The notes beneath the pieces were generated by a model that saw only the letters and a program-made list of their open reading frames with translations, was not told the origin of the DNA and made no database searches. A DNA stretch of 28,268 bases from a virus, in IMG/VR virus record IMGVR_UViG_3300006033_001292, positions 1 to 28,268 of that record. One strand, 5' to 3'. The position numbers were made by a program, and so were the translations under genes. This document shows positions 1 to 28,268 of the stretch, piece by piece. Every line of letters starts with the position of its first letter. Positions within the stretch are counted from its first letter, which is position 1.

Positions 1-1209
1 ATGAAAAAGGTTACAGTTTACCCCAGAATTAATAGGGGGGATTACTCAGGGAAAGTCGGGGACGTGATTGGTTGGATAGTGGATCAAGGGAAGGTGAACG
101 GGAAGAGAAAACGAACCGTGTTCAAGACACAGAAAGAAGCGGACACACTCGCTTACAATCTGAACGTTTCCATTGAAGCGAAACAAACACAATCAGTGAA
201 TGACATTGGCGAGTTGTTGCCACTTCGTTTTGAGTTGTTGAATTGTAATCAGAAGTTGAAACAGGTTGGTGCAACATTCACACAAGCGGTTGATTTCTTT
301 CTCGCTCATACTGTCACACAGAAGGGTGTAATAACATTCAATCGTGCCACACAGTTGTATATTGAATCATGCACCAATCGTGGTTTGTCCAATCGTTACA
401 TTGATTCTTTACGTTGGTTACATTATCCCCGTTTTCTAAAAGCGTTTGATGGGGAACGTATGATGAATTCATTTACAACGGAAGAGATAACGAAACACGT
501 ATTCAGTAATTCATGGGGACCAACAACCATCATCAATTATCTACGGAACCTGAACACATTATTTAATTACTGTAAGGACAATGGATATATTGCCTTGAAT
601 CCAATTACAAAGATTGAAAGGCCCAAGGCAAAAGAAAATGAATCGTTGTTCTTAAGTATCAAGGACACAAAGAAACTGTTGATAACCGCATTGAACAACA
701 AGATGTATGATCGTTTGGCAATCAATGCTCTCGTTCTGTTTTGTGGAATACGAATTGAAGAAGCATGTAAACTGAAATGGAACGACATTGATTATAACGA
801 ATGGACAGTTTCAGTTTCGGCAAACATTGCTAAGTTGGGTATGAGACGGATAAATAATATTCCCAACTGTTGCAAGGCGTGGTTGGTATGTTGTCGCCCT
901 GCAAAAGCGAGTGATAGGGACACCCTTATTATTGATGGAAACGCAGAAGACAAACTAAGTTGGCTCCGTTCCAAGTCAGGAATTGTTTATCCTACCAACG
1001 GTTGCCGTCATTCGTTCGCCACGTATCACGTCGCGTTACATCAGAACGCAGGACAAACGGCGGTTATGATGGGACACAAAGGGAACGTTTCAACCTTGTA
1101 TAATCATTACAGAAACGCAGTGAGTAAAACGGATGGGGAACGATTCTTTAATATTGTTCCAACCCCGAAACAGATTGAACAACACAAGAAACTTGTGAAC
1201 AAGAAATAG
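1..1209 (+). CDS. int: Tyrosine recombinase (phage integrase)
   Basis: Site-specific recombinase of 402 aa expected to integrate and excise the phage genome. The layout is standard: an arm-type N-terminal region, a core-binding domain at about 110-200 and a catalytic domain at about 215-385. Catalytic residues visible are R251 (in CGIRIEE), K278 as a likely beta-hairpin lysine, R336 (in GCRHSFA), H359 (in MMGHKG) and a tyrosine at Y370 (in NHYR), with Y367 as an alternative. The His usually three residues before the second Arg is N333 here. The HYR motif and the end at FFNIVP resemble integrases I associate with the Verrucomicrobiota/Planctomycetota group (recollection, not searched). The gene begins exactly at the window edge, so its upstream signals are not visible. 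A strong terminator follows directly. Function is confident; the exact nucleophile is not. Confidence 0.95.
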   Translation: MKKVTVYPRINRGDYSGKVGDVIGWIVDQGKVNGKRKRTVFKTQKEADTLAYNLNVSIEAKQTQSVNDIGELLPLRFELLNCNQKLKQVGATFTQAVDFFLAHTVTQKGVITFNRATQLYIESCTNRGLSNRYIDSLRWLHYPRFLKAFDGERMMNSFTTEEITKHVFSNSWGPTTIINYLRNLNTLFNYCKDNGYIALNPITKIERPKAKENESLFLSIKDTKKLLITALNNKMYDRLAINALVLFCGIRIEEACKLKWNDIDYNEWTVSVSANIAKLGMRRINNIPNCCKAWLVCCRPAKASDRDTLIIDGNAEDKLSWLRSKSGIVYPTNGCRHSFATYHVALHQNAGQTAVMMGHKGNVSTLYNHYRNAVSKTDGERFFNIVPTPKQIEQHKKLVNKK

Positions 1210-1218
1210 GAATCAACG

Positions 1219-1250
1219 AACCCGATACTTTAAACGGTATCGGGTTTTTT
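1219..1250 (+). terminator. Intrinsic terminator after integrase
   Basis: Perfect 8-bp stem, CCCGATAC at 1221-1228 with GTATCGGG at 1237-1244, extended by two A-T pairs, an 8-nt loop and then six T (1245-1250). It isolates the integrase transcript from the genes that follow. Confidence 0.9.
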
Positions 1251-1289
1251 GTGCCCATATATAAACATTAAAATAAAACGGAATCGAAA

Positions 1290-1295
1290 ATGACA
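1290..1295 (+). promoter_or_regulatory. ATGACA pre-start element of the GIY-YIG gene
   Basis: ATGACA lies 14 nt upstream of the GTG at 1310. It is a one-mismatch version of the TTGACA element seen before many rightward genes and supports this GTG as the start. No Shine-Dalgarno sequence is visible. Confidence 0.35.
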
Positions 1296-1309
1296 TCATA
1301 TGTATATGG

Positions 1310-1732
1310 GTGAAGATAAAAGGAACACACTGGGAAACATTGGATGGTGAAGACACGGTATTCAATCCATGCGGATTTGGTTTTATATATTGCATCATCA
1401 ATCTTGTTGAAGAGAAACGATACATTGGCCGCAAACAGATGTGGAACCGTGTTAAACGCAAACCACTTAAGGGCAAAAAGAATCATCGTATCAGTTCCAA
1501 AGAATCAGATTGGAAAACATACTGTGGAAGTTCCAAGGATTTGCTTGCTGATATTGAACGACTTGGTAAGAGCAACTTTCGATTCGTGATAATTGAAATG
1601 TGTAACAGTAAATGGGCATTACAATATTACGAAATGGAATGGATTCTTTTTGCAAACGCATTATTCAGGGATGATTTCTATAACAAAGAATTAAGAGTGC
1701 GAGTTGGCAAAGCTCCAAAGATGGAACATTGA
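1310..1732 (+). CDS. GIY-YIG family endonuclease (putative homing type)
   Basis: 140-aa protein with the GIY-YIG nuclease signature: FIY at 25-27, YIG at 38-40 with the catalytic Arg R41, and a Glu in YYEMEW at 108-110 that is the likely metal-binding residue. The middle segment (SDWKTYCGSSKDL at 67-79, then GKSNFRF) matches the compact GIY-YIG proteins of T4-like phages, which are free-standing endonucleases. No extra DNA-binding module is fused. The start is GTG 1310, because the ATGs just upstream are out of frame, and ATGACA sits 14 nt before it. The stop (1730-1732) lies just ahead of the endolysin. It sits between integrase and endolysin, a typical insertion spot for a selfish nuclease. 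An ordinary phage DNA-processing role is the alternative. Confidence 0.8.
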   Translation: MKIKGTHWETLDGEDTVFNPCGFGFIYCIINLVEEKRYIGRKQMWNRVKRKPLKGKKNHRISSKESDWKTYCGSSKDLLADIERLGKSNFRFVIIEMCNSKWALQYYEMEWILFANALFRDDFYNKELRVRVGKAPKMEH

Positions 1733-1735
1733 CTT

Positions 1736-1741
1736 TTGACA
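1736..1741 (+). promoter_or_regulatory. TTGACA pre-start element of the endolysin
   Basis: Exact TTGACA 14 nt upstream of the ATG at 1756. It lies just after the stop codon of the GIY-YIG gene and helps choose ATG 1756 over the upstream TTG 1729. Confidence 0.4.
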
Positions 1742-1755
1742 TTCCCATCAGGGGA

Positions 1756-2367
1756 ATGATAAGTGAACAAGGAATAGATTTGATCATCGGGTTTGAAGTC
1801 AGTTCACCCGAGTACTACACGAAACATTTACAAACCCCAGAAGTCCCGTGTTGGCAAACAACAAGTTCAGGGGTGACAATCGGGATTGGTTTTGACCTTG
1901 GTGCAAACACCCCGAATCAAATTGAAAGAGAGTGGGCGGAATACTTAACTCCTGATGATATACAGAAATTAAAAAGTGTATCGGGTTACAAAGGAACAGT
2001 TGCCCACAACTACTTGTATCGTGTTAAAGGTGTTGTGATTCCTTGGACAATCGCAAGAAATCACTTTGGTAAATACACCATACCAAGATATTTTAAAACT
2101 GCTTGTGACACATACCCAGGTTTGATTAATTCCCCTGTCGTTGTTCAAGATGTTATCACTTCAATAATCTTCAATCGTGGTTCATCGTTGGAAGGATCAA
2201 GACGCACGGAAATGTTGGCGATCAAATCCCTGATTGAACGGAAACGATACGATTTAATTCCTGAACAGATACGTAAAATGAAACGTCTTTGGATTGGTAG
2301 TGTTCAAGGGTTGGTTGATCGTAGGGAATCAGAATCCAAGTATTTAGAGAACGGATTACGGAATTAA
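1756..2367 (+). CDS. Endolysin, T4-lysozyme/pesticin-like muramidase
   Basis: Peptidoglycan hydrolase of 203 aa that would cleave host cell wall at the end of infection. The fingerprint is clear: E14 (in IIGFEV) as the catalytic acid, SSGVTIGIGFDLG at 37-49 matching the GxTIGxG element of the lysozyme fold, then INFxRG-like NRGSS, GSRRTEM and a C-terminal RRESE helix. The start chosen is ATG 1756, with a GGGGA stretch and TTGACA 14 nt upstream. A TTG at 1729 in the same frame would add nine residues and overlap the GIY-YIG stop. No signal peptide is seen, so export would need a holin, and none is next to it. It ends just before a convergent terminator. Confident as endolysin; the exact glycoside hydrolase family is less sure. 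Confidence 0.85.
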   Translation: MISEQGIDLIIGFEVSSPEYYTKHLQTPEVPCWQTTSSGVTIGIGFDLGANTPNQIEREWAEYLTPDDIQKLKSVSGYKGTVAHNYLYRVKGVVIPWTIARNHFGKYTIPRYFKTACDTYPGLINSPVVVQDVITSIIFNRGSSLEGSRRTEMLAIKSLIERKRYDLIPEQIRKMKRLWIGSVQGLVDRRESESKYLENGLRN

Positions 2368-2375
2368 TTAGGACA

Positions 2376-2413
2376 CAAAAAAACCCCGTTGGATTTCTCC
2401 AATCGGGGTTCTT
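2376..2413. terminator. Bidirectional terminator between convergent genes
   Basis: CCCCG at 2384-2388 pairs with CGGGG at 2404-2408, the stem continues through TTGGA/TCCAA with one bulged T, and the loop is TTTC. A run of seven A on the left makes it a strong leftward terminator (T-tract on the minus strand). On the plus strand only TTCTT follows, so termination of the endolysin transcript is weaker. Confidence 0.85.
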
Positions 2414-2428
2414 AAGGAATGTTCCGTA

Positions 2429-2614
2429 TCATTCCGTAAACTGTTTCAATACGTTCTCAGTGTATTTCTTTTGTCTCTTCAATTGTTCCTCCCGTTTCTG
2501 TTTCACAATGTCCGATACAACACGGTTGATTACAGTACTGAACATCAGTTGTTCCACTTCCATTTTCTTTTGAAACCGTTTTTGACGGTTCCTTTCTTTA
2601 CGATTCAGTTTCAT
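2429..2614 (-). CDS. Small basic hypothetical protein
   Basis: Last gene of the leftward block, 61 aa from the ATG at 2614 (start residues MKLNRKERNR). A longer 78-aa reading from 2665 would overlap the upstream gene by 68 nt, whereas the chosen start overlaps by only 17 nt. The protein is rich in Lys, Arg, Gln and Glu, with KRQKK-type stretches, and is predicted to be mostly helical, perhaps coiled coil. I do not recognise a family. The high charge would suit nucleic-acid binding, but nothing specific shows it. A leftward terminator follows within 20 nt of the stop. Confidence 0.55.
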   Translation of the reverse strand: MKLNRKERNRQKRFQKKMEVEQLMFSTVINRVVSDIVKQKREEQLKRQKKYTENVLKQFTE

Positions 2615-2981
2615 TTTCTTCTTTCCAATCGTTAAACTCACTAATTGCAAATTCCGCATCTTCAATTAGTCGATCACATTGATATGACACATGTTCAACA
2701 ACGTCGTTCCACAGTTCCATACAACATTTCTTGAATTCCTTTAATGGTGGTTTCTTGTTTCCAACAAACAGTGAATTTATCTTTTTGTGATTATATAAAT
2801 CATCCAAACCATTTACATAATCATCCTTAGATGGAAGGTTTGCAAATTCATACAATCCATCTGAACCGCCAATTTGTCTTGTTTCCAATTCCATCAAATC
2901 ACATAGAACTTCTATGGTTCCAGCGTCAATACTTGTGTAATTATGATTTGTAATTAAGTTACGTTTGAATTCGTATTTCAT
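2598..2981 (-). CDS. Hypothetical acidic protein
   Basis: 127 aa, unrecognised. It starts MKYEFKRNLI, has a middle part with many Asp/Asn/Tyr residues (SKDDYVNGLDDLYNHKK), and an acidic helical C-terminus. A Cys pair (KKCCMEL, about 86-87) and one later Cys are present without a zinc-site pattern. Upstream on its strand are two purine stretches containing AAGGA, the second about 8 nt before ATG 2981, acceptable as a weak Shine-Dalgarno. Its stop overlaps the start of the small basic gene, so the two are probably co-translated. Cytoplasmic; function unknown. Confidence 0.6.
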   Translation of the reverse strand: MKYEFKRNLITNHNYTSIDAGTIEVLCDLMELETRQIGGSDGLYEFANLPSKDDYVNGLDDLYNHKKINSLFVGNKKPPLKEFKKCCMELWNDVVEHVSYQCDRLIEDAEFAISEFNDWKEENETES

Positions 2982-3332
2982 CTTTCCTTTATCCTTTTAT
3001 TTACCATGAGAAACCACACCCAACACAGGTGTAAATCCCTCCTGAATTATAAGAATATTATACAATAAAGTTATAATAAACCGAGCTTAAAAACTACACT
3101 ATGGGTAGTGACCCATTATAAAAAGTTGTCACTACGTATGGTGTACGGAATGGGCAATATTTTTCTTCTTTACAAATTATAACCTAGTGATTGTAAAACA
3201 CGTTTAAATCGGTTTTAAGACGTTGGAATTACGTTTGGGGTGTTGACCCTAAACAATCCACAGAATCGTTCCTGAATGAACCCAGAAGGGTTCCTGAACG
3301 TTTTACGTATCAACCCCATCAAGGGGGATAAC
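2982..3332. promoter_or_regulatory. Non-coding regulatory stretch with nested inverted repeats
   Basis: About 350 nt without a convincing gene. It holds (a) nested inverted repeats at 3101-3135: ATGGGT/ACCCAT around AGTG, and GTAGTGAC at 3105-3112 matched by GTCACTAC at 3128-3135; (b) a hairpin at 3267-3300 with inner arms GAACCC/GGGTTC and outer arms CGTTC/GAACG followed by TTTT; (c) AT-rich TATAAT-like words on the leftward strand at about 3047-3082; and (d) an AGGAGG on the leftward strand at about 3040, the best Shine-Dalgarno in the window but without a good gene behind it. This looks like the control region for the two genes below 2981. Binding proteins are unknown. Confidence 0.45.
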
Positions 3333-3476
3333 TTACCAAACGGAATACAAACAAATAAAGGTGAACCACATTAACAGTTCCATGAACAAATCAATGTATC
3401 GGTTTCCGTATTTCACAACAACAGTTCTGAACAATACCACCAACAAAAGTAACAAACCTAAAACAATAGTAATCAT
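3333..3476 (-). CDS. 47-aa two-helix membrane miniprotein
   Basis: A short gene missed by length cut-offs. It reads MITIVLGLLLLLVV at the start, then a short loop with Arg/Lys (RTVVVKYGNRY), then a second hydrophobic stretch to the C-terminus (FMELLMWFTFICLYSVW). Two membrane segments at about 2-17 and 29-47 fill the whole protein. Such proteins in phages are often holin-like, superinfection-exclusion or toxin-like, but the family is not recognisable. Codon choice (TTG, GTT, GGA) fits the neighbours. It sits alone between the zincin-like gene and the non-coding stretch, with a promoter-like pair immediately upstream. The ATG is only 7 nt after the TATAAT, so the mRNA could be almost leaderless. 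Confidence 0.55.
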   Translation of the reverse strand: MITIVLGLLLLLVVLFRTVVVKYGNRYIDLFMELLMWFTFICLYSVW

Positions 3477-3483
3477 CTTAAGT

Positions 3484-3511
3484 ATTATATTAACAGAAAG
3501 CTAGGCAATAA
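3484..3511 (-). promoter_or_regulatory. Candidate sigma70-type promoter for the membrane miniprotein
   Basis: On the minus strand TTATTG (3506-3511) is followed after 16 nt by a perfect TATAAT (3484-3489). The start codon lies 7 nt further on. The -35 is weak, so this is a tentative call. Confidence 0.35.
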
Positions 3512-3539
3512 CGAGAACAAAGCCCGATGCTGTACAGGA

Positions 3540-4004
3540 TCAATAGCATACATTTGCATTTCCAAAGCTGAATGTTGGTGGTTTCCGTAAATCTTTTATT
3601 TGTTCAAACAATAAACGTTCCCATTGTTCATGGATTCCTGATGTTCTGAATTCAAAACGTAAAGCATCCAGTTCTGATTTACTCGTTGTGAAATATCTCT
3701 TTATGGATTGTTCGTATGTTTCCCCTGTGATTGTTAACGTGGTGTGATCGTATGGAAACCCCGTGTGGAACTGAACGTGGTGTTGCCATTCATGTGCGAT
3801 TGTTTGCCGTGTTTGTTGTTCATCGTGTTTCCACTGATTGCTGATGACTATCAAACCTGATGACATATCCCACACCTTGTTATCTTCATCAACGTATTCA
3901 TTCCACTGGGGTTCATGGTATTCCCCGGCTCTATCCGTGAAGGTATTAAAAACAATGGGAACGTTTGGAACCCATCGTGGCGAATGTTTACGAAGGTGGT
4001 TCAT
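3540..4004 (-). CDS. Zincin-like metalloprotease-type protein
   Basis: 154 aa with an HExxH zinc-metallopeptidase signature: HEWQH at 71-75 preceded by a helix-like TRQTIA, so two zinc ligands (H71, H75) and a catalytic Glu (E72). A third ligand could come from the downstream helix ELDALRFE (111-118), the place where zincins carry Glu or Asp. No signal peptide is visible, so it should act in the cytoplasm. Phage proteins of this type include ImmA-like repressor-cleaving proteases and SprT-like proteins, but neither is specifically recognised. It overlaps the preceding gene through an ATGA stop-start junction. Position in the leftward early-type block suggests a regulatory or host-interaction role, which is inference. 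Confidence 0.6.
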   Translation of the reverse strand: MNHLRKHSPRWVPNVPIVFNTFTDRAGEYHEPQWNEYVDEDNKVWDMSSGLIVISNQWKHDEQQTRQTIAHEWQHHVQFHTGFPYDHTTLTITGETYEQSIKRYFTTSKSELDALRFEFRTSGIHEQWERLLFEQIKDLRKPPTFSFGNANVCY

Positions 4005-4348
4005 TTATTTAGATACTTAAGAAACCTTTCATATGATGGTTTCGGATCATTCAAAATGAATTCACAACACTTAATGTATTGTTGGGGTGTAATGAATTCA
4101 TTCTGGATAAAATCATCCAACGACGTTTCAACTTTAGTTTGTTTCTTGTTCTGTTTCTTCAAACAATATTCATCACGTAGTTCAAGTAATCGTTGATAGG
4201 TTCCATCAGGATATTTGATTTTTACTATTTTGAATAACCATCCTGTTTTGTGTTCAACACCCAACAATTTAATTTGTTCTGAACACCACACTTTAGCTTT
4301 AGTGGAAACCGATGCTTCAAACATCATTTGTTGTGTGATCGTTTCCAT
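4001..4348 (-). CDS. Hypothetical protein in the leftward chain
   Basis: 115 aa from the ATG at 4348 (METITQQMMF). That ATG begins one nucleotide after the TAA of the gene upstream, which is more economical than the 139-aa reading from 4420 that would overlap by 70 nt. No family recognised. The middle has a compact mixed segment (GWLFKIVKIKYPDGTYQRLLELRDEY is split by charged residues typical of a small alpha/beta fold), then a Lys/Gln-rich linker and a helical C-terminus. It is translationally coupled to the zincin-like gene by ATGA. Confidence 0.6.
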   Translation of the reverse strand: METITQQMMFEASVSTKAKVWCSEQIKLLGVEHKTGWLFKIVKIKYPDGTYQRLLELRDEYCLKKQNKKQTKVETSLDDFIQNEFITPQQYIKCCEFILNDPKPSYERFLKYLNK

Positions 4349-4349
4349 A

Positions 4350-4610
4350 TTAAATATCATTCCAAGAAATTTGTTTTGCATCCTTTGGATTAGCTTCAAC
4401 CATTTCATATCCCCGTTCATCCATCAAAATTTGATACGTACAAATATATAACGGTTGTGCTTTGTTGATGTAAGCGGTTTTCATAATGAACATCAATTGG
4501 CGATCATCTAAGTTTTCTAAATCATCGTGGATAATCTCCATCAAATCGTCCATATATTCCTTCATCATTCCATCTATCATTTCTCTGTTCTCTTCAGTTG
4601 CTGTTTTCAT
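4350..4610 (-). CDS. Small acidic hypothetical protein
   Basis: 86 aa, strongly acidic in its first half (several DD and EE pairs and Met-rich helices: GMMKEYMDDLMEI) and mixed in the second. Charge and size resemble small phage proteins that inhibit host enzymes by mimicking nucleic acid, but no family is recognised. AAGGA lies about 9 nt upstream of the ATG on its strand. It follows the polymerase-like gene by 12 nt and leads directly into the next gene (TAA, one base, ATG), so it is part of the same leftward operon. Confidence 0.6.
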   Translation of the reverse strand: MKTATEENREMIDGMMKEYMDDLMEIIHDDLENLDDRQLMFIMKTAYINKAQPLYICTYQILMDERGYEMVEANPKDAKQISWNDI

Positions 4611-4622
4611 TTTCTGTTTCCT

Positions 4623-5699
4623 TTATTTCTTTGTTACTGTTGGTTTGTGTCCGATACGTTCATTAACCGCATCAATGATCAAGTGAATGACCGTCTCTTC
4701 ATATTGTTCGGGGACGCTACAACCATCGTGTTCAGTGATGATAGGGATTGAACGTAACATGCACTTCTTTGCAACTGTGCTAATCATGATGTCCGCTTCC
4801 ATGTTCTGTAGTGTTAATGCCAAGTCTTTTTGTTTCAGTAAGAACTGATAGAGAGAGGGGAAATTCTTTTTGACGTAGTCTTCAACAGGATTGTTGTGGT
4901 TGAAATCTCCACCCGATAAAAACTTGCACCACTGAATTTTGATTTCTTCTCTGTCACCATCAATCAACTGGTAAATGTCACCCTTAAGGGCGTTGATATA
5001 CTCGGACATTTCAACGGGGTTGTTTATCTCGTTGTAAAATGAAAGACAAAGGAACGGATGGGCATTCTTGATGTCCAATGTAACGAGGGGTTCCCCGTTC
5101 AATGAAAAGATTTTCCTTCCCTCTTTCGGACAGGACAAATACGAATGGTATATGCGGTTACTGTTTTCCCCTTTCTTGAAATCAATTTCCTTTGCGAGAA
5201 ACTTCTGGGCTGATGTAACCACTCTTGCTTTTCTTGATGGTGTTTTTGTTTCAAGTTCCAACGGGGAAGTTTCAACCGTTACTTGATTCAAGGAATCGTA
5301 AATGTGTTGTTGAACGGGGTTCTGTATCACCACATTACCCGAATGTTGAACGGCCCGTTGTTGTTGATAGAAGTTCTCCACAACCTTCCCGTATCTCCAA
5401 TCTTTGCCGAGACGGTATGACTTGCTATTGCTTCCAACTTCGTATGAACCGTTTATTTCAATCAATCCCCTTGATTCCATATCAACCAAGATTTCTTTGT
5501 AAGCCTCTCGTAAATAGTTCCGTAAAATATCCGTGTGAATATTCACGAACAAATCAGGGGTTCTGTTGTTCTGTTCGTTCCTCTTGATGATTTCCGATAT
5601 GACAAAACTTTCTTTCTTGTTTAATTCCATTCCCTCTATTTTCAGGTCGGGTTTTGTCTTCACTAACTTATTGATTGAAACGTGGTATGTGTTGCTCAT
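4623..5699 (-). CDS. Winged-helix plus polymerase-palm-like protein (putative replication protein)
   Basis: 358 aa, first gene of the leftward operon. The N-terminal part (about 25-105) reads as a winged helix: a helical YKEILVDMESRGLIEI segment followed by a strand-turn SYEVGSNSKSYRLG. The C-terminal part has motifs that line up with PolA/T7-RNA-polymerase palms: LVTLDIKNAHP at 205-215 (motif A, D209), REEIK at 250-254 (motif B R-x3-K), an NMEADIM helix at 299-305 (like the QGTAADI element) and ITEHDGCSVP at 321-330 (motif C, HDG with D325). I recall similar uncharacterised phage and plasmid proteins ending in IHDS. There is no exonuclease or full fingers/thumb. It is the only replication-like gene seen. 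The start is ATG 5699; a TTG 15 nt upstream is possible. Role in replication or transcription is inference. Confidence 0.6.
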   Translation of the reverse strand: MSNTYHVSINKLVKTKPDLKIEGMELNKKESFVISEIIKRNEQNNRTPDLFVNIHTDILRNYLREAYKEILVDMESRGLIEINGSYEVGSNSKSYRLGKDWRYGKVVENFYQQQRAVQHSGNVVIQNPVQQHIYDSLNQVTVETSPLELETKTPSRKARVVTSAQKFLAKEIDFKKGENSNRIYHSYLSCPKEGRKIFSLNGEPLVTLDIKNAHPFLCLSFYNEINNPVEMSEYINALKGDIYQLIDGDREEIKIQWCKFLSGGDFNHNNPVEDYVKKNFPSLYQFLLKQKDLALTLQNMEADIMISTVAKKCMLRSIPIITEHDGCSVPEQYEETVIHLIIDAVNERIGHKPTVTKK

Positions 5700-6016
5700 A
5701 TGAATACATATCAACGAGCAAACCCAAAAAGACGTTATAAAAAGCGATTGTTTGTAACTGGTTGATAGTGAATTGAATTCAGTTCCAGTTATAATATATG
5801 TTTACATTGTAAAGAATCGCCGTTTTTCATAGGGGAAACCAAGTCGAAAACCAAACTGGGTGAGACATATTACTGCTCCACTGTGTCTTCTCTGTCTCTC
5901 TGTGTCTTTTTCTGGGACTAAGAAGGCAGAACCGCTTTCCTTTTCTTGGACACGCAAACCGATTATTATAAGAAAATATATATACGGTTTGGGAAAGCTG
6001 AACCCTATTTATAGAT
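5700..6016. promoter_or_regulatory. Divergent early control region
   Basis: 317 nt between the leftward operon and the first rightward gene. Visible elements are TAACTGG/CCAGTTA inverted arms at 5755-5761 and 5785-5791; a TATAAT word at 5790-5795 touching the right arm; a 13-nt palindrome TTTACA-T-TGTAAA at 5801-5813; a pyrimidine-rich tract at about 5885-5915; and inverted AAACCG/CGGTTT words flanking an AT-rich segment at about 5956-5990, which is the likely rightward -10 area. The arrangement is what a lysis-lysogeny or early switch needs, with operators between two opposing promoters, but no repressor gene is recognised and the promoters are not consensus. Confidence 0.5.
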
Positions 6017-6685
6017 ATGAGAGAAGAACGACAACCTGAATGGATATACGTAAACAAACTAGTTGATGGACTAAGCGGTTATCCATTCACAGATGAAATG
6101 TGCGGTGCCGTAGAACATTATAAAAGAGAAAAACATCGTATATCCGTTCAAGATGGCCGAGCAGGACGTTGCCAAGAAACACAAGATGAATTGCATGAAT
6201 TGTTTTCTGAATTCAAACACTTGATTTTGAAACTTGATATGGAGAACTACCAACGTAACCGTGTTCAGTATATCCCTTACAGTGAATTGATCACTGTTAG
6301 CAACGTTGATTATACTTTAAATGAAACAGTGAGTGACTATTTAATTTATCAAAGCAAAACGGAATTCGTAATGGTTCGTAAAAATAGAAAGGGCATTCCA
6401 TACACAATCACACTGGGATTGCTCGGATATACACGACAGACAAAAGAACAGTTGATTAAGTTGGAACAGACTTTCAAACGGAACCCGAACAATTGCCAAC
6501 TAACCACTGAAACAAAATCATACCAAACGGGATTCATGATTGGTTTCAAAGATGGAACTTGGATCAAGGTTCAATCACTCCGTGCGTTTTGTCACAGTCG
6601 CGGATATGACCAGTCAGCAATGAATCGTGTTCTTCATGGAACAAGAAAACGACACAAGAACGTTATATATGTAAGCGAGTGTTGA
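6017..6685 (+). CDS. Putative DNA-binding protein with C-terminal IENR/NUMOD-like helix-turn-helix
   Basis: 222 aa, first rightward gene. The C-terminus (about 175-218) has the pattern FKDG...V.SLRAFC..RGYDQSAMNRVLHG..KRHK, which matches the small DNA-binding repeat found at the ends of intron-encoded and homing nucleases (KFCRE-G-S-x-VLNGKRKxHKGW type). The first 170 residues show no catalytic motif known to me, so the protein may be a nuclease with an unfamiliar catalytic domain or a regulator built from a nuclease's DNA-binding end. No Shine-Dalgarno or TTGACA is visible; an AT-rich TATTTATAG lies just before ATG 6017, so the mRNA may be short-leadered. A terminator follows about 70 nt after the stop, so it is its own unit. 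Confidence 0.55.
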   Translation: MREERQPEWIYVNKLVDGLSGYPFTDEMCGAVEHYKREKHRISVQDGRAGRCQETQDELHELFSEFKHLILKLDMENYQRNRVQYIPYSELITVSNVDYTLNETVSDYLIYQSKTEFVMVRKNRKGIPYTITLGLLGYTRQTKEQLIKLEQTFKRNPNNCQLTTETKSYQTGFMIGFKDGTWIKVQSLRAFCHSRGYDQSAMNRVLHGTRKRHKNVIYVSEC

Positions 6686-6755
6686 CTTCTTATAACTCGC
6701 CGTATGACATCAAAATGATAGAATAGATAAAACGTTAATCCTTGGTCGGGTCGTT

Positions 6756-6795
6756 CCCCTTATCAGTCGTAACAGATTGGTAAGGGGTTTTCTTT
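6756..6795 (+). terminator. Intrinsic terminator after the first rightward gene
   Basis: CCCCTTA at 6756-6762 pairs with TAAGGGG at 6781-6787 around a long loop that may add CA/TG pairs, followed by TTTTCTTTT. It separates the 6017 gene from the lipoprotein-hydrolase pair. Confidence 0.8.
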
Positions 6796-6800
6796 TGACA
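6795..6800 (+). promoter_or_regulatory. TTGACA pre-start element of the lipoprotein gene
   Basis: Exact TTGACA directly behind the terminator T-tract and 14 nt upstream of ATG 6815. Confidence 0.4.
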
Positions 6801-6814
6801 CTCACACAATGGGT

Positions 6815-7129
6815 ATGAAATTACATACCCTTTGTTCGTTCCTAATCATTCTCTTTGTATTCGTTGGTTGTGCCAACACCACATCAACCACGTATCATTA
6901 CAAAGATGATCTAAAGAAAGTTTCGTATTCATTCACTCTTCCCAAAGATTTAGTTGCGGATGAACTCACGTTAACCCTTCCCAACGGAACATCTCTCAAA
7001 GCAAAAAAGATTGTTGCTGTTGGGAATGTTGAACAAACAAAAGCTCAAGGGGAACGAGAAGGGAATATCACTGGTAAGTTATCAGAAGGTATAACCAAGG
7101 GCGTTGTAACGGGTATCAAGGGGTTCTAA
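6815..7129 (+). CDS. Small lipoprotein
   Basis: 104 aa with a short Lys-start signal peptide, a hydrophobic core (FLIILFVFVG) and a lipobox-like end at G-C, giving Cys19 as the lipidation site. The mature part of about 85 residues is hydrophilic and contains Thr-rich and Gly-rich stretches. The -3 residue is Phe rather than Leu, so the lipobox is not ideal. The ATG at 6809 would add two residues; 6815 is preferred because TTGACA is then 14 nt upstream as elsewhere. The hydrolase follows after one base, so the two are co-expressed. Roles such as outer spanin, surface exclusion or anchoring for the hydrolase are possible, but none is shown by the sequence. Confidence 0.65.
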   Translation: MKLHTLCSFLIILFVFVGCANTTSTTYHYKDDLKKVSYSFTLPKDLVADELTLTLPNGTSLKAKKIVAVGNVEQTKAQGEREGNITGKLSEGITKGVVTGIKGF

Positions 7130-7130
7130 A

Positions 7131-7769
7131 GTGAGAACCTTTATCCTATTGAACGGCATCATGACCGTTCCCCAAGATGAACATGGGTGGACTGATAGAA
7201 TGGAAATGGATATTCAATCCATGAGGGGAAATCGAGCAATCAAACTTGAATACTTCACCCCGTTCTTTGTTGTTTGGCGTTCCATGACTAATCAACACAT
7301 GGTTAACCGGCTCATATCCACAATTTTAATTCATTCCGATTCAGAAATTATTTTGGTTGGACACAGTAACGGTGCGGAAATTATCACGGACACATTGGAA
7401 AAAATACTAAAGTATTATCCCAACATTAAAATATCAGCGGTTCATTTAGTCGCAGGAGCAACTGACCACGATTTCAACAAGAACCATCTGAACGAATCGT
7501 TAAGAAAAAATATAGTATCAAGGGTATATGTTTACGGGTCAAAAACAGATTACGTATTGAAATATGCTGCCGGGGTTTCATTTATATTCGGCCCACTACG
7601 ATACGGACAACTTGGTTATCGTTCAGCAATTGATAAAAAATCCCTGAACATATCCTCTGAAAACACGGACAGAGTGGAAATTATTATAAGGGATTCAGGC
7701 CATGGGGAATGGTTCCAACGGTATTATTCCCAGACATTGAATCAGATAGTTGACCAGAACCCATCCTGA
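7131..7769 (+). CDS. Alpha/beta-hydrolase-fold protein (serine esterase or lipase type)
   Basis: 212 aa with a complete catalytic triad pattern: nucleophile elbow GHSNG at 77-81 (S79) after the hydrophobic strand EIILV, acid D140 in VYGSKTD after strand RVYVY, and H191 in DSGHGEW. The order and spacing fit the alpha/beta-hydrolase fold. No signal peptide is seen. The start is GTG 7131, one base after the lipoprotein stop; the GTG lies in the loop of a short GGTTCT/AGAACC hairpin (7122-7139). The substrate is unknown. Phage LysB esterases are a precedent for alpha/beta hydrolases that attack envelope lipids during lysis, and an acyl-ester or polysaccharide target or lysogenic conversion is also possible. 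Confidence 0.75.
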   Translation: MRTFILLNGIMTVPQDEHGWTDRMEMDIQSMRGNRAIKLEYFTPFFVVWRSMTNQHMVNRLISTILIHSDSEIILVGHSNGAEIITDTLEKILKYYPNIKISAVHLVAGATDHDFNKNHLNESLRKNIVSRVYVYGSKTDYVLKYAAGVSFIFGPLRYGQLGYRSAIDKKSLNISSENTDRVEIIIRDSGHGEWFQRYYSQTLNQIVDQNPS

Positions 7770-7909
7770 ACCGCACAGGATCGTTTATAGGCGATTCTAA
7801 ATCCGTTTTGGTGTGTTCGTACCATTGGTAATCCCCCGTTGTCCTGGGTCATTTAATCGTACAACGGTTTCAGCATTTTTATATCAATGGGAACATATGT
7901 ATTCCCTGA
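7770..7909. other. Short intergenic stretch with no gene seen
   Basis: 140 nt between the hydrolase and the HNH reading frame. No ORF, strong hairpin with T-tract or TTGACA element is seen. The left 15-bp repeat is at its right end. Confidence 0.5.
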
Positions 7910-7979
7910 ATGATAAAAATATTTTCATTTATTTTTAGCGAAAATGAACGTTTGGGAAAAGTTCAACATATGTATTCCC
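7892..7979 (+). repeat. 15-bp direct repeat flanking the 5' end of the HNH gene
   Basis: The same 15-mer, AACATATGTATTCCC, occurs at 7892-7906 and 7965-7979, 73 nt apart. The left copy also sits in an imperfect palindrome GGGAA...TTCCC. The repeats bracket an ATG at 7910 and lie just ahead of the preferred HNH start at 8030. They may be operators, or a duplication left by an insertion. Confidence 0.6.
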
Positions 7980-8029
7980 GTGAAGAGAAAACAATCTTCA
8001 TGAAACAAACAGACCAAGGAATAAAAGTT

Positions 8030-8557
8030 ATGAGTAAGGGAATTTATAAAATCAAAGGTGGAGAACCCGCTTATCAAAGAAAGTATCAACGGAACCGCAG
8101 ATCAACAGATAAACAATTCGCACAGGATCACGCAGACAGAATTTTCATCAGTTATCAAATCAGACGAGAAGCTAAACAAGAAACAAGAACAGTTGGTAAA
8201 GCAACAGAACGTTTTGAACTGATGGTGGGAATGAAACGCAAAGACGTATTGGAATATCTTTGTGAAACGCCCGAACAATTAAACGGGTTGTTGAATGGAA
8301 CATATCAAATTGATCACATCGTCCCGTTATCTTGGTTCAAGAAGAACCCAACACTAACCGCATACAAACACGTTTGGTACAATCTCAGAATCATTCCTTC
8401 CCTACAGAATCAGAAGAAGAAAAACAAAATAGAGAACGAAATGATTTTTACGATGATCACAACCCGAATGAAAATTGATTTGGTGGATGATATTTCAATT
8501 GAATTGATGATGTCGCACAAGAATGGAGATGACTGTTCACCAGCATTACTTTCATGA
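8030..8557 (+). CDS. HNH endonuclease
   Basis: 175 aa from ATG 8030, with an AAGGA Shine-Dalgarno-like sequence about 10 nt upstream. The same frame is open back to ATG 7910 (215 aa), but that stretch covers the direct-repeat region. The HNH core is clear: IDHIVPLSWF at 94-103 (D95, H96), NLRIIP at 118-123 and the final Asn in SLQNQKKKNK at about 125-133. The N-terminus is a basic Arg/Lys/Gln-rich segment (YQRKYQRNRRS) as in many free-standing HNH homing endonucleases. It would make DNA nicks or breaks. It ends in an ATGA junction with the next small gene. A HNH gene in this position, away from the terminase, points to a homing element, although a packaging role cannot be excluded. Confidence 0.8.
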   Translation: MSKGIYKIKGGEPAYQRKYQRNRRSTDKQFAQDHADRIFISYQIRREAKQETRTVGKATERFELMVGMKRKDVLEYLCETPEQLNGLLNGTYQIDHIVPLSWFKKNPTLTAYKHVWYNLRIIPSLQNQKKKNKIENEMIFTMITTRMKIDLVDDISIELMMSHKNGDDCSPALLS

Positions 8558-8706
8558 GTTTAACGGAACGTATTAAAATCAGAGTGGATGCATACAAGAA
8601 CTACAAACCCAAACAGAGATTATTTCAAGACCCTGAATGGCACCCGTATTTCTACAATTGGAATCACAGACACGCAGGACAACGGGAAGTTTATTTATGG
8701 GGATGA
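8554..8706 (+). CDS. 50-aa hypothetical protein in an ATGA-linked chain
   Basis: A short gene below usual length cut-offs. It begins in an ATGA junction with the HNH stop and ends in a second ATGA junction with the next gene, strong evidence for translation. It starts MSLTERIKIRV and is rich in aromatic and His residues in the second half (PEWHPYFYNWNHRH), which suggests a small compact fold, but no family is recognised. Confidence 0.6.
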   Translation: MSLTERIKIRVDAYKNYKPKQRLFQDPEWHPYFYNWNHRHAGQREVYLWG

Positions 8707-9116
8707 ACAACAAACAGGAGAACAAAATGAAATTACACTTAAACGACCAAACCTTAAACAACATATACGAACAAGGAATAGAAACTGAATACGACGGTTG
8801 CACATTTGCTGACACTAGAAAATGGAAACATATTTTTGTATCAGGCAAAATAATCGGAGCAGAACCGTTTCATATACAGAATCCTTTTAAACAGTTTCTT
8901 ACAAAAGTTAAGGGGTTGTTACCAAGTGGTACGATTTACGAAACCAAAATACCCTTCTTTGATCTATCAACAGATAAACGGAACGTTGCACGATACCAAA
9001 TATTGCAACTAGGTGGATACGGTGGGCAGTTCGCCGTCACGGAATGGATTACACAATCAAATGAATCGTGGATTAGTTTTGAAACGATGATTTCAGTTAA
9101 GGAGAACAAGGAATGA
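8703..9116 (+). CDS. Hypothetical protein
   Basis: 137 aa from ATG 8703, coupled by ATGA to the 50-aa gene before it and by ATGA to the next gene. A longer frame back to 8637 exists but would bury the 50-aa gene. No family recognised. The sequence is a mix of polar and aromatic residues with a Gly-rich turn (LQLGGYGGQFAV) near 105-120. Codon use fits its neighbours. Probably a cytoplasmic early or middle protein. Confidence 0.6.
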   Translation: MNNKQENKMKLHLNDQTLNNIYEQGIETEYDGCTFADTRKWKHIFVSGKIIGAEPFHIQNPFKQFLTKVKGLLPSGTIYETKIPFFDLSTDKRNVARYQILQLGGYGGQFAVTEWITQSNESWISFETMISVKENKE

Positions 9117-9373
9117 AAACAATTGAAGAATATAAAAACGGATCTCACTACATGATCGTTATTGAACCCGTCAATGGTGGAAGAATTCACACAGGCAATT
9201 ACATCGAACTGAATGGAAAAATGTTTTCGGTAACAACAGTAAGAAAGTATGTGGACGGAAAAACTACAGTCACAGCTTTATGTCATGGGCAAACTGAACA
9301 GAGAAAGTTTCTCTATAAAGGAAAAGAATACACAACACCTGAAAGAATTATTCCAGTACGGGAGTGCCAATAA
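9113..9373 (+). CDS. Small beta-rich hypothetical protein
   Basis: 86 aa, starting in an ATGA junction with AAGGAG and AAGGA upstream. Alternating strands with Gly turns (NGGRIHTGNYIELNGKMFSV) suggest an SH3- or OB-like beta barrel, but no family is named. It ends TAATG, where its stop shares a base with the next start. Confidence 0.6.
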   Translation: MKTIEEYKNGSHYMIVIEPVNGGRIHTGNYIELNGKMFSVTTVRKYVDGKTTVTALCHGQTEQRKFLYKGKEYTTPERIIPVRECQ

Positions 9374-9687
9374 TGAAAACCGACAAACAACCCTTGGACT
9401 TCAAAAAGATTAAAAATCTCCTGATGTTCCATGATACAGAAAAACGTTTCTTATCAAAATGTAAGGGAATCAAACCCCTTAAGAAAATAAGTGTATTGGA
9501 CTTGGATTCAGAAACATTCGCAACAGTGGAAACAGAATATCCATTCACCATCGTTCAGAACGAATCAGGGAATGAATACGTTATCAGTGATGAAGGAACC
9601 CACTACATGTTCCACCTTGTAACTAAAAACGAATCAGGTGGAAGAATTTTAACCCTTAACAGAACGAAGGTAATAAAAAGATCATGA
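9373..9687 (+). CDS. Hypothetical protein
   Basis: 104 aa, starting in a TAATG junction at 9373 with GGGAG shortly upstream. The GTG at 9364 in the same frame is less likely. A Lys-rich first third is followed by alternating strand-like segments, and the C-terminus resembles that of the preceding gene (GGRILTL against GGRIHTG), so the two may be distant relatives. It overlaps the next gene by ATGA. Confidence 0.6.
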   Translation: MKTDKQPLDFKKIKNLLMFHDTEKRFLSKCKGIKPLKKISVLDLDSETFATVETEYPFTIVQNESGNEYVISDEGTHYMFHLVTKNESGGRILTLNRTKVIKRS

Positions 9688-10220
9688 CAATCACAGGAAT
9701 TAAATCAGACAGACAGGAACCCGATTCAATACGGCCCATCTTTACGCAGAATGAAAACGGGGGATACGACATTGATTTACCCTGTGGCTTTGACTGGGAA
9801 ACACTTCTACATCAAACCGACACCCTTAAAGGAATGTTGCTGGATGCAGAGGAACCGCAATTGATCATCAACGAATTGATACGGGTGGATAGTGAACGGC
9901 GAACGGCCCAAGTGTTAACGGTTATCATCAGTCGGATATTGTTTAGTAAAAATCCCCGTCTTGAAGTGGATGCGTTGGTAGCAGCACTTAACTTGCCCTT
10001 CAGGGGGAACGTATCACACGCAGAAATAGCCAAGTCATATGCAATCACCCGTGAAGCATTTTCAGAACGTGTTTCAGACATCGTGAAAGAACTGGGACTA
10101 AGACACCCCAGAATGTGCAAATCTACTGATACATCATCAACTTATCGTGATGGAAATAAAAGAAATAGAAAGATTGAAGAGGAACCAAAGATCAAAAAGA
10201 AAAAAGGAAAAACAAAATGA
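9684..10220 (+). CDS. Helix-turn-helix DNA-binding protein
   Basis: 178 aa starting in an ATGA junction. The C-terminal half has a clear HTH: VSHAEIAKSYAITREAFSERV at about 110-130, followed by a second helix (VSDIVKELGL) and a Lys-rich tail. The pattern is of the sigma-region-4 or GntR/Xre-type HTH in which a helix reads an operator; the N-terminal part is unknown. Likely a transcription regulator of the phage, since no other repressor or antirepressor is recognised. A role in packaging-type terminase regulation cannot be excluded. Starts and ends are ATGA-coupled. Confidence 0.65.
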   Translation: MTITGIKSDRQEPDSIRPIFTQNENGGYDIDLPCGFDWETLLHQTDTLKGMLLDAEEPQLIINELIRVDSERRTAQVLTVIISRILFSKNPRLEVDALVAALNLPFRGNVSHAEIAKSYAITREAFSERVSDIVKELGLRHPRMCKSTDTSSTYRDGNKRNRKIEEEPKIKKKKGKTK

Positions 10221-10537
10221 CAGAAATCAACAGAATATTCGGAACATCTTTAGTAGATGATGAACTAATGCAGACAGTGGAACCATACTTCCCGCCTAAT
10301 TGCCTACACAAAGAAGTACAATCAGCCTGTAATAAATTCACTACGATCATTTATCAAACAGAACAAGGCGAGTGTGTGCGTTGCTATTGTGTATCAGGTA
10401 CAAAAAGCAAAATTACGACCCATCAGGCGATTTGTTCATGGGAAGAATTCAAAAAGCAAATGGTATGGGAAAACAGGTTGGACATGTTCACACGGTTTAT
10501 AAGTGAACTGGGAAGGTTAAGAAGGTTATTAAAATAA
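10217..10537 (+). CDS. Small Cys-containing hypothetical protein
   Basis: 106 aa, ATGA-coupled to the HTH gene and preceded by AAGGA. It contains six Cys residues (CLHK, SACN, GECVRCYCV, AICSW) with a CxxCxC group at about 54-59, which could bind a metal, but there is no recognisable zinc-finger spacing. No family named. It is followed by a short gap to the next gene. Confidence 0.6.
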   Translation: MTEINRIFGTSLVDDELMQTVEPYFPPNCLHKEVQSACNKFTTIIYQTEQGECVRCYCVSGTKSKITTHQAICSWEEFKKQMVWENRLDMFTRFISELGRLRRLLK

Positions 10538-10559
10538 ACAAACAGAAGGAACAAACAAA

Positions 10560-11171
10560 ATGAATCAGTTAAATATCAGCAGCAATAGCAAGGTAACAAT
10601 ATCAGAAATCGGGTTGGTAGTTCACAAAGAACTAACCGACAAAGAGCACAAACAACTATGGGAATCGTTGCTAAGTGCTGAAAAGGGAATCCGTTGGTGT
10701 CTGGGTGACTACCTGAACCATTGTGAAGATGTGGGAAGGGGATACGATTCGTTAATGGAATCTACAGGTTATTGCCGTGGTTCCCTTAAAGAAAGTAAAT
10801 CCCTGGCAAAGAGATTCCCCATTGAACAGCGTAATAAAAATCTTACGTATTCATTCCACAAGGAAGCATTGGCTGAATGTAAGGGGGATACTCAAGTAGC
10901 AATTGGTTGCTTGGATTATGCCGAGAAGAACAACCTTACCATTTCAGAAATGAGAAAAAACATCAGAACCTTACACAGTGCATCCAACAACAACCCAACA
11001 CCAAAGCCAGAACATGAATCGGACAAGGTGGATAAAGTATTCTGTGAAGTAGTACGGAATCTTCAATCAGTCACAACACAATTAGGAAAGGTGAAGCTCT
11101 CACGTAAACAATATGAAACGATAATTCTTATGACAGACGGGATACAAGACCAGTGTGAGGAATCGTTATGA
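10560..11171 (+). CDS. ParB/KorB-like DNA-binding-type protein
   Basis: 203 aa with AAGGA about 9 nt upstream of the ATG. The central pattern (WCLGDYLNHCEDVGRGYDSLMESTGY...SLKESKSLAKRFP, then LTYSFHKEALAE and AEKNNLTISEMRKNIR) recalls proteins in which a helix-turn-helix reads DNA and whose sequence runs W-LGD...R-Y...LS-HH-E-A...ELR, seen in phages and actinobacterial plasmids. The C-terminal 60 residues are a polar linker and a helix. Function in partition, replication or regulation is possible. The family link is by pattern memory and of moderate confidence. It is ATGA-coupled to the endonuclease gene behind it. Confidence 0.5.
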   Translation: MNQLNISSNSKVTISEIGLVVHKELTDKEHKQLWESLLSAEKGIRWCLGDYLNHCEDVGRGYDSLMESTGYCRGSLKESKSLAKRFPIEQRNKNLTYSFHKEALAECKGDTQVAIGCLDYAEKNNLTISEMRKNIRTLHSASNNNPTPKPEHESDKVDKVFCEVVRNLQSVTTQLGKVKLSRKQYETIILMTDGIQDQCEESL

Positions 11172-11908
11172 GAAAAGGGCAAAAACATAGTGCAGAAACC
11201 CGTGAAAGAATTAGTTCCAAAACAAAAGAAATAATGACACCAGAACATCGTGAAAGATTAAGTGTTGCACAAAAAGGGAAGAAACTTTCTACAGAACATC
11301 GTGATAAAATAAGTTCCGCAGTAAAAGATTCGTGGACACCTGAACGACGGAAAAATAGGAGTGTTGCTTACTTGGGTTCCAATCATCCGAGATTTGGCAA
11401 GAATCATAGCAAAAAAAGTATTGCTAGAATGAGTGCCGCAAAAAAAGGAAAGAAACATAGTGCCGTATCCCGATCAAAAATGTCTGAATCACACAAAGGA
11501 ATCAAACACACAGAAGAAACAAAACGGAAAATGAGTATCGCAAGTAAACAACGTATCACAGAATCCGATACGATTTGTTTGAACTACAACAAAACCGCTT
11601 GTCGTATCTTTGACGTGATCAACAAACGTTTAAATGTTAACGGTCTTCATGCTCTGAACGGTGGCGAGAAAGTAGTGGATGGAAGATATGCGGTTGATTA
11701 CTACTGTGAAGATTTAAAGCTGATAATCGAATGGGATGAACCACATCATTTTACAGAAAAACAACGTATCAATGATGAATTCAGACACAAACAAATTTTA
11801 ATGAGTCTGCCGAAAGATTGGATGATCTTACGATGGAACGAAAAAGCAGATGATTGGAGAGAAGAAAAAGAATTCGCACAGTGTCACACAGACATGTTGC
11901 CGTTTTAA
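11168..11908 (+). CDS. Homing endonuclease with NUMOD3 repeats and an EDxHD-type nuclease domain
   Basis: 246 aa. The first 130 residues are at least four NUMOD3-type repeats, each with an HS/ST-x-E-x-R-x-x-x-S-x-A-x-KG pattern, the DNA-contact module of homing nucleases. The remainder (about 165-225) carries the EDxHD signature of the VSR-like homing nucleases: DGRYAVDYY, then LIIEWDEPHHF (E188, D190, H193/H194) and D203 with R206, ending with the WxILRW strand typical of the fold. Shine-Dalgarno GAGGA precedes ATG 11168, which is in an ATGA junction. It makes a site-specific break and spreads by repair; the insertion may be recent. A third nuclease family beside the HNH and GIY-YIG genes. 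Confidence 0.85.
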   Translation: MRKGQKHSAETRERISSKTKEIMTPEHRERLSVAQKGKKLSTEHRDKISSAVKDSWTPERRKNRSVAYLGSNHPRFGKNHSKKSIARMSAAKKGKKHSAVSRSKMSESHKGIKHTEETKRKMSIASKQRITESDTICLNYNKTACRIFDVINKRLNVNGLHALNGGEKVVDGRYAVDYYCEDLKLIIEWDEPHHFTEKQRINDEFRHKQILMSLPKDWMILRWNEKADDWREEKEFAQCHTDMLPF

Positions 11909-11938
11909 CAAACAAAGAGGATAAAAGAAAATAATAAT

Positions 11939-12253
11939 ATGAATAACATTGAAACGTTAACGGGGTTCATCGTTCGGCAATTCAGAACGTATAAAGAAAA
12001 CATTGAAGACAGAAAAGCAGTGATACACATCCTTGATTCAATCGACCTGGACTTACATATGAAGCTGATTCACAAACTGAATTTGGCAATTGGAGAACTA
12101 CGGAACTTGAACGGGGAAGAAAGATTGGAAGTGATATTAGCATCAGTGGCACGGGGAACAAATGACCCGGCAAACGACATAATTATGTTAGACGCGCTAC
12201 AGGAAATGTTCGGAAAACACGCTGTATATGTGTTCAAAATGGCTCATAAATGA
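11939..12253 (+). CDS. Hypothetical helical protein
   Basis: 104 aa with GAGGAT upstream. It is helical and leucine/isoleucine-rich (KLIHKLNLAIGELRNL). No family recognised. It is the last gene before the terminase region, and a 21-codon ORF overlaps its stop by ATGA but reads into a hairpin and was not called. Confidence 0.55.
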   Translation: MNNIETLTGFIVRQFRTYKENIEDRKAVIHILDSIDLDLHMKLIHKLNLAIGELRNLNGEERLEVILASVARGTNDPANDIIMLDALQEMFGKHAVYVFKMAHK

Positions 12254-12449
12254 GCAAAATTATGATAAGAAATCTCTTCAGAAAACCCGCTTCCCTCGGG
12301 TTACGGACACCGTGAACATTTGCGTAAGTGTCTGTTGCCCAACCAGCACTAAATAGTGACTATAAGGGTAAAGGGACTGAATCAACCCCCTGAACCAACA
12401 TTGAAACCATGACACCAAACACACACTTAACAGGTTATCGCCAATCATT
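12254..12449 (+). other. Structured gap before terminase, candidate cos/packaging region
   Basis: 196 nt with several hairpins: AACCCG/CGGGTT at 12284-12302, GGACAC/GTGTCT at 12305-12333 (one G-U pair), and CACTA-AA-TAGTG at 12347-12358. In lambda the cos site lies just before the terminase genes, and the terminase here is of that type, so this gap is the natural place. TTAACA at 12427-12432 lies 17 nt before the small terminase start. No cos-end sequence can be recognised by eye. Confidence 0.4.
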
Positions 12450-13082
12450 ATGAGTAAGAACAAGAAATGGAAACGAACGTATCCAGTGATGACAACAATC
12501 TTTGATACTAACATTCAAAGTTTGTACAAAGCAAACAAAGCTGGAATCAACTTGGATGATGATACGGCCGTAAAAACGTATTTGGAAACTGTAAAGAGGC
12601 GGGGAAGAGGGAACCCATTATTGAAACAAAAACGTATTGGTGAACCAATCAAGATTGAACGTGTGGATGGTGAAGGAATGGAAACACAAATCAAACGGTT
12701 ATCCACCATAGCGAACTCTTTGTATGAACAATACATAACGAGTAAAGGAAAAGGAGAAGACGGAACGGCATCTTTAATTTTATCAGACTTCAACAAAGTA
12801 ACTGAATCCCTACGCAAACTAGAAGTGGATAACCCAAAGGTGAATGAATTAAACCGTAATGTGGTTTCAGTGGATGACATGGTTTCAACATACAATCAAA
12901 TGCTGATGCAGTTCAATGAAGACTTAGATGCAATTCCTGGACGTATCGCAGATAAGTGTTTGGGCATGGATAAAATCGGAATGATAGAGAACGCGAAAGT
13001 AGAAATAGCAGAAGTGAAACGAAGGTTACACGACATAGACTGGGAAACTGTATTGGATGAAAGCAAACGTAGTAGCGAATAA
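12450..13082 (+). CDS. terS: Terminase small subunit (putative)
   Basis: 210 aa located directly before the large terminase, as for lambda Nu1. The C-terminal half carries the pattern of small terminases: LRKLEVDNPKVNELNRNVVSVDDMV, then LDAIPGRIADKCL and a final helix of AEVKRRLHDI, which should dock the large subunit and form the ring. A DNA-binding helix-turn-helix is not obvious in the N-terminus, which is basic instead (KRRGRGNPLLKQKR). The gene overlaps the large terminase by 26 nt, a close coupling. Function is inferred from position and C-terminal pattern. The start at 12450 has a one-mismatch TTGACA (TTAACA) 17 nt upstream. Confidence 0.7.
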   Translation: MSKNKKWKRTYPVMTTIFDTNIQSLYKANKAGINLDDDTAVKTYLETVKRRGRGNPLLKQKRIGEPIKIERVDGEGMETQIKRLSTIANSLYEQYITSKGKGEDGTASLILSDFNKVTESLRKLEVDNPKVNELNRNVVSVDDMVSTYNQMLMQFNEDLDAIPGRIADKCLGMDKIGMIENAKVEIAEVKRRLHDIDWETVLDESKRSSE

Positions 13083-14880
13083 AATAATTAAAAGAATATT
13101 CAAACCAAAGGAAAAGTTAAAACCTTCTGTATGGTGTGAACGTAATGTTAATTTAAGTAAGCGTGTTTCAGATGATACGGGACGATTCGATTTAGATCGT
13201 ACCCCTTACATGCGGAAAATATACGACGCTTTAGCAGACCCCCGCATACGTAAAATAGTTTTGATGAAGTCTGCACAGGTTGGTGCATCCCTGTTGTTCG
13301 CAAATGCAATTCTATATTTTGTTTCAAACGAAACTTACAACATGTTGTATGTCTCGCCTTCTACAAAAAAGGCAAAGGAGTTTAAACAAATCAAATTAGA
13401 CCCGATGTTGTCACGGTGCATTCCAGCAAAACGAATGTTGCCGAACGATGAAGACTTCATAAGAAACGAGTACATTGAATTTCAGTCAGGACAATTACAC
13501 TTAGTTGGTGCCGGTTCTCCAGCTAACCTTGCATCCATTTCCGTTCCTATCTGTTTGATAGATGAAGCTGATAAGCTTCAACAAGAATACGAAACAAAGG
13601 GGGAAACGGATTCCATATCCTTAGCAGAACAAAGAACTGCAAATTATCCCCTGTCTAAAAAGATTCTAATTGCATCAACACCCACGACCAAAGATGGAAG
13701 TAAAATACTAAAGGAGTATCAAAAGGGTAGTCAGCACAAATACCATTTGCGTTGTCCCCATTGTGAAAAACAATTTGTTCTCCGGTTTGATATGCTCAAG
13801 GGTGCAGAGAACTGTAAGCGAGAAGATAAAACATACGACTTAGATAAAGTCGCACAGTACGCACATTGTGAGTGTCCAAACTGTAAGGGAAAGATTTACG
13901 AGAAGGATAAAGCGAAAATGGTATTAGAAGGGGAATGGATTGCCACTTCTGAAAACTATTCAAAAGAAACATTATCATTTCACATATCACGTTTATACAG
14001 TTTGAAAATTCCTTGGTGGCATTTGATACGAGATTATTTAGTTGCCAAAGATGACCCGATTAAACTGCACGACTTTTACAATGGACACTTGGGCGAACCA
14101 TGGGAAGAACGGGCACAAACAACTAAAGAATCAGATGTAACATCGTTCTTGGCATTGTCTCCAAAGTATCAACGGAACACCTTACCTGTAGTTCCATCAA
14201 TGATACTGATGGCGTGTGATACACAGGACGAATCTTTCTGGTACACAATCACTGCGATTACAAAAGACTTCAAAGCTTATGTATTGGATTACGGGCAAGT
14301 ATCAGTTGAAGAAGAACTGGTACGATTATCAAACCAAGTGTACGAACACGATGGAAAAAAATACGGAATTGATAAAGCAATCATTGACTCAGGTGGACAC
14401 AGAATACTTGCTGTTCTTGATTTGTGCCTTGCAACAGGAGAATTCTTTATGCCATGTCGTGGTGTTACTGGTCAATTCTTCACACACAAAATAGAAAGTG
14501 ATAAACTGCACAAGGGTGTTTACATAAATCGTTTTGTTGTCGGGGACTATCTATACAAAAACAAACTGTTCACCACACTGATTAAAGTAAAAGACTTCAG
14601 TTCAATGGCTTTGTATTTCCCTGAAGGTTCAATAATTGATCCAATTTTAATTCGCCACTTGATGTCGGAAAAGAAAGTTACAATCAAAGGTGAAACAAAG
14701 TGGGTTGAAGTTTACAAAGATAACCACGTTGCCGACTGCTTGAAATACACGATTTGTTTTTTCGATTTCTATTCCCCGTTAATACGTTTGGATTCGATCA
14801 AGGGAACACCAGAAGAAGTTACGGAACAGACACAAGAAACTTCTGCACCAGAAGTCTATTACCCCTCTAATAGTTGGTAA
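13057..14880 (+). CDS. terL: Terminase large subunit, lambda gpA family
   Basis: 607 aa motor that packages DNA into the prohead. Walker A-like loop KSAQVGAS at 71-78, Walker B CLIDEAD at 166-172, ASTPT motif at 206-210, and a zinc-like knuckle with CPHC at 233-236 and a CxCPNC group at 271-276, which is characteristic of gpA-like terminases (Terminase_GpA, Pfam). The C-terminal nuclease domain has acidic residues at D388 (ACDTQ), D444 (IIDSGG) and D560 (HVAD). The length is close to lambda gpA (641). Family assignment suggests cos-type packaging. It overlaps terS and is followed by two hairpins before the gpW-like gene. Confidence 0.93.
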   Translation: MKANVVANKIIKRIFKPKEKLKPSVWCERNVNLSKRVSDDTGRFDLDRTPYMRKIYDALADPRIRKIVLMKSAQVGASLLFANAILYFVSNETYNMLYVSPSTKKAKEFKQIKLDPMLSRCIPAKRMLPNDEDFIRNEYIEFQSGQLHLVGAGSPANLASISVPICLIDEADKLQQEYETKGETDSISLAEQRTANYPLSKKILIASTPTTKDGSKILKEYQKGSQHKYHLRCPHCEKQFVLRFDMLKGAENCKREDKTYDLDKVAQYAHCECPNCKGKIYEKDKAKMVLEGEWIATSENYSKETLSFHISRLYSLKIPWWHLIRDYLVAKDDPIKLHDFYNGHLGEPWEERAQTTKESDVTSFLALSPKYQRNTLPVVPSMILMACDTQDESFWYTITAITKDFKAYVLDYGQVSVEEELVRLSNQVYEHDGKKYGIDKAIIDSGGHRILAVLDLCLATGEFFMPCRGVTGQFFTHKIESDKLHKGVYINRFVVGDYLYKNKLFTTLIKVKDFSSMALYFPEGSIIDPILIRHLMSEKKVTIKGETKWVEVYKDNHVADCLKYTICFFDFYSPLIRLDSIKGTPEEVTEQTQETSAPEVYYPSNSW

Positions 14881-14897
14881 GTGTAACAGTGTTACAC
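14881..14897 (+). promoter_or_regulatory. 7-bp hairpin immediately after terL
   Basis: GTGTAAC at 14881-14887 pairs with GTTACAC at 14891-14897 around AGT. It begins directly after the terL stop codon and has no T-tract, so it is not an intrinsic terminator. It might be an mRNA 3' end, RNA processing or protein-binding site. Confidence 0.5.
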
Positions 14898-14902
14898 ATT
14901 GG

Positions 14903-14908
14903 TTGACA
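14903..14908 (+). promoter_or_regulatory. TTGACA pre-start element of the gpW-like gene
   Basis: TTGACA overlaps the first base of ATG 14908 and lies 14 nt upstream of the in-frame ATG 14923. The spacing seen elsewhere points to 14923. Confidence 0.35.
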
Positions 14909-14925
14909 TGAGCAATACGCTCATG
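14907..14925 (+). promoter_or_regulatory. Start-codon hairpin of the gpW-like gene
   Basis: CATGAGC at 14907-14913 pairs perfectly with GCTCATG at 14919-14925 around AATAC. Both possible start codons (14908 and 14923) lie in the stem, so folding would hide them and could hold back expression. Confidence 0.5.
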
Positions 14926-15198
14926 ATTGATACCGATTTTGTTAAAGCACTTGTTGATGATGCATTTTTAGATGGAAGTTCCGATTACATAGAGGAACTA
15001 AGAACAATCGCCAAAGACGCGATTAAGAACGGTAGTGGAAAACATTTAGTTTCCGTTTCTGAAAACGGAAAAGCCTACACGTTCGGAACAAAGACGAACG
15101 AACAGTTGTTTGCAGAAACAACTCTTGCTCTCACTTCATACCTTAACGGGGGATTCATTACGAATTCCACGCCCGATTTTACCAACATAGGAATTTAA
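14908..15198 (+). CDS. Head-tail joining protein, gpW-like by position
   Basis: 96 aa from ATG 14908, or 91 aa from ATG 14923, lying between large terminase and portal, the place of lambda W. It is helical at the N-terminus (VKALVDDAFLDGSSDYIEELR) and Gly/Thr-rich later. Lambda gpW is 68 aa, so this is somewhat longer; the sequence alone does not prove the family. It stops 3 nt before the portal start. As a neck protein it would sit below the portal and stop DNA leakage after packaging. Confidence 0.5.
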   Translation: MSNTLMIDTDFVKALVDDAFLDGSSDYIEELRTIAKDAIKNGSGKHLVSVSENGKAYTFGTKTNEQLFAETTLALTSYLNGGFITNSTPDFTNIGI

Positions 15199-15201
15199 AT
15201 T

Positions 15202-16833
15202 ATGTCAGCAAAACAACCTAAATCACGGGCCGCATACATGAGGGAATACAGAGCAAAACGAAAGTTCTCCAGTGGCCAGGCATTTGAAGCCGCACAACAA
15301 ACCAATGACCGTTCTTATATTCCACACACTTCAATTGAAGAAATGGAAACACCATCGGAATACACAAGACAAGAGATAGTCAGACTTGCCCGATACCTTG
15401 AAACAAACTTTCCCCTGATTGAAAACATTCTTACACAGATTGAAGTTCACGGGGTTGGTAGTGGAATCAGCATCCAAGCCGTTTCCCCTGATGAACAATT
15501 TAACATCAACGCAACAGATTACTTTGAATCATGGGCAAACAATAAGTTTTGCACGGTCAATCAAGATCACACCCTTTATCAATTACAGGCACTTGGTGCG
15601 CGTCTTCTTATTCGTGATGGTGAATTCTTTTTGTTACTCACGAAAGCATCAACAGGATACAGACAAGTTCAGTTTATTAGTACGGATGCAGTAAGAGGAA
15701 CAGGGGAACCAAACGATGAATCCATTGATGGAATATACATTGATGATAATGGGAAACCAATTGCTTACAACGTTTGGACTGGTGACACATACCAACGTGT
15801 AAGTGCTGAAAATGTAATTCACGTTAAGAGAACAACGAAAGGCCCGAATCAATTACGGGGTATATCCGCTTTCACATCGGCACTTAATACAGCGAGAGAT
15901 TACAAAGACATTCTTAAGTTAGAGAAATCCGCACTTAAGGTTCACAGTTCCCTTGCTGCTACTGTAACCAAACGTTCAGGAAATGCCGGGGATGGAACAT
16001 GGGGAAGAGGAACACCAACAGCTAATTTAAAATCGGATAATCAACCTGCAAAACGTAACACACAATTGGAAAGAATTCTGGGTGCAAACATTGCATATCT
16101 GAACACAGATGAAAAAATAGAACTTACAACAAGCAATAGACCATCACAGGCATTCACAGGATTTCTTGAAGAACTTGCACGACAAGTTTGCCAATCAGTT
16201 GGTTTGTCTTACGAATTCATTGTTACCCCCGAGAAGTTAAACGGAACAGGTAACCGTGTTGTCCTTGGTTCAACCAACGCATTCTTTCGTGTCATCATTC
16301 AGAACACATTGATTGATTCCATGCTCCGTAGAATTTACGGATGGGTAATTGCCGGGGGTGTTGTTGATGGAGATTTAAAAGTTTCCGACATTGGTTCCAA
16401 GATGTATTTGGCAACTTACACTCTGCCAGAACAAATCGGAATTGATAAAGGTTACGACACGGAAGCAGCAATCAAATTGATTCAGAATAATTTGTTGTCG
16501 TATGAATCTTATTACAGTTCCAAGGGTAAGGATTACAAAACAGAATTTAAACAAATCAAAGCCGAGAAGGAATTACTTGCATCACTTGGATTAACTGATG
16601 GTGAAGTACAAAAGAAAGAAACGGATAACGCGAGAACGTTCGCAGATACATACGGCGTGGCTGTAAGAGCGGGTGCATTAACACCAAACCTTGAAGACGA
16701 AAAAGCAATCAGAGAAAAACTTGGATTGCCAAAACCAACGGTGGAAGTGGAACAAGATTGGACTGATACGCCAGTACGTAAACCAATCACGTTAACTCCT
16801 GATTCAACAAACAATCAACCAACACAACAATAA
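15202..16833 (+). CDS. Portal protein, lambda gpB family
   Basis: 543 aa, similar to lambda gpB (533 aa). It forms the dodecameric ring at the unique capsid vertex through which DNA passes. The family pattern is seen in the N-terminal R-x-L-x-R-N-like region (IVRLARYLETNFPLIENIL), the LIRDGEFFLL block, the VIHVKRTTKGPNQLRGISAF element at 206-225, and the tail-end nonconserved region. A polar, Gly/Thr-rich segment at about 255-280 breaks the fold. It ends with one base of overlap (TAATG) with the protease gene. AGGA lies about 12 nt upstream of the ATG. Confidence 0.9.
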   Translation: MSAKQPKSRAAYMREYRAKRKFSSGQAFEAAQQTNDRSYIPHTSIEEMETPSEYTRQEIVRLARYLETNFPLIENILTQIEVHGVGSGISIQAVSPDEQFNINATDYFESWANNKFCTVNQDHTLYQLQALGARLLIRDGEFFLLLTKASTGYRQVQFISTDAVRGTGEPNDESIDGIYIDDNGKPIAYNVWTGDTYQRVSAENVIHVKRTTKGPNQLRGISAFTSALNTARDYKDILKLEKSALKVHSSLAATVTKRSGNAGDGTWGRGTPTANLKSDNQPAKRNTQLERILGANIAYLNTDEKIELTTSNRPSQAFTGFLEELARQVCQSVGLSYEFIVTPEKLNGTGNRVVLGSTNAFFRVIIQNTLIDSMLRRIYGWVIAGGVVDGDLKVSDIGSKMYLATYTLPEQIGIDKGYDTEAAIKLIQNNLLSYESYYSSKGKDYKTEFKQIKAEKELLASLGLTDGEVQKKETDNARTFADTYGVAVRAGALTPNLEDEKAIREKLGLPKPTVEVEQDWTDTPVRKPITLTPDSTNNQPTQQ

Positions 16834-17672
16834 TGAAACACAAAAAAGATTTAAGTCGGATAGTCGCAATCGTGAATGATGAAACCAAGTGGTTAATCCT
16901 TCCCGCGAAGTATCAAGCCATACGTGGATTACTTGATGCACATTTAAAAGGAACGATGGATATAGCAGACATGATGCCTGATGAATCCACAGAACCAGAA
17001 CAGGAAATAAAGTATTACGACATCATAGGGAACACGGCAATTATCAACGTGGAAGGAACCATTCTGCCAAAAGCTGGAATGCTTGAAATGATGTGTGGTG
17101 CGTTCTCCTTAGAATTGTTTCAGAAGAACTTAAAAGAGTTGGCAACTAACGACTTGGTAAAAAATATCATCATTGATTTTGATACTCCCGGTGGAGTGGT
17201 TACACAAGTCCCCGAGACTGCCGACCTGATTGCAGAAGTGGCAAAGACAAAGAACGTTATTGCCTATAGTAACGGAATGATTGCAAGTGCCGGTTATTAC
17301 CTTGCTTCCCAGTGTTCAAGAATCTTCATCAGTAAATCCGCAGAAGTGGGTTCAATTGGTGTGCGTGTCGCATACGTGGATAGTTCCAAACACTACGAAC
17401 AGGAAGGTTACAAAGTGGAAGTGTTCGACAGTGGCGAATTCAAATCAATGGGTATTGCTGGAAAGAGTCTCACAGACAATCAACGGAAGTTGATTCAAGA
17501 CGGCGTTGATAAATGCTTCGCAGAATTCAAATCCTACGTACTGGCAAAAAGAACTGTTGGGGATGAATCAATGCAAGGCCAGATGTTTGATTCAGACGAA
17601 GCTTTAACCGCAGGTTTGATAGATGGAGTCATCAACGACTTGGAATCATTGGTGGCGTACCTGAATAGTTGA
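16833..17672 (+). CDS. S49-family head maturation protease (gpC-like)
   Basis: 279 aa, SppA/gpC-like serine protease that would remove the scaffold during capsid maturation. The catalytic Ser-Lys pair is visible: S152 in GMIASAGYYLAS and K204 in DSGEFKSMG, with the strands IIIDFDTPGG (112-121) and KSAEVGSIGVRV around them. The N-terminal 60 residues are an unconserved leader. In lambda the scaffold Nu3 is translated from within C; here the scaffold-like gene is separate and follows. Start shares a base with the portal stop (TAATG). Confidence 0.9.
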   Translation: MKHKKDLSRIVAIVNDETKWLILPAKYQAIRGLLDAHLKGTMDIADMMPDESTEPEQEIKYYDIIGNTAIINVEGTILPKAGMLEMMCGAFSLELFQKNLKELATNDLVKNIIIDFDTPGGVVTQVPETADLIAEVAKTKNVIAYSNGMIASAGYYLASQCSRIFISKSAEVGSIGVRVAYVDSSKHYEQEGYKVEVFDSGEFKSMGIAGKSLTDNQRKLIQDGVDKCFAEFKSYVLAKRTVGDESMQGQMFDSDEALTAGLIDGVINDLESLVAYLNS

Positions 17673-17674
17673 CA
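17669..17674 (+). promoter_or_regulatory. TTGACA pre-start element of the scaffold gene
   Basis: Exact TTGACA overlapping the protease stop codon and lying 18 nt upstream of ATG 17693, the widest spacing in the series. Confidence 0.3.
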
Positions 17675-17692
17675 CCAAACGCAACACTATAA

Positions 17693-18169
17693 ATGAACAA
17701 CTTGTTAAACATTTTTAAAAAAGAAGGAAAGAACATGGATTTACTTAAAGAGATTTCACAACTCAAAGAAACCGTCACCAGCTTAACCGCCGAAAACGAT
17801 TCTTTGAAAACAGAAAACGCGGAATTGAAGACAACCCTTGAAACACACTTGGAAGAAATTTCAGGTCTTAAAGGATTGGTTGCCGACAAAGAAGCGAAAG
17901 AAAAAGAATTGGAAACGAAGATTACTGATGTCGTTGCCACAAACGAAACACTATCTGAAACAGTCGCAACGTTGGAAACAACCAAGCAAACCGCAACCGA
18001 AATGGCAGCGGAGATTGTCGCAGAAATTGGAGTAGAACCAATTTCAGTTAAGGAGATTTTGTCGGTTGAAAATATCGCAACTCTCCAAGAGCAATTTAAA
18101 GCGGAGAAAGACCCGCACAAATCCGCTCAACTTTACAAAAAAATAAAGTCTTTAACCAAAGGAAAATAA
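17693..18169 (+). CDS. Capsid scaffolding-like coiled-coil protein
   Basis: 158 aa, located between protease and major capsid protein, the standard place for a scaffold. It is almost all coiled coil: LLKEISQLKETVTSLTAEND, followed by more heptads to about residue 110, with Lys, Glu and Thr dominating. The C-terminal 50 residues (EPISVKEILSVENIATLQEQ ... ) could bind the capsid protein. A second start at 17735, with AAGGA about 9 nt upstream, gives 144 aa and could be the true one. Scaffold function follows from position and composition only. Confidence 0.65.
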   Translation: MNNLLNIFKKEGKNMDLLKEISQLKETVTSLTAENDSLKTENAELKTTLETHLEEISGLKGLVADKEAKEKELETKITDVVATNETLSETVATLETTKQTATEMAAEIVAEIGVEPISVKEILSVENIATLQEQFKAEKDPHKSAQLYKKIKSLTKGK

Positions 18170-18172
18170 TAT

Positions 18173-19045
18173 ATGGAACTTAGTTTCAAAAATCTAGGAC
18201 AGGAGATTATCAACACTGTCGAAGCAAACGTACCTTACCTTGAAACATTTGCCCGTAACTTCTCGAATGTAGAAGCTGGGGTTTCTGGTTCGGTAACAAT
18301 TCATGATCTGGATAATCCATCCACATCGTTGTATAGCCCAACAACTGGGTTCACAACTACAGACGCATCCGGCAACGATTACACAGTGACGTTGGACAAA
18401 TACCGTGGTGTGAGAGAAGCAATTGATTCCAACCAAGTGAACAGCAATGTTGTTAACTGGATGGACCCGATTGCAACCAAACTTGCAGACGCATTAGCAA
18501 AAGACATTTCCAAGGATTTGTTTGGATTGCTTACGTCCACAAACTTCTCTCATTCGTCTTCAATCGCAGAAGCCTCTATGTCTCTCAACAACCTTTTGGC
18601 CCTTAAAGCCGCATTGGATAGTAGAGAAGTTGGTACGGCTCCTCGTACACTTGTACTTGTTGACGGCCACTACAACGCCTTGTTACAGGACGAAAAGGTG
18701 CAAAACACCGCACAGTTCTACAACTCGGAAGTGAACACTGTTAAGACTGGAAAACTTCCTGTTCTTGGTGGATTTGAAATCGCTTCGATCAACAGCAATT
18801 ACATTGCTGCTAATACGAAGGGTGTTGCTCTTCATCGTAACGGTTTGTTAATCGCAGCTCGTTCGCCAAAATTGATTGGTGCTCCAGGCGTGATTGAAGA
18901 AGGTGTTGTTGTGTCTGAAAAGACAGGACTTCCTGCTCACTTCATCGCATGGGTGGACCTTGCTACACGTAAACAATACTTTGAAATGTCCGTGATCTAC
19001 GGTGTTGCAAAGGGTGTTAACGGAGCCGTTCAACGTATCGTCTAA
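18173..19045 (+). CDS. Major capsid protein
   Basis: 290 aa, the shell protein, expected to have the HK97 fold. The gene lies directly after the scaffold, with AAGGA upstream, and is followed by a strong terminator that isolates a highly expressed transcript. The sequence shows a helical N-arm (KNLGQEIINTVEANVPYLETF), a P-domain-like middle (VTLDKYRGVREAIDSNQVN), then APRTLVLVDGHYNALLQDEK and KLPVLGGFEIASINSN as in many siphophage coat proteins. I do not recognise a specific subfamily. Codon use is regular and the gene is free of long runs, consistent with high expression. Confidence 0.85.
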   Translation: MELSFKNLGQEIINTVEANVPYLETFARNFSNVEAGVSGSVTIHDLDNPSTSLYSPTTGFTTTDASGNDYTVTLDKYRGVREAIDSNQVNSNVVNWMDPIATKLADALAKDISKDLFGLLTSTNFSHSSSIAEASMSLNNLLALKAALDSREVGTAPRTLVLVDGHYNALLQDEKVQNTAQFYNSEVNTVKTGKLPVLGGFEIASINSNYIAANTKGVALHRNGLLIAARSPKLIGAPGVIEEGVVVSEKTGLPAHFIAWVDLATRKQYFEMSVIYGVAKGVNGAVQRIV

Positions 19046-19078
19046 TAAACGACAAACAAACAACTGCTTATAAAATTA

Positions 19079-19109
19079 GGGCGTGTCCTTTAGGACACGC
19101 TCTTTTTTT
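19079..19109 (+). terminator. Strong terminator after major capsid gene
   Basis: Perfect 8-bp stem GCGTGTCC (19081-19088) and GGACACGC (19093-19100), loop TTTA, then TC and seven T (19103-19109). Confidence 0.92.
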
Positions 19110-19116
19110 ATGTCCT

Positions 19117-19122
19117 TTGACA
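19117..19122 (+). promoter_or_regulatory. TTGACA pre-start element of the connector gene
   Basis: Exact TTGACA 8 nt behind the terminator T-tract and 16 nt upstream of ATG 19139. Confidence 0.4.
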
Positions 19123-19138
19123 GAACCAAGATTGATAT

Positions 19139-19456
19139 ATGGGAAACATTTTCAACGACGCAATACAAATAGGAATGAAGAACGCAGAATCAATGATTGG
19201 CGATTCATTCACTTTCAACGGGAAGACATATAAGGGTGTAACAAATACAGTGAAGGTTACAGAGGAACTTGCTGATGGAGGTTTCTTGGAACGATTCGTT
19301 ACCACTCTGCTTGTGCGTAAGAACGTTCTTACGATTGCTAATAAGAAGACGGTACGTGGAAAAGAAATCGTATTGAAGGGAAAGACTTACTGGATTGTTG
19401 ATTACTCGGAAGACAACAACAGTTACACGATTGAAATATCCGACACCAACAAATGA
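19139..19456 (+). CDS. Head-tail connector-like protein
   Basis: 105 aa small beta-rich protein located after the capsid gene, where lambda FII and related connectors lie. It has alternating strand-like segments (SFTFNGKTYKGV, KEIVLKGKTYWIV, NSYTIEIS) and a helical N-terminus (NDAIQIGMKNAESMIG). Function is inferred from position and size. It ends in an ATGA junction with the next gene. Confidence 0.6.
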   Translation: MGNIFNDAIQIGMKNAESMIGDSFTFNGKTYKGVTNTVKVTEELADGGFLERFVTTLLVRKNVLTIANKKTVRGKEIVLKGKTYWIVDYSEDNNSYTIEISDTNK

Positions 19457-20196
19457 ACATTCAAGTTGATACAACACGTTTCAGTCAGGCCATACAACGG
19501 TATGCGGCAAACTTCAATGTAGACATACGACTTGTTATCAAAGATCAAGCCAAGTTGTTGTTGAAACGGATGATGGATTTTACTCCACCATCCACACGTA
19601 AACAAGGGGCTGACGCAATCACGGATGATTTAAACAAGTTGTTCGTTGAACCCGATTACCTTGCACGGAAGTTCACCAGTCGGGATGCGGGATTGCAAAA
19701 GAGAGTAAGAAAATATTTCAGAGAAGGGAACGAAACGGCCCTGCAAGAAATAATCAAAGACACGGGGATACTTGCTCGACTTGAAGCAAAGGAATTCAAC
19801 AAAGAAGACATCAAACGGAACGAACGGGGCCGAGTGATTACCAATGGAACCAAGATCATGTTGAAGAGTAAGGAACCAATGATTGCATACAGAAAGAAAT
19901 TGCAAGAACAGGTTGGTAAACTGAAGGGTTCACTGGGTGCCGCATACGCAAAACTGGGTGGAAAGCCGGCTGCATGGATAACCAAACACAACACACAGGA
20001 AATCTTTGTGGATGATATTAAGAACCTGAACAGTCCATCTATCACGGTTGGTAGTGCAGTCGCATACGCTGGAACAGTGGATAAGAACAACAGCATTTTA
20101 AGTCGGGCTTTGGTAGGTCGTGAAAACGACATTATCAAATCGATACACAAGAACGTATTGAACAAGGGACAAAGAGAATTTTACGGGAAGAACTGA
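19453..20196 (+). CDS. Tail completion or minor tail protein (gpZ/HK97 gp10-like)
   Basis: 247 aa, starting in an ATGA junction. It begins with a segment that fits HK97-gp10/lambda-Z proteins: MNIQVDTTRFSQAIQRYAAN, followed by a basic helical part (KLLLKRMMDFTPPSTRKQG) and a C-terminal block containing GSAVAYAGTVDKNNSILSRAL, the typical ending of that family (Y-A-xx-V-x-x-G). Such proteins complete the tail or connect it to the head. Moderately confident by pattern and position. Confidence 0.7.
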   Translation: MNIQVDTTRFSQAIQRYAANFNVDIRLVIKDQAKLLLKRMMDFTPPSTRKQGADAITDDLNKLFVEPDYLARKFTSRDAGLQKRVRKYFREGNETALQEIIKDTGILARLEAKEFNKEDIKRNERGRVITNGTKIMLKSKEPMIAYRKKLQEQVGKLKGSLGAAYAKLGGKPAAWITKHNTQEIFVDDIKNLNSPSITVGSAVAYAGTVDKNNSILSRALVGRENDIIKSIHKNVLNKGQREFYGKN

Positions 20197-20198
20197 AT

Positions 20199-20651
20199 AT
20201 GAAATACGGAATTGCACAAATCACAGAAAGAGAATTAACAAACTATCTTAGTAGCAGCATCACCAATCACAAAGAACACAACTTTGTTCCATGTACGAAT
20301 GATGAAGATATTGAATATCCAGTTGTAAGTGTGAACGTGGTTCGTTCCGTTAATCAACCGCCATTGGATGGGGTGTTTGAAATGGATATTAACGTGATGG
20401 TATTAACTCAGGTTGAAATATCAGGAAGTTTATCCGACAACACATATCTGTTGAATGAAGTTACAGACAAGATGGGGGATACTCTCGCCGTTCGTTCATA
20501 CTGTAACGGGGTTAGTGGAAGCTTGTTCATATACAACACGGAAGTTAAAGACGTTGGAACAGAACAGAACAATAAACTTTGGACATCGTTACTTAATGTA
20601 ACTGTGATGGCACAACAAGGGTTTAATCCATCCATTCAGTTCGGAACCTGA
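20199..20651 (+). CDS. Tail terminator-like protein (gpU-like by position)
   Basis: 150 aa between the gpZ-like gene and the tail-tube gene, where the tail-terminator ring protein is expected. Mixed alpha/beta pattern: helical start, then DIEYPVVSVNVV and VFEMDINVMVLTQVE strands, and SLLNVTVMAQQ near the end. The sequence alone is not diagnostic. The gene begins 2 nt after the preceding stop with no visible ribosome binding site. Confidence 0.6.
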   Translation: MKYGIAQITERELTNYLSSSITNHKEHNFVPCTNDEDIEYPVVSVNVVRSVNQPPLDGVFEMDINVMVLTQVEISGSLSDNTYLLNEVTDKMGDTLAVRSYCNGVSGSLFIYNTEVKDVGTEQNNKLWTSLLNVTVMAQQGFNPSIQFGT

Positions 20652-20672
20652 TAACCGTTAACCAGCCATAAG

Positions 20673-20678
20673 TTGACA
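20673..20678 (+). promoter_or_regulatory. TTGACA element before the tail-tube gene
   Basis: Exact TTGACA, but 41 nt upstream of ATG 20720. A 20-nt hairpin (20685-20704) lies between. Folding it would bring the motif to about 21 nt. Confidence 0.3.
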
Positions 20679-20684
20679 ACACCA

Positions 20685-20704
20685 TTACTGCCAACAAGCA
20701 GTAA
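20685..20704 (+). promoter_or_regulatory. Leader hairpin before the tail-tube gene
   Basis: TTACTGC (20685-20691) pairs with GCAGTAA (20698-20704) around a 6-nt loop. It ends at the Shine-Dalgarno-like AAAGGA of the tail-tube gene and is not followed by a T-tract. It could be a 5' mRNA-stability hairpin. Confidence 0.5.
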
Positions 20705-20719
20705 AGGAAAAATCAATTT

Positions 20720-21058
20720 ATGTCACAAATAACATACGGAATTACAGGATCAGCTTTTGGTGCCCCGATTTGGTTGGGTAAAAAAGTACAGTCGTACAAC
20801 AGAACTTATAAACCAAACGTAGTCGCAACAATCGCCAATGAAACAGGTTCGATTTGCACAAGACGTTACGATGATATTGAAACAGGTATAACTGTGGAGT
20901 TCTTCAAAACTTCTGGTTCCAACGTAGAAGCAACACAAACGTTTACTTACGATGGAACAACTTATATCTGCACACAAGTCGCAGAAAACGGAACGTTCAA
21001 CAACTTCACGAAATATACCGTTGACGGTATCACATCAGAATACATTTCCTTGTCCTGA
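20720..21058 (+). CDS. Major tail (tube) protein, putative
   Basis: 112 aa beta-rich protein. It lies at the tail-tube position (after the terminator-like gene, two genes before the tape measure) and is the only tail gene with a leader hairpin and a strong terminator of its own, as the major capsid gene has, which suits a protein made in hundreds of copies. It is short compared with lambda V (246 aa), so a one-domain tube protein. The N-terminus ITYGITGSA resembles that of the tail protein at 23383 (ITYGNATGS), suggesting a shared interface. Function inferred. Confidence 0.6.
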   Translation: MSQITYGITGSAFGAPIWLGKKVQSYNRTYKPNVVATIANETGSICTRRYDDIETGITVEFFKTSGSNVEATQTFTYDGTTYICTQVAENGTFNNFTKYTVDGITSEYISLS

Positions 21059-21072
21059 TTCATAACTCCACT

Positions 21073-21103
21073 AAAGGGACTGCTTAACCGCAGTCCCTTT
21101 TTT
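21073..21103 (+). terminator. Strong terminator after tail-tube gene
   Basis: 11-bp stem AAAGGGACTGC (21073-21083) and GCAGTCCCTTT (21090-21100), loop TTAACC, then more T. Confidence 0.92.
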
Positions 21104-21109
21104 GTGCGT

Positions 21110-21115
21110 ATGACA
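21110..21115 (+). promoter_or_regulatory. ATGACA pre-start element of the assembly-protein gene
   Basis: ATGACA, one mismatch from TTGACA, 7 nt after the terminator and 14 nt upstream of ATG 21130. Confidence 0.35.
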
Positions 21116-21129
21116 CGGTTAGTAAATTC

Positions 21130-21771
21130 ATGGAAGAACTACAGAACAGTTACATTGATTCGTTTATACATTTTGATTACCAGATTTTAGGGAAGCGAAT
21201 GCAACCGCTGACGTTGAAACGTTACTTGCGGTTACATGTAATCAGTTCACCACTCATATACAACCCGACACAGGCGAAACTTGAAGACTTGGAAAACGCA
21301 ATCCGTATTTGTTCAACCACTCGGGATGAACCAATTCATGAACTGAACCTTAAGAAATATTCTTGGTTCCAACGATTACAGGGGAACTGGTGGGTTTATA
21401 AAAACAGACAGAGGAAAGATATACCCGAACAAGTGAAACTGTTTGCCGAGTATCTGAATGACTATTGTTCAGGCCCGAAAGTGTTTGATGTTAAGTCCCA
21501 GTTAACACCAGAAGAGAAAATGAAAATGGAACTGGGGGAAGTGGAGAAGTCGGGGCCAGTGGGTTCCCTTCCGTGGTCCCTTAGTCGTATGGGATACCTG
21601 ATGTTTGAAGGTGGCATGGCTAAAGACGAAGTGGAGAACCTTACGATAGGGGAAATGCTTTGGTTATCGGAAACCCTGGCATACGTCAAAACAGGTAAAT
21701 GCAACGTGGTTAGTTCCGCTGATGAAAGGGTATTGGCAGAGATTCAGATGGAATTGGATTTGACAGTCTGA
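21130..21771 (+). CDS. Tail assembly chaperone-like protein
   Basis: 213 aa between tail-tube and tape-measure genes, where lambda G/GT chaperones lie. It is helical and Leu/Trp-rich (RLQGNWWVYKNRQRKDI). No slippery frameshift signal or overlapping second frame is seen, so the two-protein G/GT scheme is not evident. Function from position only. Confidence 0.5.
   Translation: MEELQNSYIDSFIHFDYQILGKRMQPLTLKRYLRLHVISSPLIYNPTQAKLEDLENAIRICSTTRDEPIHELNLKKYSWFQRLQGNWWVYKNRQRKDIPEQVKLFAEYLNDYCSGPKVFDVKSQLTPEEKMKMELGEVEKSGPVGSLPWSLSRMGYLMFEGGMAKDEVENLTIGEMLWLSETLAYVKTGKCNVVSSADERVLAEIQMELDLTV
21760..21765 (+). promoter_or_regulatory. TTGACA pre-start element of the tape-measure gene
   Basis: Exact TTGACA inside the last codons of the preceding gene, 15 nt upstream of ATG 21781. 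Confidence 0.35.
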
Positions 21772-21780
21772 TGGTTGTTA

Positions 21781-23373
21781 ATGAGTAACGACATCAAAGC
21801 GAAAGTAACGGCAGACATATCTGAATTTAATACGGGCATGGCAAAGGTGCAGAATGTTGCATCTTCCGTTACAGAACATTTCAAGAAACAGTTTGGCAGT
21901 TTGCAATCAAGCATCACGAATGCTTTTGCAGTGGGTGCAGTTGTTGCGTTCGTTCGCACAACCATATCAGAGTTTGCCCGTATCGGGGATATTGCCGACC
22001 AGTTCGACACCACGGGGGAATCAATTCAAAGGTTGAAGTATGCTGCCGAACAAAGTGGAACGACAGTTGAAGTACTCGCATCGGCCCTTGCTAAAGGAAA
22101 CAAAGCTGCCCAAGAAGCGAAAGAGGGAAGTGATACAGCATCCAAAGCATTCAGTGATTTAGGTATATCCGCAGAGGAATACATCAAGTTATCGCCCGAG
22201 GAACAAACCGTTGCCTTAGCAAAGGCATTTACTGGTGCAGAAGATAAGGGGAAAGCTTTCAATGCCTTGTTAACAATCCTTGGAAAGAGTGCGAAAGAAT
22301 TATTACCGTTGCTCCGTAGTGGTGGAGAAGGTGTTAAAGGAATGTTTGCAAGTGCTCCAATCCTTGATGAAAAAACATTAGATCAATTAAAGAAGGCAGA
22401 CGATTTCATGAATCGAATGCTGACAACTGCCAAGGTGTTGGGCGGATACCTTGTAACCGCTTTCGTTCCATTCGCTGAAGCTATCACAATTCCAATACAG
22501 GGATTCATATTGTCCCTGTTGATGGTTAAAGATTTGTTGAATGGTGATGTGTTGGGAGCAACAAAACGATGGGGTGCGTTCCTTGAAAACATCCGGGGAA
22601 CAGGTTCTAAATTCGCAGCACTATTTTCTTCCGTTAAATCATTGGTGACTGGCGAACCAAACAGTTCAACGGCTGACAGTAAGCCAGTCAGTGATCCAAC
22701 CGCAGACGGAACAGCGGAAACGCCCAAGACAAAACAAGAATTAACTGATGCTCAGAAACTCGCAGACTTGAAATCAAAGAATGATGATGCCGTTAGAAAA
22801 GCACAACGGGAACAAATGGCTCTTGATACACAACGGGCAATCAAACTTGGTGAGATAGAAGAAGCACGAAGACAAGGAACAGTTGCACAAACAGAACTGG
22901 AACGAGAACAGGCGAGAGAAAAAGCAATCCAACTTGTGAAGGAATTGAAAGCGATTGATGAAAAGATTGCCAAGGAAAAAGAAGCAGAAAAGAAAGCCAG
23001 TGAAGACAAGTTGAACGAACAGAACAAGGCCGACAAAAAGCAATACGATGAATTTAAAAAGTTCCAAGATGCCAAAAAGAAAAAGGACTTGGAAACACAG
23101 AAAAAGAAAATTGAAGACGAAGTGAAGAGTGCTGAAAAGAATTTGGATTTAGCCAAAGCACTTCCATTCAATCCAGCCGTTGATTCCCTTAGACAATCAG
23201 GGGGTGGAGTCGCCGGAGTGGACTACAGCAACAACATCAAGAGTTCACAGGTGACTAAAGAAGAAGCTGCAAAGAAGGAATTGGAAAAGAGTAACGACAA
23301 ACTCCAGAAGATTATCGACAAGTTAGAAGCAATAACACAAGTCGGTTCAGATGGAAGTGGAACACTTGATTAA
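21781..23373 (+). CDS. Tail tape-measure protein
   Basis: 530 aa from ATG 21781 (an in-frame TTG at 21775 is ignored). The protein has the expected make-up: helical N-terminus, hydrophobic segments (ITNAFAVGAVVAFVRTTI at about 45-62 and VLGGYLVTAFVPFAEAITIP at about 220-240, plus IQGFILSLLMV), and a long Lys/Glu/Ala coiled coil at about 320-460. It sets tail length, and at about 0.15 nm per residue the tail would be near 80 nm, short for a siphovirus. Antisense ORFs opposite the coiled coil are artefacts. Confidence 0.85.
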   Translation: MSNDIKAKVTADISEFNTGMAKVQNVASSVTEHFKKQFGSLQSSITNAFAVGAVVAFVRTTISEFARIGDIADQFDTTGESIQRLKYAAEQSGTTVEVLASALAKGNKAAQEAKEGSDTASKAFSDLGISAEEYIKLSPEEQTVALAKAFTGAEDKGKAFNALLTILGKSAKELLPLLRSGGEGVKGMFASAPILDEKTLDQLKKADDFMNRMLTTAKVLGGYLVTAFVPFAEAITIPIQGFILSLLMVKDLLNGDVLGATKRWGAFLENIRGTGSKFAALFSSVKSLVTGEPNSSTADSKPVSDPTADGTAETPKTKQELTDAQKLADLKSKNDDAVRKAQREQMALDTQRAIKLGEIEEARRQGTVAQTELEREQAREKAIQLVKELKAIDEKIAKEKEAEKKASEDKLNEQNKADKKQYDEFKKFQDAKKKKDLETQKKKIEDEVKSAEKNLDLAKALPFNPAVDSLRQSGGGVAGVDYSNNIKSSQVTKEEAAKKELEKSNDKLQKIIDKLEAITQVGSDGSGTLD

Positions 23374-23382
23374 GGAATTTAT

Positions 23383-24090
23383 ATGCCATTGATTACATAC
23401 GGAAACGCAACGGGTTCAATACGAACAAAACGGAATTGGAATAAAACCGCAGATGGTGTCAGCACTTACACTGTAACACTTGAAGGGGATTTCAATGTGT
23501 TGGAATCCACGGTTGCTTCCATGTCATACGGAAGTGTTCCTGTAGATACGTTCATCAGTAGTAGCGTTTACGGTTTGGCAACTGCCCAATTGGAAACGTT
23601 AACCGCAGGTAACGGCCGAGCCGTTATCAACTACAACACATCAACGATTAACACACCAACGATGCCACCTAATTCGTTCGTGGAACAATCGGCAATCATT
23701 CAAGAACCAATCATGAGACACCCTGACTTCTCTTACTGGGATAGTTTGGGGCAAGTCTGGTGGGAAAGAAAATCGGATGGAACCCACTACAATTCAGCAA
23801 GGGAAAATCCAACAGACATATTTGTTGATTTCACGGATGCAAGTGGAAAAGCCAACATCAAAAACTGGGACGTTCCAACCACACAAATTATTACAACCAC
23901 TTACTACTCAAGTCGCCCATCAAGTCCCGCTGATGAAGTAGGCACATTGTCTGTTCCATCAGTGGCAAGTGGAACTGATAAATGGAAAATTGATGCTGCT
24001 ATCCGACAGAAACAGGGGAACTGGTGGACAATCGTTCGGACTTACACTTATTCCGCAATCGGTTGGAACACTGATGTGTATTATACATGA
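23383..24090 (+). CDS. Tail protein of unknown function
   Basis: 235 aa after the tape measure, with AAGGA before the ATG. Beta-rich with aromatic surfaces (SYWDSLGQVWWERKSDGTHY) and a Ser/Pro linker (SSRPSSPADEVG) between two halves. The N-terminus resembles that of the 20720 tail protein. The position fits distal tail (Dit) or tail-tip function. Not recognised. It overlaps the next gene by ATGA. Confidence 0.55.
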   Translation: MPLITYGNATGSIRTKRNWNKTADGVSTYTVTLEGDFNVLESTVASMSYGSVPVDTFISSSVYGLATAQLETLTAGNGRAVINYNTSTINTPTMPPNSFVEQSAIIQEPIMRHPDFSYWDSLGQVWWERKSDGTHYNSARENPTDIFVDFTDASGKANIKNWDVPTTQIITTTYYSSRPSSPADEVGTLSVPSVASGTDKWKIDAAIRQKQGNWWTIVRTYTYSAIGWNTDVYYT

Positions 24091-24659
24091 ACAACTTTGT
24101 AGCACTAAAAGAAAATGGAAGGGTGGTAACACCAGCGAAACACAATCAACTGGTTGACCTTGTACAACGTATTGCTTTAAGCCCATCTTCTGACTATCGA
24201 ATCAAACAGATAGGTTCAGGGACAACACTGGAAATCATACACCCTGTTGTTAAACCAACACCTGCCGAACCATATCCATTCAAGATAATTCCCATCAAGG
24301 GAACCGATACATTCAATGTTTCAATGGGCGTGGTGAATAGCCAGTTGCCATCCAATATCAATTCAACGTTTACAGCAAGTGACGGGGATGCTGTATGGGT
24401 TCAGGCAAATTTAAGTTGGACCAGTGGTTATCCCACTATCACTTCCCTGTTCATTGATAACGGTTCGTCTCTTCCATCAGGTGCGAATGAAGGTATTGAA
24501 CCAACAGTGGTAGCACAGTTGCTCGGTTATGTTTACGTGACGGATGATGTAATCGTTGCCACGTATAACGCAATTCAGAACAGTTTAAATTTCTACAGGC
24601 ACGTTACATCAGTTGACTGTAATAGGAGTTACTACGCTATTGCGTGGAATGCTGTATGA
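24087..24659 (+). CDS. Tail-tip or baseplate-region protein, unknown
   Basis: 190 aa, ATGA-coupled at both ends. It starts MNNFVALKENGRVVTPAKHN, a segment rather typical of virion proteins with an N-terminal attachment helix, followed by beta-rich repeats (TFNVSMGVVNSQLP, AVWVQANLSW) suggestive of a jelly-roll or carbohydrate-facing domain. No family named. Confidence 0.5.
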   Translation: MNNFVALKENGRVVTPAKHNQLVDLVQRIALSPSSDYRIKQIGSGTTLEIIHPVVKPTPAEPYPFKIIPIKGTDTFNVSMGVVNSQLPSNINSTFTASDGDAVWVQANLSWTSGYPTITSLFIDNGSSLPSGANEGIEPTVVAQLLGYVYVTDDVIVATYNAIQNSLNFYRHVTSVDCNRSYYAIAWNAV

Positions 24660-26311
24660 GCTGCACAGGTTCAGATCGTAGACCGCCTTGTAATGATTGT
24701 TGTTCGTTTGGTGCTACAACTATCGGGGGTAAGGTTACATCTTATCAATCATGGTGGACTGTTGCTAATTCCCCAGTTGCTGGAGCACCAACACATTTAA
24801 CCCTGATTGAAACGGACAACATAACGCCGAGCGACAGTAGAACAACGGCAATAAATCACAGTGATGATTCCATTTCTTTTTCGTGTGTGGGGGAATTCCT
24901 TACTTGGAATAGTGGAAACCGTACAAACACTTCAAGCAGTCTTTACACTAAGACCCTGTTGATAACTGATGCCTACAATAAACTGTCTGCACTCAGTCCT
25001 AGTACTGGTTCCACTTCATCAGGGGGAAGTTCAGTTGGAACAACAGTGGAAGACGTAAGAGAACCTGGACATACGGGCGTTTCCCCTGCCGATTCAATTT
25101 ACGTTACATCAGATTCATGTGGGGATGATAGTTCGGGAACTTCTATTGAATGGGGAACCTATGGACACGCAAACGCACAGAAGGGAAAATACAAATGGAA
25201 AATAACCCATCCTGAATGGTGTTCGGGTGATGGTTCCTTACTTGTTAAGTGGCGAGAGCAAACAATCGTTGGTACGGCATCTGCAACATACGTTGATAAA
25301 GAAGAAGAAATCACACCAACGGTTAACACAACTTCAAGTCTGGGAACTTACTTCTATGAAATCTCTTCCCCTTCAACTGATACGGGAAGTGTTACGGTTG
25401 TCGGCCCACAGTGTTCAGCAAGTGCTTATATTCAATTGGAACGTGTTGGAAACCACATGACTAAACAGGGGTGGCACGGATACACCAGCACGGCAAGTAT
25501 TCAGTCGGTATATCGAAAACAAGAAATGGTTGGATACATACCCGAGTGTGTAACGGAAAGTTATTATGCTACGGACTTTAACGGATGGAAGCACTACCAA
25601 GCGGATACTGATTATCTTGGGCAACAACAATACTACCTGACAGCAACGGGCAGTTTTGAAAATGATGAATTTGTAATCCCTGAATGGTGGAACAATGAGT
25701 GGACAGAACCACCCGCATTGATCAATGGGCATTATGAATACCCAACACGGGGAACGTATGATGTTGGATACTACAATTTCCCTTGGCGTCTCAGTGGTTC
25801 CCAGACGAACACACTTAAAACGGTGGTTGTGGATATACCAAACATCTGCGGTTCTGATGTAGTCGTAACCACAGAACTTAGTGATGAATTCACAACGGCT
25901 GAATTAGTTGATGCCGTTGATGCCGTTCTATTATTTCCGTTCGGCTCGGGTAGTTCCTACACGGAATTCTTTGATGCAGGAACATACTTAGACCCAACAG
26001 AACATTATTACGTCAGTCAGAAATGCAGATGGAAAGTTGTCGGGGAATTGCCAAACCCTTCCCCAACAGACCAGACGCTAAATTTCTACGCAATCATAAC
26101 GAGTACCAACCCTGATACGGGAATGTTTGTCGCAACTTCCAGTATTGAAGTGCCGATATATTTTGCCAAGGGGAAGACATCAGCATCCAGTTCATGGGAT
26201 ACCATCAATGCTCCAGCGTATAATATGTTTTACCGTGTGAGAGTTGATGATACCCGTTACCCAACAAACCTTCACATGTGTACGGGTGGGCCAACCATCA
26301 CCATTGTCTGA
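24656..26311 (+). CDS. Large tail-tip/baseplate protein with Cys-rich N-terminus
   Basis: 551 aa from ATG 24656, which overlaps the preceding stop (ATGA). The ATG at 24644 in frame would overlap more. Starts with a dense Cys group (C3, C11, C14, C15 in MSCTGSDRRPPCNDCC), possibly a disulphide or metal knot, followed by long Ser/Thr/Trp/Tyr-rich beta sequence without membrane segments. Large tail-tip proteins in this position make the host contact. No enzyme motif is recognised. Confidence 0.55.
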   Translation: MSCTGSDRRPPCNDCCSFGATTIGGKVTSYQSWWTVANSPVAGAPTHLTLIETDNITPSDSRTTAINHSDDSISFSCVGEFLTWNSGNRTNTSSSLYTKTLLITDAYNKLSALSPSTGSTSSGGSSVGTTVEDVREPGHTGVSPADSIYVTSDSCGDDSSGTSIEWGTYGHANAQKGKYKWKITHPEWCSGDGSLLVKWREQTIVGTASATYVDKEEEITPTVNTTSSLGTYFYEISSPSTDTGSVTVVGPQCSASAYIQLERVGNHMTKQGWHGYTSTASIQSVYRKQEMVGYIPECVTESYYATDFNGWKHYQADTDYLGQQQYYLTATGSFENDEFVIPEWWNNEWTEPPALINGHYEYPTRGTYDVGYYNFPWRLSGSQTNTLKTVVVDIPNICGSDVVVTTELSDEFTTAELVDAVDAVLLFPFGSGSSYTEFFDAGTYLDPTEHYYVSQKCRWKVVGELPNPSPTDQTLNFYAIITSTNPDTGMFVATSSIEVPIYFAKGKTSASSSWDTINAPAYNMFYRVRVDDTRYPTNLHMCTGGPTITIV

Positions 26312-26314
26312 CAA

Positions 26315-26320
26315 TTGACA
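26315..26320 (+). promoter_or_regulatory. TTGACA pre-start element of the baseplate-like gene
   Basis: Exact TTGACA just after the preceding stop and 15 nt upstream of ATG 26336. Confidence 0.4.
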
Positions 26321-26335
26321 ATAGGAACAAAGAAT

Positions 26336-26698
26336 ATGAACGACTACACAGGCAACAACAAAATTGATATGTACAAAGGGGATGACCAGATTTTCTTACT
26401 TTCATTCAAAAATGATGATGGAACACCCTTGGATATTACCGATTACACAATTTATTTCACGGTTAAGAGAAAGAAAACGGATGCGGATTCTGATTCTCTG
26501 ATACAGAAGGTTATCACAAGTCACAGTAACGCAGTTCAGGGTTCCACAGGAATACAATTGGATCACGCTGATACAGTGGACATCAAGGCCGGGGATTACT
26601 TCTTTGATATTCAAGTGAAGGATTCAGGCGGAAAGATCACAACGTATGTTGCTGACACCTTCACACTGGCTCAAGACATCACACAGGGAATAGAATAA
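26336..26698 (+). CDS. BppU-N-terminus-like baseplate protein
   Basis: 120 aa from ATG 26336. The sequence YKGDDQIFLLSFKNDDGTPLDITDYTIYFTVKRK looks like the N-terminal domain of phage baseplate upper proteins (BppU), an Ig-like beta sandwich that docks fibres. A TTG at 26315 in frame would lie inside the pre-start element and is not used. It sits directly before the fibre gene (stop TAA, one base, ATG), fitting an adaptor for it. Confidence 0.6.
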   Translation: MNDYTGNNKIDMYKGDDQIFLLSFKNDDGTPLDITDYTIYFTVKRKKTDADSDSLIQKVITSHSNAVQGSTGIQLDHADTVDIKAGDYFFDIQVKDSGGKITTYVADTFTLAQDITQGIE

Positions 26699-26699
26699 C

Positions 26700-28268
26700 A
26701 TGCCAACATTAACCATATCTTCCAGTAATCCGAACGTTCAAACGGTAACGGTTGGAACCCAACTATCATTTGGCAACTACCAATCCTATTTCACCCCACA
26801 AGTAATTGATACGGGTTCATTCATACGAAACAGCCAGACAAGTTCAATGTCGGTTAGCCACGCTGAATACAGCGACACGGCAACGAACGCGACCAACGCA
26901 TTCATGGCATCAACGGCTGATTATGCTTCATCGGCATACACCGCTACAACGGCTGAATCAGCAAACACGGCAAACTTTGCAACGGAAGCTGCAACAGCAT
27001 ATGTCGCAAATGAATTTGATGGATTCGCCAGTTTATCGGATGGGACATCGTACATTTCAGTTCTTGATGTGAACATACCCGCAGGGGATTTATCCACGTT
27101 ATTTGATGGTTCTGGTGGGCATGTTGCATCGGCAGTCACAGCACAAAGTTCTGATACGGCACAAGACGTTGGTGGAGTTTATAATTCAACCGTACTTGCA
27201 TCTTTATTTGATGGCACAGGGGGAAGTGTCGCCTTCGCAGTAGAGGCATACCACACACCAGAAGCTGACCATGCTCTTGAGGCGGATCACGCACTTAACG
27301 CAGACTTTGCGAACGATGCGGGGAACGCTTATTCAGCCCAAGAATACACATCAGGCGGAACACTTGAGACAATTGCAAACAACGTTGCTGGTTTGATGTC
27401 GGGGGATGAACACGCTGGTTTTGCAAATGAGGCGGAACATTCTAATACATCCAACACGGCGAGTTACGCAAATACTGCCAGTGTGGTCGAATCCCAACTA
27501 TCCGTTGACTGGTACGAACACTTAGACGGAAATGCTATAGGAATATTCTTGGATTCCGTTGCTTCGTACCGGCACGTCATTCCGCATTCTGGAAAAGGAA
27601 CTGATTGTATGTTCACTTACCACACCGCTTCAACAGGATGGGTTGCAAGTGATCTTGTTGCTGTAGATACTGCTAATGCTTTACTTACTGATGCACTCTA
27701 CTACGTGGTTGATTCAGGATCATTTGTTGCTCCAAACGACACAAGTACGCAACCGATTGGTGGCCCATCATGTTCATTCAATTGGCAATCAACATATGGT
27801 ACAGGGGCTTCCGTTTATTGGTACAAACTTGCAAGCAATGAACAATTACAGGTATCCGGTGGTATTGCAAATGACGGAGGATATGGAGCAAAAGCATACT
27901 TTATCGGAGGATACCAAGTGACAGGTAGTACAAGTAATTCACCCCACGTTCAAATTGAAGTGGACGTTAATGGTGCATGTTATAACCAAGTGTTTTATCA
28001 ACGCAATTTCCATTACTGGGTGAACGCTGGTGGTTCAGGAACAACGTATTTATTGGGTTCTGGCGGTGCTATTTCTGCAAAGTTTTCTCAGACAAAGTTA
28101 AGCTATAAAGGTAACAAACATTATGCTGTTGGTATCCACCGTGTATTGAATAATAACTACATCGGAAGATTCGTGGGTGATGTTGTTGTACGGGGAGACG
28201 TTGTAGGAAGAGCGGGGGTATCTATAGGCCAAACTTACAGACTTACGACATGGAGCAATCCGGCATGA
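26700..28268 (+). CDS. Tail fibre with alanine-repeat shaft
   Basis: 522 aa ending exactly at the window edge. The first half has Ala-spaced short repeats (A-x2-3-A patterns such as YSDTATNATNAFMASTADYASSAY, split by aromatic residues), typical of trimeric fibre shafts. It contains an internal duplication (LFDGSGGHVASAV near 137 and LFDGTGGSVAFAV near 170). The C-terminal half (about 265-522) is Gly/Ser/Tyr-rich and likely the host-binding head. GGGA lies just before the ATG. The receptor cannot be inferred. Confidence 0.8.
   Translation: MPTLTISSSNPNVQTVTVGTQLSFGNYQSYFTPQVIDTGSFIRNSQTSSMSVSHAEYSDTATNATNAFMASTADYASSAYTATTAESANTANFATEAATAYVANEFDGFASLSDGTSYISVLDVNIPAGDLSTLFDGSGGHVASAVTAQSSDTAQDVGGVYNSTVLASLFDGTGGSVAFAVEAYHTPEADHALEADHALNADFANDAGNAYSAQEYTSGGTLETIANNVAGLMSGDEHAGFANEAEHSNTSNTASYANTASVVESQLSVDWYEHLDGNAIGIFLDSVASYRHVIPHSGKGTDCMFTYHTASTGWVASDLVAVDTANALLTDALYYVVDSGSFVAPNDTSTQPIGGPSCSFNWQSTYGTGASVYWYKLASNEQLQVSGGIANDGGYGAKAYFIGGYQVTGSTSNSPHVQIEVDVNGACYNQVFYQRNFHYWVNAGGSGTTYLLGSGGAISAKFSQTKLSYKGNKHYAVGIHRVLNNNYIGRFVGDVVVRGDVVGRAGVSIGQTYRLTTWSNPA

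Follow-up and report, generated by a model that had tools for sequence, protein, structure and literature searches.

In a stretch of viral DNA of 28,268 nt (hereafter the window, by which the whole stretch analysed is meant), the hexamer TTGACA stands before gene starts in a pattern that is real, and there is strong support for reading it as an unconventional gene-start signal. The signal probably acts as DNA, as suggested by its distribution on the two strands of phage genes, and the chances are about even that it represents a phage-specific late promoter giving rise to near-leaderless mRNAs. The window most likely belongs to an integrase-bearing phage lineage whose presumed hosts are Verrucomicrobiota.

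TTGACA copies in the window

An initial annotation had reported eight copies of TTGACA on the plus strand and none on the minus strand, together with three near copies; the full-window count agrees exactly (8/8 on the plus strand), and the near copies were confirmed at their positions.

1736..1741, plus strand: TTGACA, 14 nt before ATG 1756 of a weakly lysozyme-like gene; GG at +16/+17
6795..6800, plus strand: TTGACA, 14 nt before ATG 6815; GG at +16/+17; terminator-like hairpin (lax criteria) upstream
14903..14908, plus strand: TTGACA, 14 nt before ATG 14923 of a small gene downstream of TerL
17669..17674, plus strand: TTGACA, overlapping the protease stop, 18 nt before ATG 17693; +16/+17 without G
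19117..19122, plus strand: TTGACA, 16 nt before ATG 19139, beginning 13 nt past the post-capsid hairpin; G at +17
20673..20678, plus strand: TTGACA, 41 nt before ATG 20720; G at +17; purine-rich AAAGGA in the leader
21760..21765, plus strand: TTGACA, within the 3' end of the upstream gene, 15 nt before ATG 21781 of the tape measure gene; G at +17
26315..26320, plus strand: TTGACA, 15 nt before ATG 26336 of a tail-fibre-assembly-like gene; G at +17
1290..1295, plus strand: ATGACA, one mismatch (weaker evidence), 14 nt before GTG 1310 of a GIY-YIG endonuclease gene
12427..12432, plus strand: TTAACA, one mismatch (weaker evidence), 17 nt before ATG 12450 of the terminase small subunit gene (weak match)
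21110..21115, plus strand: ATGACA, one mismatch, 14 nt before ATG 21130, 10 nt past a terminator-like hairpin

The distances first given for the exact copies (14, 14, 14, 18, 16, 41, 15 and 15 nt) hold if counting starts from the final A of TTGACA, the 14 nt of copy 6795 referring to the second ATG (6815), with the first (6809) only 8 nt off. Judged by eye, the gene at 6815 encodes a lipoprotein-like signal peptide; from its position, the gene at 17693 is presumably the scaffold gene.

Seven of the eight copies lie 14-18 nt from a start and one lies at 41 nt. The zone 11-20 nt upstream of 34 listed plus-strand starts makes up 1.17% of positions and contains 7/8 copies, and among hexamers with at least three copies in this zone TTGACA ranks first in the window (log10 p -12.6), followed by TTTGAC, TGACAT and TGACAC, all of which overlap it. 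Dinucleotide shuffles, a comparison that had been proposed as a check, predict 36.7 copies on both strands (sd 5.9), against the eight observed. Inside genes, relative to codon shuffles, it occurs once in sense (10.8 expected) and never in antisense (7.2 expected); taken together (1 vs 18.2), this is rank 2 of 1,927 word pairs.

Starts that carry the signal

Among the nine uncoupled late starts of the window (at least 9 nt from the previous gene), five have an exact TTGACA at 14-18 nt, 20720 has one at 41 nt, two have a one-mismatch copy and 23383 has none. None of the nine coupled late starts (gap of at most 3 nt) has an exact copy, and one (19453) is preceded by the one-mismatch word TTGAAA. 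The reported absence of the hexamer from ATGA-coupled genes is thus borne out in the window and fails in relatives, in which the protease start 12802 of G063 shares an ATGA with the portal stop and yet has TTGACA 14 nt upstream. TTGACA also precedes in-frame nested starts within protease-scaffold genes.

Some copies had been described as lying directly behind terminators, and terminator-like hairpins with T runs indeed stop 13 nt short of 19117 and 10 nt short of 21110.

19078..19103, plus strand: terminator-like hairpin and T run, after the major capsid gene and before TTGACA 19117
21074..21099, plus strand: terminator-like hairpin and T run, before ATGACA 21110

TTGACA follows within 60 nt of 9/49 terminator-like hairpins, compared with 2.7% of random 60-nt stretches. 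A hairpin after the capsid gene with TTGACA 7-14 nt further on is found in the window, G062, G063 and G064, which form one clade.

Anatomy of the signal

The 88 site clusters display a two-part motif, [GT]TTGACA-N10-GG, the end of which lies mostly 1-6 nt upstream of the start codon. The distance from TTGACA to the start is 11-19 nt over these clusters, mostly 13-17; the fixed distance originally proposed is therefore roughly but not strictly fixed, and what is constant is the distance from TTGACA to GG. The frequency of G at +17 is.73,.67,.80,.52 and.91 for gaps of 13 to 17 nt, respectively, evidencing that this base is anchored to TTGACA and not to the start codon, and over 87 clusters +16 and +17 hold 1.31 G on average, where shuffling of the gaps leaves 0.63 (sd 0.066). 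In the decamer that follows TTGACA, A+T amounts to 25-45% depending on the position (upstream background, 42%), and the base preceding the start codon displays no clear initiator preference. A hairpin between TTGACA and ATG was considered and rejected: its slight surplus relative to shuffled gaps (z 3.2), explained by a gap composition that is C-rich and then G-rich, was unsupported when 3' halves were swapped among sites (p 0.06-0.44 in five runs).

Shine-Dalgarno words (AGGA/GGAG/GAGG) are not in excess in the gaps (10/87 vs 12% in shuffles), and TTGACA sites do not behave as Shine-Dalgarno sites, which are defined by 16S 3'-end complementarity 5-10 nt from the start. The duplex energy of the gaps with the anti-Shine-Dalgarno sequence is -2.60 kcal/mol, their own shuffles giving -2.43 and other late starts -1.14. 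Direct pairing of TTGACA with 16S rRNA was discarded, as TGTCAA occurs in 0/7 near-full-length Verrucomicrobiota 16S genes; all seven have a canonical CCTCC tail, and the G317 and G088 genomes among them bear signal-carrying prophages.

Relatives, prophages and host genomes

Conservation in related phages had been suggested as a test, and the signal recurs in phages of a GC-60% clade (75/81 sense copies obey the rule) and in Verrucomicrobiota prophages (90/151); it is common to phages with terminases only 20-30% identical. The prophage regions (385 kb) contain 151 sense and 22 antisense copies. De novo hexamer scans placed TTGACA first in four sets (window, 7/8 copies; prophages, 56/116; GC-60% clade, 31/56; G244, 7/14) and outside the top six in five signal-less regions, in which no word surpassed a log10 p of -4.1. 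In eight records TTGACAN13-17ATG was matched 55 times in sense and once on the other strand, and reversed-pattern controls gave 0 matches.

The GC-60% loci were selected after a TTGACA tally, so that the relatives were partly chosen for showing the signal, and starting from 20 prophage loci, each 3-5 kb long, 11 prophages were extended as showing or likely showing it. Thirteen further TerL regions were added as a check on this selection, seven of them reaching 17 kb, and the signal is missing from 6/7 of these long regions (rule-obeying sense copies: G346 0/2, G241 0/4, G220 0/1, G026 0/5, G227 0/2 and G051 1/11; G244 8/13). The shorter ones gave 1/3 (G124), 2/4 (G129), 0/0 (G363), 0/1 (G028), 0/2 (G276) and 0/2 (G048).

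A host-wide signal was rejected. Across 59 Verrucomicrobiota genomes there are 4,480 matches at the signal spacing vs 4,877 for TTGACAN{33,37}ATG, although the pattern had looked enriched relative to a reversed one; spacing between TTGACA and ATG is flat, with no preferred value, in 400 kb of the bacterial genome G045. The pattern is absent from Akkermansia phage Chantilly and, by eye, from the best named genome match, the Verrucomicrobia MAG UBA1412 (L094; 0/5 copies). No near relatives of the window were detected by blastn among phages or in a first scan of genome contigs, and TerL and capsid scans of viral contigs retrieved only IMGVR_UViG_3300027851_000591, which showed 100% identity throughout the 20.3 kb that were compared.

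Strand avoidance

In 338 late genes of signal-bearing phages the antisense word TGTCAA occurs 6 times vs 30.4 in codon shuffles, a ratio of 0.20; no other word in its one-mismatch set goes as low (G-U variants,.62,.84 and 1.09). Codon or composition bias as the cause is not seen in the controls: the ratio is 1.32 in the bacterial genome G045, 1.01 in other TerL-related viral loci and 0.79 in Chantilly. By z, 70/4,073 hexamers are more avoided than TGTCAA, and hence antisense avoidance alone is not unique. Sense copies inside genes of the pooled phages are not avoided (35 vs 42.4; window, 1 vs 10.8). A word read in mRNA should be harmless on the strand that is not transcribed, and the antisense avoidance therefore makes action as DNA probable.

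Chantilly has few sense copies (2 vs 7.0) and no shortage of antisense ones (5 vs 6.3). Crude ORF calls in the GC-60% clade gave, against codon shuffles, 33 vs 18.4 in sense and 7 vs 12.9 in antisense, a result probably due to gene starts falling inside called ORFs.

Candidate recogniser

Two proteins encoded in the window have homologues in signal-bearing regions.

9684..10217, plus strand: 178-aa helix-turn-helix protein; homologues in 12 further signal-bearing phage regions (weak in G088)
10560..11168, plus strand: 203-aa protein; homologues in 9 further signal-bearing prophage regions

The helix-turn-helix protein is a candidate recogniser of TTGACA. Its family is present in 13/16 signal-bearing regions searched, 12 of them with strong matches, and was not found in G062, G168 (sequence cut near TerL) and G244 (35 kb); the signal-less G051 has a match adjoining TerL as weak as that of G088 (1e-4). 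At E 0.1 the window protein itself had no family match in either Pfam or PHROGs. Among 12 members searched in Pfam, Sigma70_r4 was matched by five (best E 0.0039) and MarR_2 by seven (best E 0.00069), and two members matched a PHROG sigma factor (best E 3.9e-5). The family matched a KorA domain in PDB (E 0.008), and a Foldseek search with a structure model of mean pLDDT 52 ranked TFIIB first (0.32), with sigma-4 domains at E >0.5. Any resemblance to sigma region 4 is weak. The model of the 203-aa protein was unusable (pLDDT 36).

In G138 and the two G238 prophages TTGACA lies 30 nt upstream of the helix-turn-helix gene itself, with a purine-rich stretch between; in G138 it is a tandem pair. 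A T7-like RNA polymerase (PF00940) was detected in 0/16 genomes or records, the virus records being fragments or of uncertain completeness, and likewise in 0/14 controls.

Promoter reading and rival explanations

The initial annotation had offered a ribosome-binding signal or a non-sigma70 promoter with a very short leader; the unconventional gene-start signal stands, and the antisense avoidance favours the promoter. In this reading, [GT]TTGACA-N10-GG would be a two-part DNA signal marking late-gene beginnings in the phage lineage, and a phage factor, possibly the helix-turn-helix protein, would recognise TTGACA and direct RNA polymerase. Transcription might begin near GG or at the start codon itself, the almost leaderless mRNAs would not need a Shine-Dalgarno sequence, and genes past terminators or translationally uncoupled from their neighbour would obtain a start of their own. 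Counting against a promoter are the lack of an AT-rich stretch to melt after TTGACA, the placement of the signal before individual genes and even nested in-frame starts, as for a translation signal, the imperfect co-occurrence with the helix-turn-helix gene and its weak sigma region 4 resemblance, the unavoided sense copies in the pooled phages, the lack of a clear initiator base, and gaps that pair slightly better with the anti-Shine-Dalgarno sequence than other late starts do. A fuller version, rather unlikely given the imperfect co-occurrence of the helix-turn-helix gene with the signal, would be an undescribed promoter type in which a sigma-region-4-like helix-turn-helix adaptor reads TTGACA about 16 bp (not 35) before the transcript start, with no -10, producing leaderless mRNAs of uncoupled late genes and from nested scaffold starts.

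A possible though unlikely alternative is a ribosome-recruiting mRNA signal other than Shine-Dalgarno, in which a ribosomal factor of the host or one encoded by the phage would read UUGACA some 15 nt ahead of the start. The split between uncoupled starts (5 exact, 1 distant and 2 near copies in 9) and coupled ones (0 exact in 9), the marking of nested protease-scaffold starts, a position near that of usual ribosome binding sites and the missing Shine-Dalgarno excess would all fit; it is opposed by the fivefold antisense avoidance, restricted to signal-bearing phages and missing in host and other viral controls, by 16S genes devoid of TGTCAA with canonical tails, by a GG anchored to TTGACA, and by the unsupported gap hairpin. 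The L5 stoperator site contains TGTCAA. A stoperator-like function, with a lysogeny repressor bound to many asymmetric TTGACA sites blocking prophage late transcription, is improbable: the orientation of most sites along late transcription (151 sense, 22 antisense), their frequent co-occurrence with the helix-turn-helix gene and the copies before that gene, as if self-regulated, agree with it, as does the likewise asymmetric and transcription-oriented layout of Cluster A stoperators (PMC4351075), but a roadblock requires neither a spacing of 13-18 nt to start codons nor in-frame nested starts, and antisense copies should be neutral, yet are avoided.

It is very improbable that these are ordinary sigma70 -35 boxes with the -10 and the true start codons further downstream. 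TTGACA is the consensus -35 hexamer; nevertheless, as first noted, none of the six copies scanned (12000-28268) has a -10 at 16-18 nt, and neither, by eye, do 1736 and 6795. This region has fewer sigma70-like pairs than shuffles (15 vs 33.5), 0 beginning at the six copies, the site profile contains no TATAAT-like block (to +23; further downstream by eye) and the start codon is visible in it, and the -10 would fall within the first codons of genes, for example in the signal peptide encoded from 6815. Chance or coding bias has a negligible probability: TTGACA was chosen by eye and relatives were partly selected for it, but it ranks first in four sets, with 55 sense matches vs 1 on the other strand and 0 in reversed controls.

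Comparison with known systems

Searches of one open-access library, judged by titles and abstract openings, brought up no description of a signal of this kind in phages of Verrucomicrobiota. The signal is shared by divergent phages, obeys consistent rules of word, spacing, orientation and avoidance, and has a candidate protein to read it. If the promoter reading is true, it represents an unusual way of switching genes on, and it poses a testable question, namely whether transcription can begin at the start codon through a -35-like word without a -10. For annotation, TTGACA-N10-GG may help to indicate start codons, including nested scaffold starts.

In Deinococcus-Thermus, a -10 motif adjacent to ORFs, TANNNT about 6-7 bp from the start, yields leaderless mRNA (PMC12340547). 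As in that case, a promoter element would occupy the ribosome-binding-site position and the mRNA would be leaderless; unlike that bacterial motif, TTGACA is phage-borne, mostly 13-18 nt off, followed by a C-rich stretch and not host-wide, and no TANNNT block 6-7 bp before the start appears in the site profile. Jumbo phage AR9 has late promoters of the form AACA-N6-TA/G, ascribed to an RNA polymerase of the phage (PMC5312081); like the signal here, they are short, two-part, of fixed spacing and in many copies, also within operons or genes. On the side of the differences, AR9 leaders measure 26-491 nt and AR9 encodes its own polymerases; the search for T7-like ones here gave no match, either in the records examined or in the control genomes.

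Start-Associated Sequences (SAS), asymmetric repeats of which nearly all share one orientation in Cluster K mycobacteriophages and Cluster EF Microbacterium phages, are 13 bp long (GGGATAGGAGCCC in Cluster K), with AGGAG at the core and able to pair there with 16S rRNA (PMC3203893, PMC7302621). TTGACA shares with them the asymmetry, the orientation, the location directly before start codons of a gene subset and the restriction to a phage lineage instead of the host. Unlike SAS, which sit at the ribosome-binding position, TTGACA-N10-GG lies mostly 13-18 nt off, no rRNA complement of it was found, the evidence is for DNA action, and the 13-bp AGGAG word was not encountered in the profile. Cluster A mycobacteriophage stoperators are, like the TTGACA sites, short, asymmetric, scattered in temperate phage genomes and transcription-oriented; the same report sets them apart from SAS by the close tie of the latter to translation starts (PMC4351075), and in this respect TTGACA differs from stoperators, being closely tied to translation starts as SAS are.

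TTGACA in the window

The window, a virus record of 28,268 bases, encodes an integrase, terminase, portal, protease, capsid and tape-measure protein, and contains TTGACA eight times, every copy on the plus strand, versus an expectation of 36.7 over both strands. The initial annotation had placed these copies at 1736, 6795, 14903, 17669, 19117, 20673, 21760 and 26315, lying 14, 14, 14, 18, 16, 41, 15 and 15 nt before rightward start codons, and both coordinates and distances are correct when measured from the end of the hexamer. TTGACA is the top-enriched hexamer 11-20 nt upstream of 34 window starts, seven of its eight copies falling in 1.17% of positions, and its word pair is the second most avoided of 1,927 within window genes (1 vs 18.2, codon shuffle). 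Strong avoidance on either strand also holds for ATTGAG/CTCAAT (0 vs 18.7), TCGTCA/TGACGA (0 vs 16.8) and TTCGAA (0 vs 12.5), with restriction avoidance as a possible cause. Other genes of the window are as follows.

1310-1732, homing-type endonuclease gene, GIY-YIG (SegE)
2598-5714, function-unknown genes on the minus strand, of which the largest (4623-5714) has phrog_4756 (unknown function) as its sole match
7910-8557, homing-type endonuclease gene with a sub-threshold HNH_4 match
9684-10217, helix-turn-helix (HTH) gene, 178 aa
10560-11168, gene of a 203-aa neighbour protein
11168-11908, homing-type endonuclease gene, NUMOD3 with DUF559
26336-26698, tail-assembly-like protein, matching only four Prochlorococcus phage records of the phage collection (28% identity)

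Occurrence in related phages and hosts

By nucleotide search no near relative was found except one contig, identical across the 20.3 kb compared. A terminase alignment scan retrieved 80 viral loci, and a TTGACA tally over these pointed to a clade of GC ~60%, with terminases 28-30% identical to that of the window, in which many late genes carry TTGACA 13-18 nt before the start. In eight records of this clade the sense strand has 55 matches to TTGACAN13-17ATG and the opposite strand one, with none to the reversed control; in 12 records, the window included, an ORF (at least 40 codons, or cut by the record end) begins 11-19 nt after 82 of the 89 sense copies. TerS leaders of the clade (L038 30-65 and others) contain an inverted repeat whose loop holds the hexamer.

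The signal is also borne by Verrucomicrobiota prophages fetched as showing or likely to show it (G138, G194, G337, G225, G079, G168, two in G238, G317, G173 and G088), where 90 of 151 sense copies obey this placement, versus 14% for random positions. De novo hexamer scans ranked TTGACA first in the prophages (56/116) and in the clade (31/56). Seven more regions with a terminase, each 17 kb or longer, were compared: six lack the signal and one, G244, shows it, with 8 of 13 sense copies obeying the placement and 0 antisense copies.

Regarding hosts, a genome scan gave seven matches, the best being a Verrucomicrobia MAG (33%) in which the signal was not found at its own locus, and a related terminase is present in 47 of 387 Verrucomicrobiota genomes, those with the signal-bearing prophages above among them. 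No genome-wide signal was detected in 59 bacterial genomes (4,480 matches to TTGACAN13-17ATG vs 4,877 to TTGACAN33-37ATG), and the TTGACA-to-start spacing is flat across 400 kb of the Verrucomicrobiota genome G045. Since host genomes at large lack the signal, as do six of the seven further terminase regions, it is a property of a phage lineage. TTGACA is thus a real, conserved gene-start signal specific to these phages; from shared genes we infer that the window's own host would be a Verrucomicrobiota.

Structure of the signal

For the motif set, 172 sites were grouped by gap or N-terminal similarity into 88 clusters and a weighted profile was derived (first T of TTGACA = 0). G or T precedes the hexamer, C-rich bases follow, and G occurs at +16 in 58% and at +17 in 67%; between hexamer and start lie 11-19 nt, mainly 13-17. 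The frequency of G at +17 is.73,.67,.80,.52 and.91 in gap classes 13 to 17, respectively (.41 in class 18, weighted n 3.7), indicating that this G is tied to TTGACA and not to the start codon. Where the gap is at least 15 nt (36 clusters), G was found at +17 in 67%, versus 36% three bases before the start. Over 87 clusters the mean G count at +16 plus +17 is 1.31, versus 0.63 (sd 0.066) with shuffled gaps. G occupies +17 in six of the eight window copies, in 43% of other sense copies (n 42), 45% of antisense copies (n 11) and 34% of those in G045 (n 200).

In protease-scaffold genes the signal also marks nested starts. The related viral record G063 (locus L129, with the same coordinates in L048) has starts at 12802, 13396 and 13519 in one frame with one stop, each with its own TTGACA, and similar in-frame pairs occur in G337 (21956/22775) and G225 (22509/23331). 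In lambda, the in-frame nested arrangement C/Nu3 gives a scaffold protein; by analogy, the nested starts would yield one here.

A candidate reader

Homologues of the HTH gene occur in 12 further signal-bearing regions (weak in G088, 1e-4), often adjoining homologues of 10560-11168; none was found in three of 16 such regions, namely G062 and G168 (both with sequence cut near the terminase) and G244 (35 kb searched). Of the six signal-less regions five lack a match; in G051 a match no stronger than the G088 one adjoins the terminase. Two other matches come from signal-less genomes: a stronger one in G227, on a contig other than that of its terminase, and a weak one in G026, next to a different copy of the terminase. 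The C-terminal HTH is weakly similar to several classes (MarR, sigma region 4, KorA). A model built from three sequences has a mean pLDDT of 52, with residues 91-140 in blocks of 62-84, and its fold search ranked sigma region 4 domains among the best hits, without any reaching significance. At -35, TTGACA is recognised by sigma region 4, and this makes the link attractive, but unproven. In G138 (L157 6640-6694) two TTGACA copies 19 nt apart and a GGAGG precede the HTH gene, and the two G238 prophages have a comparable arrangement, as if the gene were self-regulated.

Reading in DNA or RNA

The most likely reading, which we hold with about even confidence, is a promoter for near-leaderless late mRNAs. 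Only with a signal read in DNA would an antisense copy be expected to make a difference, and in 338 late genes of signal-bearing phages (76,845 codons) antisense TGTCAA occurs six times versus 30.4 expected (codon shuffle), which favours the promoter. Within its one-mismatch set no word is avoided more strongly than TGTCAA (wobble variants TGTCAG.62, TGTCGA.84, TGTTAA 1.09), which ranks 71 of 4,073 hexamers by z. Its observed-to-expected ratio comes to 1.32 for the genes of G045, 1.01 for further viral loci related by TerL and 0.79 for Akkermansia phage Chantilly. Raw TTGACA counts are 151 sense/22 antisense in 385 kb of prophage regions and 37/48 in 219 kb of the six signal-less regions. Sense avoidance inside genes was absent in the pooled phage set (35 vs 42.4); in Chantilly (L092), which lacks the start signal, in-gene sense copies are still scarce (2 vs 7.0). 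TTGACA follows within 60 nt downstream of nine of 49 terminator-like hairpins (background 2.7%), including the post-capsid-gene hairpins of the window and three clade records. Purine-rich stretches occur in the leader of the window's 41-nt copy and in those of the HTH genes of G138 and the two G238 prophages, where TTGACA lies 30 nt before the start, as normal leaders would have.

Against the promoter stand the lack of any AT-rich segment in the interval from TTGACA to the start and a distribution gene by gene that includes in-frame nested starts. A ribosome signal is the next reading in likelihood, and a rather doubtful one. Shine-Dalgarno words in the gaps are in no excess over shuffles (10/87 vs 12%; other late starts 18/157 vs 6%), and TGTCAA is absent from the 16S genes of seven Verrucomicrobiota genomes, whose tails are canonical.

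Relation to known systems

In Akkermansia, itself a Verrucomicrobiota, ~10% of starts give leaderless transcripts (PMC4782308), so the hosts are probably able to translate leaderless mRNA; poor Shine-Dalgarno pairing is listed for Akkermansia muciniphila and isolate IMCC26134 (PMC10783764). In the open-access literature searched, the phenomenon most like this one is that of Start-Associated Sequences in Cluster K and EF actinobacteriophages (PMC3203893, PMC7302621), and the nearest as mechanism are the ORF-adjacent promoters with leaderless mRNA of Deinococcus-Thermus (PMC12340547) and phage promoters of a short two-part type, for example those of AR9 (PMC5312081). The TTGACA signal is kin to the start-associated kind, as a variant for which that literature showed no precedent in Verrucomicrobiota phages.

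Follow-up and report, generated by a model that had tools for sequence, protein, structure and literature searches.

The TV-Pol class is a minimal class of polymerases with a Pol A-type palm, found in viruses and in elements that carry an integrase or resolvase (Iyer, Abhiman & Aravind 2008, PMC2579912). TV-Pols that stand alone or bear an N-terminal domain, with no D5 helicase, have been described, and recombinases were noted as neighbors of a subset of them by the same authors (PMC2579912). A second group, divPolA2, corresponds to phrog_4756 and was presented in the 2024 study "DNA polymerase swapping in Caudoviricetes" (PMC11348598). PolA-SSB primases occur in SCC elements (PMC10061031, PMC7581432), where CcPol-MP carries out de novo DNA priming that depends on the active site and needs the OB-fold partner MP (PMC7581432). 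CcPol-MP is the one TV-Pol-type enzyme shown to prime, most others being biochemically uncharacterized. In this study, we analyzed a 28,268-nucleotide stretch of viral DNA (hereafter, the window, meaning the whole stretch) in which a TV-Pol-like candidate primase-polymerase of the PolA superfamily is encoded at positions 4623–5699 on the minus strand. Its novelty lies in being the sole recognizable replication gene that a small temperate tailed phage carries, and in the links of its relatives with PolA and with a late sigma factor.

The reading frame runs from an ATG at position 5699 down to 4623 and encodes 358 residues. A preliminary description of this DNA did not give the strand; the plus-strand frame of the same interval contains 18 stop codons. 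The motifs named in that description were all located where it had placed them, namely LDIKNAHP with D209, R250-x3-K254, the MEADIM helix with M300 and H324-D325-G, and its "just over 100 residues" between motifs A and C proved to be 116 (D209 to D325). It was also right that the 358-residue protein has no exonuclease domain. Its remark on size, that this would be among the smallest of these enzymes, does not set the protein apart: relatives measure 350–500 residues, and the class was called the minimal unit of the superfamily in 2008. Single-sequence searches with the polymerase against Pfam, NCBIfam and PDB sequences returned nothing useful, including no match of Pfam DNA_pol_A to the protein, and profiles fared no better, with no significant match among PDB sequences. 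The first search identified phrog_4756 (E 7.2e-8), a PHROG without an assigned function, a protein of a 735-kb phage with 25% identity over 91% of the length and a related viral protein of 940 residues.

Conservation was assessed in an alignment of 28 diverse homologues with ~20% identity to the query. The preliminary description had proposed checking the two putative metal aspartates in homologues, and D209 and D325 turned out to be the only two invariant columns; both are also kept in 12 further homologues from other bacterial classes. Y95, R182, R195, P215, Y243, K254, P281, Q298, E301 and H324 are conserved in at least 90% of the 28 rows. Along the minus strand, R182 (5154–5156), which lies beside a strand at residues 183–185 in the structural model, is the conserved arginine of the hairpin before motif A that characterizes TV-Pols. 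It is followed by motif A, DIKNAHP (5055–5075), with the metal aspartate D209, by fingers motif B, R250-x3-K254 (4938–4952), by a helix with the pattern QxxE(A/S) containing Q298 and E301 (4791–4808), and by motif C, H324-D325 (4725–4730), with the second metal aspartate. R250 is replaced by lysine in part of the family, and the extra fingers aspartate of TV-Pols was not found. In one aligned relative from Verrucomicrobiae (L095), His324 is lost and motif C reads YDG, so some copies of the polymerase may be degenerate. Comparison by hhalign with nine Pol I-type sequences (E 2.9e-5, probability 74%) brought motifs A, B and C into register, with DIKNAHP set against DYSQIEL and R250-x3-K254 against the Pol I RxxxK. 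The motif A glutamate of Pol I acts as a steric gate; at this position the window protein has H214 and most relatives have Q.

A PolA-type palm is present in this 358-residue protein according to structure prediction, which had been suggested as a check on the preliminary description. The full AlphaFold2 model, built with 16 alignment rows, has an overall pLDDT of 78, ~90 or more in the palm, and a pTM of 0.63. Residues 115–358 (4626–5357, minus strand), which comprise a thumb remnant, fingers and palm, aligned in VIA-align 2 with the Bacillus Pol I large fragment at Z 14.2 (234 residues, 3.1 Å) and with mitochondrial RNA polymerase at Z 14.1 (220 residues), where the best Z is typically 7–8 for models without a clear match and 14 for mostly helical models. 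All 50 of the 50 VIA-align matches listed were Pol A-superfamily enzymes. The top PDB matches from Foldseek were Pol I and T7 DNA polymerase, and those in BFVD included a phage "putative DNA polymerase I" and the DNA replication protein of the Zamilon virophage (E 8.1e-6 for the latter). Neither a fold lacking the palm nor variable aspartates, the two outcomes that would have refuted the preliminary description, was thus observed. Compared with the bacterial Pol I/T7 RNA polymerase superfamily at large, the window protein has the same type of palm and the same motifs A, B and C, but ~115 residues between the aspartates, a reduced thumb and no exonuclease domains. The two-helix thumb of TV-Pols has a possible counterpart in helices 104–118 and 128–138 ahead of the palm, with low model confidence at 102–122.

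On shared features, we place the polymerase with the TV-Pols of mobile elements and do not regard it as a new kind. Those features are an RRM-type palm with two aspartates, the hairpin arginine and the lack of a nuclease, as well as a habitat in viruses and integrase/resolvase elements of Bacteroidetes, Verrucomicrobia and Alphaproteobacteria; the RxxxK in the fingers of the window protein and the structural match to the Zamilon replication protein may be further likenesses. It differs in that Pfam and PHROGs recognized no D5 helicase, fused or adjacent, in the window, in that the N-terminal domain is predicted to be winged-helix-like and not all-helical, and in that the element is a tailed phage. 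The record of phage Ma-LMM01 gave no match to the polymerase profile. The likeness to divPolA2 lies in a common palm (hhalign 98.5%, E 3.6e-15, 188 columns, with an alignment that covers the palm only), the lack of an exonuclease and of a normal thumb, an unassigned N-terminal domain and a similar closeness to Pol I and mitochondrial RNA polymerase. However, divPolA2 forms a separate clade in our tree, occurs in phages of 80–140 kb, lies beside a regular PolB in barbaviruses and has no described integrase link. Vibrio phage ICP1 (L113) carries a divPolA2 protein that is annotated only as hypothetical. CcPol-MP, like the window protein, is an exonuclease-less PolA-type enzyme of an integrating element, but CcPol lies much nearer to Pol I and requires MP.

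The claim that a winged helix is fused to the palm held in part. In the full model, residues ~24–100 (5400–5630, minus strand) follow the order β-β-H-β-H-β-β by DSSP at a pLDDT of ~70, while the N-terminus folded alone reached a pLDDT of only 47 and was uninformative. The region contains a wing motif, SYxxGxxSxxYRL, whose Y95 is among the residues conserved in at least 90% of the alignment, so that the wing is conserved together with the palm. A predicted winged helix at the N-terminus is thus moderately supported, and perhaps it binds an origin.

The window is a near-complete, trimmed prophage that lies beside pheS in the tRNA-Tyr gene of a probably verrucomicrobial host. It starts at the ATG of an integrase and ends at a stop codon, which identifies it as a provirus record trimmed at gene ends. 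A second record (G001), 100% identical to window positions 8006–28268, continues past the right end into more small genes, half a tRNA-Tyr and then host pheS, rplT and infC (names assigned by reading the translations). The end genes that it adds showed no replication match. The right end of the prophage splits the tRNA-Tyr in the anticodon loop (L007:2180–2300, half-gene read by eye), while the closest PheS relative has its pheS gene followed by an intact tRNA-Tyr, which places the phage in the anticodon loop of this gene. That the host is probably verrucomicrobial is judged from its PheS, which is 63–64% identical to those of a Verrucomicrobiales MAG and of one labelled Blastochloris.

A tyrosine integrase (1–1209, plus strand; PF00589 1.8e-8, phrog_1 5.4e-33) occupies the left end of the prophage. 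The polymerase gene is followed on its own strand by an ORF of 86 residues (4350–4610) without a PHROGs match that is possibly co-transcribed with it, an ORF of 139 residues (4001–4420) with no family at threshold and an HExxH metalloprotease-like ORF (3540–4004; phrog_87 8.9e-4). Upstream, a divergent intergenic region (5715–6016) is a candidate promoter or operator; iterons were sought near the polymerase gene and none was found. A GpA-type terminase large subunit (13057–14880, plus strand; phrog_15 9.2e-120) makes the element a tailed phage, whose terminase, portal, protease, capsid and tape measure are of the usual kind. The polymerase had been called the only replication candidate, and indeed no helicase, primase or other polymerase was recognized by Pfam or PHROGs among the non-structural ORFs of the window. 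No MP-like gene or Cch-type helicase was found there either, the 86- and 139-residue ORFs matching no family.

A sister prophage occupies ~0.6–24 kb of contig C82 in the Verrucomicrobiae genome G379, with a GC content of 46%, and adjoins a tRNA-Gly. It shares the layout of the window, with an integrase, a polymerase on the opposite strand, a GpA terminase, a portal, a capsid and a tape measure. By tblastn, only four genes of the window and the sister are alike, i.e., the polymerase (28%), TerL (26%), the major capsid protein (25%) and the tape measure (30%). The polymerase is the only recognizable replication gene in the sister prophage too, and its gene overlaps that of a T4-gp55-like late sigma factor (L081:2125–3587), hinting at replication-coupled late transcription. 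The gp55-like sigma factor has no counterpart in the window. A family of homing-endonuclease-like genes, phrog_447/7363, occurs in both prophages.

Expansion from the first relatives led to kin of the polymerase in phages of 595–735 kb and at 24 viral-contig loci. Profile searches detected the family in 19 of 384 Verrucomicrobiae, in 29 of 395 genomes from the class to which a Bacteroidales MAG belongs (Bacteroidia) and in 22 of 385 from that of an Alphaproteobacteria MAG, i.e., in 5–7% of the sampled genomes of these classes. An A3 pattern scan of genome contigs had found none, probably due to too strict a pattern given the many relatives detected by profile, and searches of plasmids yielded no relatives. 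The window protein belongs to no well-supported subgroup in the tree. A tyrosine integrase occurs within the fetched stretch at 12 of the 18 Verrucomicrobiae loci, compared with ~0.02 expected per 14-kb stretch from the background in those genomes (146 per ~86 Mb); in the two other classes, 9 of 12 loci have one beside the gene. Serine recombinases are also found as neighbors, and a D5 helicase is absent from the 25 commonest neighbor families listed. The links to PolA come from two large phages. In one, the polymerase gene slightly overlaps a true polA gene (L013:1294–3737; PF00476 1.2e-19), and in the other (L002:3766–6588) a related palm shares one protein with a second, PolA-like region that was not called by Pfam and was recognized from its motifs TGRPS, DYSAFHP and YDS. 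Such joining to PolA is as expected of a priming partner. Another relative, of 762 residues, has a large N-terminal extension (L077:7192–9477).

We consider it probable that this protein is a minimal primase-polymerase of the A superfamily that starts the replication of a small temperate tailed phage. The palm fold, the conserved catalytic residues, the status of sole recognizable replication gene and the integrase linkage all point to a replication starter, and the priming role is suggested by the de novo DNA priming of its class relative CcPol-MP. The N-terminal winged helix would bind phage DNA, probably at the origin, and the palm would then synthesize a short de novo primer, which by analogy with SCCmec CcPol-MP would most likely be DNA, before host helicase and replicase take over. 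Against a replication starter stand the lack of an adjacent helicase and of an identified OB-fold partner, whereas CcPol primes only with MP, and the lack of iterons near the gene. In giant phages and PolB phages, where this polymerase or divPolA2 is additional to a normal polymerase, repair or another role is possible. With H or Q in place of the steric-gate glutamate, an RNA product is conceivable as well. In a stronger version, small temperate tailed phages would have this as their only replication gene, and the one protein would start replication with an origin-binding winged helix and a de novo priming palm, with no phage helicase or SSB partner; this is conceivable and we hold it only tentatively.

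A role in repair, gap filling or translesion synthesis, for example a Pol I-like activity for hosts without Pol I, seems unlikely. It draws on the DNA_pol_A matches found in just 27 of 93 sampled Verrucomicrobiae genomes, in line with the loss of Pol I already reported for many Verrucomicrobia (PMC12926913), and on the divPolA2 relatives that coexist with a replicative PolB and have been suggested to be repair enzymes (PMC11348598). However, the family is also common in Bacteroidia and Alphaproteobacteria, no nuclease partner was found, and the integrase linkage and the status of sole replication gene fit replication of the element better. It is more doubtful still that the polymerase serves integration, excision or transposition of the element and not its general replication. 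Tyrosine integrases and serine recombinases are recurrent neighbors, as for the TV-Pol subset of Iyer et al., yet ordinary tyrosine integrases require no DNA synthesis, and in the giant-phage relatives the stretch read contains none.

The preliminary description also raised a small single-subunit RNA polymerase, which would transcribe phage genes and tie in with TTGACA elements; we regard this as very unlikely. The fold is equally close to mitochondrial RNA polymerase, the Pol I steric-gate glutamate is replaced, and the same alternative was offered for divPolA2 (PMC11348598). However, no promoter-recognition or RNA-exit domains of the T7/N4 type are apparent in the 358 residues, many integrase-linked loci with the gene are not shown to be phages, and the late sigma factor of the sister phage implies use of the host RNA polymerase. 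The supposed TTGACA link found no support either, since the spacing of the sites is not that of T7-type promoters and nothing ties them to the protein. A plain RepA-like DNA-binding initiator with a catalytically dead palm, for which the winged-helix-like N-terminus and weak Foldseek/BFVD matches to wHTH and Rep proteins could be cited, is highly improbable because conservation within the family is among the highest at the metal aspartate pair, R182, K254 and H324.

With an enzyme close to the lower size limit of its class, as the sole recognizable replication gene of a compact prophage, and with a widespread family that is joined to a real PolA in giant phages, it becomes directly testable whether a bare PolA palm can start DNA synthesis alone. 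This family would also gain a name where PHROGs and Pfam leave a blank.

TTGACA occurs eight times in the window (positions 1736, 6795, 14903, 17669, 19117, 20673, 21760 and 26315), compared with ~37 expected, or 11 under a higher-order model, the latter being a modest depletion. All copies lie on the gene-sense strand, mostly 0–18 nt before start codons, and a ninth in the extension (L007) behaves in the same way. The idea of a promoter element was dropped; in appearance, TTGACA resembles a signal for translation or processing more than a −35 box. Homing-endonuclease-like genes were observed at window positions 1310–1732 and 11168–11908 and at L081:5087–5428. The palindromes GATC, CCGG, GTAC, TCGA and GCGC are strongly depleted across the window, as if restriction or methylation sites were being avoided.
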